64,000 bases of DNA, taken from positions 5,929,338 to 5,993,337 of the forward strand of contig OZ004581.1 in the NCBI GenBank assembly GCA_963924555.1, in the 5' to 3' direction. Shown here in pieces: positions 1-64,000 of the stretch. Position numbers and translations under genes: made by a program. The notes beneath the pieces are model-generated. The model made no database searches. It worked only from the letters and a program-made list of their open reading frames with translations, and was not told the DNA's origin. This DNA comes from Crambe crambe. Its lineage: Eukaryota; Porifera; Demospongiae; Poecilosclerida; Crambeidae. The stretch's first letter is position 1. Every line of letters starts with the position of its first letter.

Positions 1-119
1 CAAATTAGACTCTCTCCTGTTATCCTTACAATCTAATAAATGATACTCTGTGGAAAACTTCTCAAGTCCCCTCTCTACTTCTTAAGTTGTGTGACATTTC
101 ATCATCATCTTGTGTCTGT

Positions 120-385
120 AGGAGGATCCTTCTCCTTCCTCTTCTCTCCCTCCTCTAATATCCATGCCTACTCTTCCTTCAGTCAATCCTGGGGGACTTG
201 CCGATTGAACTTTTTTCCACTGCCTCCACTGTCATCTCAACAGGAGAACTGGTGGTGATAGGTGGAACTGATGGACTATTATCACGCACTCACAAGATAT
301 TCAAGAAATCATTAAAAGGTGAGGATAATCCCTGTAACGAATCAATGAGCAATAATATTATGTCAGCTACTGATGACTCTTAATT
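120..385 (+). pseudogene. Kelch-like fragment, left arm
   Basis: One frame contains STVISTGELVVIGG, which resembles a kelch blade strand (hydrophobic run followed by GG). The mirrored copy is at 11142-11400 on the other strand. No continuous set of kelch blades is visible and the window begins just upstream, so this is at most one partial exon. The following Death-domain exon is in the same orientation and may belong to the same gene. The assignment is tentative. Confidence 0.3.
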
Positions 386-712
386 GATGCCTTCATAACA
401 TATTCCAGGGTAGTGGAGTAGTTTCATAGCACTAACTATGGAGGGAAATGATTAGTTGAGAAAAAAATTTTTTTGTGATTCAACGAGATTAAAGTGTGAA
501 CCACATTATAAATATTTTCTCACACAAAAACCCATGGGTATGCGGCATTATGCTATTAGCCGACACAGCCATGGTTGCTAACTGACTGTACTGTAGGCAT
601 GTCACCAAGTGCATGACAGTATCCTGATTGAAGTTGGAGCTGTTTATTAATTTATATTCTATAGTTTGAGCATTAACCAAAATTAAAATTCTGTTTTTCT
701 ATATCCTCACAG

Positions 713-990
713 TGTCCCCATTCAACCTTGACAGTCAATTCAGCATGCCTGCATTCTCCAAATTACAGTATCCAGGAGTCCAGATCATGATATCACTCAA
801 GGCAGTCCACAATCAACTAACAGCACACATTGGAGTTAGTGTAGCTGCATACCACGAAGACCCTGAAGAATGTGTTAAGAAGGCTATCACTGAGTGGAAT
901 TCTGAAAGGAGCCATCTCCCTCATACTTGGAATTCACTACTATCAGTATTGAAGGACTTAAATTTAGAGGAACTGTGTCAGCAGATTGTG
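713..990 (+). CDS. Death-domain exon, left arm
   Basis: An open exon bounded by a pyrimidine-rich acceptor ending TCCTCACAG and a GTGAGT donor. The second half reads like the end of a Death domain of the type frequent in sponge and cnidarian signalling proteins: a helix with CVKKAITEW, then TWNSLLSVLKDLNLEELCQQI, where the W-x2-LL-x-VL-x-DLNL pattern is characteristic. Death domains mediate homotypic assembly in apoptosis and innate-immune signalling. It is followed downstream by GTPase and COR-like exons in the same orientation. The intron starts with a long G-tract (about 1010-1030). The parent gene looks decayed, but this exon is intact. Confidence 0.62.
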
Positions 991-1118
991 GTGAGTTTAT
1001 TACTTTGGTGGGGGGGGGGGGGGGGGGGGAGGGGAATAAAGTGGGCCATAGCCCCTCTTTTAAAATAATAATTATTATACATCTCTGCTTATTTTTCTCA
1101 GCTAACATGATAAAAATT

Positions 1119-1868
1119 CAATAGAATTAGTTCTCATAAAATTAGCTTATGAAACAAACCACCAACGTTTTGACCAGAATACTCTAGCCTTCATCAGGGT
1201 AATACTAAAAATGCACACATATATTTATGCTTGTTATCTTGACAACGCACATGCATATGCCTATGGATATCCATAATATAGGATGATGACTACTCCAGGC
1301 ATGATCAGCAACTGCAGACTTTTCTTGTTCTCCTTGCAGGCAAGCTTCCTTATGCTCCTTCAATCTAGTTTCCAGCATTCTCACCGTTCCACCAATGTAA
1401 AATTTTCCACAACTACAAGGTACCCTGTAAACAACATTAGAATTTTGGTCAGATGGCAACTTATCCTTAACCTTAGAAAGTTTGGATCTCAAACTAACCC
1501 CTGATCTAAAAACAACCTTAATATCAATTTTTCTGCAAACCCTCCTAATGTCTTCACTAAGGCCTTTAACATATGGAATTATTATTTGTTTTTTTTTCTT
1601 TCTTCCCTATTACTACTATTTTCCCTAGGTTTTGGTGCTATGGGATTTAAAGTTGCAGAGAGAAAGGCTTCTGGGTAATCATTATTAGCAAAAACTTTTT
1701 TAAGATGCATATGTTCCTTAACTAAGTCCTCTTCATGTGTAGTAACCCTCGTGGCTCTATCATATAAGCTTTTAATAACTCCCCTTTTTACATGTATTGG
1801 AGGTTGTATGTGTTGTATGTGTTGGTGGTGTATTTCATAAGTTAATTTTATGAGAACTAATTCTATTG
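1119..1868 (-). mobile_element. Penelope-like element, internally deleted (left arm)
   Basis: Reads on the minus strand. About 1582-1868 encodes the tail of a Penelope reverse transcriptase and about 1300-1492 a GIY-YIG endonuclease with VYRVPCSCGKFYIGGT. Both termini carry the same roughly 48-base sequence in inverted orientation. Compared with the right-arm copy at 9048-10421 it lacks 624 bases covering the end of the endonuclease and 3' region. The flank also holds the AACGTTTTGACC motif near a terminus, as in Penelope pseudo-LTRs. Confidence 0.75.
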
Positions 1869-2329
1869 AATTATTATACATGATTGTGACGTTTCTGTTG
1901 TAGCTCTAGTTTGCTTATTCATCAGGTGATTCCATAGCAACTTTCATTGGATTTTTGGCATAAAAGACACAACTTTGTAGCTAGGCTGGCATTATGTGCA
2001 CTACCTTCTTTGATCCTCAGACTGGGAATACTTAGCTATATTGCTGTGTTCGGGAATGTCAGGTCTTGGCTTCTGGGATGTGTATGTGCCCTCATTCTTG
2101 ACCTTTGCAGTCTCACACACATGTAGGTAGTAAACATATTTTCTGACTTGACATGCTACGAGTTAGTCTGTAGGAAATGGCTCACACACAATGCAACAAT
2201 AATCATCATAGCTATTACATAATTGTTATTATTCAGGTAAACCAATCCATCAGTACCTTGCTGCCTACAATCAAATCCTCGCTACACATGGTTCTCTTGA
2301 TATGTAATTCCCAACATGCTCTTTATCAG

Positions 2330-3009
2330 TCCATCTTGTTTAGGAAAGACAACAGCATGTCGCTGCCTGACAGGAGAAATTGTAGATATTGATTCAGCTG
2401 GAGAAACTGAGCAGATCAGCACAGGGGTAGTTGAAACAGGACACAGTATAGTAGTCGATATCGATATAGTTCATAGTATTTCTCACACCACAGCTGTGGT
2501 GACACCATCAGAGTAGTCTGCAGCCAAAGATCTCACACATGAGGCACGCATACTCCTTCAATTCATTTATCCAGGGGTTGAACTGGATGAAACGAATGAC
2601 CAAGATATGACTGATGAAGATAGTAGTAATTCATCTTTTCAAGAAGAACCTGCTGATATGCATGATCCAGATAATTATGGTTGTTTTCGATCCTTAAAAA
2701 AGAATATCATAAATGCTTTCCGTAGAACATCTCAGATCAGAAGAAGAGTCAATGCCAGCTATATTATTGGTAATCAAGAAATGGTGAATCTTATCAGATA
2801 TGACTGATCCTGGACCAGAAACAATCAATACCAAAACAGAAGAAAGCTTAGCTCTTGAGTCAGCTTGCAAAAGAGAAGATAAGGGCAGGGCTGATCACGA
2901 GTGCTGGAAGCATGTCCATGAGCTCAGGCTGCATGGCCACCTGTGTCTGACATATTCAGGAGAGCTGAATTCTCAAACTTCCTCCCAATTGGTGGTAACA
3001 GCCTCTTGA
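2330..3009 (+). pseudogene. P-loop GTPase region of Death-GTPase-COR gene, left arm
   Basis: After an acceptor ending TTTATCAG the reading is PSCLGKTTACRCLTGEI. If the previous exon ends in GG the motif becomes a canonical Walker A (GPSCLGKTT). STGVVETG and ARILLQFIYPGVELDE follow, as in Roc/Era-like GTPase domains fused to Death domains in sponges. A further stretch around 2607-2807 is coding-like, but at about 2785 the frame must shift to reach SDMTDPGPE. The same frameshift is present in the right arm, so it predates the duplication. The region before 2330 shows no clear 5' exon. Best read as a decayed gene copy, though unusual introns could rescue it. Confidence 0.5.
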
Positions 3010-3224
3010 AAAAAAAATCAATCATCAGTCGTCACTAAATCAACTTTTGAATGTGGAGAATTCACACTGTAGCTATCTTACCTAAGTCCATCAGGTGAGT
3101 CAGTCCACCACACTAGTAGAGTCTACATACACTGGATGTTCCAAGCTCTCTCTGCCATTGCTTGCCTTGCTAATTCTGAGTCTTCCTGATCTCATGGCTT
3201 CTCCACAATCTAAAGCTTTATTGT

Positions 3225-3921
3225 GACCACTCATGAGGATTTAGTGAGTGAAGAACATATCGAAAAATTTGATGCTGAGCTCCAAAAAGAGAATTCGAGC
3301 TACTAATTTCTACAGGGAAGGTCTTGTCCAATTTGCATCAGGTAATCGTCTCATTCTTGCCATTGATAACAAAAGTGGAGGGGCAGAAGAAGTCGATACT
3401 CTGAAAATTTTTCGAACAGCACATGCAGAAACACTACAGGAAGATCAAATTCCTGCAATGTGGCTCGTGCTGAGTCTCTATCTCTGTAAGCAAGAAAGAG
3501 GACTGTCAACATTGAAAATTGCCTTGACTGGGCCCAGAAGCTCAACAAGCTAGCTTTGTGGTTTCTTCACCATCGTGCCAGAACTCTGATGTACTCCCCC
3601 AACCTACCTGAGCTCCAGGACACCATGTACAGATTGTTTCAATCTGATTGTCAACACATTCAGATTTAGTATGGTGGAAAAAGCAGCTTCTGAAAGGTTC
3701 AGAGAGACTCTGGAGAATATTAGAGGAGCTACTGCTGACATCTCAGGTGACTACATATACCACTACTCACTACTCCAACTAGTGAAGTTGCTGGAGCACC
3801 TCAACATCTTAGCTATCATCGAACAGCTGAACCTGATCCATCCCAGGATTCACATGGTAAGAGTTCTAAAGTGGTCCACTTCATGCCGCCTTGTGTTCTC
3901 TAGAATGCTCCAAAGGAGATC
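3225..3921 (+). pseudogene. COR-like segment of Death-GTPase-COR gene, left arm
   Basis: About 3230-3480 reads HIEKFDAE, then FYREGLVQFASG and WLVLSLYLCKQERG, resembling the linker after the GTPase in sponge ROCO-like proteins. About 3671-3870 then reads QLVKLLEHLNILAIIEQ, a winged-helix-like part of a COR domain. The stretches lie in different frames, and the segment runs into the N gap at 3922, so the COR end is missing. The mirrored copy at 6593-7690 shows the continuation. Function would be nucleotide-dependent dimerisation in an intracellular signalling protein; whether it is expressed is unknown. Confidence 0.45.
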
Positions 3922-4121
3922 NNNNNNNNNNNNNNNNNNNNNNNNNNNNNNNNNNNNNNNNNNNNNNNNNNNNNNNNNNNNNNNNNNNNNNNNNNNNNNN
4001 NNNNNNNNNNNNNNNNNNNNNNNNNNNNNNNNNNNNNNNNNNNNNNNNNNNNNNNNNNNNNNNNNNNNNNNNNNNNNNNNNNNNNNNNNNNNNNNNNNNN
4101 NNNNNNNNNNNNNNNNNNNNN
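3922..4121. other. Assembly gap (200 N)
   Basis: Exactly 200 undetermined bases, probably a scaffolding gap of nominal size. It coincides with the point where the left arm stops matching the right arm, so the join across it is uncertain. Confidence 0.98.
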
Positions 4122-4443
4122 TCTGCCCAGATACATGTTCAGATTTCTTTCCCACCTTCAATCAAGAGTCACTGACCTAACTGACTGGCTGGGCTGATGG
4201 TGGACACTCTTGCAGGTATCGAGGTGGTCTCAATAAGTATAACAGATTGTCTAGAGTACCAGCAGACTATACATTGAATTAATAGGTAAAGGGTGTGGCT
4301 AGGGATAAAGAGTACTGTGTTTCAGGGATGCTCCACAAGGGGTGAAGGCCCATCCACAACTGTAGTAGCTCTATTAATTATGCTATAATAATAACTCAAA
4401 ACTCCTCCAGAATGCACTAAATTATGTGATCTCACCCTAGACC
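4122..4443. other. Spacer of the inverted duplication, no gene seen
   Basis: Unique sequence after the gap with no match to the right arm and no convincing coding potential. Bases 4435-4443 are the left copy of the 9-base target duplication of the next element. Confidence 0.5.
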
Positions 4444-4799
4444 TAGTCTCGCGGGTCAGACTCGATTCTTTCCTTTTTCTTGGGGGCGGGGGAAAGAAAG
4501 AGTCTGGCCAAACTGCATTGGACGTTTCGTTTGTGCCGACTCAGCATCATAGGGGTAGCGTGGGCGTTGCGTTTTGACTATGACGTACCATGACGAAAGA
4601 GTAAAGCAGCTGGCCAATAAAAAATTAACCGCTACTGTGACGTATAGTGACGTTTAAAATTTCCCACGTGATATCTGTGCATGTCCGCCACGATTTTTGT
4701 GGCATAGTACAAACGAAACATCCAATACAGTTTGGCCAGACTCTTTCTTTCCCCCGCCCCCAAGAAAAAGGAAAGAATCGAGTCTGGCCCGCGAGACTA
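4444..4799. mobile_element. Mutator-like MITE with 9-bp target duplication
   Basis: A 356-base element whose ends are long, nearly perfect inverted repeats beginning TAGTCTCGCGGG and running about 85 bases. It is flanked by the direct 9-base repeat CCCTAGACC at 4435-4443 and 4800-4808. Long terminal inverted repeats plus a 9-base target duplication are the signature of the Mutator/MULE superfamily. It has no coding capacity, so it would need a transposase in trans. Confidence 0.8.
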
Positions 4800-4808
4800 C
4801 CCTAGACC

Positions 4809-5197
4809 CAAGTTGGCTCCCCCCCCCCCCCAACTAAAAGTTGGCTCCTCCGCCCCTGTATTTAACTTCCTGCTGGTACTCTAGCCACACCATAAATATA
4901 AATGGTCAGTGTGACATGGAATGCATGATCATCAGAAGTGTTCTTCCCAGATACTCACTCTGTCAAGACAACTTACTCCATGGATCACTGGATGATCTAA
5001 CATAAAGGGAGGAGTTTCTTGTTCACAGATGGTTCCTCCAGAACACTTCCCTCTGAATATGCAGTTCGCTGAGATATTCCACGAGCAAGCTGTACTCTTA
5101 AAAACAGCTGATGGAAATAATGCCCACCACCAGACAGGCAGCCCCGCCCTTCGGATACAATGCGCATGCGCAAAAGGGTAACAACACTCGATTATAG
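4809..5197. other. Spacer, no gene recognised
   Basis: Contains a C-tract and a short plus-strand reading around 5031-5165 without recognisable homology. No splice-bounded exon could be argued. Confidence 0.4.
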
Positions 5198-5506
5198 TTA
5201 CAGTTTGGCATCTCTAATAGATTTAGCAAGTTGGTCTAATCCAATATCTTCCAGCACAGAAATCAGAGTCTCCCAGGACACAGGTTGTCTCCCACTCCCA
5301 CTGAACCACTCCTGAAAAATATGGCGGTTGATACTTTGAGCATTCATGTGAAGTTATAAGGCACTAATTATGGGCACCAGTTTCATCTTTAAAAAGTAAT
5401 GTTCCAAATTCAAAGTACTTTATCCCAATCTCTTGAGCCAAGTTCACTTTAGAGTCTTGTAAGGGGAAACACAGGATGTCCATCATGGTTGGAGGTGGGC
5501 AAGACA
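5198..5506 (-). pseudogene. C-terminal Death-domain exon with frameshift and stop
   Basis: Begins after an acceptor (ATTCATTCCACAG) and reads VNLAQEIGIKYFEFGTLLFK, then in another frame INRHIFQEWFSGSGRQPVSW and LISVLEDIGLDQLAKSI before TAA. Together these are the two halves of a typical sponge Death domain (IG-x-KY-x2-FG; W-x2-L-x-VL-x-DIGL). They are separated by a one-base frameshift and an in-frame stop near 5360-5380. It would be the last exon of the minus-strand Death-GTPase-COR gene. The break suggests a pseudogene unless it is sequence error. Confidence 0.6.
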
Positions 5507-5775
5507 CTGTGGAATGAATACAAGAACTATTAATGTCACAAAATGCAATATGATTACAACTAGCTATCACTTCATAGGATAAGCAACTTTAAGAATAGCA
5601 AAGTAGCTGTGCTAGCTATTAGACAAGGTTGAACTTACCTTCAGATTATGAAGTATGTATTGCAGGAGCAGTTGGAGGAGATGCATGGCTGGATAGTGAT
5701 GTAGATGACTGCAGTACTTCTGAATCTGTATGTAAAAATGTAGTGGTACTAGTTATAGCATGAAATGCTACACAC

Positions 5776-6144
5776 CTTCATCATAATTTCCATGGATGGA
5801 ACACTTCTCAGCATTAAAATCTGCTACCAATTTTTCCTGCCGGCCATCCTTCAGCAAGTTGTATAAGCCTCTCCATTTCTCTGAGTAGCATTTGCAGTGG
5901 GGCATTTGGGGAGCATTGGCCAGCCATTCTCCAATCACATCTCGTAAGCAATCAACATCTGACTCTTGCTTTGCTATGAATTTGATGCGATAAGGTGGGA
6001 GCTCGGCTATCTTCTTCCAGTAGGGAGCCAAGTCATCCAGGATTCTGATTTCTCTATGCTCACCAGTTTCAGGTTCAAAGTACTTGATTAGTTGTAAGCT
6101 TTCAGTAGTTGCATCTTCATCCCGAAGTGGATTGCTGCTGACTG
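5776..6144 (-). CDS. Death-like domain exon
   Basis: An open exon between an acceptor (GTATCATAG) and a GTGTGT donor. It encodes about 122 residues containing DDLAPYWKKIAELPPYRIKF, DCLRDVIGEWLANAP and EKWRGLYNLLKDGRQEKLVA. The W-KKIA helix, the CL-x3-IGEWL helix and the WRGLYNLL-x5-QEKL end match the layout of a Death domain. It sits between the COR-like region (6593-7260) and the C-terminal Death exon, so the parent protein would carry two Death-type domains after COR. This exon itself is undamaged. Confidence 0.55.
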
Positions 6145-6592
6145 CTATGATACAAGGTACATAGCTAGCATAGCTATAATTATAACGACTACAGAAGTTG
6201 AAAAAAAATGTCCGCTATATAGCTACATGGGTTGATATCAGTTCAATTTTTGTGGTTACCCCAATCATACAGGGTTGGGGGGATGTCCTGAATATATAAA
6301 ACCCTTCACCGCATGATGTATGTATGTACGTATGTAGCTATGTAGGTGAACACTCATAATTATTGTTGATATGTTAGGTAAGGTCCAGTAATATAATCTT
6401 CATGGGCTATAGGAAAAATTAGAAGTGCACGTAAAGTTGCAGCTTTCAAGAAATCTAAGGCTTAGCTATCAAAAATCTAAAATACATTACGTAACTTGCC
6501 CTCCCAAACCACACTATATGCTGACTCTGCATTTCCACTGGCTGTGGATATTGTATAAATAATCCATGATGTGGGGAGAAGTCTCTCTGCTG
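6145..6592. other. Intronic sequence, no gene seen
   Basis: AT-rich, with a short TATG-type tandem stretch around 6316-6345. No coding evidence. Confidence 0.4.
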
Positions 6593-7260
6593 TTAACCCC
6601 TCCCAGGGTGAGTAGGACATTCAAATGCAAGCTGATACCTGACATAGTCTTGTGTGCCATACCTGACAGTGAAGGCATAGTTCATGCGAGAGGTGACTCT
6701 CTTGATTGCTGATACAATGATTTCTCGAACAGCAACACACACTTCATGAGTCTTGGTACGTAACAGCAGCTGTGATGTGGATCTCATAGCAGTGTGGTCG
6801 AGATAAGAAGGTGATTTTATCACAATCAGTACCATATCGAAACTGGACTCGATTCTCTTCAATGATCAACTTATTGCTGATGAGGTTAGCAATGGTGGCA
6901 GGAAAGAGACCAATGGGTACAAAGCCACACTCATATCTAATCATCAGAGAAGCTGGGAGGAATGAATTGGAATATCCTCTTGAAAAATAAGAAGATCTCC
7001 TTTGGAGCATTCTAGAGAACACAAGGCGGCATGAAGTGGACCACTTTAGAACTCTTACCATGTGAATCCTGGGATGGATCAGGTTCAGCTGTTCGATGAT
7101 AGCTAAGATGTTGAGGTGCTCCAGCAACTTCACTAGTTGGAGTAGTGAGTAGTGGTATATGTAGTCACCTGAGATGTCAGCAGTAGCTCCTCTAATATTC
7201 TCCAGAGTCTCTCTGAACCTTTCAGAAGCTGCTTTTTCCACCATACTAAATCTGAATGTG
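6593..7260 (-). pseudogene. COR-like region of Death-GTPase-COR gene, right copy
   Basis: Reads LVKLLEHLNILAIIEQLN, then LMIRYECGFVPIGLFPATIA, RVQFRYGTD and, in another frame, VCVAVREIIVSAIKRVTSRM and YQLAFECPTHPGR. The FVPIGLFPATIA block, followed by a strand-rich stretch and a Cys-Pro-His end, is typical of COR-like modules in sponge ROCO-type proteins. At least one frameshift near 6765 separates the halves. COR domains provide dimerisation next to a ROC-type GTPase. The upstream GTPase and downstream Death exons share strand and order, supporting a single decayed gene from about 11.4 kb to 5.2 kb. Confidence 0.55.
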
Positions 7261-7361
7261 TTGACAATCAGATTGAAATAATCTGTACATGGTGTCCTGG
7301 AGCTCAGGTAGGTTGGGGGAGTACATCAGAGTTCTGGCACGATGGTGAAGAAACCACAAAG

Positions 7362-7690
7362 CTAGCTTGTTGAGCTTCTGGGCCCAGTCAAGGCAATTTT
7401 CAATGTTGACAGTCCTCTTTCTTGCTTACAGAGATAGAGACTCAGCACGAGCCACGTTGCAGGAATTTGATCTTCCTGTAGTGTTTCTGCATGTGCTGTT
7501 CGAAAAATTTTCAGAGTATCGACTTCTTCTGCCCCTCCACTTTTGTTATCAATGGCAAGAATGAGACGATTACCTGATGCAAATTGGACAAGACCTTCCC
7601 TGTAGAAATTAGTAGCTCGAATTCTCTTTTTGGAGCTCAGCATCAAATTTTTCGATATGTTCTTCACTCACTAAATCCTCATGAGTGGTC
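7362..7690 (-). pseudogene. GTPase-COR linker exon, right copy
   Basis: Mirror of 3225-3553. Reads EHIEKFDAE, then FYREGLVQFASGNRLILAID and WLVLSLYLCKQERG in a slightly shifted frame. Bridges the GTPase and COR-like parts. No independent function is recognised. Confidence 0.45.
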
Positions 7691-8099
7691 ACAATAAAGC
7701 TTTAGATTGTGGAGAAGCCATGAGATCAGGAAGACTCAGAATTAGCAAGGCAAGCAATGGCAGAGAGAGCTTGGAACATCCAGTGTATGTAGACTCTACT
7801 GGTGTGGTGGACTCACCTGATGGACTTAGGTAAGATAGCTACAGTGTGAATTCTCCACATTCAAAAGTTGATTTAGTGACGACTGATGATTGATTTTTTT
7901 TTCAAGAGGCTGTTACCACCAATTGGGAGGAAGTTTGAGAATTCAGCTCTCCTGAATATGTCAGACACAGGTGGCCATGCAGCCTGAGCTCATGGACATG
8001 CTTCCAGCACTCGTGATCAGCCCTGCCCTTTATCTTCTCTTTTGCAAGCTGACTCAAGAGCTAAGCTTTCTTCTGTTTTGGTATTGATTGTTTCTGGTC

Positions 8100-8586
8100 C
8101 AGGATCAGTCATATCTGATAAGATTCACCATTTCTTGATTACCAATAATATAGCTGGCATTGACTCTTCTTCTGATCTGAGATGTTCTACGGAAAGCATT
8201 TATGATATTCTTTTTTAAGGATCGAAAACAACCATAATTATCTGGATCATGCATATCAGCAGGTTCTTCTTGAAAAGATGAATTACTACTATCTTCATCA
8301 GTCATATCTTGGTCATTCGTTTCATCCAGTTCAACCCCTGGATAAATGAATTGAAGGAGTATGCGTGCCTCATGTGTGAGATCTTTGGCTGCAGACTACT
8401 CTGATGGTGTCACCACAGCTGTGGTGTGAGAAATACTATGAACTATATCGATATCGACTACTATACTGTGTCCTGTTTCAACTAGCTACCCCTGTGCTGA
8501 TCTGCTCAGTTTCTCCAGCTGAATCAATATCTACAATTTCTCCTGTCAGGCAGCGACATGCTGTTGTCTTTCCTAAACAAGATGGA
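8100..8586 (-). pseudogene. P-loop GTPase region, right copy, frameshifted
   Basis: Same acceptor and Walker A (PSCLGKTT) as the left arm. A four-base insertion at about 8484-8487 (GGGGTAGCTAGTTG instead of GGGGTAGTTG on the coding strand) creates a stop just after ISTG. The second coding-like stretch (8105-8305) is unchanged. This copy is therefore more damaged than the left one. Confidence 0.55.
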
Positions 8587-9047
8587 CTGATAAAGAGCAT
8601 GTTGGGAATTACATATCAAGAGAACCATGTGTAGCGAGGATTTGATTGTAGGCAGCAAGGTACTGATGGATTGGTTTACCTGAATAATAACAATTACGTA
8701 ATAGCTATGATGATTATTGTTGCATTGTGTGTGAGCCATTTCCTACAGACTAACTCGTAGCATGTCAAGTCAGAAAATAAGTTTACTACCTACATGTGTG
8801 TGAGACTGCAAAGGTCAAGAATGAGGGCACATACACATCCCAGAAGCCAAGACCTGACATTCCCGAACACAGCAATATAGCTAAGTATTCCCAGTCTGAG
8901 GATCAAAGAAGGTAGTGCACATAATGCCAGCCTAGCTACAAAGTTGTGTCTTTTATGCCAAAAATCCAATGAAAGTTGCTATGGAATCACCTGATGAATA
9001 AGCAAACTAGAGCTACAACAGAAACGTCACAATCATGTATAATAATG

Positions 9048-10421
9048 CAATAGAATTAGTTCTCATAAAATTAACTTATGAAACACACCACCAACACATA
9101 CAACACATACAACCTCCAATACATGTAAAAAGGGGAGTTATTAAAAGCTTATATGATAGAGCCACGAGGGTTACTACACATGAAGAGGACTTAGTTAAGG
9201 AACATATGCATCTTAAAAAAGTTTTTGTTAATAATGATTACCCAGAAGCCTTTCTCTCTGCAACTTTAAATCCCGTAGCACCAAAACCTAGGGAAGATAA
9301 TAGTAATAGGGAAGAAAGAAAAAAACAAATAATAATTCCATATGTTAAAGGCCTTAGTGAAGACATTGGAGGGTTTGCAGAAAAATTGATATTAAGATTG
9401 TTTTTAGATCAGGGGTTAGTTTGAGATCCAAACTTTCTAAGGTTAAGGATAAGTTGCCATCTGACCAAAATTCTAATGTTGTTTATAGGGTACCTTGTAG
9501 TTGTGGAAAATTTTACATTGGTGGAACGGTGAGAAGGCTGGAAACTAGATTGAAGGAGCATAAGGAAGCTTGCCTGCAAGGAGAACAAGAAAAGTCTGCA
9601 GTTGCTGATCATGCCTGGAGTAGTCATCATCCTATATTATGGAAGGAAGCTTCAGTTGGAAGGAGCTGCTTCTAAAAGAAGCGCTTCACATTAGTTTAAC
9701 TTCAGAAGAACAGCGTTTTAATAGGGATGTAGGTCTAGAACTTCAAGGTTGCTGGGTTTCTACGCTTAAAGCCTTAAGGGTGGTCAGACATAGTAACCAT
9801 GTGGTCACAAAAGAATGTAATTACTAACCATAAATTTGCATACAGCTATTATCTGAATAGGTGAACAAATTTACATTTTTTATTGATACCTATTCTAGAA
9901 CTTCATTTAGCAAGCCATGTAGTCACCACTAATGTTGCCATAGGAATAAATTAACAAAAGCTCACGTAAATTTGTAATAAGAAATGGCTGACCAAAAATC
10001 AGCCACTGAACTCAAGTATTTGGTGAGAAATAGTTTTTTATACTTTGAGAGTGATGAAGCTTCATATCTTGGGTAAGAATTGTCCTTTCTCCTTCATGTT
10101 TGGTAAGTGTGGTAGTGTTATAGTGTGTCTTAGTCATGTGGAGTTTCAAGTCCTTAGCATTAGTAGCTTTGGAGATTGGCTTCCTTAGCAACCATGTGTG
10201 GGCGGTATGTCTGACCACCCTTAAGGAAATAGCGTTTTATAACTCCGGGTAATGGCACGCTATAACATAATATCCATAGGCATATGCATGTGCGTTGTCA
10301 AGATAACAAGCGTAAATATATGTGTGCATTTTTAGTATCACCCTGATGAAGGCTAGAGTATTCTGGTCGAAACGTTGGTGGTTTGTTTCATAAGCTAATT
10401 TTATGAGAACTAATTCTATTG
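9048..10421 (+). mobile_element. Penelope-like retroelement (right arm)
   Basis: Plus strand. About 9060-9420 encodes a C-terminal Penelope reverse-transcriptase segment (RGVIKSLYDRA; ILRLFLDQGLV). After a one-base frameshift, 9421-9827 encodes a GIY-YIG endonuclease (VYRVPCSCGKFYIGG; RLETRLKEH; VADHAWSSHHPILW). The 3' region contains GTCGAAACGTTGGTGG near the end, as in Penelope pseudo-LTRs. The two ends are inverted copies of about 48 bases (CAATAGAATTAGTTCTC at the left). The catalytic core of the reverse transcriptase is missing, so the copy is 5'-truncated and inactive. Confidence 0.78.
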
Positions 10422-10534
10422 AATTTTTATCATGTTAGCTGAGAAAAATAAGCAGAGATGTATAATAATAATTATTTTAAAAGAGGGGCTATGGCCCACT
10501 TTATTCCCCTCCCCCCCAAAAGTAATAAACTCAC

Positions 10535-10812
10535 CACAATCTGCTGACACAGTTCCTCTAAATTTAAGTCCTTCAATACTGATAGTAGTGAATTCCAAGT
10601 ATGAGGGAGATGGCTCCTTTCAGAATTCCACTCAGTGATAGCCTTCTTAACACATTCTTCAGGGTCTTCGTGGTATGCAGCTACACTAACTCCAATGTGT
10701 GCTGTTAGTTGATTGTGGACTGCCTTGAGTAATATCATGATCTGGACTCCTGGATACTGTAATTTGGAGAATGCAGGCATGCTGAATTGACTGTCAAGGT
10801 TGAATGGGGACA
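10535..10812 (-). CDS. Death-domain exon, right arm
   Basis: Exact structural mirror of 713-990 (278 nt) with the same acceptor and donor. It encodes the same C-terminal Death-domain helices with one visible change (S to L after IMI). In the right-arm gene it lies between the kelch-like fragments and the GTPase region. The intron G-tract is much shorter here. Confidence 0.62.
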
Positions 10813-11141
10813 CTGTGAGGATATAGAAAAACAGAATTTTAATTTTGGTTAATGCTCAAACTATAGAATATAAATTAATAAACAGCTCCAACTTCAATCA
10901 GGATACTGTCATGCACTTGGTGACATGCCTACAGTACAGTCAGTTAGCAACCATGGCTGTGTCGGCTAATAGCATAATGCCGCATACCCATGGGTTTTTG
11001 TGTGAGAAAATATTTATAATGTGGTTCACACTTTAATCTCGTTGAATCACAAAAAAATTTTTTTCTCAACTAATCATTTCCCTCCATAGTTAGTGCTATG
11101 AAACTACTCCACTACCCTGGAATATGTTATGAAGGCATCAA

Positions 11142-11871
11142 TTAAGAGTCATCAGTAGCTGACATAATATTATTGCTCATTGATTCGTTACAGGGATTAT
11201 CCTCACCTTTTAATGATTTCTTGAATATCTTGTGAGTGCGTGATAATAGTCCATCAGTTCCACCTATCACCACCAGTTCTCCTGTTGAGATGACAGTGGA
11301 GGCAGTGGAAAAAAGTTCAATCGGCAAGTCCCCCAGGATTGACTGAAGGAAGAGTAGGCATGGATATTAGAGGAGGGAGAGAAGAGGAAGGAGAAGGATC
11401 CTCCTACAGACACAAGATGATGATGAAATGTCACACAACTTAAGAAGTAGAGAGGGGACTTGAGAAGTTTTCCACAGAGTATCATTTATTAGATTGTAAG
11501 GATAACAGGAGAGAGTCTAATTTGCAGTAAAATAAAGAGTTGCTTTGTGTTTATAACCTCCCATCAAGTATATACAAGATCCCATCATGGATGGTGCATT
11601 TTACAGATAAACATTTATGAGGTAGAGGTTTTACAACTGCAATGATCACTTCCCCTGCACAAACACCTCAGTTGAATGCATATTTTTCCATACCACTTGT
11701 AGTGACTATACACTCGGTTTGATTCCGAATATTAATGGCAGATGATAAGGAGTGTGATGTTCTCAGAGACAACTGCCATTTGATCGTTCTGCTACCCTCT
11801 GGAAGTTCACAACATTCCTTCCAGCAAAGTTCAACCTGAGTATGAAGTGTCCACATTAACTGCAAGTGCAT
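11142..11871 (-). pseudogene. Kelch-like fragments, right copy
   Basis: Two minus-strand pieces: 11142-11400 mirrors the left-arm VISTGELVVIGG stretch, and 11668-11871, outside the duplicated arm, reads WQLSLRTSHSLSSAINI and ends EKYAFN then stop. Alternating hydrophobic strands suggest decayed kelch blades, but the family call is weak. If real, the gene would begin beyond the duplication breakpoint at 11524, so only the right copy keeps this part. Confidence 0.28.
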
Positions 11872-11986
11872 GATAGCAACTGGTAGTAGATGAGAACTAA
11901 CTGCTAGCTATCTATGACTATAGCTAGTGCAATGAATGGTGTCACTATAAATCTTTAGTAAGGTAAAAGAAGGGTATGGATTTCTG

Positions 11987-12236
11987 GAGAAGTAGGGATG
12001 GCTGTGTGCGGTTCAAAAAAGTTCAGCAACAAGAGAGTGAACTTCAGTCAAGTAACCCCTTACCCATCACCAACTACGAGCCAACTATTCCTACTTCACT
12101 CCCTTTATATCTCATCATGGGAGTGAAGTAGGAATAGTTGGCTCATAGTTGGTGATGGGTAAGGGGTTACTTGACTGAAGTTCACTCTCTTGTTGCTGAA
12201 CTTTTTTGAACCGTACACAGTCATCCCTACTTCTCT
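11987..12236. mobile_element. Foldback MITE
   Basis: A near-perfect hairpin. Arms of about 115 bases run from AGTAGGGATGGCTGTG to a mirrored CATCCCTACTT, with a short loop around 12109-12118. Inner sequence (AAAAAAGTTCAGCAAC) is shared with the foldback at 14600-15175. Noncoding. Confidence 0.7.
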
Positions 12237-12475
12237 TTTTTTATTTAGAATAAATATTTTTTCCTTTATTTGTAATTTATCAAAGGTGGGTGAGTGATAG
12301 TTAATAGATAGATGACAGCTTAGGTTAATTATTATTTTAGTTATCATGTATTTATTTATTTTTTTATTTTTTATTGATAGTTCTCAGTTACTTCTCATTT
12401 CTATCACATCCGAACTTGTGGGGTGTAGCTAATATATTATGATTATTTAGTAAACTGTTATCAGAATATTTTGAG

Positions 12476-12515
<40 letters not shown>

Positions 12516-13571
12516 GTAAATAATATAATGTACAGTTTTCAATATATATAATAAGAAAAATGGATCACCAAAAAAGAATTGGAGCATCGAAATCATTCCT
12601 CCAATGAGAGAGACTCAAGAAACCCAACAATCCAGGATGCATATAGAGCTAGTTATAGCCTTAGGTGTAGTTTTGTGAGAGATTTAGTTTGTGATATAAT
12701 TTCTGCTTTCCTAACCTACACAACAACTAGCTATTTTTTGCTCTTTTAAAATCTATAGAATCCCCATACCTTATGCTTTTGGTGGAAAATCTGTAGGTAA
12801 CTATGACACAGAAAATGCTTCTTTGATAGCTACATAATAGCTTACAAGTAGTTGGCGTTACCTTCCTTTATTGAATGGTAGTTGGGGGAAGGTAAAGGGT
12901 CGGCAACGCCTATAGTGGGTGCTGTGGTTCAAGATCTACTTATTATGCACAAAATGAATACACTAACTAGCTATAATTATAACTCTTCCATTGCAGCAAA
13001 ATACTGACTTAGCTACTTAGATCAGTCATCAGGTTTATTGTCCTAACTAGTCTACTTTGCTCCCAGGATGATAACTAGCCCAAGAGAGAATATGGTGTGG
13101 TTATCGAAATTGGGAGGGTTTGGTGATGGGTAAGGAGTTACTCAACTCTTGTTCATGAACCCTACACAGCTTATTTGTTTCAGATAGGTGGCTGTGACTT
13201 CTAATTGGCAATAAAGTGAGGAACAGCTGGCTTAAATGCAACTGAATTTCATGCCTACTGTAAAATATTAGCAGAAAAGTAGCAGATGAATAGCATCATT
13301 CTAGTTGTGCCAAATCTCTGCTCTTGTGTTGTGGGGGAAGGAGGAACATGTTCACAAGCACTATGCTATACTGTGACATAATATTATGTAAATTGCTCAT
13401 AGCTACATAATAGCCCTTCAGCTCAGTTCCTGACCACCAGAGACTCTATTTAATAACAAATAATATAATATAAAGAGCATACACAATACTAAAAATTAGT
13501 CTATCATAGGAGCATTACTCAAAAAAGGAGGTAAAATTAGCTATAGCTAGCAACTACAGTTGTCAAGGATT
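12237..13571. other. AT-rich intergenic stretch with repeat relics
   Basis: Contains an ATT microsatellite at 12478-12514, a short inverted-repeat relic at about 12849-12915 (GTTGGCGTTACC against GGTCGGCAACGCC) sharing termini with the Mutator-like MITE at 42032, and a foldback fragment at about 13095-13170. No gene seen. Confidence 0.45.
12478..12514. repeat. (ATT)n microsatellite
   Basis: Twelve uninterrupted ATT units. Confidence 0.9.
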
Positions 13572-13615
13572 TCAGCTTGAATGCTTTATTTCCTTCAATA
13601 TATCCTCCACATTAC
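13572..13615 (-). CDS. Terminal exon of caspase gene
   Basis: A 44-nt exon after the acceptor TTTGAAG. It completes a glycine codon from the previous exon and encodes NVEDILKEIKHSS followed by TGA. The donor at 13676-13671 (GTAAGT) and this acceptor are only about 60 bases apart, a typical compact intron. Phase matches exactly. No domain; it is the C-terminal tail. Confidence 0.6.
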
Positions 13616-13676
13616 CTTCAAAAGAAAAAAAGTTCAGCATCATTATATTATACCCACCATACTAACATATACTTAC

Positions 13677-14483
13677 CATCAGTGTCTGGATGCAAGTTAA
13701 TATGCTGGTCAAGCAATGATATCCTTACTGGTTGAACCACCTCATTTTCATTTCTTTTGAATAGATTTATACTTGCTTGCATAAGAAGAAGTTCAAAGGA
13801 ATACAAAAATTTGGAATCTAGATCCATCAGTTTAACAATTTCTTGGCACAAATAACCCCCATTTTCGTTTCCGTATGCGAAGTACCCCTCATTTGTAGCA
13901 TGGAAGTCGAGATAATTGCCTCCTTTTGCAACTGTTACCATTTTTGGCACTACTGGTGCCATTTGTGTGAGAATATTGCCTCCTTTTGCAACTGTTGGTA
14001 CTACTGGTGCCGTTTGTTTTAGTCCAACCTTTGATTCCATTGGTACTATAATATACTCCTGCTCACCATTATAATCTTCACATCTACGACAACTTTCAAA
14101 AAGGAAGACCTTTGGAATATCTGTAAATATAAGACCATCCTCAACTTCCTCAGGGAATAAAGGTCGGATTACATCTTTATCCTTGTAAACCTTTACGTTA
14201 TCTTCTCTCATGCACAAGATATCACCATCCTGATCTCGTTTTCCATGACAAGAAAATATGAAGATTAAGCAACGATATGTCTCGAATGATTTTTTTTTAA
14301 GCTTCTTCATATTCTCTATATATCTTTCCAAATCTCTTTTACTAGCTCCGTGCGTCCAGTAGACATCAAAATTCAAATCCATGAAAGCCTTTTTGAATCT
14401 TTTACCATCGACATGTGCACCAGGGGCACGATTTGTCAGGATGATAACAGCACCAATTTTTTTTGTAGACTTCACCACGTTAT
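13677..14483 (-). CDS. Caspase (C14) domain exon, catalytic residues present
   Basis: A single 807-nt exon. It encodes GAVIILTNRAPGAHVDGKRF (p20 start), FDVYWTHGAS, CLIFIFSCHGK with the catalytic His, and IPKVFLFESCRR with the catalytic Cys in the position of the usual QACRG. A p10 part follows with YLDFHATNEGYFAYGNENGG, equivalent to the caspase substrate loop. Cysteine proteases of this family cut after Asp and drive apoptosis or inflammatory signalling. Between p20 and p10 a segment with VAKGGN is tandemly duplicated. The exon starts after an ATAG acceptor in phase 1 and ends in phase 1. ESCRR instead of QACRG is unusual, so activity needs proof. CARD-like and pseudo-caspase exons lie upstream on the same strand. 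Confidence 0.85.
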
Positions 14484-14599
14484 CTATAAAATTAATACAT
14501 GCAATTACTGTACATGAATATACCACACACACTCAGAAAGTGTGGTACCATTGGTAGCACTTCCTATAGCTTTTTAGCTATGAGCACAAAAAATTTCAA

Positions 14600-15175
14600 A
14601 AAGTGAAGTAGGGATAGCCATAAAATTTAGTTGCATTATTACTCCTAGCCCTCCTAATTTCAATAGCTAAATCCTACTTCACTCCCCCTTCAGCAACAAG
14701 TGAGTCTAGTAACCTCTTACCCGTGCCAATCACCAAACTCAAGAACCACAGCAAACTACCATTCCTACTTCACTCCTAGCCCTCCTAATTTCAATAGCTA
14801 ACCACACCTAGATCCTACTTCACTCTCCCTTCAGCAACAAGTGAGTCTAGTAACCTCTTACCCGTACCAATCACCAAACTCAAGAACCACAGCAATATTA
14901 CAAAACTACCATTCCTACTTCACTCCTAGGCCTCCTAATTTCAATAACCACACCATTTAGGAGGCCTAGGAGTGGAATAGTTTTGTAATATTGCTGTGGT
15001 TCTTGAGTTTGGTGATGGGTACGGTAAGGGGTTACTTGACTCACTTGTTGCTGAAGGGGGAGTGAAGTAGGATCTAGGTGTGGTTAGCTATTGAAATTAG
15101 GAGGGCTAGGAGTAATAGGAATAGTAATAATGCAGCTAAATTTATGGCTATACCTACTTCACTTTTTATTTAGAA
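14600..15175. mobile_element. Large foldback MITE with nested tandem unit
   Basis: Arms begin GAAGTAGGGATAGCC and end in a mirrored GCTATACCTACTTC. The left half contains a unit of about 140 bases twice (TCCTACTTCACTCCC, then CAGCAACAAGTGAGTC, then TACCCGT), and the mirrored arm has it once. It belongs to the same broad family as 11987-12236. Noncoding. Confidence 0.65.
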
Positions 15176-15232
15176 GAAATTTTTTGCACTCACTTGTTGC
15201 TAACAAAATGATAGCTGAAATTCATGGTATTA

Positions 15233-15305
15233 AAATGGGAGCATTTTATACTGAAATCAAAGTTCACAGGTTGGAGGCGCACACACTGGCATGGTGAAGT
15301 GAGCA
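15233..15305 (+). repeat. Dispersed 70-bp segment (copy 1)
   Basis: GGAGCATTTTATACTGAAAT followed by AGTTCACAGGTTGG and ACACACTGGCATG recurs at about 18080-18150. Probably a transposon fragment. Confidence 0.55.
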
Positions 15306-15576
15306 GACTACATACCATAGATAGTTAGCTATTAGTTAGCTATCTATTCCGGTTAAATGATTAAACTGAAGAGCTAACTTAGCTAGTGAAAATGGGAGCC
15401 TGATATCAAAGTTCACACTCGAAAGATTAGCTAGTGTTCCGAGTGCTGCCGACGTGAAATTGAACTGTAGTCCAAACTAATAGCAAAAGATCAGCCTCTA
15501 GGTGCTCTGACGGATGGCCCAAACAGAATTTTGATAACTATAGCCAATAAGTCAGGGCGTTGAACTTACTCATTAC

Positions 15577-16682
15577 TATCAGAGAGAGCGGTAGCTCTCT
15601 CTATGTAGGAATGACCCGGACAGCTGCATGCGTCGCATATAGACTAAGTTCCCCATCTTAGACTCAACAAAAGCTACAGTGAATGATTATCCAGTCAACT
15701 AGAGCCTACTACAAAGTGCAGACCAAGTTTCAGGACCGGGGAGCCAGAAATACGGCAAGCAGGTAAATCGCTGGATTCTTCTTTTCTATTATTATTCTTC
15801 TTCTTAGATAACCATATCTCTCGAACCACTCAAGCTACAGGTATGATTTCTGGATAATTACCTTTTGTACTCGTCAACCCTCGAAATAGTCGATGTAAAA
15901 GGAGACACTACGGAGCATCGACTAACTTAATTATTGGAAGCCATATTTTCGATACGCATGCGCGTAATTAATATCCAATTATTCGAAATTATAATATTAG
16001 TCAGCAGCAAAAGATCAGAGCTAAAGATTATGTGCGTGCTAGGTCATAGACTACTCGGGGATTTTACATTTACCAATCCATCTACCGGTAGACTCTTCTG
16101 CATCTTCGACCGCTCAACACTTCAAGGCTTGACTCGCTGATAATAATCATTGGGCTGCTATGTATTCTTCTTTCATCTGTCCCTGCTTACAGATAGAAGA
16201 ATGAACTCTACATAAAACCATAAAACTTATTAGAGAGAAAAAAAGACTAAGTCCATGAAATGGAAAAAAATGTAGGGATGACCATTGCTCAAAAAAGTGA
16301 GGAAACAAGGGTAGGGAGGAAGGATGGAAATGGGATCAGTCTTTGTTCTGTATATCCAGCCAACAATCCCTACATACGTATACGCACTATAATCTGAAGC
16401 TACCCGACGTATATGTAGGGATTGTTGGCTGGACAAAGACTGATCCCATTTCCATCCTTCTTCACTACCCTTGTTTCGTTACTTTTTTGAGCAATGGTCA
16501 TCCCTACATTTTTTTCCCAGTTTTATTAGATCTTTGAACATTCTTCTCTCTTCTATATAGATGTAAGATTCACTGTAGCCTTCTGAGAACCTGTAGGGTA
16601 GAAGAGAAAGAAGAGTTTTTAGTTTATACAGACCTTTGACCTGCCATCCCTACTTAGAGAGTGTGCTAGCACTCTCTGATAA
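15577..16682. mobile_element. Complete foldback element with terminal hairpins
   Basis: Both ends carry a self-complementary terminus: TCAGAGAGAGCGGTAGCTCT at the left and the mirrored ...GCTAGCACTCTCTGA at the right. TA lies outside each end, which fits a TA target duplication. Inside is a second, near-perfect hairpin at about 16258-16512 (TGTAGGGATGACC and mirror). It has no coding capacity and is the fullest copy in the window of a family seen at least seven times. Confidence 0.65.
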
Positions 16683-18060
16683 GATGAGTAGGACACCTAC
16701 ATTAGAATTAGCTACTGGAGTCTCATATCTATGATCACATACTCTGCTCACCAAATCACAGTCTTTGGCTGCAAAGAAAACGTATTGAACCAATTACAAG
16801 GGGTTCACAAGGTTTCATTAGTCATCATGTTCAAGAATGAATGCGTCATGATGTCACAAACTAATTCTCAAGCTCACAAGCACAAGCTTTTGTAAAGAGA
16901 CTGCTAATACTGTTCATGCTGTATGCGAGAAAGCTGATGGATAAGTCTTCTGAGCAGGATCTTGAGCGGCCACATAGAATCTACTGCAATCTGAGGAGAA
17001 GGACCTTGTGCAGGAACAAGCAGCACATGATATTAATCAGAAGCAGCACCCTACCATACATCCCCAATTGAAAATTGGTATTGTCACAGTGACAAAGGCA
17101 GGCAATTCTCCCTACTTTGGTTCAATATGATCAGGTTGTCTGCTATACTGTGTATACTATCAACACTGGATGGTTGTGAAATAGCATTATGGGTAGGAGT
17201 GGTACGTAGAAGCAGCACTTGGGAGTATGTGGTGATCTACGTACCTGTTTGAGCACTTCTACAGAGTTGACAACTTGAACCAATGCTTGATCGAACAATG
17301 TTTTAGAGCTTTAAAGGCTTCAAAGCTTGAAAGCTTCGTGCACAGAGAATCCAACAACAAAGAATTGTGGAAACTAGGGTAGGCTTACCAGCTGTCCTGC
17401 AATTCAGAATCTTTTTCCAAATCCTTGCATTCAGCCTACACAAAGGTGGTTTATTGGAGGTCTAACCTCTTTATGCTACCATTAGGGAATGTTGGAAATT
17501 CATTTCTTACTGAACTGGCAAGACTGTCACAAGGCTTTCGATATTGTATTAGTACTAGAGTCAGTTGCTCTGAAAGCTGCAACTGTGCAACAGTTATTGC
17601 TAGTCCTGCCCCATAACATCAGGAATCTCTGCCCCATTGAGTACCATATCAACACTTAGAGCTCTAACTCTGACTTTTTTGTGGATGATAAGCACCAATG
17701 GCAGACCTTACCTTGGGTCACCAGCATCACAGACAGACTCTGACATGAGAGAACACTCCAGGCTTTGCCTGCCCAGCTCAGTTGAGTTTAATGCATAGTC
17801 AAAATTACAGCTCCATTAGCTAATAGAAGCTATTTTGCACCAGGACCCTCACTACTAGCTATTCCTTTGATATAATCTCTGAACGAATGATGGGTTGTTA
17901 GATCGCGAATCGTCTGCAGCTGCTACAACCAACCAGAAAGAGACCTTATCAAGCTGTTTTTGAAAAACTCATTAAGGCTAAAACTCCAAAGTATTTTTTA
18001 CTGAAATCTGTCCAAAAGTACTCAAGAAATTTAAATTATACATTTTATATTACAGCATTA
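16683..18060. other. Decayed coding relic, not identified
   Basis: Around 17390-17640 the plus strand reads LHKGG-like and MLPLGNVGNSFLTELARL in one frame and then changes frame repeatedly. This looks like an old mobile-element or multicopy gene fragment. No host exon with splice sites was found. Confidence 0.3.
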
Positions 18061-18960
18061 AGTAACAAAATCGCATGATAATGGAGCATTTTATACTGAA
18101 ATCAAAGTTGACATGTTGGAGGTGCACACACTGGCATGATGAAGTGAGCAGTATACGTACATTACTGCACTATAATCTGAAGCTACCCGACGTATATGTA
18201 GGGATTGTTGGCTGGATATACAGAACAAAGATTGATCCCATTTCCATCCTTCTTGTTTCCTTACTTTTTTGAGCAGTGGTCATCCCTACATATCTTTTTT
18301 CATTTCATAAAATGTTTTTTCCTATTCTTAGATAATCATATCTCTCGAACCACTCAAGCTACAGCTATGATTTCTGGATAAATCCACTCCAAATTCTACC
18401 AACTACGATCTTTTGTACTCATCAATCCTCGAAAGAGTCGATGTAAAAAGGAGACACTACGGCTATACTTGGAGGTTGAAAATGCAGATGAATCTGATAT
18501 AGAGTCTACCGGTAAATGGATTGGTGAATCTAAAATCCCTGAGTTGGTGGAGTTCGAGTAGTCTATGATATAGAGCTAGCTAGCTGAGTAATATTATAAT
18601 TTTGGATATGTACTATAAAAAAATGGCTTCCAATAATGAAGTGATAGTCAAGTACTGTGCTAAGCCTTGACTCGCTGTTGGAGAACTATACATCTCAAGA
18701 AACTTCTGTCCCTGTATACACATAGAAGAACGAACTCTTGCATTTATGCATACATACATAAAACCATAAAGAGAGAGAGAGAGAAAAGACCAGGATAAGT
18801 AAGGGAAAAAAGATTTCCGTGAAATGAAAAAAAATGTAGGGATGACTATTGCTCAAGGAAACAAGGGTAGGGAGTAGAAATGGGATCAATCTTTGTTCTG
18901 TATATCCAGACAACATTCCATACATATACGTACACTATAATCTGAAGCTACTTGGGCAGA
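18061..18960. mobile_element. Fragments of the GTAGGGATG foldback family
   Basis: A half-hairpin at about 18150-18310, an internal segment at 18330-18790 and another half-hairpin at 18820-18950 in the opposite orientation. The 70-base segment of 15233 recurs at 18080-18150. Noncoding. Confidence 0.55.
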
Positions 18961-19288
18961 GGATCATGTTGCAGTCACCCTGGCTTCACTCTCTGGCAGG
19001 TAACAGTTTCTCTTCTACATTTCAACTTTTCTGCTATGTAGCACGTGTCGTAAAGATTTGTGTATGCGCAATCGTATACCAGATGATCATTGCAGATAAA
19101 AACCATGTTAGTTAGAACCTATGAGATATGAATTCTCAGCTATTTTGCTAGTGTGGGGCTCAATCAGGCTCACCTAGCCATGATACAGTACATCAACTGG
19201 AATGCTAGTAATATATTATTATACGTAACCTGAGGATAAAAGCTAATAACCAGCAACCTACATGCCAACCAACATAAATTATACTTAC

Positions 19289-19309
19289 CAGGTTTGTCAT
19301 CCATACCAC
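19289..19309 (-). CDS. 21-nt micro-exon
   Basis: Flanked by acceptor TTATTTTTCAG and donor GTAAGTAT, both strong. Twenty-one bases in phase 1 to phase 1, encoding GMDDKP. Lies between the CARD-like exon and the caspase exon and fits both phases. Confidence 0.5.
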
Positions 19310-19448
19310 CTGAAAAATAAAACAAAACAAAAAAACATTATCAACTCGTATGTAGCTAAGCAAGTATTGCTGATGACGATAAAATCATTATATAGGCTAA
19401 CCTTGACCTGCATGGTGTATAAAAATTATTATTATACTCATTACTCAC

Positions 19449-19661
19449 GGTAATTCTCTTTCACTGCTTTAGCTAGTGTAGGATGATCTGACTCCAGGGT
19501 TTTGAAAAATACAGTGAAGGTTCCATTTTTGACTTTTTCCTCTATTAGTTTTAAAATGTCATCTTTTTTACCCAGTTCTCTGGTAGCTCTTTTAAATTCA
19601 TCGTCTTTAAGGAGCTGAAAGGAGGCAGCTACCTTGATAGGATCATTCATTTTGGATGTAT
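19449..19661 (-). CDS. CARD-like helical domain exon
   Basis: A 213-nt exon between acceptor CCACTATAG and donor GTGAGT, phase 1 to phase 1. It encodes about 71 residues, including FQLLKDDEFKRATRELGKKD, DILKLIEEKVKNGTFTVFFK and TLESDHPTLAKAVKENY. The second half follows the end of a CARD (D-x3-KLI, then G-x3-FF-x2-L, then HP-x-LA). The first half is shorter than usual. CARDs recruit caspases to activating platforms by homotypic contact, and this exon sits immediately upstream of the active-type caspase exon. It could instead be another Death-fold or an unrelated helical bundle. Confidence 0.5.
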
Positions 19662-19981
19662 CTATAGTGGCAGGAGAATACCATAAATTTTATGCTTACA
19701 ATTTACATGTTACTATAATTATTTGGTTGTTTTAGCTTGTAATTAGCTCTTACACTATTTTGTACAAGGTAATTAATTTTCATGTGATTGTTGAACATGA
19801 CCATGAAAATTAATCAACATCAAAACATAAAAAATCAATGTGAATACCAAGTAAGAACTTGAAAAGTCATCAGTGTTTTCCTAGTACCCAAAGTTACCTG
19901 GTCCAGAGTTACCCCGGTTATTATGTTCACTCTCTTGAGGTGAATGTAATGCACAAGCCAAAGGTGAGTGCATTACATCAC

Positions 19982-20214
19982 TGTTAGGCAGACCACTGCC
20001 TGGGACCAACGTGTGGGCCATAGGAGGGACAGGAAGAGGGTGTGACCGGGACCAGAAAAAGAATTGACTTTTAGACTACAACCACACACAATATCTTTTG
20101 AACATTCATGCTTTATGCTGAGACTATATCCTACCTCATTTATTTTCATTTTCGGTTCTGGGAGTCTCAGGGCAGGGATAGTTAGTTAGCTGCATAGCTG
20201 GCAGTCTTCTAACA
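19982..20214 (+). repeat. 5' LTR of the non-autonomous gypsy element
   Basis: TG...CA ends. Shares the first dozen bases and the terminus with the LTR at 49970 but is otherwise divergent. Confidence 0.7.
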
Positions 20215-20549
20215 AGTGGCGGCAATGGTGAACGTCTACCGAACTAGTGGCAGCTGGAAGGAGCTCACCAGATCCAGTCGAGCTACCGCTAGAAGAAGCC
20301 TGTGTAGCAAGACAAGCCTGTGTGGCACAAGAAGCCTGTGTGGTGTCAAGACAGACTCCTGTGTGGAGAAGTAGCTACAAGACAAGCCTGTGTGGTGACA
20401 AGATATATTCCTGTGTGGAGAAGCAGAAGACAAGCCTGTTAACTTGTACTTTAAAAGTCTTTGTGAACCCGAGATAAACCTTTGTAGAAGTATTCACCTA
20501 TTCCTCTGTGTAGAGTAAACAGTATCCAGCCAGTAGAGAAGAAACAGAC

Positions 20550-22290
20550 ATGGCTACCAAAAAGGAGGTTGGGAGAACCAACAAACTTCCCAGGGACAGA
20601 TCAGTACCAAGAAACAGAGAAGGACAGCTGACAGATCATGGATTGGATCCAACAGCTGGAGAATACTACCCCTCCGACAAGGAGGAAAGGTACCTAGCTA
20701 CCCTAACAGAAAGTAGTACAAACAAATCAAGCTAGTAGACAGACCCAAAACAGAGCTTTTTTGAGGAAACCTTGGCAGATGTGGAAGAAAGACACCAAAT
20801 AGAAAGAGAAAATGAAATTGCTAAAGCTCGAGAAAGAGAAGACAAGCTTATACTGCATTGCTAGAGCAGTCATTAGCAACAATAATGCAAAAGACCAAGC
20901 TCAGAAAGCTGAAAAGGAAAGGCTAGAGCAAGCCAGAATCCAAAGAATAGGGAGCAAAGAAAGATGGGAGGCAGAAAAAAAAAAGCTAAAGAGCATAGAG
21001 AAGCCTTGAAAGCCATACCACCTCCCACACCAATGTCAAAAGACCAAGACATAACTGTTTCAAACAAACATGGAATGCAGGGAAATCCCTGATGCAGCTA
21101 TAGAGCAAGTCACATGATACCACTTTTGAATAGTAAAGCTACAGTTGCTATATCTGGCTTACCACCAGAAGCTAAGCTCGACATTGATGTTCTCAAAAAG
21201 ACTTCAACAGCCAATATAACCACTAGATATGCCTCTAGACATTTCCCAAGAAAGCTGGTGACTCCTTTTTAGCTATGGGAACACAGATGATGAAATTGGC
21301 TAGAAGGTTTGCTGTAGGAGACTCTCCTGATGAAGTGATGGAGAAGTTTACAATTGAGAATAATTATGCTACATATGGGAACACAGATGATGAAATTGGC
21401 TAGAAGGTTTGCTGTAGCTCTCCGTATTGCAGAGAAAATAGTGAGGAGTTCTAGACACATCCTAAAGGTTGCCAATGCTGGATTCATTGCAGCTCAGTTT
21501 GTTGTCAACAATGCACGTCGATCTCTCAATGCTGCCAAACTTGTCCTGAGAGGGATTAACCATGCTCACCGATTTGGAGTCAAAGCTGCAAATATGATAG
21601 TCCGCTATGGACTCAATGGGAGACTCTCCTGATGAAGTGATGGAGAAGTTTACAATTGAGAATAATTATGCTACAAAAGATGCCTACTGACATGCAAGAG
21701 TACTGTAGAGAGAAAGAACCAGCAAATATAGAGAGCCTAGCAAACATAGCTGGCAAGTACTGTGCTCTGAAAGGCTTAGATGAGCTTAAGATGGATGCTA
21801 ACAAACCCTGGACTCTAAAGCCTAAAGAAGAGAGAGTAGAAGACAAGAGACAGAGTTGGGAGGATAAGAAGAATACCTGGCATAAAAACCCATACAAGAA
21901 GCCTTTTAGACAGTGGAACACAAGACCAGCACATGACCCAACCTGATGATAGCAAAAATGCAATTAGTCAAACTTCAAACGAATATGTGAAAGATGAAAA
22001 CAAAACAGAATCTAACTAGGAACTGCATGCCCCAAAAGAAAGCAGATTAATGTAGCCCATGTACCCAGTTTGTGCAAGGTGAAAGATAGGGCACTTACCA
22101 TGCCTGGGAGGATAGGTAACACAGATGTCTCACACATGCTGTGTGATTCAGGTGCAACAATCTAGTCCCACCAGGTACAGAGATGCAAGAAGAGGTATGG
22201 ATAGAAACCTTAGATGGTCCAGCCAAGCCTTACCCAACTGCCATGGTAGAAACCAAGGTTAACAACAATTACTTGGTGCTATTCTACGAG
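20550..22290 (+). pseudogene. Gag-protease relic of the non-autonomous gypsy element
   Basis: Begins MATKKEVG and parallels the gag at 50616 closely: LDPTAGEYYPS; MPTDMQEYCREKEP; KYCALKGLDELKMDANKPW; and near the end the protease-adjacent VWIETLDGPAKPYPTAMVET. Stops and frameshifts break it at about 20732, 21008 and 21947. A segment of about 100 bases around the matrix-like region (21270-21420) is duplicated at 21370-21665, with unrelated sequence between the copies. Confidence 0.65.
21418..21618 (+). other. Foreign insert in gag encoding an amphipathic helical stretch
   Basis: Not present in the related gag at 51410. The open frame reads IVRSSRHILKVANAGFIAAQ and FVVNNARRSLNAAKLVLRGI, with regular Ala/Leu spacing. 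It is flanked by direct duplicates of gag sequence. Possibly a captured host exon or another transposon piece. Confidence 0.45.
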
Positions 22291-22570
22291 CAAATGCTAT
22301 GCCTTACCCCTGGGACCAACGCGTGGGCTATAGGAGGGACAGGAAGAGGGTGTGACTGGGACCGAGAAAAGAATTGATTTTTAGACCACAACCACACACA
22401 AGATTTATGCTGAGACTATATCCTACTTCATTACTGTTATTTTCATTTTCAGTTCTGGGAGTCTCAGGGCATAGCTGGCAGTCCCCTAACAATCACCGAG
22501 AGCACTATAGCATCATGAGTGTACCATGCATTAAAACACATGGAGCTAGCTAGATCAGAGTGATCTAAAC

Positions 22571-23035
22571 AAATTAGTTGATCACATGACTAGGGTCTAA
22601 TTAGAGGGTACAATAGTACCCTCTAAGTAGGGATGGCACAGATTGCCCCATCGGACTATTACTTAGTATTTTCCTTCATAACTCCAGAATACTTCCCTCC
22701 TACAGTCAGCAACTCCTAACTTGAAGACAGCAAGTATGAAGAGTAGAAGACAAAGTAGAATTGCCATTTTCATCATCATCAAACAACATATTTTAGAAAT
22801 GGTTCATTCAAATGCTATAATTTTTATACCACACTACTCAAAATTGACTGTGCTATAAGGTACATGCATAACACCAGTAAAGGCAATAAAAAAATTATGG
22901 TCAATTATAAGCTGTATAGATATGTGCTCCATCAGCATTAACCCCAGATCAGATTTATTTTAGCTCTTATTATGCCAATGAACTACATAGCTACAATTAG
23001 TATCCAGTTGCCCTATAATAAAATAAGGGAAAAAG
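22571..23035. other. No gene seen
   Basis: AT-rich intronic or intergenic sequence without recognisable features. Confidence 0.4.
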
Positions 23036-24090
23036 CATTTCGTGAAATGTGTAGGGATGACCACTGCTCAAAAAAGTAAGGAAACAAGAAGGATGGAAAT
23101 GGGATCAATCTTTGTTCTGTATATCCAGCCAATAATCCCTACATATACGTCGGGTAGCTTCAGATTATAGTGTAGTAATGTACGTATATGTAGGGATTGT
23201 TGGCTGGATATACAGAACAAAGATTGATCCCATTTCCATCCTTCTTGTTTCCTTACTTTTTTGAGCAGTGGTCATCCCTACATCTTTTTTCATTTCACGA
23301 AATGCTTTTTCCCTTACTTGTTCCTGGTCTTTTTTCCTCTCTTTTATGGTTTTAGCTATGTATAGAGTTCATTCTTCTATGTGTATGCAGGGACAGATGA
23401 AAGAAGAATAGTTCTCCAATAGTTCTCCAGCATACCAGCCCAATCATTATCAACGAGTCAAGGTGTTGTGTTATTGTTGAGCTATACTTGGAGGTCGAAG
23501 GAAGATGCTGAAATAGAGTCTACCGTCGTGAATCTAAATCCCTGAGTCGATACAGTAGTCTATCATCATTATCTAGAGCTAGCTAGCTAGCTAGAGACAG
23601 CTGAGTAATATTATAATTTCGAATAATTGGATATCAAATACATGCGCATGCGTATTATAGAAAAGATGGCTTCCTAATTGAATTAGTCGAGTGCTGTGCT
23701 CCCTAGTGTCTCCTTTTTTATCGACTCTTTCGAGGATCAATGAGTAGAAAAGATCGTAGTTCGTAGAATTTGGAGTGGATTTATCCAGAAATCATAGCTG
23801 TAGCTTGAATGGTTCGAGATATATGGTTGTCTAAGAATAATAATAATAATAATCAGAGAATGCAGTAGCACTCTCTATGTAGGGATGACTCGGACGGCCG
23901 CGCGCGCCGCCTATAGACTAATACTAAAGTGAAATTCTAGTTCTCCCACTTAGACCTAACAAAAGCTACTGTGAATGATTATCCAGCCTACTAGAGCCTA
24001 CTACAATGTGCAGACCAAGTTTCAGGACCAGGGAGCTTACCGTTTCAGAAATACGGCAAGCAGGTAAATCGCTATATTCTTCTTCTTCTC

Positions 24091-24137
<47 letters not shown>

Positions 24138-25263
24138 GACAACCATATCTCTCGAACCACTCAAGCTACAGCCATGATTTCTGGACAAATCCACTCCGAA
24201 TTCTACCAACTACGATCTTTTCTACTCGTTGATCCTCGAAAGAGTCGATGAAAAAGGAGACACTATGGAGCACAGCACTCGACTAATTCAATTAGGAAGC
24301 CAATACGCATGCGCATGTATTTGAATATCCAATTATTCGAAATCATAATATTACTCAGCTGTCTCTAGCTAGCTAGCTAGCTAGCTCTAGCTGATGATAG
24401 ACTACTGTATCGATTCGGGGATTTAGATTCACCACGGTAGACTCTATTTCAGCATCTTCGACCTCCAAGTATGGCTCAACAACACAACACCTTGACTCGA
24501 TAAATGATTGGGCTGGTATGCTATTGGAGAACTTCTTTCATCTGTCCCTGCATACACATAGAAGAATGAACTCTAATCATATCTAAAACCATAAAAGAGA
24601 GGAAAAAAGACCAGGAACAAGTAAGGGAAAAAGCATTTCGTGAAATGAAAAAAAGATGTAGGGATGACCACTGCTCAAAAAAGTAAGGAAACAAGAAGGA
24701 TGGAAGTGGGATCAATCTTTGTTCTGTATATCCAGCCAACAATCCCTACATATACATCAGGTAACTTCAGATTATAGTGTAGTAATGTGTGTATATGTAG
24801 GGATTGTTGGCTGGATATACAGAACAAAGATTGATCCCATTTCCATCCTTCTTGTTTCCTTACTTTTTTGAGCAGTGGTCATCCCTACATCTTTTTTTCA
24901 TTTCACGAAATGCTTTTTCCCTTACTTGTAATAATAGAGAAGAAGAAGAATCCAGCGATTTACCTGCTTGCCGTATTTCTGAAACAGTAAGCTCCCTGGT
25001 CCTGAAACTTGGTCTGCACATTGTAGTAGGCTCTAGTAGGCTGGATAATCATTCACAGTAGCTTTTGTTAGGTGTAAGTGGGGGAACTAGAATTTCACTT
25101 TTGTATTAGTCTATAGGCGGCGCGCGCGGCCGTCCGAGTCATCCCTACACTCAAGCTACAGGTATGATTTCTGGATAATTACCTTTTGTACCGTTGTTGC
25201 TACCGCACTCTCTGATAGAGAAGAAGAAGAAGAATCCAGCGATTTACCTGCTTGCCGTATTTG
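23036..25263. mobile_element. Nested foldback cluster
   Basis: At least two members of the GTAGGGATG family in opposite orientation. Bases about 23040-23300 and 24640-24905 are self-hairpins, and about 23300-23860 is the reverse complement of about 24160-24640. A GC-rich motif CGGCCGCGCGCGCCGCC (near 23896) has its mirror near 25117. A TTA microsatellite lies at about 24098-24135. The right edge runs directly into the truncated Copia element at 25264. Confidence 0.6.
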
Positions 25264-25269
25264 TGTTGG

Positions 25270-25764
25270 CCATGAATCCTAGTCTACTGTACTTGATTGG
25301 AGCAGACCCAAAGGATCCAGTAGTGGTCTGGAAGGCCTTAGCAAATCAGTTTCAAAGGAATACATGGGCTAATAAGCTGGAGCTGAAGCAGAAGCTGTTC
25401 TCTCTAAGGTTGACTGATGGCAGATCAGTGCAAGAACACATCAAGACAATGACCGAGATTTTTGACGAACTTTCGGCAATAGATGAGCCTGTTAAAGAGG
25501 AAGACCGTGTAGTATATCTCCTTGCCAGCTTGCCAGAGTGCAACAATGTGCTAGTAACTGCCCTTGAAGCTAGCACTGAAGTCCCAGCTCTTGCAGTAGT
25601 TACTAAACGTCTCTTACATGAAGAGAGTAAGCTGAAGAATCGTTCACCTGAGTTAGGCCAAGAAGGAGCATTGATCACAAGACTTAAGAGAGCAAGATGT
25701 CACTTCTGCCACAAACCACGGCATTTCAAAAGGGATTGCGAAGATTATGCAAAGATCAAGGATT
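25270..25764 (+). pseudogene. Copia gag (UBN2-type) with zinc knuckle
   Basis: Lacks the gag N-terminus. Reads VVWKALANQFQRNTWANKLE, SVQEHIKTMTEIFDELSAID and a CCHC knuckle, CHFCHKPRHFKRDC, near 25702, then a stop. The family packages the element RNA. The upstream residues come from the foldback element in the same frame by chance. Confidence 0.75.
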
Positions 25765-25799
25765 AAACCAAAGCCAAGAAGAAAACCAAAACTGGAGCC

Positions 25800-26855
25800 T
25801 TCAAGGTGACAATCTCAGCTGAAGATGAAAATAGTTCTGACAACGAAAGTACAGGTTTGGTAGTTCAACATGCCTTGTCATCTGATTTCCATGATCAATG
25901 GATAGTAGATTCTGGGGCCACTTGTCACATGTGCAACAGTGAGAGTCAGTTCGTTAATCTTCAAACTCTGAGCAAACCGTTGACAGTAACTCTCAGTGAT
26001 GGACACAGTCTTCAAGCAGCAGGGCGAGGTAACATGATTTTGAGAATGAGACTATCACACAACAAAATCCAAGAGTGTACCCTCTATGATGTGCTATTTG
26101 TGCCTGATCTAGCATATAATTTGCTCAGCGTGACCTCTGCTGCCAAGAAAGATAAGGTGACTACATTTACTGAGTCAAAGTGTGAAATCAAGGATGCCAA
26201 GTCAAGGCTTGTTGCTAGTGGAAGGAAGTCTTTACTACCTGGACTATGATGGAGCAATGCAACAAATCCACTCGATTTGTGATCATGAAAGTTTGAAAAG
26301 TATCATTTGGCATCGTCGATTTGGCCACTTGAGTGTACGAAATCTGCAGTTACTAGCAAAAGAAAACATGGTGAATGGTTTATCTCTTGATGGCTTACAA
26401 GATTTTGACTTTTGCGAATAATGTACAGAAGGGAAGAGTCATCGACTACCATTCCAACCTAGGACGTCAAAACTAGCAGAGCAGCCTCTAGAGCTAATAC
26501 ATAGCGATGTGTGTGGAAAGATCGGAACCAAATCACTTGGTGGCGGTGAATACTTTGTCACTTTTATTGATGATCACACTCATCATGTGTGGGTGTATAT
26601 CTTAGAACGGAAAGATGAAGTTTTTCAACAATTTCGTGAATGGAAGGTTCAAGTCGAGAAGTCAACAGGTAGGAATATCAAAATTCTTCGTACCGATAAT
26701 GGAGGTGAGTATACCTCGACTGAGTTTACCTCCTATCTAACCAGTGAGGGTATCAGGCATGAGGTAACCATACCTCATACACCACAACAAAATGGTGTCT
26801 CTGAGAGACTGAATCGTACATTAGTTGAGTGTGTATGCACCATGTTAGCCGTTAC
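25800..26855 (+). pseudogene. Copia protease and integrase, first part
   Basis: Protease with WIVDSGATCH (active-site DSG) near 25900. The GAG-pre-integrase zinc motif follows after a frameshift (HRRFGHLSVRNLQLL), and an in-frame stop lies at 26419-26421. The integrase core carries HSDVCGKIG, LRTDNGGEYTS and PQQNGVSERLNRT, so all three acidic catalytic residues are present. The reading is cut at 26855 by the gypsy insertion. Confidence 0.75.
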
Positions 26856-26879
26856 TGTAAAAGTATGAAATACTAATGT

Positions 26880-27538
26880 CTCCAGGCACATGTTTATCAT
26901 GACCACATCTTGTACATTTTGATGTTCTAGCACGGGCTCCACCACCTCGACCACTTCAACCTTTGTTGACCTCATCAATAGTGATTGGGTCTTTCTTGCT
27001 GCCTTCTTGTAGAAAGGCCTGTTGTTCTGTTACCGCTTCCTTCTGTCTTATGGCTTTCTTGGCTTTTTCTAGAGTTAGAGTGGCATCCATTTGTAGTTTT
27101 TTAGAGAGTGCCACATCTCTAATGCCTACCACTAATTGGTCTCGCAACATTTCTTGTTTAAGGGTTCCATACTCGCAATTCTCAATTAGTTCATAGAGTG
27201 TTGTAATGTATTGCTCAGAAGATTCACCCTCTCTCTGATCTCTGCGGTTGAATTTGGCCCTCTCATATATAGTATTTTTCCTAACTTGGAAATAATCATC
27301 AAATTTCTCCATGACTGTATCATACACTTTCCGTCCCTCTGCTGTGATGTTTGTAGAGCTGAGGACAGCATCAGCTTCCTCTCCCATACAGTATAGCAAT
27401 GTACTGACTTGTCTGAGGTTGTCTTGGCTGGCTAAATTGGAGGCTGTTCAAATCGCCTCTTCCATTTCGCCCAGTTGTCAGGATTTTTGAAGTCGAAGGG
27501 TTCTGGAGCAGGTAAGCGAAGTTCAGCCATCTATCCCA
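26880..27538 (-). pseudogene. Gypsy gag fragment
   Basis: Minus strand, starting MAELRLPAPEPFDF near 27530. After a frameshift it reads LLYCMGEEADAVLSSTNI, YDTVMEKFDDYFQVRKNTIY and LRDQLVVGIRDVALSKKLQ, ending in a partial CCHC knuckle (CTRCGHDKH). Typical of the widespread metazoan gypsy gag related to K02A2.6-like elements. Confidence 0.7.
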
Positions 27539-27550
27539 CTTCTGACACCA

Positions 27551-27709
27551 TGTAAAAGTATGAAATACTAATGGCCAAATCAGTTAACTCTCATATATGA
27601 GCAGCTGCTCAATCACGAGACTAACATACAAAATGACATAACTATAGGATGATACAATGTCATGTATAATAACTAATGGAAATACACAACTAAACATAAT
27701 ACTGTCACA
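27551..27709 (-). repeat. LTR of the inserted gypsy element (159 bp)
   Basis: TG...CA ends on the minus strand. Bounded by the target duplication outside and the primer site inside. Confidence 0.75.
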
Positions 27710-27714
27710 GTTAC

Positions 27715-29201
27715 CTCATCGATTCTGGGCTGAAGCATTGTCAACAGCAGTATATCTTCGAAATCGGAGTCCAACCAAAGCTCTGGAAGGTATTACCCCC
27801 TTTGAAGCATGGCATGGCAGTAAACCAGATGTGAGTGCTCTTCAAATTTTTGGATGTTGTGCATATGCTCATGTGCCAAAGACTGAGAGATGAAAACTTG
27901 ACCTGAAGACAAGAAAATGTGTTTTATTGGGGTATGGAAACCAGCAAAAGGGATATCGTCTCTATGATATCACTCGTGAAAAAGTGATTCATAGTAGAGA
28001 TGTCATCTTCAATGAATTATCGTCAATGCCTGGCATTCAGAAGGAGCAGAAAGAAGAAGCTAACACGTATGTGGAGTTACAATTGAAGAAGAGCCAGTTA
28101 CTGAGGAATCTGCTATTCCCAATTCTGAAGAGATCGATCAATCAGAAGAGTCTGAGGCACAAGCACCTGCCATACCACTACGAAGATCCAGTAGAATCAG
28201 ACATACATATAAACTCGACTGGTATGGCCATAACCATAGAATGATAGCTTCAGATGAACAGGATCCGTCCACAGTAGAAGAAGCTCTCTCTACTCCTGAC
28301 AAGTCCAAGTGGATAGAAACCATGGAAAGAGAGATGGAATCATTTCACTCTAATGAAGTTCGGGAGCTTGTGGAGCCACTGCCAAACAGGAAGATTGTAG
28401 GAAGCAAGTGGATTTTCAAATGAAAGATTGGAACTGTTGAACATTACAAGGCAAGGCTATTCTCAACGATTTGGACTTGACTATAAAGAAACATTCAGTC
28501 CTGTTGTCCGCTTTGAATCAGTTCGGTCAGTCATTGCCCTGGGTGCACACTACAAGCTGCAGCTACATCAAATGGATGTGTCTATTGCTTTCTTACATGG
28601 AGAACTATCAGAAGAAGTTTTTATGAAACAGCCTGAAGGTTTCACCAAACCCAGTGAAGAGCATCTTGTATGTCGTCTCAAACGAAGCATATATGCAATC
28701 ACCTCGCTGTTGGAATCATGCCTTAGATCAACATCTGAAAGAAATGGGATTCAAGCAGACCATCAGTGACCTGGGGATGTTGGAGATAGAAAATCAACAT
28801 CTGGATATGTATTTCTCCTTGGAGGAGCTGCTATTAGCTGGAAGAGCAGCAAACAATCCTGTGTTGCCTTATCTACTGCAGAATATGTGGCTCTGTCTGC
28901 AGCAGCCCAGGAAGCTATTTGGCTGCAACAACTCATCAGTGATCTGGTGAACAAGAACATTCAAGAAACCATTATCTTGGAAGATAATCAATCTGCCATA
29001 TGTCTAGCTAAATATCAGCAAGTACATGTGAAAATCAAGCACATTGAGATAAAGTATCACTTCATTCGTGACCAAATGGAAGCTGGAAGGATCAAACTGT
29101 CCTATTGCCCATCAGAAGATATGGTAGCTGATATGCTAACCAAAGGCCTGCGTATTCTGCAATTTGAAAAAACTTTGCCAACTGGCAGGCATGGTAGCTA
29201 A
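27715..29201 (+). pseudogene. Copia integrase end, reverse transcriptase and RNase H
   Basis: Continues the integrase (LPHRFWAEALSTAVYLRNRS; GCCAYAHVPKTER). Reverse transcriptase follows with KIVGSKWIFK, a stop or frameshift, RLFSQRFGLDYKETFSPVVR and LHQMDVSIAFLHGELSEEVF. Around 28766 the sequence jumps to the end of the domain, so the YVDD catalytic block is missing. RNase H is present ([41 protein letters not shown]). The element cannot self-mobilise. Confidence 0.75.
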
Positions 29202-29214
29202 GAGTGAGAAGGAG

Positions 29215-29454
29215 TGTTGGTGAACATGCACTCTCGGCAAAACACTTGTCAAACCACTATGCAACCACAATCACGCACCTGTAAATTCATGCACTGTTTC
29301 TAGAAATATCATCTTTTCTTTAGTTCAGTTTTGTATTGCTCTTGATTTATCATTCTTGAAAATTAACACTTCTCTCAGTGACACATCTGTAATGTAAAAT
29401 ACATTGTATATAAGAATTATTACCTGTTTTTTTCTACTTGGTATGTGGTCGACA
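29215..29454 (+). repeat. 3' LTR of the Copia element
   Basis: Starts TGTTGG after a purine-rich AGTGAGAAGGAG and ends TCGACA. A fragment of the same LTR lies inverted at 61498-61583. Confidence 0.65.
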
Positions 29455-29455
29455 C

Positions 29456-29697
29456 TTGAAATAATAATAATAATAGAAGAATCTAGCGATTTACCTGCTT
29501 GCCATATTTCTGAAATGGTAAGCTCCCTGGTCCTGAAACTTGGTCTGCACTTTATAGTAGGCTCTAGTAGGCTCCATGGATAATCATTCACAGTAGCTTT
29601 TGTTAAGTGTACTAGAATTTCACTTTTGTATTAGTCTATAGGCAGCGCATGCAGCCGTCCGCGTCATCCCTACATAGAGAGAGCTACCGCTCTCTCT
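29456..29697. mobile_element. Foldback family terminus
   Basis: From an AAT run through GAATCTAGCGATTTACCTGC to the terminal hairpin GAGAGAGCTACCGCTCTCTC and TGATA. It is the right-hand part of the family represented at 15577-16682. Confidence 0.6.
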
Positions 29698-29755
29698 GAT
29701 AATGATGCACTCCAACATGCAGTACATACTAAGATATTTTACTGTGTATAATTAC

Positions 29756-29836
29756 CAAGTTGGGCATCATAAGGTTGGGCATTTCCTTCAGGTTGAGCAT
29801 TCTCACCGGGTAGGACATCTCCACCATCACTACTAA
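29756..29836 (-). CDS. 81-nt linker exon
   Basis: Acceptor TTTTTATCAG and donor GTAATTAT enclose 81 bases in phase 1 to phase 1 encoding SSDGGDVLPGENAQPEGNAQ and PYDAQL. Low-complexity, acidic and proline-containing, as expected for a flexible linker. It connects the pseudo-caspase exon to the CARD-like exon across a transposon-rich intron of about 10 kb. Confidence 0.5.
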
Positions 29837-30057
29837 CTGATAAAAATAAAGTTACCATAATTTGGGAAATTTTCATTAGATGTTTACACTTTCATGTTAA
29901 TTTGTTACAGCTTAGCTGTACTTGTAATTAGCTATCACACTACAAGGTAATTAATTTTCATGTTTAATTTTCATTGTTGAACATGACCCATCAACATCAT
30001 CAATCTACAGTAAATTCTTATTTCTGATGTGTGTTTCAAGTTACATAGAGTCCTTAC

Positions 30058-30747
30058 CTTCTAAGTTAATGTGGCAGTTAAGTAATGATATCATTTCTGT
30101 TTCCATTAACGATGTTTCAAGATCCTTAGAGTCTGACTTCAAAGCAATACTTGCTTGCACAAGGAGAGCTTCAAAGGAATACAATAAGGATGGATCTTTC
30201 AGAAGGTCATTAACTTTGCTGAGCAATCTGATTTTTCTGCTTCTATTTATCACATGGAAAATGAGATAATTGCCTCCTTTTGGAACCTTCATTACTGATG
30301 GTACATGTAGTACTGGTGGTTTTCTTTCTTGTGATGGATCCCTTGGTTCACCAGTGATCATGCATTCATGAGTTTCAAACAGGAAGACCCTCGGAATGTG
30401 TCCAAGAATATTAGGTGCTTCTGGGAATAAAGGTTTGATTATATCCTTGTCTTTGCAAACTTCTTCCCCCTTCATCATCAGGACATCACGTTTATCTCCT
30501 TTTCCAGTATAAGAAAATATGAAAATTAGGCAACGATACTTCTTAAGATTTTCCCGTTTAAGATCCTTTACATCCTTTATGCATTGATTCCAAACTTCTT
30601 TACTAGCTCCATGTTTGCAATAAACATCAAATTTCAATTCATTAAATGACTTTTCAAACTCTTCATAATCAGTGACTGCATCAGAAGCATCAGTCAAGAT
30701 GAACACAGCACCATTGTTGTTCGACTCCTTCTTCAATTTAATAAAAT
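30058..30747 (-). CDS. Caspase-fold exon lacking both catalytic residues (pseudo-caspase)
   Basis: Same layout and splice phase as the exon at 13677-14483. Shared blocks: GAVFILTDASD, FDVYCKHGASK, YRCLIFIFS, CKDKDIIKPLFPE, IPRVFLFE and GGNYLIFH. The catalytic His of SCHG is replaced (SYTG), and the catalytic Cys of ESCRR is replaced (ETHEC, where His occupies the Cys position). The p10 substrate loop (GYFAYGN-type) is absent. The frame is fully open over 690 nt, so it is maintained rather than decaying. By analogy with c-FLIP and other pseudo-caspases it may act as scaffold, activator or brake of the active caspase. Begins after CTGTTATAG and ends at GTAAGG. Confidence 0.8.
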
Positions 30748-31082
30748 CTATAACAGTGAGATATTGCACATGAGCAGATAATTTATTGTGGTATCTCTAC
30801 GTATGTGTAGGAGAATTAAATGGCTGCTGCTAGAGCTGCTACATGATTTATACTATCTGCATGATCTCCATTTTCGAGACCAATCAATACTTGAAGCTAG
30901 TGTATTGCATGCGTAGGTCAGCTGGTTTATGTGGAGGTAATGTTTAATCCTTTCTTGATGCTCATCAGATTCTAAGAATACCCATATGGGTTATCTGAGT
31001 TGCAAACATTTCAATCCCCCAAAATGATTTATATTGACCCATTCATTTTTGCAGTGCTGCACCAGCTATTTGCCAATTAAGC

Positions 31083-31819
31083 TTATAATAACCTTCTGCT
31101 AATGTAGACCTTTCCAAGTTTCTGCCAGTAGCCTTTATATTGTGACATGATAACATAGCTACCTGCTATGTTTGGGTACTTACTACCTCTGCATATTATG
31201 TTGCTAACACATACTTCACCTTTAGTTATGCTAGTGCAAATTTCCCTTTCACTTGTAGTAAGGTTGGTATTTACACTGCTGTTCAGGCCCGTACCCAGAA
31301 AATTTGAAAGGGGGGTTCCAACAATCCACGTGGAAAAAAATATTTGCCTGGCCATGCCCATTTTTGCCTGACCACACCCATTTTTGATAGATCTGCGTAC
31401 ACTGTTAATCGTAGGCAGGGAAGATGGTACCACTTCTACTGTATAGTTTCACAGTAAGACTTGGATACAAGCTGAACTTAGCAGAGCTAATAGCTTCAGG
31501 CACCATAGATCAATAGCTGTTTTAAATTCAGTAGCCTAGGGGTGGGTTATAGCTAGCTAAAAACTGACCTTTTCTGCTTTGCTAGACTCTCTCTGCTTCG
31601 TGCTAGCTCATGCACATGAACTAAAATGATTTTTAATGACACCCGCGATGTATGCGCGCATTTAAAATTCAATTTGAAAAGGGGGTTCGATTGAACTCCC
31701 GAACCCCCACTGGGTACGGGCCTGTTATTCTCACGCATAGCTTGATTTAAGTATGTGTACTGGATTCTCTCATTGTTTGGAACCCTCAAAGTCTTAGTTC
31801 TGAGATTCTCCTTCACCAT
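31083..31819 (-). pseudogene. Short open frame interrupted by a MITE
   Basis: The minus-strand reading from 31819 (MVKENLRTKTLRV) is interrupted by the element at 31286-31726 and appears to resume in frame beyond it (SSVNTNLTTSEREICTS) down to a stop near 31083. Together about 97 codons. No family recognised and splice sites unclear; it may be chance or an old transposon gene. Confidence 0.25.
31286..31726. mobile_element. MITE with CAGGCCCGTACCCA termini
   Basis: Begins CAGGCCCGTACCCA and ends with the exact inverse TGGGTACGGGCCTG. The inner G-rich GAAAGGGGGGTTC and mirror follow. Similar termini are common on hAT-like MITEs, but no clear 8-base target duplication is seen here. Noncoding. 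Confidence 0.65.
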
Positions 31820-32243
31820 GGCTCTCTCTTTGGCACTTCAAACAATCACCTAGTTCGTGTACACTGCAATCTCTGTTGTTTTTGTTCATTGCTGTCTTTT
31901 AGTCAGTTCTCTGCATGTCATAATGGGCTTGATTTGTTGGCAAAGACAGCCAAGAAGCATTAGCACTCTTTTTACGATGTAGCGTTACTGCGTAGTGACT
32001 GCGACCCTCCTGTCTGTTTGTCTTTAGTACAGTAGTAGAGCTTGAAGTTGTGTTGGCTAGTAGCTAGCTAAGCTTGCTAATTTACGTGCTCGATACACAT
32101 CACTGCGCATCATTGCACATGCTATTAATACGTACCACCATTGATCATAGTCGCCTTCACTCAGGTGCCGAGGAAAAAATGCATGGTCAACGAATAATAT
32201 CTAACTGTCAGTGTCAGAATGTGCATAGCTAGAATACTCCTCA

Positions 32244-32546
32244 TCACTTTCCTCCAGGTCTGACCAATCTCATCTTGCTGGTAATCACATCCAGCTGAAC
32301 GTTCTTTTTCCTTCTTTTTGTAGCTACACTGATTCGTATTGCATCCGGAGCCCCTTTGAATACTCTTTGTCGTACAGCACTAATATTCTCTTTACTGTCC
32401 CATTCTATTGCCAATACCCCATAGGTATGAGGTTTTCCAACTGATACCTGTCGTCCGGAGAGTTGCTGGTGGTGGAATTGGAGTTGCTGGTGGTGGAGTG
32501 GCTCTTGTTCATTCATAATATATATGTCATTTATAATTATCAACAA
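32244..32546 (-). CDS. Hypothetical small protein, unrecognised
   Basis: An open frame of 100 codons with a His/Gln-rich N-terminus containing a short tandem repeat (HHQQLQF, HHQQLSG), then HTYGVLAIEWDSKENISAVR and a basic KRRKKN. No family recognised, no splice signals clearly required. It lies in the intron between the 25-nt exon and the pseudo-caspase exon, same strand, and could be a relic of a mobile element. Confidence 0.25.
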   Translation of the reverse strand: MLIIINDIYIMNEQEPLHHQQLQFHHQQLSGRQVSVGKPHTYGVLAIEWDSKENISAVRQRVFKGAPDAIRISVATKRRKKNVQLDVITSKMRLVRPGGK

Positions 32547-32599
32547 TTTTATTATTACCTGAAGTGTGATGATTGTTAACGTCTTTGTAGTTCTATAAA

Positions 32600-34209
32600 A
32601 GGTAATGTTTACATACCTATCTGTCTTTGAATTTGTGGTTTTGTGGTTTGCGGGTAGTCTTTTAGATCAAGTGGTATCTCTGTACTGGTGCAGCTGCTCA
32701 ATTCAAACTTTCATGCAGCTGTCAATCTGACTTGTTTATTTACGAAGCATGATCATTGAAGTAAGCTGCTTGTCAGAAAAAAGTTTTTGTGGTTTGAAAC
32801 TGTTGTGTCCTACGTAATTGAGGGCATCCATTGTACAAGGTACGTGTATAATACTTAATTATAATTATATCAAAAGTTAGTTAAAGTTAGTATTTGTTAG
32901 ATTATGCTGTCGATGGTTTCTATGTTTTAGTGTGATTCCTGTAATAGCCTGTAAAATCCGCACCATTTACCCAGAATTATTTCGCGGGTTGAGCGCACTA
33001 TATTATACCGCAGAAATAAAAATTATATTATATCAATGGACTTCCAATCTAGGTTGCGGAAAGACTGCATGTACCTCAGCATAGCTATGTCCCTGACTGC
33101 TTACATGCTAGCCCTGCACATGCTGTTAGTGTCTATCTATTCACTAGTTAAATTTAGCTTGTAGCTAGTGCCCAGCACCCCATGAATACCGATATATACA
33201 TTAGTACGACTAATCAAAATTGTTGTGCTGACCAGCTTTTGCATGCCCGCATTGTAGATTCAGCCATTGCCTCTACTTCACTACAGTATTAAGCTACTAT
33301 TGGCTAACTTGAGAAATCATGGTAATATTAATAATCATTCATAGCTATGTTCTAACAATTCAGTTTGTATATCCACAATGCTTGCATTTCTCTAGTAGCT
33401 AACCTTCTGTAAATGGTCAATTGTCATTTACATATCCTATTTGCACGGCACCAACTTGAAGGTGCTCAAAGCTCATAGCTACACTTTTGATGCTCTAACA
33501 GTCCAACCAAGAGAGCTAGACCAAGAAAGAAGCAGAGCAGCAAGCCTATAATAGAGCAACAAACAAGGTGCTAGAGCTCAGAGGCTAGAAGAGAACATGC
33601 AGGTTTTGGATATGGGCATGCTAGCCTTAGCAAGATGCCTCCTATACTTTAAGTCTGCATAATTATGGATTCAGCATGCTGTATAATGGTAGAGCAATAG
33701 GTTTAGTTACCCTGGGTATCATGACACTGCCCCTACACACACTGTCTGTCATATATCAGAGGTTATACTGTATTTACGTACATCACACTTTTAAAATGGA
33801 CAACTCGAAGCTTTCCATGTGTGCTCACTGATAGATCTGACAATCCTTCTGTGGTTCAAATAATTAAAGGACAACACTTCAATGAGGAGAATATATTATG
33901 GTCTTAGTGTCCATCCTGCCAGAGTCGAACAGCATAGCACATAACAGCACCCAATGCTGGCTTTGCCAGGGAATAGCTCAGGCAATGCTGCCTTTTTATG
34001 CTCTTCTGCTATGGTGTGTGCACTGTATGGCTATGCGCTAGCCTTTGCGTGCAGATTCAAGCGATGCTTGCCTTATGTGTTGTATGTGCCAAGGCGTTAC
34101 GTGCTGAGCATGTGCTAAGTATGTGCTATGCTCAAGCATGCATGCTGGCTTTTATGTGTTGTATATAATGTGGATGTCTTATGCTATGATGAAGTTAGTT
34201 ATTAGGTAA
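32600..34209. other. No gene; cryptic repetitive sequence
   Basis: Mostly AT-rich. From about 34010 a degenerate repeat of words like TATGTGCTAAGC, GCCTTTATGTGTTG and TGTGCCAAG starts. It continues after the next element at 35010-35075, so that element split a simple-repeat tract. Confidence 0.4.
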
Positions 34210-34211
34210 TA

Positions 34212-35007
34212 CCGTAGGGCAGGTTAATTTCGTCAGGAAAAAATTCCGTCATATCTGGAATCGTTATACTAATGAAAAAATTGAACAGATAAATCTTTGC
34301 ACATGCGCATTGAAGACGAAATTTTTTCCCCCACCCGAGTTTCTGTTGAAGCAAAGATGGACTATAATAATAGTTAGACAACGAGACCAAGGGATCTCGA
34401 GTGGGCGCTACTAAGGGCCCGAAGGTTTCTAAACAGACCGTAGATCCCGTTGGTCGAGGTTTCTAACTTATTTAGACTATAGCCAATCACTGGAGTTGTT
34501 TAACTTACCTCAACACGCACTTGGAAACAATAACCATGGTTTTTAAATATGAATCAGAGCGCACCTAGAAACAATAACTGTGGCCACTGCGATGCGTTGC
34601 TAGAATTGGACCAGAACGCAACCTCGTTGCTGGCTAACCTCGTTAGACATCTTAATGTATGGACCTCTCTTTTTAACCTGAGATTCTTCTCGCATCTCTT
34701 CAACTGCACTGTTAGCTGCTTCTATATAGCCTTTGGTGGTATCAAAGCCAACAATGGTCCATCAGGATTGGGGAGATCCCTACCAGGTATAACTTGAAAA
34801 GAGCCATGAGCAGCTTTTGGAGCAGTTCTCTTACAGCAGTCTCTAGCTAGCTCTCGCACGAAGCGATTGACAATCTACCACGTGCGTGTTGCATATGCGC
34901 AAAAAATTTATAACAGTAAAAAAATTATGACAAATATAATTTCAACTCTTTATACCAATGGTGAAATAGACGAATTTTTTTCCTGACGAAATTAACCCGC
35001 CCTACAG
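34212..35007. mobile_element. Tc1/mariner-like MITE with nested element
   Basis: Terminal inverted repeats of about 38 bases (CCGTAGGGCAGGTTAATTTC; right end mirrored) bounded by TA on both sides. The minus strand at about 34640-34760 reads EEMREESQVKKRGPYIKMS, like the N-terminal part of some mobile-element proteins. A smaller palindromic element (GAGACCAAGGGATC...GATCCCGTTGGTC, about 34375-34487) is nested inside and is related to 58090-58260. Confidence 0.6.
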
Positions 35008-35554
35008 TATGTGCTAAGCTGTATGCGCTAAGCCTTTATGTGTTGTACGTGCCAAGCCTTTACGCTAAGCTTTTGTGTTGGCTGAGGAATCTCCTAACAA
35101 AATACTTATAGATGTCACGTAGCTGCAGATCATTTGATTTGGTCACTAAGAACCTCTGGCTTTGCTATGATGACCTCAGGCTCCACCCTCAATAATTAGG
35201 TTTCTCAGGATATAATCATTCAGGATGATATTTGGTGAGAAAAGTATCTTTTACCTCATGCTCAGACTTCACAAGGACTGGCATGGGGTTGAAGCCAGAG
35301 GCGTAGCCAGGATATCGAAAAAAGGGGGCAAATTAAATGATTCTGCATGCGGAGCGTGCACGTGAAATTTTTAACAGGAAGCCATGCCCACCAATTAAAT
35401 CACGTGTGGAGCAGGTGATTCTAGTTGAAGTTTTAAACAAGATCACTGCAAGATCGCTCAAATGCTACTGCCGTAAGAAGAGCCTAATACTAGTTGGCCA
35501 GGTTAAGACTACTATAAACATCAGCATAAGGTCACACAATATATAACAAGTAAG

Positions 35555-35622
35555 GGAAAAAACATTCCAATAAAATGAAAAAAATGTAGGGATGACCATT
35601 GCTCAAAAAAGTAAGGAAACAA
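35555..35622. mobile_element. Foldback family fragment abutting a gypsy LTR
   Basis: TGTAGGGATGACCATTGCTC and AAAAAAGTAAGGAAACAAG, cut off at 35622 where the gypsy LTR begins. The gypsy element therefore inserted into a foldback copy, whose remainder may be at 39095. Confidence 0.55.
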
Positions 35623-36015
35623 GTATAATGTTCAATACACCCGGTCTTCATTAAACATGTGCACAACCATAAATATGATGCAACATAATAAATTAATGCA
35701 TGTACATATTACAACATTACATCTCTCCCTCCCTTTGATTTGAAAGTGGAGAGCTTGACAATTATATACAAATTAATAAGTTATACAAAACACTGTTCTT
35801 ACTGTTCATATATTATGTTCTGTCCATAACGCCTGATCGAATTGTGATTTCGTGCTGGATATCACCTTGGTGCATTAATGTTCTGTGGAGGGTTTGGATT
35901 CTCATGTCCCAAATGGCTTTCAGATTGAGTCCCAGAGCGACTTGTGATAAGATCATCCTCTTCCTCCTCTTCCTTCAAAGAGGATTCTGCTTGTGCAATT
36001 GAAGGGTCATTTTTC

Positions 36016-36889
36016 TTATATTGTTACATATTTCCCTCTTCTCACAGCTGTTATCATTGTTCCTTTCTTTCTCACTAAACGAAATGGGGAAGAATCGAAT
36101 TTAGTTGAGAGTTTGTTTTGTTTCCTTTGATGCAAATCGCCAATTTCAATGTTAGAAACTTTTGCTTTTGAACTCTTGTCAGCATTTTCTTTCATCTTGA
36201 GCCTCACCTTTTCATCATTCTGCTGCACTTTGAGTCGGATCTGAGATTGGTTGATCATCGATGAAATTGAGGAAGCTTTGTTTGAATTTTTCTACCAAAG
36301 AGCAATTCTGCTGGAGCATATCCTGTGGTCATGTGTGGGGTTGCTCTGTAATTATAAATTGATATAAGTATCGTTTCCAGCACTTTCTTTCTACATTAGC
36401 AGAACGGATAGCTTTTATGAGGGGTTTCATAAAGTTTCGGCTTCCAAATTAGCCTGTGGCCAAAGTGGAGTGATTTTCTGATGGTTGATTCCATTTTCTT
36501 GCATATATGTTTTGATCTCTGCACTGGACCATTGTCGCTTCTTATGACCTTTGGTATTCCATGTATGGAGAAAATTTTTTCCAGCTTTGGGATGATTGCT
36601 CTGGCTGATGTTAAATGATTTCTACCTCAGGAAAGCGAAAATATGCATCTATGATTATGAAGAGGTATTCTCCTGTTGGGAATGGGCCACAAAAATCCAC
36701 ATGGACTGTGTGCCATGGCTCTGGTGGTAGACAAGACATCTGCAATGGATCTGGGCAATTTTCTGGTCCGTTAGCTTGGCATGCGACACATTTTTCAATT
36801 GCTTGTTTCATACTCTCATCAATTCCTACTTTTTCTCGAATTAGTTTCTTTGATGCGACTATCACGAAGAATAATGTTAGTTTCGTCAT
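36016..36889 (-). pseudogene. Gypsy integrase relic
   Basis: Reads KCVACQANGPENC (zinc-binding CxxC), WHTVHVDFCGPFPTGEYLF with the first catalytic Asp, then a deleted or shifted middle, and the C-terminal part KLSTKFDSSPFRLVRKKGTM. Matches the K02A2.6-like gypsy clade. Confidence 0.65.
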
Positions 36890-37049
36890 TTACTTAACTC
36901 ATCCTTGGCACCGCATGAGATGCGAGGAAGTGAATATATTCTTCAGCTGCTAGTTCTTGACTTTTGTCAGCACTTGTTTTGGCATATCTGGATAAGAAAT
37001 CAGATGGGTTTGAATTTCCTTTGGCTTCATAATCATATTTCAAATTCCA

Positions 37050-37607
37050 TCATTCTATCCTTGCTGGTGGTCTTAACTTAGGATTGCCAAAGATGAGTCG
37101 TTTGCAATCGGTAGAGAGAGTGAAATGGCCCCCATATAGATGGAGCCTTTGAACTGCCCAAACAATGGCAAGTGCCTCTTTTTCAGTTTGTGAGTAGCGT
37201 TTTTCAACATCAGAAAGTGCTCTAATGATGTACGCAACTATTCTTCTGTCATTCTGTCCTGGACTTTTCTGGATTAGAATAGCTGATAATCCCCATGGTG
37301 GATAGTTCAGTGCTCTTGTTCGGATCAAAGTAGACCATGACTGCATCACTGATTAATAGCTTCTTGATTTTTTGAAAGATTGTTCTTGTTCTGCCCACTG
37401 AAACTGAGTATCACTCTTTGTCAGATCACGTAATGGCCGTGATATGTTGCTAAAATTGGGGATAAACTTTGAACAATAGGTCGCCATCCCTAGAAAACTT
37501 CTCACACCGCTCACTGATTTTGGTGTGCTTGCTGACTTGATGGCTTCTACTTTCTTTGGATCAGGTGATATTCCATTGCTTGAAAACACGAACCCAAAAA
37601 ATGTCAC
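37050..37607 (-). pseudogene. Gypsy RT connection and RNase H relic
   Basis: Two open pieces: FFGFVFSSNGISPDPKKVEA, then VRSFLGMATYCSKFIPNFS, and after a break PPWGLSAILIQKSPGQ, YSQTEKEALAIVWAVQRLHL. RNase H acidic motif partly present. Reading resumes opposite in the neighbouring inverted block. Confidence 0.65.
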
Positions 37608-38036
37608 TGAGGCTTTGTTGAATTCACACTTCGATTGGTTTAAGGGTAACCATGGATTACTTAGCTACAAAACAGTTGCTGACCTTGGTATTATTGATCT
37701 ACAAGTTGACCTACAAGTTAACAAGGTGGAACAAAAACGACATAACCATGAACTATTAATACAACAATGCCCAGGGTTATTCAAAGGTATGAAAAATGTA
37801 AATATCAAGCTCCACATTGACAAACAGGTAAATCCTGTTGCTCAAGATGCTCGTCATATTCCATTTCACTTTTAAAAAAAGTAGAGAAGGAACTCGAACA
37901 CTTAGAATAACAAGGTATCATAGAAAAAGTTGAAGACCCAACTCCATGGGTTTCTCCAGTAATGATCATTCCGAAGAAGAATGATGAAGTGTGACTCTGT
38001 GTCAATATGAACAAGGCCATAAAGCGAGAATGTCAC
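37608..38036 (+). pseudogene. Inverted block with gypsy reverse-transcriptase N-terminus
   Basis: Plus strand reads QCPGLFKGMKNVNIKLHID and VNPVAQDARHIPFHF, then after a stop GIIEKVEDPTPWVSPVMIIP and NMNKAIKRECHPTPAI. It belongs between gag and RNase H but runs in the opposite direction to both. Its right edge lies on a perfect 32-base palindrome at 38036-38067. Confidence 0.6.
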
Positions 38037-38099
38037 CCAACTCCAGCTATCGATAGCTGGAGTTGGGAGAGCTTCTTCGCGAAGAGCATATCTCCGGAG

Positions 38100-38494
38100 A
38101 TGTTTTGAGTGACAATTTTGTATTATGGCTGACTTGAGTTCTTTAGAGAATTTACAGTTAGCTGCTAATTTTCTTAACTGTGTTAAAATTTATCAACTGT
38201 TTCACCTTTCTCTTGGACAGCTTGTCTGAATTGGAAAACTTCATTCTTCTTTGGCAAGAAATATTCATTTAGTTTAGTTACAGCTGTTTCATAGTCTGTA
38301 CCAGTGTTTGGAATGGTTTCAAAGATTTCCTGAGTTGCCTCTCCAGCCTGATATAATAAAAGTGCTCATTTTTGCTTGTCATCTTCTATATTCATAGCTG
38401 TTAAGTAAATCTTGAAATGTTTGATCCAGTTTTTCCACCTCTGGCCTATTGAAGTAGGATCAAATGGTGAAAGATCAATTCTGACTGCCATCAT
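38100..38494 (-). pseudogene. Gypsy gag relic
   Basis: Starts MAVRIDLSPFDPTSIGQRWK and continues EATQEIFETIPNTGTDYETA and FLPKKNEVFQFRQAVQEKGE with stops. Adjacent to the LTR-like repeat at 38521, as expected for a gag start. Confidence 0.6.
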
Positions 38495-38681
38495 TGATTA
38501 AATAAGATCCTCGTTGACAATATAATGTTCAATACACCCGGTATATTGAAGATGATAATAGATACAAAATACGATTCACAAAACTGAGTTCTTCATTAAA
38601 TATGTGCACAACCAATAATATAATAAACATGATGTAACATAAATGATGTAATAAATGCATGTACAACTAATTATAATACTG

Positions 38682-39085
38682 TATGGGTAGATATTTTCAA
38701 GGGATTTTAATTTCATGTTTTTTTTGCGGTCACTTTGCATTTCACGGAATTTTTAACACTCGAAAAAATCAATAGCCTATTAATTTTAGCAGACATTACA
38801 GAGTACTTTGACCATGATCTTTCCAGATGGCTCTCTCAGAACTTCGCTTCAGAACTTCACTTTTCAGAACAGCAGAATTTCGCCATCTGAAGCTTCCTAT
38901 AGATGTGAAATTCCCTAACCATTGAAGGGTAACTAAAACTGGTCATCGCTGCTCACGATCACCACATGTGCAATTTTTTTTACACTGCGCGCGAGTGATA
39001 TATTGCAACGCATGCGAAGCGAAATTAAAATCCTCGAAATTTTTATACTCTACCTTGGTATGAAATTTTAATTCCTCGAAATATC
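38682..39085. mobile_element. Small foldback MITE
   Basis: Left end GGGATTTTAATTTCATG and right end GCGAAATTAAAATCCTCG are inverted. Noncoding. Confidence 0.45.
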
Positions 39086-39094
39086 ATATGGTAT

Positions 39095-39754
39095 TACAAC
39101 AAGGGTAGGGAGTGAAAATCTTTGTGCTGTATATCCAGCCAACAATCCCTACATACAGGTAGCTTCAGATTATAGTGTACGTATATGTAGGGATTGTTGG
39201 CTGGATATACAGAACAAAGATTGATTCCACTTCCACTCCCTACCCTTGTTTCCTTACTTTTTTGAGCAATGGTCATCCCTACATTTTTCATTTCACAGAA
39301 ATGTTTTTTTTTCCTTACTTGTTCCTGATCTTTTTATGTATCTCTCGAACCACAGCTATGATTTCTGGATAAATCCACTCCAAATTCTACCAACTACGAT
39401 CTTTTGTACTCGTCAATCGATGTAAAAAGGAGACACTACGGAGCACAGTACTCGACTAACTTAATTATTAGAAGCCATTTTTTTATAATACGCATGCGCA
39501 TGTATTTGATATCCAATTATTATATTACTCAACGCATAAATGCAAGAATTCATTCTTCTATGTGTATGCAGGGACAGAAGTTTCTTGAGATGCATAGTTC
39601 TCCAATAGCATAGCAGCCCAATGATTTATCAGCGAGTTAAGGCTTGTTTTGTTGAGCTATACTTGGAGGTCGAGGATGCAGATGAATCTGAAATAGAGTC
39701 TACTGGTAGATGGACTAAAATCCTAGAGTTCGAATAGTCTATGATCTTGTTGTC

Positions 39755-39795
<41 letters not shown>

Positions 39796-40020
39796 GAGAA
39801 GAAGAAGAATCCAGTGATTTACTTGCTTGCCATATTTCTGAAACGGTAAGCTCCCTGGTCCTGAAACTTGATCTGCACTTTTTAGTAGGCTCTAAGTAGA
39901 CTGGATAATCATTCACAGTAGCTTTTGTTAAGTCTAAGTGGCGGAATTGTATTAGTCTATATGCGGCACGCGCCGCCATCCACGTCATCCCTACATAGAG
40001 AGAGCTACCACTCTCTCTGA
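39095..40020. mobile_element. GTAGGGATG foldback element
   Basis: Inner hairpin at about 39110-39290 with mirrored GTTGGCTGGATATACAG. Then the same internal blocks as 15577-16682, an AAT microsatellite at about 39761-39796, and the terminal hairpin (GAGAGAGCTACCACTCTCTC) ending at 40020. Confidence 0.6.
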
Positions 40021-40328
40021 TTTCAAAACTCTGAAAAAAGGGGGTCCCCTGCCCCCACTGGAAGCAGTTGTTTTTTCCTGCATGTATGCAGGCAGAAAGA
40101 TCTTGCTGTAGCTACCAATGATCAGATTTTGCTAGCTAGATCATGCAAGTATCTTTTGGCTTTATGTTCAGCAGAAGGTCATAGATTTTTTGTAATGTTA
40201 TGGAGTGTACAAAGAAAGGGAAGAAGAGGTAATTTAAGGTAATCAAAATCCATATATAAATAAAGTTGGAGAGTATTATAATACAATACAGAGACTTAGC
40301 TATAACTTAAGTACTCAATTAATCTTAC

Positions 40329-40353
40329 CTTTGTTGCTTGTAACACCACCAAG
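40329..40353 (-). CDS. 25-nt micro-exon
   Basis: Acceptor AACATTATAG and donor GTAAGATT. Encodes LGGVTSNK plus one base, turning phase 0 into phase 1, exactly what the pseudo-caspase exon at 30747 requires. The reading ends in an intron, not a stop, so the ROCO gene must continue downstream. Confidence 0.5.
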
Positions 40354-40418
40354 CTATAATGTTAAAAATAATTTAGTGGATAATTTATATATATTACCAA
40401 AGCGTAGTAAGCCTTTAC

Positions 40419-40653
40419 CTTAGAGCGTACATCAGTAGTCTGCTTGCATTTGATACATGTGACAACATCTTTTATTTCTTCTCGTCCATAGCACACATAA
40501 GGAAGAATACACTGTGAGCAATTCTCAACTGGGCACTTTACTTCAAAGGGCCCTCCATAGTACTTCAGTCCTTCAAGACTGCTATCCGTACATATTGAAG
40601 AAAGATTGTTATGGATATCCTTAATGTGCTCAAGTTTATCTTCACAGGAAGAC
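40419..40653 (-). CDS. Cys-rich exon after COR
   Basis: Acceptor TTGTTGCACAG (phase 2). Reads SCEDKLEHIKDIHNNLSSIC, GGPFEVKCPVENCSQCILPY, VCYGREEIKDVVTCIKCKQT. The CPVENCSQC and CIKC pairs suggest a small zinc-binding fold. The donor is either GTAAAG after 40419 or GTAATA 21 bases further on; both keep phase 0. Follows COR directly, so it is the C-terminal part of a ROCO module. No named family recognised. Confidence 0.65.
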
Positions 40654-40725
40654 CTGTGCAACAAAATAAATCAGAAGTGTAACAGTAGTAGATATGTATA
40701 AAGTTATCACAGCTAGCAAACTTAC

Positions 40726-41368
40726 AAAACACCAACTTTGAGTCCGTGAGAATCTCTCTCATATTCCACTTTCCAGTGGTAATCTTTGACGTCATTGAGA
40801 ACACACACAGTGCTGGTGAAAATATCCTCAGGTGAGGAAGTTTTAGAATCACCAAGTAGCAAGCAGACCAGCTGGTAGTAAATTTGGGCAGGAAGAAACT
40901 TCTCAAAATCAAAGTACATATAGAACCAGGGACGATTTTCCAACTGGTCTTTTAACTCTTCTTTCCTTTCCTCTGTTAGCTCTGGAAGCATGCAAGGGAT
41001 GAGATACTCGACTTTGTCATCATCAGGATTCTTTTTAATCAGATAGATAAGGCAATAAGCTCGAAATATCAGGCAGAGCTGTTCAAAACTTATATCTGCA
41101 TTATCAGTGAAATTTTTCCAGCACTTTTGAAGAACATTGCTATCAGCTCTACCTTCTTCCAGAGCATCCTTCTCCGAAGGCTTTAGCTTTTTAGCCACAT
41201 CAGCTGTGCTCTGCTTTCCGTCCTCACCTTCCTTGTTTGATGTTTTACTCTTGAACCCCAAAATGACAGTCATCACATTGAACAGCCACTGTCGACGGAG
41301 AATCACTAGGTTCTTCAATTCATCACACTCATGATCATATAAAAATAGTCGTGGCAAGTTTTCTGGAA
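40726..41368 (-). CDS. COR domain exon of ROCO protein
   Basis: Phase 1 start after acceptor TTATTTTAG, matching the ROC exon end. Opens PENLPRLFLYDHECDELKNL and VILRRQWLFNVMTVILG, the typical COR start (VIL-x2-QWL-x2-VM). A charged Lys/Glu insert (KPSEKDALEEGRAD) follows, then EYLIPCMLPELTEERKEELK and FYMYFDFEKFLPAQIYYQLV with the aromatic second COR half. COR couples the ROC GTPase cycle to dimerisation. The intron before it is about 6.2 kb and holds transposons. Frame open throughout. Confidence 0.8.
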
Positions 41369-41399
41369 CTAAAATAAGTAAATTTGCTTTAATAACAAC

Positions 41400-42022
41400 A
41401 TCATGCACAATGCATTATACATGATTATTTTTGATATGTGCATTTAAAGTTAGCCTTAATTTTTTATCCACTTCTTTTTTGCTCCATGACCTGACTGAGT
41501 TGTTAGTTGGACTTCCACAATAATTATTACAACGATTACTTTTATATGAAAAAAAGCAAAATTCACGCAAACCATTCCACCCTGCTGTTAAGCTTAAGGA
41601 GGACCTTGATGGCTAATACTTTGCTTCAAAATCTAGTGCCAATTTTTTTTCAATAGTCTGGCCATAGTAGCCCTGGTTTCTTGCCTTTTGTAATATAAAC
41701 CATAACTGCTGCAAGAGAAGTAATGCTATATGGCACATTTAAAAAAATGTTGCTCTGGAGACATTGCATTTCTGTTCAAATGTATTGCTAAAACCTATGT
41801 AAACATAACCAGAACTGATGCAAGCACTTCGCTGCATTTTATGTAAACTGGACCACAGGGTTCTCTTCAGGCATCTTAAATACCTTCAGTTCTTCCCCAT
41901 AATGCCTTAATCATTTAAGTGGTGATAGGTTTTCTCTCAGACTACACAAGGAGTCATCTCAGAAAACTCAATTGTCAGGCTCTCCCTTTTATGGTTTTCC
42001 CCTATGCCTTCAATAAATCCAG
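41400..42022. other. Intron, no gene seen
   Basis: AT-rich sequence of the ROC-COR intron without recognised elements. Confidence 0.4.
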
Positions 42023-42031
42023 GGGAGAACC

Positions 42032-42640
42032 TAGTCTGGCGTTGCCAACCCTTTACATTCCCTTTATTAGTGGGTGGGGGAAGGAAAGAGTCTGGTCTGG
42101 TGTTGTTAGCATCAACGACTTGTGCTGAAGGAATTTGCATTAACTATACAGTGGCACGTGATAAAATAAAAGCGCGCAAATGTTGTTGCGAAAACAGTCT
42201 ATCTGAGATGGCTACTTCAGATGAGATGGCTACTTTAGACTTGTGCCTGGCTTGTGGCAAATCAGCTGTAAAGAAGGACAGATGGACAGATGAGTTCTTG
42301 GAGGAAGCGGTAATACTTATGAGCAAGTAACAGCAAAGACATCGTGCTCCAATATTCCTGCCACGACCTGCAACTGTTCTGGCTTGATAGTTCTTACTCC
42401 AAGCTCCCTGAATGCTTTAGCTAGATGCTACAGTCTCGAACTCGGCCACGGTTGATTCACGCAAAGTTTTCAACCGTTTTTATTCACTTCCCCTAGCCAT
42501 GTGCCTGGAATCCAATTATCAGGAATACTGCAATCTGATTGGGGCACAACAGTTGCGCCAGCACAAGTCGTTGATGCTAATGACACCAGACCTTTTCCTT
42601 CCCCCACCCACCAATAAAAGGGGTCGGCAACGCCAGACTG
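42032..42640. mobile_element. Mutator-like MITE 2 with 9-bp target duplication
   Basis: Terminal inverted repeats of about 100 bases beginning TAGTCTGGCGTTGCC, flanked by GGGAGAACC at 42023-42031 and 42641-42649. The terminus begins with the same TAGTCT as the element at 4444. Inside, the plus strand around 42208-42330 reads DLCLACGKSAVKKDRWTDEF, perhaps a captured fragment. Confidence 0.8.
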
Positions 42641-42968
42641 GGGAGAACCCTGAACCAGAATGTTTTTAACTAGCTACTACAATCTCAACTCAGTCTGGAC
42701 CTTCACCTTAATCCCATGATGAAGACTTATACAATTTGGAGAAGATGACCACATATAAGTTGTATAAAAGGCTTACCCACTTACCCATATTAGAATATTT
42801 GAGCTTTGATGTCTGTTTTTATTTTATTTCATTTATTTATTTATTTTTTTATTTATTTATTTTACTGGTATAGAAGGAAATAGAAGGAAGCCTACCCGGC
42901 ATCAGGTTACAAGTGACCTGCTGTAACTTAGGCCCCATTTACACTGCATTTTGTTTTGATATTATTTA

Positions 42969-43031
42969 TAACAATAATAATAATAATAATAATAATGATA
43001 ATAATAATAATAATAATAAATAAATAAATAA
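42969..43031. repeat. (AAT)n/(AAAT)n microsatellite
   Basis: Run of AAT units passing into AAAT units. Confidence 0.85.
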
Positions 43032-43238
43032 GTCACCATTTCAAAAGTATGCAAGGTCGTGTTTACCCTGGAAAGTAAAAACGGATGGGATATGCACCTT
43101 GAATGCACTAGCTCTGCAGCCAGAGAGCCCAACCATGATAGTCAGTTTGTACATGGTCCTTCCCTTGTGGTACTGGTCTTCCTGTTTACAAGGTATAAGT
43201 CTTCACTTAGGAGCCCATTTTCCTGGAGTTGTTATGTA

Positions 43239-43756
43239 CCATAATCGTATAAATTTTCGGAGGTTTAAATTCGTGATTTCTGCTATAATAAAAAATTTCT
43301 GCAGGTCTAATTTTCTTAGCAAGCACATGGAAAATAATGCATGCGCATAATAGCTATATCATTGCCTGCTGCTGGGGCCAAGTGACATGCATGATGGCTA
43401 CCTTCTCGTGATTCGTGGCTACTACAGAGAAATCTAGATAGTCCTCCAAAAAGAAGAAAGGCTGGGCTGGTGACGCCAGACTAAAATCTAGATTGCTACG
43501 GAAGGCGAGATGCTTCGTTGTAGAAGAGAGACAGGTAACGGCCATGATCTTGGAAATGAAGCACAATACTTTTGTTTCACGGACTATCTGCTCCAGGTTT
43601 TTTTCCAGCTGCTATCGATATCGCATCGCACACGCATGCGCATCGTCGTCATATATGATGTCATAATACTAAAACTTTGTTTATTATTTTCGAGGATTCT
43701 GATTGACTACGAAAAAAACGAAAATAAAACCCCATCGAAAATTTATACGATTACAG
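43239..43756. mobile_element. Tc1/mariner-like MITE
   Basis: Inverted ends (CCATAATCGTATAAATTTTC; right end mirrored, CGAAAATTTATACGATTACA then G) bounded by TA at 43237-43238 and 43757-43758. 518 bases, noncoding. Confidence 0.6.
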
Positions 43757-44059
43757 TATGTAAAGAGAAGCTTTCTAAGTAGCATGTTTCCAGAGCACTG
43801 GTAACTTGTATAATGCAGCTACATAGCTTGAAGGCTCACTCTTGATCGGGTGTCTTTAATCAGTGGAATAGAACGGTGGAATGGAATGTTAAAAATGAAC
43901 ATGCAAAATAGTCTAAACTAGTAGAGCTAGCTATACTAGGTCAAATGACGAGTGTGGCAGAAGACGGCCTTCAGTCCTGCAGCCTTTAAGCCCACAGCAA
44001 TCATGACCTGAGAGTCAGCGAGCAAGTGCAGCTGCGCTTGCTCACTGAAATTGGTTTCT

Positions 44060-44300
44060 TTCAGTAACCCGTGTTGACTTTATCGCGCATTTGCACGCTA
44101 AAGCGCACTAAATCGCGACAATAAACAGCGCGTGTAGATGTTATTTTACACGAGATTACGTGAGATTATTGCCGTTTTTACGCCTTTTTCTGCAGAATTA
44201 TGATAAAGCACGCTTAGCGCGTATCTCCGACGTATTATTGCGTACTTACGCGCTTTAGCAGATCATACGCGTAATTGCGCGCTGAATTCTACACGGGAAG
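44060..44300. other. CpG-dense patch
   Basis: Unusually many GCGC, CGCG and ACGC words in an otherwise CpG-poor region, with inverted words GCTAAAGCGC and GCGCTTTAGC. No coding evidence; possibly a decayed foldback element or an unmethylated site. Confidence 0.4.
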
Positions 44301-44468
44301 TAATTTTGTATGTGATGGAATTAAAATGTTAGGTGTAATATAAAGCATATGAAGTCAAAAGTGTAGACATTAATTTTAGCTGAATACAGGAAACATTGCA
44401 ATGGTAATACACATTACCATATTGGAAGATCTTGCTAGGATAAATTGGTGCTTGACTCATTGAAATTG

Positions 44469-44945
44469 TTCTATATATATAGGTCTACACTCCAAAATGC
44501 CCCAGGCATACATACGTTGCATTTATGCACATGCTCCAATTGTAATTGTTCTAGACATATCTAAGTGCTTTCTGGTAAGTATTTGGCTTTCTGTGCATGC
44601 AGCTGCCCGCCATTTACAACTCGACAGCAAAGCACAAATGAATTAGAGCCTATCAGCTCTAAGCACATACTATACTTGTTTTTTGCTCACTCATTTGCTG
44701 TCTAACATTTCTACAGCCTTTTGGGCAGCAGGCACAAGGCTTATCTAAGCAGTTTGTAGGTACTAGGCTTATCTAAGTACTTTGAGGTAACCATTACAGC
44801 TTTCTATGTATGCAGCTGCCTGCCACTTACATATAAATCTCACATCAAAATCTTCTACAGATTTGAAAGCAATGAATATCAGCACAAAAGCCTATAGGAA
44901 TACTTGCTCGCTCACTCGCTGTACATTGCCCTAGTTATTATAATC
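44469..44945. repeat. Dispersed 0.5-kb repeat, copy 1
   Basis: Runs from GTCTACACTCCAAAATGCCC to TGTACATTGCCCTAG with internal units containing CTTATCTAAGTGCTTTG and ATGCAGCTGCCTGCCACTTA. Also at 47001-47526 and in part at 59100-59430 and 60035-60230. Not a recognised family. Confidence 0.6.
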
Positions 44946-45398
44946 ATCATTGCACATGTGCAGTTTTAAATTGGACCAATGAAGGTAAAATGTTGAAAAT
45001 AAAGAGTTTTTAAGCTAGTATCTAGAGAAGTTTTACATAGCTATGCATTAGCTAGTCTAGTAAGTGGTACTCTTGAGTCTCGACTAGCCCATTCCTCCAT
45101 TCCATTCGAACGAATAAAGACACCCCTCTTGATCTGCTGCTATAAATAACTGGATGTTAAAGTTATTTCTTCCTTGTTTTTTTCCTTTTCTGTCAAGTCT
45201 CCGAAGGCCACAAGTGCAAAGCAAAGTTATAGTCAATAGCATAATAACTAATTATATAATAATGACTTCACCTTTGAACTAAGCAGCAGGTCACTAAGTT
45301 GTTAGTATCCTGTTGGTAGGTTTCAAAAAAAAACAAAAAAAAATTTAATTAATATGTTGACATCAAAGCTTGAATATTCATAAAATGTGACACGCTAT

Positions 45399-46862
45399 AT
45401 GAAAACCAGGAATGTTACTCAATAATCAATTTATGGATATGCGCGTACAAAGGAAAAAAATTTTTTTTATCCACTTCTTTTTTTTCCCCTCCCCAGTATC
45501 TTCGGTCCTTTGACTGCCTCCATACCAAATTTGAGGAGGAGGGAAGGCTTTGAAGTGGGCAAGCGCTCGAGTTGAAGTCACCCACTCAAACCGACATAAT
45601 TATTTTGACCTACGTGCCCCAAGATTAATATTGAATTACGGAAGGCATGCATACGTAGTGCGCGGAAAAAAGGGAAATTCCCCAGAAATTATACTGATGT
45701 GTATGTTGAATCTAGACATAGCTACTGAAATATCTAGCTAGCTACAGGTAGGTATAAGCTATGGTAGTGTTAGGCAGGCCACTGCCCCAGCTGACCGACG
45801 CCCAGGCCACACAAGGACCAGGAGGAAGAGTTGACAGTAACTGGATGTATCATTTGACCACAGATATTAATTAACCACACCCACTCATGATCAGTATAAA
45901 ACAGAGTATTTTTGTGCGTGTCAGTTCTTGCCTTGATTGCTGTATAACTTTATAACTATATTCAAGTTCTTTGCGTGGCGTTTGGGCTATCGGGGCAGGG
46001 ACTCGGTTGGGATTGGCTGCACGCCTGGCAGACAACCTAATAAGTGGTGGCAGCGATAAAACTACCTCTGTGGCAGCTGGACGGGAGCTCACTGAATCCA
46101 GTCAAGCTACCACGTGCCTGTGTGGCAAGAAGAATCAAGGAGATCTGTGTGACTCCGGCGCCTGTGTGGCAACAAACAAGCATCCTGTGTGGAGCTGAGC
46201 GAAGAAGCATCCTGTGTGGAGCTGAAGATACAAGAATCTGCCAACTTCTCAGGCCATATCTGGAGGTGCTGGAAGAGTATTATTGTCTCCTTCAACCCCA
46301 GGTCCAGCTGGCAATGAAATTTTCACTCAAACGGAGCCCTGATCCCAGCAGTGTATATATCCCATCCCAGACTGTTTCCTTTATCACATGAATCAACTAA
46401 ACAAGCTTTAAAACAGAGATATGATCATGAAATTCACTAGTATCTAAGGCTTTTCATACATCTGTCTGCCCAAAGCTTACCAGATTATGATCCAGGATTG
46501 GCCCCATGCCTTACACACCCTAGATAACCAAGGCTCTCAAAGATGACAACGCAGTGAAGCAAAACTCACATGGCCTTCTTCCTCTCTCAAACAGCTGGTG
46601 CAAAGATTGAAATGATGTCATCACGTTATACGGACGCACGTAACAATTTACGGAGTATTGTGTCACAACAGGAAGTTCAATGTTTGGACGCGTTTTATTC
46701 TGAAACGCTTTGTCAATCTCTCTCACTTCAAGCGCTTATAGCTCAGGGATGGTTTAAGATATAGCCTTGAGCTTAGTATCAATCGATAGCTAATGTAGTG
46801 AGCTATTGTGTGATAGGAATAACTCCGTTTTGAATTTTTGAGTAACATTCCTGGTTTTCATA
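45399..46862. repeat. Inverted-terminal region holding a gypsy fragment
   Basis: ATGAAAACCAGGAATGTTAC at 45399 has an exact inverted copy ending at 46862. The bounded interval contains the partial gypsy element at 45768-46235. It may be an older transposon that was itself a target. Confidence 0.45.
45768..46235 (+). mobile_element. Partial gypsy element (LTR plus leader)
   Basis: Full LTR (45768-46042) of the family at 49970, with an additional insertion of about 40 bases, then the leader AGTGGTGGCAGCG and two units of the CATCCTGTGTGGAGCTG repeat. It stops abruptly in unrelated sequence near 46235. No gag, no 3' LTR. Confidence 0.75.
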
Positions 46863-47000
46863 CTGACTATGAGTTATGATATCGCATGTACCTTTAGTTT
46901 TGCAAGAGGAGGTCAAGTCATACTAAGACCCAAATTAACACTCACTATCCCTAAAAGGTATCATGCTTGGGTTCCTCAGGTCATGACTCATTGAAATTAT

Positions 47001-47526
47001 AATATATATATATATATGTCTACACTCCAAAATGCCCAGCCTACATGTTGTGCAATAGTAGTGCCCTGCAGTGTGCATTTATGTACATGCTCCAATTGTA
47101 ATTGCTTGATTGATTTCTATATTGCTTTGTATATAGCATGGTGGATAGTAGGGCTAGGCTTATCTAAGTGGATTGTATAGGCATTAGACTTATCTAAGTG
47201 CTTTGTGGTAAGTACTAAGCTTTCTATGTATGCAGCTGCCTGCCACTTACATAACTCAACAGCAAAGCACAAATGAACTCTCAGCTCAACATTTCTACAG
47301 CCTTTTGGGCAGCAGGCAGAAGGCTTATCTAAGCGGCTTGTAGGCACTAGGTTTATCTAAGTGCTTTGAGGTAAGCATTACAATTTTCTATGTATGCAGC
47401 TAGCTGCCTGCAAACTCACATCAAAATATTCTAAGGAGTTGAAAGCACAAATGAATAGCTATCAGCACAAAAGCCTATAGGAATACTTGCTTGCTCGCTT
47501 CAATTGTTGTACATTGCCCTAGTAGG
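47001..47526. repeat. Dispersed 0.5-kb repeat, copy 2
   Basis: Starts after a TA run, same ends and internal units as copy 1, and abuts the 3' side of the ROC exon region. Confidence 0.6.
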
Positions 47527-47613
47527 GATACCTATTCACACCCATGCCAGTTAAATCATACGTAACCATTATCCCACATGGCAAAGCAGCATTATGACTA
47601 ATATTAAGCTCAC

Positions 47614-48975
47614 CTAGCCAGAGAATCTTGCCAGAAACATGGAGGAAATTGAATGCTTCATCCTGCTCCTTTTTATCCTTAAGGCCACACCTTTTAGCCT
47701 CGTCTCTCAACTTGCTCAGATCCACAATAGGTGGGAAGAACTCGATGCAACTTTCCAAATAGAGATACTGTAAAGGTCGATCCTCTTTCAGGAAAGGAAG
47801 CTCTTTTAAGGTTTCCTTGAGTTGATTTCGTAAATCCTCTATTCCACTTTTTTCGAGGTAATCACTGCCAGATTTTTTATCAATGGAATTCTCCACAGGA
47901 AAAAAATGATACTTCCCTTGCCTGTGAATATGATCCTTATATCTCGGATCTTTATCATTTCTAAAAAGTTTATTAATTTTATCAAGTTTATCTTCATTAT
48001 AATCTTTTTTGTGTGTGCCAACAAGAAAGATTTTTTCCTGAGTCTCTTTTACTTTTACCTTAGAATCTTTTGATTCTCCCGAGAGGCCTATATGAGCATG
48101 GATTGAGTGAAGCCAATAACGAAGCTCTTCAAATGGATCAGGACTATTTTCATTTTTTTCACGGTATTCCACCATTTCTGTACTGCGGACTTTCATCATT
48201 TTCTCTTTGTCGACGTGGTATTTCACCATTTCTTCAATATCAAAGACCACAAGGTACAGTGCTTCTCTTGAGATGAAGCAATGGTGCATTGGTCGATACA
48301 TATTCTGTCCTGCAAAATCCAGAGCATTCAGTACCAGAGAAGGATCCTGTGTGTTTAATTTCCTTAAGGAAAGATCAAGCTTTGATTGTTGTTTGCGACG
48401 AAGACCACGAGTTGGTGATCCAGATCGAGGATGTTGTGCTGGACCAGCATTAGTAGATTCACTGCTGATTTGTGTTGAACTTGTAATAGGTGAAGCTGGG
48501 GTAGGTGTACTGTGTGCTTCTAGGGAATCATTGGAATGGGAGAGATTCAAGGGCTGTTTGGACTTGGATGCAATTTCTGAAATCTTCTTTTTCAGCTCCT
48601 CACGAGGAACCTTTTCTATCGCTTCATCAATGAATAACTCCTTCTTTAGTAAATTTCCAAGTATCTGTAAGAAAGAGCTATATGAAGCATTCTTCTCCTG
48701 CCACTCCTCCTGCCGTTCCTTCTCCTCAATATTCAACTGTCTTTCATCAACTACTTCTTCCAATATGTTATTATCAATTCCTCGAGTGGATTTCAGTTCC
48801 GGATCAAATTTTTCTCCTGCCATCTGGCGGTAGAGACTCGTTTTTCCTGTTCTCTCCTGCCCGAGAATCAGCAATGTATAGTAAGGGATCTTGCATTTGC
48901 CATTTTTCAGGGCTCTTTTATAAATCGCTACAGCATCAGGACCCCTCTTCTCAATTTCATTAGGAATAATGAAAT
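47614..48975 (-). CDS. ROC GTPase domain exon of ROCO protein
   Basis: One exon of 1362 nt, phase 1 to phase 1. Opens EIEKRGPDAVAIYKRALKNG and YTLLILGQERTGKTSLYR (G1 P-loop). G3 is LDFAGQNMYRPMHHCFISRE and G4 is FLVGTHKKD, as in Roc domains of LRRK and other ROCO proteins. Between G1 and G3 lies a long insertion of about 120 residues, rich in Ser, Thr and Pro and in charged residues. After G4 it runs through YLESCIEFFPPIVDLSKLRD and FLHVSGKILWL into the COR exon. ROC binds GTP/GDP and switches the downstream module. Upstream on the same strand, ankyrin exons have compatible phases. Confidence 0.88.
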
Positions 48976-49020
48976 CTATGAAGTAATAATAAATGTATAT
49001 GACTTTTTATGCACTATAAT

Positions 49021-49237
49021 CATTTAGTGCTGGTCACATGACTTGTGACCAATCAGATCCTCTGAAAAGTGTGCTTTGAATCTCATAAAGCACACTTTTA
49101 TGTGCACTAAATGTTTAGTGCACACTTGAGGAACTTTGCTGAAGGTACATAGGAGCCTAGTGGAAGATCCACTAGGACTAGGCTAAGGACCAACTGGAAT
49201 TTGATTGGTCACAAGTCATGTGATCAGCACTAAAATG
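49021..49237. mobile_element. Short inverted-repeat MITE
   Basis: Ends CATTTAGTGCTGGTCACATG and its mirror (about 37 bases each), with a second internal palindrome around GTGTGCTTT...AAAGCACAC. Noncoding. Confidence 0.65.
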
Positions 49238-49427
49238 TTTAGATCACTCTATTCTAGCTCCATGTGTTTTAATTTTAATGCATGATGCAATCGAATGATG
49301 CTATAATGCTTGAGGTGAATGTAATGCACGAGCCGAAGGCAAGTGCATTACATTCACCTCGAGCATTATAGCATCATTCTCGTGCAGGTGCATTAAAACA
49401 CTTAGAGCTAGAAAAGAGTGAACTAAA
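49238..49427. repeat. Hairpin element
   Basis: A long imperfect palindrome centred near 49335: ATAATGCTTGAGGTGAATGT and mirror, with outer AGATCACTCT...AGAGTGAACT. A second copy is split at 19925-22570. Confidence 0.65.
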
Positions 49428-49964
49428 TATTACTAAACAAACCCTCATTCACACAGCAATTTTGTCCCTTATTCCTTTAGTGTGCTTGCATGGGACCAGG
49501 GTTACTTACTACATGACTTAGTCTACTTTTTACATGCATTATAATGATTACTCTTCAATTAGAGTCAAATTTTAAAAAATTGAGATAGACCCACACGATG
49601 TAAAAGTGAAGAGAAAAAATTTATGCTAAATAAAAAGGGTTAGTCTGTACTTTTACCTATAGAAGATTCTGTGAACAAACATCAAAATTACTGTAATGCA
49701 GCTGCTTTAATAATTCATGTCAGTGTAAAAGTGTACTGCCAGTGATGTTATTACAGTGCCTCCAACCTATGTTTGATTTCAGTATAAAGTGCAGAATTTT
49801 ACCATGAATTTCAGTATTTTCAGCCATTTTATAAGTAGCTAATGGTATATAAAGTAAGTTTATCTAAATTTCAGTATTTTTTAAAAATTCTTGGTCAAAC
49901 TTCAGTAAAAATACTGATGAATCAGCATAGTTGGAGGCTCTGGATGTAGGAATTATTATTGAAG
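49428..49964. other. No gene seen
   Basis: AT-rich intron sequence. Bases 49965-49969 (GCAGC) are the left target duplication of the gypsy element. Confidence 0.4.
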
Positions 49965-49969
49965 GCAGC

Positions 49970-50179
49970 TGTTAGGCAGGCCACTGCCCCAGCTGACAGA
50001 TTAATTAACCACACCTACTCATGATCAATATAAAAACAGAGTTCATTTTTGTGCGTGTCAGTTCTTGCCTTGATTGCTGTATAACTTTATAACTGTATTC
50101 AAGTTCTTTGCGTGGCGTTTGGGCTATCGGGGCAGGGACTCGGTTGGGATTGGCTGCACGCCTGGCAGACAACCTAACA
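49970..50179 (+). repeat. 5' LTR
   Basis: TGTTAGGCAGG...AACCTAACA. Lacks 28 bases (CCGACGCCCAGGCC and following) found in the 3' LTR. A TATA-like ATATAAAAAC occurs near 50029. Confidence 0.85.
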
Positions 50180-50312
50180 AGTGGTGGCAGCGGTAAAACT
50201 ACCTCTGTGGCAGCTGGACGGGAGCTCACTGAATCCAGTCAAGCTACCACGTGCCTGTGTGGCAAGAAGAATCAAGGAGATCTGTGTGACTCCGGCGCCT
50301 GTGTGGCAACAA

Positions 50313-50543
50313 ACAAGCATCCTGTGTGGAGCTGAACAAACAAGCATCCTGTGTGGAGCTGAGCAAACTTGAGAAGCATCCTGTGTGGAGCTGAGCGAAG
50401 AAGCATCCTGTGTGGAGCTGAACAAAGAAGCATCCTGTGTGGAGCTGAGGAAACAAGCATCCTGTGTGGAGCTGAAGATACAAGAATCCTGTGTGGAGCT
50501 AATGAAAGACGTATCCTGTGTGGAGCCAGACAAAAATAGCCTG
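50313..50543 (+). repeat. 27-bp tandem repeat in gypsy leader
   Basis: Eight units of CATCCTGTGTGGAGCTGA plus nine variable bases, then a degenerate half unit. The frame is open through it (SCVELNKEA-type units) and joins the gag frame, although the likelier gag start is the ATG at 50616. The relative at 19982 carries a looser array of the same CCTGTGTGG core. Confidence 0.8.
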
Positions 50544-50615
50544 TGTGGCAGCCTGAACTTGGTTTCTAAGACCAAGAATCAACTCAGAAGAAGCAGAAAG
50601 CTGGTTAGAAGAGAG

Positions 50616-52799
50616 ATGAGCAAACAAGCAGAGACTGTTTCCAAGAGGGATGGACTACGATCCAGCAGGCATGCAAGGGAGGAATCTGTTCCAGGGCACA
50701 GAGAGGAGTCAGATGAAGAACCAACTGCGCATGGACTTGATCCAACAGCTGGAGAATTCCGACCATCCCTTGGGGATGAAAGGTACTTAACTACTATAAT
50801 GGGAGCTGTAGAATCAGTCCTAAAAGCTGACCTGGACACTAGGCTAAGAGAAAGCACAACAGCATTCACTGAAGCCTTAGACGCTATGGAAGAGAGAAAT
50901 GCCTCTGTAATAAAAGCAACAGAAAATAGTGCTAAAGAGAGGGACTCAGTTTTGAGTGAATTGCTTAAACAGCTAGTACTCAGCAACATGAATGCAACAG
51001 AACAGGCTAGTAGAGCTGAGAGAGACCGACTAGACTTTGAAAGAAGACAGAGAGCTGAGCATAGAGAGAGGTATGAGGAAGAGAAAGAGGAGAGAAGTAA
51101 GAGAGAAGCTTTGAAGGCTATACCTGCACCACCGCCTATGTCTAAGGATCAAGATATAGCTGACTATTTAGAGCTTTTTGAGACCAATATGGAGTGCAGG
51201 CAGATTCCTAAAGCTGCTAGAGTCAGTCACCTAATCCCACTTTTGAATAGCAAGTCACTTGTAGCTATTTCTGGTTTGCCTCCTGAAGCTAAGCTTGACA
51301 TGGCTGTGCTGAAAAAGACTTTGCTTGCTACAGCTAACACATCTACTAGATATGCTTCTAAAGCCTACTGGGACTTCACTAAGAAGTCTGGAGATTCATT
51401 CCTAGCAATGGGAACCCAGATGATGAAGTTAGCTAGACGGTTTGCCACAGCAGGTACTGCAGATGAAGTTATGGAAAAGTTCACTATAGAAAACATGTTA
51501 CAGAAAATGCCTGCTGAGATGCAACAATATTGCAGAGAGAAAGAGCCTGTTAGTATAGAAAACCTAGCTAACATGGCTGGAAAGTACTGCGCTTTGAAAG
51601 GCTTGGACGAGCTAAAAATGGATGCCAACAAACCCTGGACCTTAAAGCCTCGAGAAGAGAAGGTAGAAGAGAAGAAGCATAATTGGCATGGCAAAAGAAA
51701 ACCCTTTAAACAATGGGATACAAGGCAGACACATGACTCATCAACACCTCAAACTGATGATCAAAAGCATATAGCTAGTCAGCAGCCCAAAGAAGGTGTT
51801 AAAGAAGACGATAAGCCATTTGTAGGGTCTAAGTCTAACTCTTTTTTGGCAAGTTATTTTTGTGGAGACTATGGTCACTTTTCAAGGAATTGCCCCAAGA
51901 GGAAACAGGTGAATGTGGCACATGTACCTAGCTTATGTAAGGTCAAAGATAGTGCACTAACAATCCCTGGGAGGATAGGCCACACCCAAGTACCTGACAT
52001 GCTATGTGACTCTGGTGCAACAATTTCAGTTATCGCAAGCCATTTAGTCCCACCTGAAACTAAAATGCAAGAGGAAGTTTGGATTGAGACCCTAGACGGC
52101 CCAGCAAAACCTTATCCAACAGCATTGGTTGAGACTGAGGTCAATAACAAAACCATTGAGTTGTTTGCTGCTGTACTTCCAGCTGAAGCCACACCCTACC
52201 CAGTGATTTTAGGGAGGTATATCCCTGGGATGACTGTCACTTGGAGCATGACTGTTGGCAATGATAAAGAGACCATTTTCCAGCTGGAGCAAGACACCTG
52301 TTCTGGTGAAACAGCACCATTGGCTAAGAAATCCACCAGAAGGAAGAAGTTCAAGCAGATGCTGGATACAGCAGTACCAAAGGAGGATGCAGTGGCGGGA
52401 GAACCCACCAGCCAAGTGGTGGAGGAGAGAGCTGACACTGTTCCCCTCAGCAGTTCTAGTGCAACCGCACCACGGGCCAAGAAATCCACCAGAAAGAAAA
52501 AGTTCAAGCAGATCCTGGACCCATTCGTGCTACCAGAGGAGGATGCAGTGGCGAGAGAACACACCAGCCAAGTGGTGGAGAAGAGAGCTGAAACTGTTCC
52601 TCTCAGCAGTTCCAGTGAAACAGTGGCCAAGAAATCTACCAGAAAGAAAAAGTTCAAGAAGAATGGGCTACCTGAGGAGGAAGCAGTAACATCCACAACT
52701 GTTCCAGCAGCAGACCAGTTAACACCTCTGCAGATAGCTGAGCCTGCACCTTGTGCAGATGGACCAAATATGGAGATATCATGGAAGTTTTCCCTGTGA
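50616..52799 (+). CDS. Gag-protease of the gypsy element
   Basis: Start chosen at MSKQAETV by comparison with the gag start at 20550; the frame is open further upstream through the leader repeats. Contains an acidic helical region (YLELFETNMECRQIPKAARV), capsid-like EKFTIENMLQKMPAEMQQYC, and a zinc knuckle in which the first Cys is Ser (SYFCGDYGHFSRNC). The retropepsin reads MLCDSGATISVIAS (active-site DSG). The C-terminus has three repeats of KKSTRKKKFK-type basic blocks separated by PLSSSS. Structural and maturation proteins; cytoplasmic particles are expected for the family. Confidence 0.8.
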   Translation: MSKQAETVSKRDGLRSSRHAREESVPGHREESDEEPTAHGLDPTAGEFRPSLGDERYLTTIMGAVESVLKADLDTRLRESTTAFTEALDAMEERNASVIKATENSAKERDSVLSELLKQLVLSNMNATEQASRAERDRLDFERRQRAEHRERYEEEKEERSKREALKAIPAPPPMSKDQDIADYLELFETNMECRQIPKAARVSHLIPLLNSKSLVAISGLPPEAKLDMAVLKKTLLATANTSTRYASKAYWDFTKKSGDSFLAMGTQMMKLARRFATAGTADEVMEKFTIENMLQKMPAEMQQYCREKEPVSIENLANMAGKYCALKGLDELKMDANKPWTLKPREEKVEEKKHNWHGKRKPFKQWDTRQTHDSSTPQTDDQKHIASQQPKEGVKEDDKPFVGSKSNSFLASYFCGDYGHFSRNCPKRKQVNVAHVPSLCKVKDSALTIPGRIGHTQVPDMLCDSGATISVIASHLVPPETKMQEEVWIETLDGPAKPYPTALVETEVNNKTIELFAAVLPAEATPYPVILGRYIPGMTVTWSMTVGNDKETIFQLEQDTCSGETAPLAKKSTRRKKFKQMLDTAVPKEDAVAGEPTSQVVEERADTVPLSSSSATAPRAKKSTRKKKFKQILDPFVLPEEDAVAREHTSQVVEKRAETVPLSSSSETVAKKSTRKKKFKKNGLPEEEAVTSTTVPAADQLTPLQIAEPAPCADGPNMEISWKFSL

Positions 52800-54290
52800 T
52801 TACCAGAGCACAGAGTAAGAAGAAACTGAAGGAAATTGAGGCTCACGAGTTGGCAACAGCTCAGTCCCAGGTGGTACTCACACCACCTCAGCAGGAGCCT
52901 GTAGCAGAGCAAGGAAGCGATTTTGAAGTCTCGAATGTTTGTGAAGATGCTGGGACAGATGGACTTAATTCATCTGCCGAGCCGGGTGATTGTGAAGCGG
53001 AGACCAGACAGGAGCCGCAGAGAAACACTGTGATCACCAAGCAACAACTGCTGCAAGAACAGCAGCAGGATGATGAGACAGTCAAATTCATCAGAGAATC
53101 AGCAGACGAAGACTCACCATTCATGGTGATAGGAGATATCTTGTACTGGAAGAAAGGAGACAAGGCAGATCCGCAAGAAGATCAGGCACTCATTGTTGTG
53201 CCAAAGAAGCTCAAGAACCAAGTCCTGCAAGCCGGTCATGACTTCACTGGCCATTTTGGCAGTAAGAAATCGAAGACACTCATCAAAGCTCACTTTTGGT
53301 GGCCAGGCATGGGAAGAGACATTGTGCAGTATTGCAAAGCATGTAAAATATGCCAAAGATTCAACAACAAGAAGACTAGGAAGGAGCCCCTATGCCCCCT
53401 GCCTGTTATTGACACACCATGGTCGCGAATAGCCATCGATATTGTTGGCAAATCTGAGAGAACAAAGAAAGGGAATGCTTATATTCTTACAATTATGGAC
53501 TTTGCAACCAGGTATATGGAAGCAATTCCACTACCAAGAATAGATGCTGCAACAACATGCAACGCATTGTTAGAAGTCTTTTGCCAGGTTTGGCATACCT
53601 GAAGAAATCCTGTCGGACAACGGCAGTAACTTCGTGGCACAGCTGTCTGAACAATTTCTGAAGATGTTCAAGGTACACCATATCAAAACCTCTCCATTCC
53701 ACCCTCAAACGAACGGAATGCTTGAGAGAAGCCATCAAACTATGAAGAAGACACTTGACAAGCTTGGAAGCTCAACAAAGAATTGGGACGAATTCCTAGC
53801 ACCAACTTTGATGGCTCTGAGGACAGCACCTCATGCTGCCCTTGGCATGTCGCCATTTCAGTTACTCTTTGGCAGAGAAGCTAGAACCCCAGTCTCTGAA
53901 CTCAGAGAAGAAATCGAGCACGGCACCGAAGTCCCAAAGAATATCTTGGACTATCTGGAAGACCTGTACGACAAGATGGACAAAGCTCAAGCGTTGGTCC
54001 ATGAAAGAGACACAAAAGCCAAACAGGATTCAAAGAAGATCTATGACAGAGGCACCCAGCAAGAGCCACTAGAACCAGGAGACCAAGTCATGGTATTGGT
54101 GCCTAAAGGAATTGACAGCCTCACCTGCCAGTGGGAGGGGCCTTGTAAAGTCTTGAAGAAACTCAGTGACACTACGTACCTGGTAGACACTCCTCACAGA
54201 AGTGGCAAGAAAAAGTCAAAGTATCACAGAAACTTGATGAAGAAATACTTTCTACAAGTGATGTCTGCAGCAGCAGATGAGCAAGGAGAA
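52751..54290 (+). pseudogene. Integrase of the gypsy element (frameshifted)
   Basis: Overlaps the gag-protease end by 49 nt in another frame. H2C2 zinc domain: HDFTGHFGSKKSKTLIKAHF, CKACKICQRF. Core: IAIDIVGKSERTKKGNAYIL with the first catalytic Asp. After a one-base shift near 53585 come ILSDNGSNFVAQLSEQF with the second and QTNGMLERSHQTMKK with the Glu. A GPY/F-like end (DSLTCQWEGPCKVLKKLSDT) follows. All catalytic acids are present. Catalyses strand transfer into host DNA in this family. Confidence 0.75.
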
Positions 54291-54329
54291 GCAGAAGTTA
54301 CCCTGGAGAAAGAAGATCCCGACTTGGAG

Positions 54330-55262
54330 AAAGAAGTCAACATGGCATCTCATCTTGGAAAAGATCAGAAGAAAGATTTACTGCAAGTTCTACAGCAGTT
54401 CAGAGAAGTTTTCCAGAAGACACCTGGAGAGGCCAGAGTAAAGCCATTTTCAATCAACACAGGAGATTCAAAACCGGTTTCTCAGTATCCAAGAAGATTA
54501 CCAGCAAAATGGAAGCAAAGGATTCAGGAAGAAATAAAGACACTTGAAGCAACAGGAATCATTACACCATCTACCAGTCCTTGGACATCACCAATTGTAC
54601 CAGTTCCCAAGCCTAACGGTGACGTCAGGATGTGTGTAGATTACAGGGGAATAAACAAAGTGACCCAAGAAGACATCTACCCTTTACCCAGAGTGGATCA
54701 CCTGCTGGAAGAAGTCAGCCAAGCCAAGTATATAACTACTTTAGACTTACTTAAGGGGTACTACCAATTTCCGGAAGATAGAAAGAAGACAGCCTTCATA
54801 ACTCCGACAGGGAAGTGGGAGTTTAATAGAATGCCATTTGGGCTTAAAGGTGCCCCGGCAACGTTTCAAAGAGAAATGGATAGTCTTTTCCAAGACCAAG
54901 AGAATCTATCTGCATATATCGATGATGTTGCCATCTATAGCAATACCTGGGAGCAACACATCAAAGACATCACCAGAGCCTTAACCTTGCTGAAACAGAA
55001 AGGCCTCACTGCAAAGATATCGAAATGCAAATTTGCTAGACAGGAAGTTGAGTTCCTGGGGCATGTGATAGGAGGAGGAAAGCTTAAAACCCAGCAAGCT
55101 AAAGTTGCAGCAATTGCAACTATGCCAACTCCCAAGACCAAGAAAGAGCTTCAGAGCTTCCTTGGGTCTACGGGATACTATCGAAAGTTCATTCCAAGAT
55201 ACTCAGAGAAGACAGCATGTCTTTCAGACCTGACAAGGAAAACAGAACCGGATAAGCTAGCC
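54330..55262 (+). CDS. Reverse transcriptase of the gypsy element
   Basis: Same open frame as the integrase C-terminus. Motifs in order: GIITPSTSPWTSPIVPVPKP, VRMCVDYRGINK, YITTLDLLKGYYQFP, FNRMPFGLKGAPATFQREMD and the catalytic AYIDDV, then EFLGHVIGG and the FLGSTGYYRKFIPRYSE connection. Typical gypsy enzyme, copying element RNA into DNA. The frame shifts at about 55264, just before RNase H. Confidence 0.82.
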
Positions 55263-55263
55263 T

Positions 55264-55828
55264 GGACTCTGCTTTTGACAGCCTCAAGAAAGCATTGTGT
55301 GAAGCACCAGTTCTCACAGCACCAGACCATGGAAAGCCCTTTATTCTCAGCACTGATGCCAGTGGTGTGGGAGTGGGTGGAGTTTTGGAACAAGCTACAG
55401 ACGATGGAGAAGTCAAGCCAGTGGCTTTCTTTTCAAAGAAGCTCCTGGATCGAGAGAAGAAGTACGGCATCACCGAACTGGAAGCATTAGCCCTGTGCAA
55501 GTCAGTTAAACATTTTGCGGCCTATCTACTAGGAAACAAGACAACAGTATGGACTGACCACAAAGCCCTACAATTTATGGAGAAAATGAAAGGAGCAAGT
55601 CCCAGAGTGAACAGGTGGCTGCTTGAACTTCAACAGTATGATCTGGAGGTGAAGTACAAGAAGGGATCTGAAAACTGTGTCGCAGATGCCCTGAGCAGGA
55701 ACCCTTCAGACAGCACTTTCTCCACTGGACCAGTCCAGTCTTCTGAAAGGGGGGGGGGAGGTGTTAGGCAGGCCACTGCCCCAGCTGACCGACGCCCAGG
55801 CCACACAAGGACCACAGAGATTAATTAA
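55264..55828 (+). CDS. RNase H of the gypsy element
   Basis: FDSLKKALCEAPVLTAPDHG, then FILSTDASGVGVGGVLEQ (catalytic Asp), FFSKKLLDREKKYGITELEA (catalytic Glu) and VWTDHKALQFM (Asp). Ends YKKGSENCVADALSRNPSD, as in gypsy pol, and runs into the 3' LTR. No integrase follows, confirming the unusual order. Confidence 0.8.
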
Positions 55829-55999
55829 CCACACCCACTCATGATCAATATAAAAACAGAGTTCATTTTTGTGCGTGTCAGTTCTTGCCTTGATTGCTGT
55901 ATAACTTTATAACTGTATTCAAGTTCTTTGCGTGGCGTTTGGGCTATCGGGGCAGGGACTCGGTTGGGATTGGCTGCACGCCTGGCAGACAACCTAACA
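55762..55999 (+). repeat. 3' LTR
   Basis: 238 bases, TG...CA, preceded by a G-tract polypurine tract and followed by target duplication GCAGC. Confidence 0.85.
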
Positions 56000-56339
56000 G
56001 CAGCATAATTTTGATGTTTGTTCGCCATAGGTAAAAGTACAGACTAAACCCAGCAATAATTTTTCCCCTTCACTTGTTTGTTTACCTTCTTTACTTTCTC
56101 CATTGTATAATGAAAAGTCATTTGATATGAGTGATTATTTGGGAGGAAAACTGTGTGGATAATGAGGTAAATGGTTATAACTGTACAAGTTGATATAAAT
56201 TTGATTGTCGTATGTGAAAAGATCATGAAGTTACAGCAAAGATCATGAAGTTACAGCCATCAAAGCTGATAAACGAATCATAAAAAATTTATATTTAGAC
56301 GGCGGCTCTAACACTCTTGGTATTGCCCTAACCCTAATC

Positions 56340-57450
56340 AAGCAGTTGGACTCCCTATTAGCAACCATGCTGGCAGTTCTTTCAGGAACAAGATTATAAA
56401 CCCTGTCACAGGATGCATACAACTAATACAAAGGAGGATAAACTACCAGGGGTGCAAAATACCATAGCAGACATGAAATCCAGGATACTGCAGTCAGCAG
56501 CATATGCTGGAAAAGACAATTTGTCATGAAGTAATGCTGATACTCTGGCCATGTTTAGTGGATCTCTTTGCAACCAGACTCAACAACCAATAGGAGAGGT
56601 AAATGAGCTGGCATCCAGATCCATTCACGATCGTAACAAATGCCTTCCAGTCATCAAGACAGGAAGAAACTAGGTACACATTTCCCCCATTTGCACTGAT
56701 TGGAAAATGCCTGCAGAAGGTGTAGCAAGCAGAATAAAGGAAAACCTAAACTGTGGAAGGAATTTCAAAGCGAGCTTCAGAGCTTATCCTCTCTTCATGG
56801 AGTGGAGGTACTAACACCGCATACCAAAATGAGCTAGCTGGTGTGCTAAGAGGAATATTAATCCCATTCCAGGTGATGTTCCAGCACTTCATTGACTTTT
56901 TAGCTGAGATATAAATTATGAGCAAGGGCTATACTAGCATGAGCATGTGCTTCTCGAAGGTGTGTAGAATCAGAGACCATGGACCATTGCCATGTTATAC
57001 TTTGACATTGGATATAAATGTGGTTATTAGACCCTGGGAAGAGATGAGACTTTCTCTTAATATCTCAGCTGGAAGTTAGTGATGCTGATGGCCCTTCAAG
57101 GCAAGCAGGACATCAGAGTTTGGGTCTCATTCAAAAGAATACCTCTCAAGGAACTCTTTTTCAGAGCCTTTCCAAATGACAAGAAGCTTTGCATAGTACA
57201 TTGCTTAAGACAGTTACTCAAGAGTTCCGATTCTCTTGAGGCAGAGGAAAATCCATTGTTCATCTCATATACGTACATGTCAAACTGGGGTGGATGAGAC
57301 CTTCAAGGCAAGGTGCATCAGTATCAGCAGCCATGAGTAGGTAGCAGACATACTGAAGACAGCTGATAGGAGCAAGGAATCCACCTTCAGAAAGTTGAGT
57401 CCTCCAGTCCAAATGACTGTGTCAAAGATAGTCCGAGGTGGGATGAACCA
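56340..57450 (+). pseudogene. DIRS-like retroelement relic (RNase H and tyrosine recombinase)
   Basis: The first part reads VDLFATRLNNQ and WHPDPFTIVTNAFQSS, then FPPFALIGKCLQKV, as in the DIRS RT/RNase H end. The second part reads LFFRAFPNDKKLCIVHCLRQ and FKARCISISS, then ADILKTADRSKESTFRKL, as in the tyrosine-recombinase C-terminus. The block is full of stops. The recombinase Arg/Tyr motif is degraded. Confidence 0.6.
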
Positions 57451-57655
57451 GGGTTGATATCTTAAGTTATGATATCATTATTAGTGGAGATTTATGTCCC
57501 TGTATGTATATGGACTCAAATGAGTCATTTGTCATAATGACAAGGTTACCATGACTCTGTTGATGAAATAAGGTCCTAGCAGTAGCTAGCTAACTAGTTA
57601 GTGTAGTTATTGATGCTAATATTTATAGAAGAACATATAGAATTTTCTTGATGCA

Positions 57656-57958
57656 TTAGCTATAGCTGAGGATGATCTGGTAAGTACTAGGGAAGAAGAT
57701 GATCTGTGTATTTGCTGGATATTCATTCTCACTTCCAAAATAAATAATATACTGCAAGTCGGCATCAGTAAGTTCCTGAAGCTTTATTTCCACATTTGTG
57801 ATATTCTGCCCACTGATTCTACAGCCTAACACAATACCTAGTATCTTCCAGAGTCTTCTTGGGGACGGATTTTTTTCTTGCTGCAGAAACTTCCTCGTCG
57901 CTCGTAGCTGAAGCAAAAAGCTCATTTTAGTTGGAAGGGTGTAGTACACACATCCTGT
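57656..57958 (-). CDS. Candidate exon, function unknown
   Basis: An open minus-strand frame with MSFLLQLRATRKFLQQEKNP, RLWKILGIVLG and NVEIKLQELTDADLQYIIYF. A possible acceptor (GAAATACAG) lies upstream at about 57959 and a possible donor (ACTAG followed by GTATTG) at 57837. Both would be phase 1, compatible with lying between the exon at 59823 and the ROC exon. The polypyrimidine tract is poor. It could equally be the first exon of a separate gene, or chance. Confidence 0.3.
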   Translation of the reverse strand, partial: TGCVYYTLPTKMSFLLQLRATRKFLQQEKNPSPRRLWKILGIVLGCRISGQNITNVEIKLQELTDADLQYIIYFGSENEYPANTQIIFFPSTYQIILSYS

Positions 57959-58089
57959 ATTTCCGGTGCTAGCTCAGCTTCGCTTTGGCCCATATCCGAA
58001 AGCCAGTCTGTTATCTCGTCACAAATGAACGAGAACGGCTTGTTCACAAGCGGTTTGTTTACGAATAGCTTGCGGCGCTAGCAACGGTT

Positions 58090-58260
58090 GCTATAGTCTA
58101 AATAAGTTAGACACCTCGACTAACAGGATCTACGGTATTTAGAAACCTTCGGGCCTTAGTAGCGCCCTTGTTGCGTTCGGGCTGCTACTGCCCAGGGCCC
58201 TTGGGTTTCTAAATACCGTAGATCCCTTGGTCTCAGTGTCTCGTATATTTAGACTATATC
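58090..58260. mobile_element. Palindromic MITE
   Basis: ATCTACGGTATTTAGAAACC and its mirror flank a GC-rich loop; outer ends are TATAGTCTAAATA and mirror. Related to the nested piece at about 34375-34487. Confidence 0.6.
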
Positions 58261-59099
58261 TAGTCTGAATAGAGCAATTTGATTGGTCAGTTGCAAGTTT
58301 CTACATACTGCATAGTATCCTGCCTATGGCACTTAGAAATCCAAACCACAAAGCCCCCCAGCACTTAGATATCCAAACCAAAAGTTTATTTTTTATGAAA
58401 ATGCTATGACAACATTTTTTGTTGTTGTCTTGGTAGAGTAAAAGTGTACATGGATATTCACATCAGAACAACCATTCAGGGTAAACATGTTCTTTAAGTT
58501 GTCTGGGTGAATCATTTATTTGTATGCTGCAGGTTCTGGATTGGCTGTGTGACGAGAGCTGTTTCTCCTGGGCTGCATACTAGTATATATGGCACTGCTA
58601 CAAACCAGCTGTTGTTGTTTTTTTGCTCAAGAATAAAATGTCTGATAAAGACTCTTGCTGCTCAGAGTTAGAGTTCATTTATAACTGTGGACACCCTCCA
58701 AACTATGATGGCCAGTTTTTTCCATGATCAAATGTTCATTAAAACTTTCTTGATAAAGAGTGGTTGCTTATAATGAACGATTAGTCTTGTACCAATACTG
58801 ACCAGTGCATTTATTTAAAGCAACTGGTTTTAAATAAAAAACACTATTGGGACGATCTGGGGGGGCATTAGAGCTTATACAGCCTCACAAAGCATCTAGT
58901 AGGGTTCCCGTCATTTGCATGATGAATAACAACTTTAGGTTGGTGCTTTTTCGGTCCTTTAAACCTCCTGGTTTATAACCACAAGCACTTCTAAGCTAAG
59001 CGCCTACAATTCAATTTGATAAGCTACGCCTCCATGACAAAAGGCTGTAGAAAACAATGCATGCGAATGATGCACCACAGGCACACACACACACCTACC
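58261..59099. other. No gene seen
   Basis: AT-rich, no splice-bounded exon recognised. Confidence 0.4.
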
Positions 59100-59430
59100 A
59101 TACTATACACACCTAGGGGATTTTGGAGTGTAGACCTAGATAGTATTTACAGCTTTTTATGTATGGAGCTTCCTGTTTGGAACCACCACTTAATGACTCT
59201 TAGCAATATCAAACACTGGAGCCTATCAGCTACTTTACTTGCTCACTTGGTCACTTTCAAATGCTGTACATCGCTATAATAGTACGTAGTTGTAGAGGCT
59301 CTAAGCTTATCTAAGTGCTTTGTTACATATACGTAAACTCAACAGCAAAATCTTCTAAAGAGTTGTAGCACTAAAGAATACTTCCTTGCTCGCTCACTGT
59401 CAAATGTTACACATTGTCCTAGTTAGTGTT
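59100..59430. repeat. Dispersed 0.5-kb repeat, partial copy
   Basis: GGAGTGTAGACCTAGATAG, then CTTATCTAAGTGCTTTGTTAC and CTTGCTCGCTCACTGTC as in copy 1. A further fragment lies at 60035-60230. Confidence 0.5.
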
Positions 59431-59822
59431 ATAATTTTCTTTTAGAAAAAGCTAATGTGAACATTATTTCCCATCATACCAACCCATGTACTACTAAAAA
59501 ATCAGTGAGCAGTTTCAAACTAGAATTAGAAAGAAGCTTAGTTTCTCACATCCTGGCACTACGCCAACTAAAGCTTAGAGAAAGCAACAAGGTAACTTGG
59601 ATAATTATTTCCAAGCATGAAAGCCTAGCTTAGTTTTACTGTCAGCTAGCTGTTGGGTTCTCTGCGAATGAAGCTTTCAGCACTTTATTTGAAGCCTTTC
59701 TATTATTCGTCTATAACTTTGTCAGAGTATTATAATAATCCAGGTAAATTTATCCCCAAAAGTGTAGCCATATTTACTGGGCTAAAACAACAACAACAAC
59801 AACAAAAAAAAACAATACTTAC

Positions 59823-59859
59823 CTTCTTCAGGTTCGATAACTCCAGGTACTTGACCAGC
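59823..59859 (-). CDS. 37-nt exon between ankyrin and ROC
   Basis: Acceptor GTGTGCTATAG and donor GTAAGTATTG. In phase 0 it reads AGQVPGVIEPEE and ends in phase 1, linking the phase 0 ankyrin exon end to the phase 1 ROC exon start. No domain. Confidence 0.45.
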
Positions 59860-60344
59860 CTATAGCACACAAAGAAAGGGAAAAATTTATCATCAGAACT
59901 ATAATTCTCTCTCTCTCTCTCTCCCATCTTTCATGATTGGTGAGTGAAGTGAGCCCCCCCTCAATTCATACAAATTGAGATTTTGATATGTATGTCACAC
60001 ATTTATTTTGACCTTTGACCCCACAAATTGCTAAACTTTCTACAGTGTTTTGTCATAGAGGCCTAGGCTTATCTACTTATCTAAGTGCCTTAGTGGATTG
60101 TAGGCACATGGTTTAAGTGTTTGTAAATATTATACAGCTTCCTATATATGTATGCAGCAGCCAGCTGACTCACCACTTACAATACATGGTCTCAACATCT
60201 TAGCTATGAATATGTTACACGGACATTCCCTAGTATCATTTCAGATTCTCAATGTAGGAATGACACAGACACCACATATAGACTAATTCAAAAGTGAAAA
60301 TTCCAGTTCCCCAATCTTCAGCTTTAGACACACCTATCTATTTC

Positions 60345-61265
60345 TGTGAAATGAAGTAAGGATGACCATTGCTCTTAAAAAGTAAGGAAACAAGGGTAGG
60401 GATAAAGATGGAAATGGGATCAATCTTTGTTCTGTATATCCAACCAACAATCCCTACATATATGTCTGGGTATATGTAGGGATGGATATACAGAACAAAG
60501 ATTGATCCTATTTCAATCTTCGTCCCGACCCTTGTTTCCTACTTTTTGAGCAATGGTCATCCCTACATTTTTTTTCATTTCACAGAAATGTTTTTTCCCC
60601 TTTTTTCCTCTCCTTTTATGGTTTTATAGTGATTCTTCTATGTGTATGCAGGGAAAGATGAAAAAAGAATAGTTCTCCAATAGCATAGCAGCCCAATGAT
60701 TATTTATCAGCAAAAGCTATATACTTGGAGCAAGTAGCTTTAAATCCAATTATAACAGTAGGCTTTAAAACTGTTAAACCATGCCTCACCCTCATGCTGT
60801 ACCACCCTTGGGTGTCCTGTACAGCCCTCATAGGCATGGTTTAACTATTTCATCAAATATATCCACATGCATATTAATTAGGGAAAAAATGGCTTCCAAT
60901 AATTAAGTTAGTTGAGTACTGTGCTCCATAGTGTCTCCTTTTTACATCAACTTTTTCGAGGGTTGACGAGTACAAAAGATCGTAGCTGGGAGAATTTGGA
61001 GTGGATTATCCAGAAATCATAGCTGTAGCTTGAGTGGTTCGAGAAGAATAGAGAAAAAGAAAAATCCAGTGATCTACCTGCTTGCCGTATTTCTGAAACA
61101 GTAAGCTCCCTGGTCCTGAAACTTGGTCTGCACATTGTAGTAGGCTCTAGTAGGCTGGATAATCATTCACAGTAGCTATTGTTAAGTCTAAGTGGGGGAA
61201 CTAGAATTTCACTTCTGTATTAGTCAATATGCGGCGCGCGCAGCCGTCCGCATCATCCCTACATG
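60345..61265. mobile_element. GTAGGGATG foldback element, degraded
   Basis: Inner hairpin 60355-60575, then the internal blocks (GATGTAAAAAGG mirror, GATCTACCTGCTTGCCG) and the CGCGCGCAGCCGTCC block near 61238. The terminal hairpin is missing. A half-hairpin remnant follows at about 61384-61470. Confidence 0.55.
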
Positions 61266-61497
61266 ATAATTCAATCTTGCATAAAATTAACATTGTACCT
61301 TTTCCCCAAGTACTATCACATAATTAAGCTGTAGCTATGGGTATTTTTGTATAGTGCAGTAATTAATGTACTAAGTATAATAATGTAGGGATTGTCGGCT
61401 GGATATACACAACCCTGTATTTCTTTCTTTCATCCCTATCCTTGTTTCCTTACTTTTTTTGAGCAAAGGTTTGTTGTTTTTTGTTTTTTCAAGAGTT

Positions 61498-61583
61498 GAC
61501 CACTTACCAAGTAGAAAAAAACAGGTAATAAGAGTTTACTTCATATTTACAATGTATGATTTTTTACATTACAGATGTGTCAA
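61498..61583 (-). mobile_element. Copia LTR fragment
   Basis: Reverse complement of the end of the LTR at 29215-29454 (CTGTTTTTTTCTACTTGG; ACACATCTGTAATGTAAA). Isolated. Confidence 0.55.
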
Positions 61584-61639
61584 GCTGTCATGGCAATAAT
61601 TATTACAAATATCATTTTGCATTAATACGGATGATAGTT

Positions 61640-61990
61640 AAAGCTGACTAGATACTAACCTGAACCACATAATGCCTGTACACACTGCTTAACAGAGTCT
61701 CATCTCATGTCTGCAATCTAGGCTTGCCGCTACAGGAGAAAGCTAAAGAACTCTGCTTGCACGTGTTCTTAGATTGATCGTCAACATGGAGACAGTGATA
61801 CAATTACCGATGATAATAAAGCTGACTAGATACTCACCTGAACCACATAATGCCTGCTAATACACACTGCTTAGCAGAGTCTCATCTCTGTCTGCAATCA
61901 AGGCTTGCCGCTACAGGAGAAAGCTAAAGAACTCTGCTTGCATGTGTTCTTGAATTGTATGGGAAAGATCGTCAACATGGAGACAGTAGT
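61640..61990. repeat. Tandem duplication of about 170 bp
   Basis: CCTGAACCACATAATGCCTG, GCTTGCCGCTACAGGAGAA and GTCAACATGGAGACAGT each occur twice at a spacing of 170-190 bases. On the minus strand each copy looks like an exon (acceptor TCTCCTGTAG, donor CAG then GTGAGT or GTTAGT), but all three frames contain stops. Confidence 0.6.
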
Positions 61991-62265
61991 ACAATTTCTG
62001 ACCTGATGTGCAGTCCAAAACAAAGTGGAGTTAGGCACTCTAAGTTAATAGCATGAAGAAGGACGAAGTTGCTTTAGAGATTCATGATGGCAGCAAAGTG
62101 CTGAGGTACTCAGGGAAGAAATGCGCTTTGATTACATTACGTTTTGTTTTTTTTTTCTACTTGGAATGTAATTTTCGTTTCACTAAAATGTTTTCCCCCT
62201 CATTATTCTTAGCATCATTGAAGCAAAATGCTGAACTCACATTAATTTTTATCTATTATACTTAC

Positions 62266-62370
62266 TTTGTTTTTTATCGAATCCAATTTATCACCTCCCT
62301 TAGCAGCCCTTAATGTAGTGGCAACTAAAGTGCTAGATTTAGCAACAGCTATATGCAAAGCTGTGTTACC
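62266..62370 (-). CDS. Ankyrin-repeat exon
   Basis: Acceptor AATCCTACAG, donor GTAAGTATA, 105 nt in phase 0. Reads GNTALHIAVAKSSTLVATTL, the G-x-TALH-x-A hallmark of an ankyrin repeat, then RAAKGGDKLDSIKNK. It joins in frame to the upstream exon end (IDATDAM), giving a normal repeat junction. Ankyrin repeats bind protein partners and occur upstream of ROC in several ROCO proteins and in DAPK1. Confidence 0.7.
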
Positions 62371-62986
62371 CTGTAGGATTTAATGAAGGATAAAAAAGTT
62401 AATCATTGCCAACTGTTCAACAGTGTGTTTAACTGCACATTAATACATACCATAGCTACAACACAAGGTTCATAACCTCATGAAAACATATAAATATCAC
62501 ACAACACACACACACCTTAAGTTATGTTTAGTAAAGCTCAAGTCAAGCTACAACCAGTTAATTTACACTACATACATACCACAAACTTATACATTATGTG
62601 GCAGAAAAAAAGAAAAGCTGAATCAAATATGAGAATCCTCAGCTATCAGGTAAGTCTATGTAGTATAACACACAATAACAACTACTCAGAGCCCTTTTTG
62701 TAGCTGGCCATAGGTCGGGAGACTAATGGGACCGATACCTATGGTCAAACTGGGTTCTCCCCTGATGACCGGATAAGAAGCTCTCAAAGAAAATAAGTTC
62801 TCAAAGAAAAACTCAAATAACTCAGTAAAATCATCTCACAATCACACTATCTCAACATAAGTATAGTAATGGTCCTAAAGGTTAATTATTAAGTTAATTT
62901 GATTAAGCTCTTAATAGATGATCTCTACCTGTGATAAAGCAATGGACAAAGGTCTTGTTTTTCTCCTTTTATTTTTCTTATGATTC

Positions 62987-62989
<3 letters not shown>

Positions 62990-63066
<77 letters not shown>
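62990..63066. repeat. (CA)n microsatellite at a splice donor
   Basis: About 38 CA units. On the minus strand this is (GT)n starting directly at the 5' splice site of the ankyrin exon at 63067. Confidence 0.9.
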
Positions 63067-63067
<1 letters not shown>

Positions 63068-63294
63068 ATGGCATCCGTAGCATCAATGGGGCATCTTTTT
63101 TCAATTAGGAGTTCAGCCATTTCCTTCATGTCATATGCAGCTACCAAGTGAAGCCCAGTTTTGTTGCCATTCTCATCTGTAGAACTAGTAGAAGCTGTAA
63201 TATCCACTAATTCTACTCCCACATCCTCCAGCAGGTACTTAAGCATTTTCTCTTGAAGGTTTTCACAAGCCACCAGCAATGGGGTATAACCACT
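63067..63294 (-). CDS. Ankyrin-repeat exon
   Basis: Acceptor TTTCATGATTAG; 228 nt in phase 0. Reads SGYTPLLVACENLQEKMLKY, LLEDVGVELVD, then NKTGLHLVAAYDMKEMAELL and IEKRCPIDATDAM: one and a half ankyrin repeats with a short acidic insertion (STSSTDENG). First exon visible; the gene must begin beyond the window. The donor lies inside a GT microsatellite. Confidence 0.72.
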
Positions 63295-63564
63295 CTAATC
63301 ATGAAAGAAAAATGTTATTAACAACCACATACCCAGCCCACTTTAATGGTTAACAATCAAGTGGGGCCACTCCCCATTGGCATGGCTACTACAGGACATG
63401 AGGCTACATATAGGTCACGTGACCCTACATGAGTTTGAAAGTTAGAGAGCCAACTGTCCAGATTACACCAGGCAAGCTTCATTTGACCTATCCATCCACC
63501 CTCAGGTATAGTTGCCACATCATCATGAATATGATTCTGTTGTGATGTTCTTAGTTTTGTTTGT

Positions 63565-63620
<56 letters not shown>

Positions 63621-64000
63621 TTTCTCTCTCCTTTCCACTTCCACCCTTGGGTGTGACAGCTGCAGAAGCATCTTCAATACACTCTCCCAGATCTAATCCT
63701 CTAGTTAGTCATATGTTTGTCTTATCAGTGACTAGCGTCACTGTTGCTGCCATATCACAATGTAATATGTATTTGCTGTATGAATTGCTATGATCGAGGG
63801 TCACATCTGCTGCTGCCGCTGATGCTATATGTTCTATCTGTATCTCTGCCGCTTTGGGGGAGTGACTCCTGCCATTACCAAACCTTTATTCCTCTATTCG
63901 TCCTTCACTGATTGTTAATGCAGGAATACAAAATTGCAACAGTGTCCATTATTGCTCCAATGTGCAAATTTTTTGCTCTAGCAAAACTAAAGTAGGAGTA
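63295..64000. other. Upstream intron, no further exon seen
   Basis: Holds a long CT microsatellite (63565-63615). No additional ankyrin exon recognised up to the window edge. Confidence 0.45.

Follow-up and report, generated by a model that had tools for sequence, protein, structure and literature searches.

Results

Organization of the locus

The window, by which we mean the whole stretch of 64,000 nucleotides of Crambe crambe DNA analyzed here, carries a series of minus-strand exons that the preliminary description had chained into a single gene of thirteen exons and 4491 nt. Nine of these thirteen exons, from ROC to the caspase tail, were reassembled on the minus strand, on which all window features reported below are located; all eight introns possess GT...AG borders and agreeing phases, and the resulting 4040 nt are free of stop codons up to a terminal TGA. 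Two ankyrin exons were seen in addition, which brings the exons accounted for to eleven of the thirteen. The exons of the window are coding beyond chance. As to their union into one chain, the fit of phases alone is no better than chance, since in each of the 12 family loci considered below the domain exon after the linker begins in phase 1, and the same is true of the CARD-like and caspase exons.

The ankyrin exon 1 (62986..63294; Pfam Ank_3, 34.6 bits) has an open frame, and the corresponding exon of the C12 paralogue is 84% identical; its 3' border is uncertain as the frame enters a TG repeat. Ankyrin exon 2 (62266..62370) is bordered by CTACAG/GGTAAC and ACAAA/GTAAG and is 74% identical in C12. 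The ankyrin-ROC-COR gene extends beyond the right edge of the window. The exon encoding ROC and the start of COR (47614..48975) scores 50.3 bits against Pfam Roc (cut-off 27), contains GQERTGKT and DFAGQ, which we take to be the G1 and G3 motifs, and has Roc-COR and LRRK2 chains among its PDB matches. COR-A is distributed over two exons with 16.9 and 23.9 bits, both under the cut-off of 35.3, which cover profile positions 19-58 and then 55-108 and hence follow each other in the correct order; the second of these, the COR exon proper (40726..41368; 23.9 bits), has 13 loci in the genome. It is followed by a Cys-rich exon (40419..40653) with 11 genome loci, each of which directly follows one of the 13 COR loci.

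The linker exon and a decayed Death-like remnant

A 25-nt linker exon (40329..40353) converts phase 0 into phase 1, and its counterparts in the 11 other loci read are likewise 1 mod 3 long. The conversion is as previously described; the idea that this exon is tailored to the pseudo-caspase found no support, as a Death-like exon comes after the equivalent linker in nine of the 12 loci. Similarly, the ROCO part is without a stop, as had been claimed, provided that the linker donor is used; left unspliced, the frame ends four codons further on (GKIN and a stop at ~40317). Such a read-through stop a few codons past the linker is present in the window, corA, cor3545, C12 and corB.

Shortly downstream of the linker we recognized, by comparison with C6a, C6b, corA and C12, the remnant of a decayed Death-like exon (KIYDLLLNIKPKDTCMI followed by a stop; 40150..40215, approximate borders set by eye), the acceptor of which has changed from CCAG to CCAT. 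Beyond this remnant, no intact Death-like exon or starter that could provide a C-terminal Death domain was detected between 40.3 and 30.8 kb with one model, with three queries and with three queries at E 0.01, the best E of a three-query search on the minus strand being not below 7. The Death-like pair at 6214-5201 was considered as a displaced ending of the ROCO gene and rejected, the family of its first member amounting to 71 matches that are mostly located away from the 13 COR loci; a segment resembling this pair lies 13 kb downstream of the corB linker.

One might regard the ROCO gene as a decaying copy and its chain as accidental, given the decayed Death-like exon, the partial COR copies present on the chromosome of the window and the ankyrin exon that runs into the TG repeat. 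We consider this very unlikely: the ROC, COR and Cys-rich frames of the window copy are open, the G1 and G3 motifs are present, and the dN/dS values of ROC are below 1 (0.62 for the window vs. C12, 0.40 for the window vs. corC).

The pseudo-caspase exon

The next domain exon (30058..30747) is separated from the linker by 9.6 kb, an interval that harbors a degenerate Ty3-type pol (36016..37664; labeled by eye from the translated frames). In its frame (30041-30796), T and H stand where the catalytic His and Cys would be expected, within FSYTG and FETHE; we assume that these motifs, and FSCHG and FESCRR in the active-type exon described below, mark the catalytic positions. This loss of the catalytic pair is observed directly, as are the exons, their phases and the comparisons with paralogues. 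The exon scores 17.8 bits against Pfam Peptidase_C14 (cut-off 21.4) and is 46% identical to the active-type exon over 222 codons, with a dN/dS of 0.42 between them; no close copy above 50% identity was found for a selection test. Upstream of residue 107 its frame lacks an ATG, and it stops early, after GKDSM by read-through and after D via an acceptor ~50 nt downstream.

The CARD-like and caspase exons

Behind the pseudo-caspase, and 10.4 kb away from it, follow a CARD-like (Death-fold-like) exon (19449..19661), labeled by eye, a 21-nt exon (19289..19309) rebuilt in the chain, an active-type caspase exon (13677..14483; Peptidase_C14, 46.1 bits) and a tail exon (13572..13615) that terminates in TGA. 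The frame of the caspase exon (13648-14532) carries FSCHG and FESCRR, and hence the catalytic His and Cys; a sequence search of the PDB provided no relative at E 0.01. No Pfam family exceeded its cut-off for the CARD-like exon. Its single-sequence structure model comprises five helices (pLDDT 69), with a best PDB fold match at E 8.9; as this is a low-confidence model without a significant match, fold support for the CARD-like label was dropped.

The caspase part had been described as lacking an initiator of its own. This is half right, as the CARD-like exon contains an in-frame ATG at 19650 that is conserved in all three copies of this exon. A methionine near the acceptor is also found in the Death-like exon of cor3545; the ATG is therefore weak proof of a gene start, and we rejected it as proof in its own right.

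Two further copies of the CARD-like/caspase pair exist, at C1:5813719-5820399 and C1:5917884-5924821, neither of which has a pseudo-caspase match; within 60 kb of these copies, the only COR exon is that of the window, which lies on the opposite strand at a distance of 45 kb from the second copy. These findings bear on the proposal that a single polypeptide runs from ankyrin via the pseudo-caspase and the CARD-like exon to the active caspase. Such a chain is open and its phases match, a fit that comes cheaply as the modules are phase 1. Furthermore, a subtilase exon is situated upstream of the pair in both copies, and a 0.44-kb segment at 32159-31724, beyond the pseudo-caspase as seen from the pair, matches these copies (84%), so that a protease-CARD-caspase module whose first part has been exchanged can be envisaged. 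Evidence to the contrary comes from the copying of the pair without a pseudo-caspase match, the early stops behind the pseudo-caspase, the ATG within the CARD-like exon and the 10.4-kb gap. The join between the pseudo-caspase and the CARD-like and caspase exons is therefore poorly supported, and we regard a single polypeptide as unlikely.

Paralogous loci

Our family survey covered 12 of the 13 COR loci, the window included and C1:3704342 left out. The linker has AG/GT borders and a length of 1 mod 3 in 12 of 12 loci, its donor GT is conserved in each, and the next recognized domain exon on the same strand is preceded by an AG and has an open phase-1 frame in every case. This domain is Death-like in nine loci, PNP-like in C12, subtilase in corB and pseudo-caspase in the window. 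Among the closest relatives of the window, a phosphorylase-like exon begins 0.6 kb (C12), a subtilase exon 5.1 kb (corB) and a Death-like exon 2.5 kb behind the linker. In a midpoint-rooted tree of COR exons (11 of the 13 loci), C12, corB, the window and corA form a clade (100/99) inside the Death-ending loci, and this clade displays four different endings. corA and cor3545 are ~97% identical in COR, and a Death-like exon comes next in both, which counts against the reading favored below.

We located 75 caspase, S8-like and PNP-like exons, three of which lie within 12 kb of any of the 13 COR exons, all three downstream and on the same strand. Uniform placement predicts 0.04 such exons, a post hoc figure that has to be read with the facts that the PNP query is the exon beside C12, that such genes cluster on C1 and that other placements arise at 30 or 60 kb.

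The exchangeable ending across ROC-COR paralogues is seen as order, strand and phase in the DNA, with ROC itself found in the fetched stretches only for the window, C12 and corC. No ROC exon was found in the 15 kb upstream of corA or the 10 kb upstream of corB, and the upstream DNA of the C15 loci, the C6 loci and cor3545 lay outside this search; corA and corB may thus be partial copies merely adjoining other genes. The Cys-rich exon of corC contains in-frame stops. Death-like exons are common, with 150 matches (many of them weak) in one search and 71 in another, so that some neighboring ones may be there by chance; most of those at the loci considered here are undetected by Pfam. Many Death-like, caspase and subtilase exons are located on C1.

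Discussion

Collectively, these data lead us to favor, tentatively and with a little less than even confidence, two neighboring minus-strand genes: an ankyrin ROCO gene with an exchangeable ending, here a pseudo-caspase, and subsequently a CARD-like and caspase gene. DAPK1 likewise carries ankyrin repeats, and the first gene would encode a DAPK1-like ankyrin-ROC-COR GTPase from a family with a swappable C-terminal exon. Its constant part would close with the Cys-rich exon and a linker that leaves phase 1, so that any downstream phase-1 domain exon could be adopted. The Death-like ending would be ancestral, decayed in the window copy and replaced by the pseudo-caspase exon. Splicing of the linker to the pseudo-caspase, the presence of a gene border behind the latter and all functions are inferred: the ankyrin repeats may sense a partner, upon which the ROC-COR switch would change its state, and the dead caspase might provide true caspases with a docking or decoy platform. 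cFLIP is such a docking or decoy counterpart for caspase-8. The second gene would be short, with its start inside the CARD-like exon or slightly upstream of it, and its product may be among the clients of such platforms.

Judged from the DNA sequence, a ROCO transcript spliced to the pseudo-caspase as one of several exchanged endings is plausible, because near relatives carry other effector exons at a like place, strand and phase. The claim of one transcript can be kept in part, for the ROCO part and a pseudo-caspase that has no early ATG and for which no Death-like starter was found between 40.3 and 30.8 kb; for the further join to the CARD-like and active caspase exons it is poorly supported. 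A DAPK1-related ankyrin-GTPase gene seems to have exchanged its Death ending for a dead caspase, and its sister genes theirs for other enzymes, while the working caspase downstream is probably a separate neighboring gene.

A real possibility, to which we assign considerable weight, is that two or three ordinary separate genes are present, with the ROCO gene ending at or just past the linker (intron kept, GKIN and a stop) after decay of its Death-like exon, and the caspase genes being unrelated neighbors from a cell-death cluster. The stops soon after the linker in five loci, the decayed exon, the richness of C1 in Death-like, caspase and subtilase exons and the long, retroelement-bearing gap before the pseudo-caspase all speak for it. 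Yet, all 12 loci read retain the linker donor GT, searches of the interval between 40.3 and 30.8 kb did not reveal a starter exon for the pseudo-caspase, and C12 and corB show a similar arrangement with other effectors. The most far-reaching version, an animal ROCO family that swaps Death, subtilase, nucleoside phosphorylase and caspase endings via phase-1 exons, with the window chain reaching the active caspase and thereby uniting sensor, switch, platform and protease, strikes us as quite improbable.

Should these joins prove real, an animal GTPase of DAPK1 type would be one switch with interchangeable outputs, as in bacterial ROC-COR conflict proteins (PMC8195603); it would provide a testable case of a DAPK1-type Death domain exchanged for enzymes, and would mean that ROC-COR governs a domain of caspase origin in an animal. 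The twelve loci, which have a single type of linker and four types of domain behind it, constitute a directly testable system. A literature search, which most subscription papers lay outside of, provided no paper on roco together with subtilase and ankyrin.

The earlier statement that no ROCO with a caspase has been described fails for bacteria, in which AP-GTPase (ROC)-COR conflict proteins carry variable C-terminal effectors that include caspase (PMC8195603). The sponge loci would share with them a ROC-COR core and exchangeable C-terminal effectors, caspase among them; they differ in that the N-terminal repeats are LRRs there and ankyrin here, and in that the exchange here would use phase-1 exons. 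The DAPK1 group of Roco proteins (PMC6337361) resembles our loci in the combination of ROC-COR with a Death-like C-terminus (9 of 12 loci), a feature that the window copy has lost. Amphimedon Death/TRADD-N proteins have variable C-termini at which caspase and PNPase replace one another, although on a core of Death and TRADD-N instead of ROC-COR (PMC8195603). Finally, exon shuffling is known from the ROCO genes of brown algae, where LRR exons are shuffled and not C-terminal effectors (PMC11378527).

Exon Chain of the Window

The window covers C1:5929338-5993337 of a 143 Mb genome in 119 contigs, C1 being contig OZ004581.1. Its minus strand presents, in this order, ankyrin exons, a ROC exon (48975-47614), COR and Cys-rich exons, a 25-nt exon (40353-40329), a caspase-like exon without catalytic residues (30747-30058), a CARD-like exon, a 21-nt exon, a caspase exon and a tail. 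The preliminary description had joined thirteen such exons into a single open chain. This can be reproduced for the nine exons from ROC to the tail (4040 nt), with GT/AG borders, agreeing phases and a stop only as the last codon; two ankyrin exons were seen as well. Of the remaining two of the thirteen, one may be a 71-nt stretch (59874-59804) that is 90% identical to the paralogue C12. An ankyrin-like frame, labeled by eye, lies outside the right edge of the window at C1:5996709-5996518, so that the ROCO gene probably runs beyond this edge. Retroelements of Ty3-type (50373-55828) and Ty1-type (25179-29201), both labeled by eye and on the plus strand, sit within introns of the proposed chain and antisense to it, and 200 N at 3922-4121 represent an assembly gap.

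The Linker Exon and Its Partners

The COR exon occurs at 13 loci of the genome and the Cys-rich exon at 11, each directly downstream of a COR locus. We examined the region after the Cys-rich exon at 12 of the 13 COR loci, the window included and C1:3704342 left out. At all 12, the next exon is small, 1 mod 3 in length and bordered by AG/GT, and the next recognized domain exon on the same strand is preceded by AG with phase 1 open. This domain exon is Death-like at the COR loci C15a, C15b, C15c, C6a, C6b and C6c (gaps of 50-172 bp) and, across larger gaps, at cor3545 (1.5 kb), corA (2.5 kb) and corC (9.0 kb); it is phosphorylase-like at C12 (0.6 kb), a subtilase at corB (5.1 kb) and the pseudo-caspase in the window (9.6 kb). 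Among the Death-like exons of the family loci, only that of C15a exceeds the Pfam Death cut-off of 22.6 (28.1 bits), with C15b (16.4 bits) and cor3545 (18.6 bits) below it; the same search returned no match for C15c, C6a-c, corA and corC, which were labeled by eye, and the exons of C6a, C6b, C6c, corA and corC resemble one another. Since the linker is common to all 12 loci and a Death-like exon follows in most, the window's 25-nt exon represents the linker by which this family usually leads to a Death-like exon and not, as had been proposed, an adapter made for the pseudo-caspase. The window's own adjacent Death-like exon is a remnant, with an acceptor reading CCAT instead of CCAG and a stop in frame; corA and C12 have the same remnant pattern.

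The first ATG of the pseudo-caspase frame does not come before residue 107, and the exon consequently needs an upstream phase-1 partner, for which the linker is the nearest recognized candidate. On the minus strand between 40.3 and 30.8 kb, which contains a degenerate Ty3-type pol, a Death-like exon was detected neither with one profile model nor with three queries (nothing below E 7) nor with three further queries (none at E 0.01). Speaking against the join are the gap of 9.6 kb, the stop reached by reading through the linker (GKIN*), and the large number of caspase exons and Death-like exons that the genome holds.

A Probable Separate Gene for the Active Caspase

We prefer a reading in which a ROCO-pseudo-caspase gene with a swapped ending is followed by a distinct CARD-caspase gene. 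When the pseudo-caspase donor is left unused, the frame ends in GKDSM*, and splicing to an acceptor some 50 nt further on yields D*; the active caspase carries a short tail of its own behind a 61-nt intron. Two more copies of the CARD-like and caspase pair exist (C1:5813719-5820399 and C1:5917884-5924821), their CARD-like exons being 89% and their caspase exons 96% or 90% identical to those of the window. DNA likeness of the first copy to the window extends, with breaks, from position 10.8 kb (approximately) to 29371 and stops 0.7 kb short of the pseudo-caspase, on whose far side a further 0.44-kb match (84%), perhaps a dispersed repeat, lies at 32159-31724. No pseudo-caspase match was found upstream of either copy; both have an S8 exon there and, farther up, a Death-like frame. 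These Peptidase_S8 exons, in the place of the window's pseudo-caspase, are L017:5686-7026 (72 bits; L017, another fetched stretch) and C1:5801416-5802552 (99% identical). A search radius of 60 kb around the copies takes in a single COR exon, that of the window, which is 45 kb away from the second copy and on the opposite strand.

The active caspase is probably a gene of its own; its placement on the ROCO polypeptide is poorly supported, the pair being copied without a pseudo-caspase match and the pseudo-caspase being followed by early stops. That the caspase part lacks an initiator stands for the pseudo-caspase; for the CARD-like exon, an ATG lies 11 nt past the acceptor in all three copies. 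A related caspase gene (C1:5125687) has an upstream Death-like frame in which an ATG closely follows a possible acceptor, and because the cor3545 Death-like exon likewise carries an ATG near its acceptor, such an ATG is weak evidence of a gene start.

Nearly all differences between the window caspase (14483-13677) and its copies at C1:5819518 and C1:5923946 are substitutions that change an amino acid: 14 nonsynonymous per 632 sites against 0 synonymous per 166 for the copy casA, and 32.5 per 629 against 1.5 per 163 for casB, with an indel in the alignment. Diversifying selection is possible. Stretches 1-765 and 10760-12300 are each about 97% identical to casA, over parts of it that overlap, and hold on opposite strands frames with a distant resemblance to the Death-like exon of C15b; they therefore look like an inverted repeat. 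At 5201-6214 (minus strand) lie two Death-like exons, the first belonging to a family of 71 matches in the genome, the second with a frame break; corB has another break.

Possible Exchanged Endings in Sister Loci

C12 is the firmest case of an exchanged ending, with ankyrin, ROC, COR, Cys-rich and linker exons followed by a phosphorylase-like one. Its 304-codon frame, 0.6 kb past the linker, has no Pfam match itself; a 78% identical relative (C1:6001139-6002047, minus strand; L009:7802-8710 in another fetched stretch) matches PNP_UDP_1 with 35.2 bits (cut-off 25.1), and both have a nucleosidase match in NCBIfam far under its cut-off. The relative lies on the same strand about 8.5 kb upstream of the window's first ankyrin exon. 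The Peptidase_S8 exon of corB (91 bits) ends in its own stop. A midpoint-rooted tree built from 11 of the 13 COR exons groups the window with C12, corB and corA in one clade (100/99), which is nested among Death-ending loci and whose four members have four different endings.

We located 75 exons (44 Pfam caspase with pieces merged, the pseudo-caspase, 12 S8-like and 18 PNP-like). For three of them, one of the 13 COR exons is found within 12 kb, and each of the three sits downstream of it on the same strand. Uniform placement would predict 0.04, a post hoc comparison given that the PNP list derives from the C12 exon, and one that ignores clustering on C1. Widening the distance to 60 kb gives seven places, of which four are downstream and two upstream on the same strand, and one is downstream on the opposite strand.

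Within the sequence covered, the window, C12 and corC have a ROC exon; none was found for corA (15 kb upstream covered) or corB (10 kb upstream covered). Around COR, corA resembles the window only over 44292-38840, as a single 97% block. With these observations in mind, it may be that corA and cor3545, and possibly also corB, are partial copies in front of other genes. The corC Cys-rich exon contains in-frame stops.

Proposed Function and Comparison With Known Systems

The window's ROC exon is intact by sequence, the pseudo-caspase has T and H where catalytic residues would stand, and the next unit is an active-type caspase. We infer that the dead caspase, presented by ROC-COR, would offer a surface for docking or act as a decoy, in the way cFLIP does toward caspase-8; at the sister loci, the Death-like, subtilase or phosphorylase-like domain would be the output.

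A Death domain and the absence of LRRs characterize DAPK1-type Roco proteins (PMC6337361), and the word "caspase" is absent from that text. According to PMC8195603, caspase is one of at least 24 C-terminal domains borne by bacterial ROC-COR (AP-GTPase) proteins, bacterial genomes hold several copies with differing effectors, and Amphimedon proteins with Death and TRADD-N domains can have caspase or PNPase C-termini. The earlier remark that no ROCO with a caspase was known to have been described consequently fails for bacteria; the literature searched yielded no DAPK1-like family of animals whose endings are exchanged. ROC-COR with a caspase is thus of a kind already known in bacteria, and the animal DAPK1-like ROCO family proposed here from gene models would be a variant of it.
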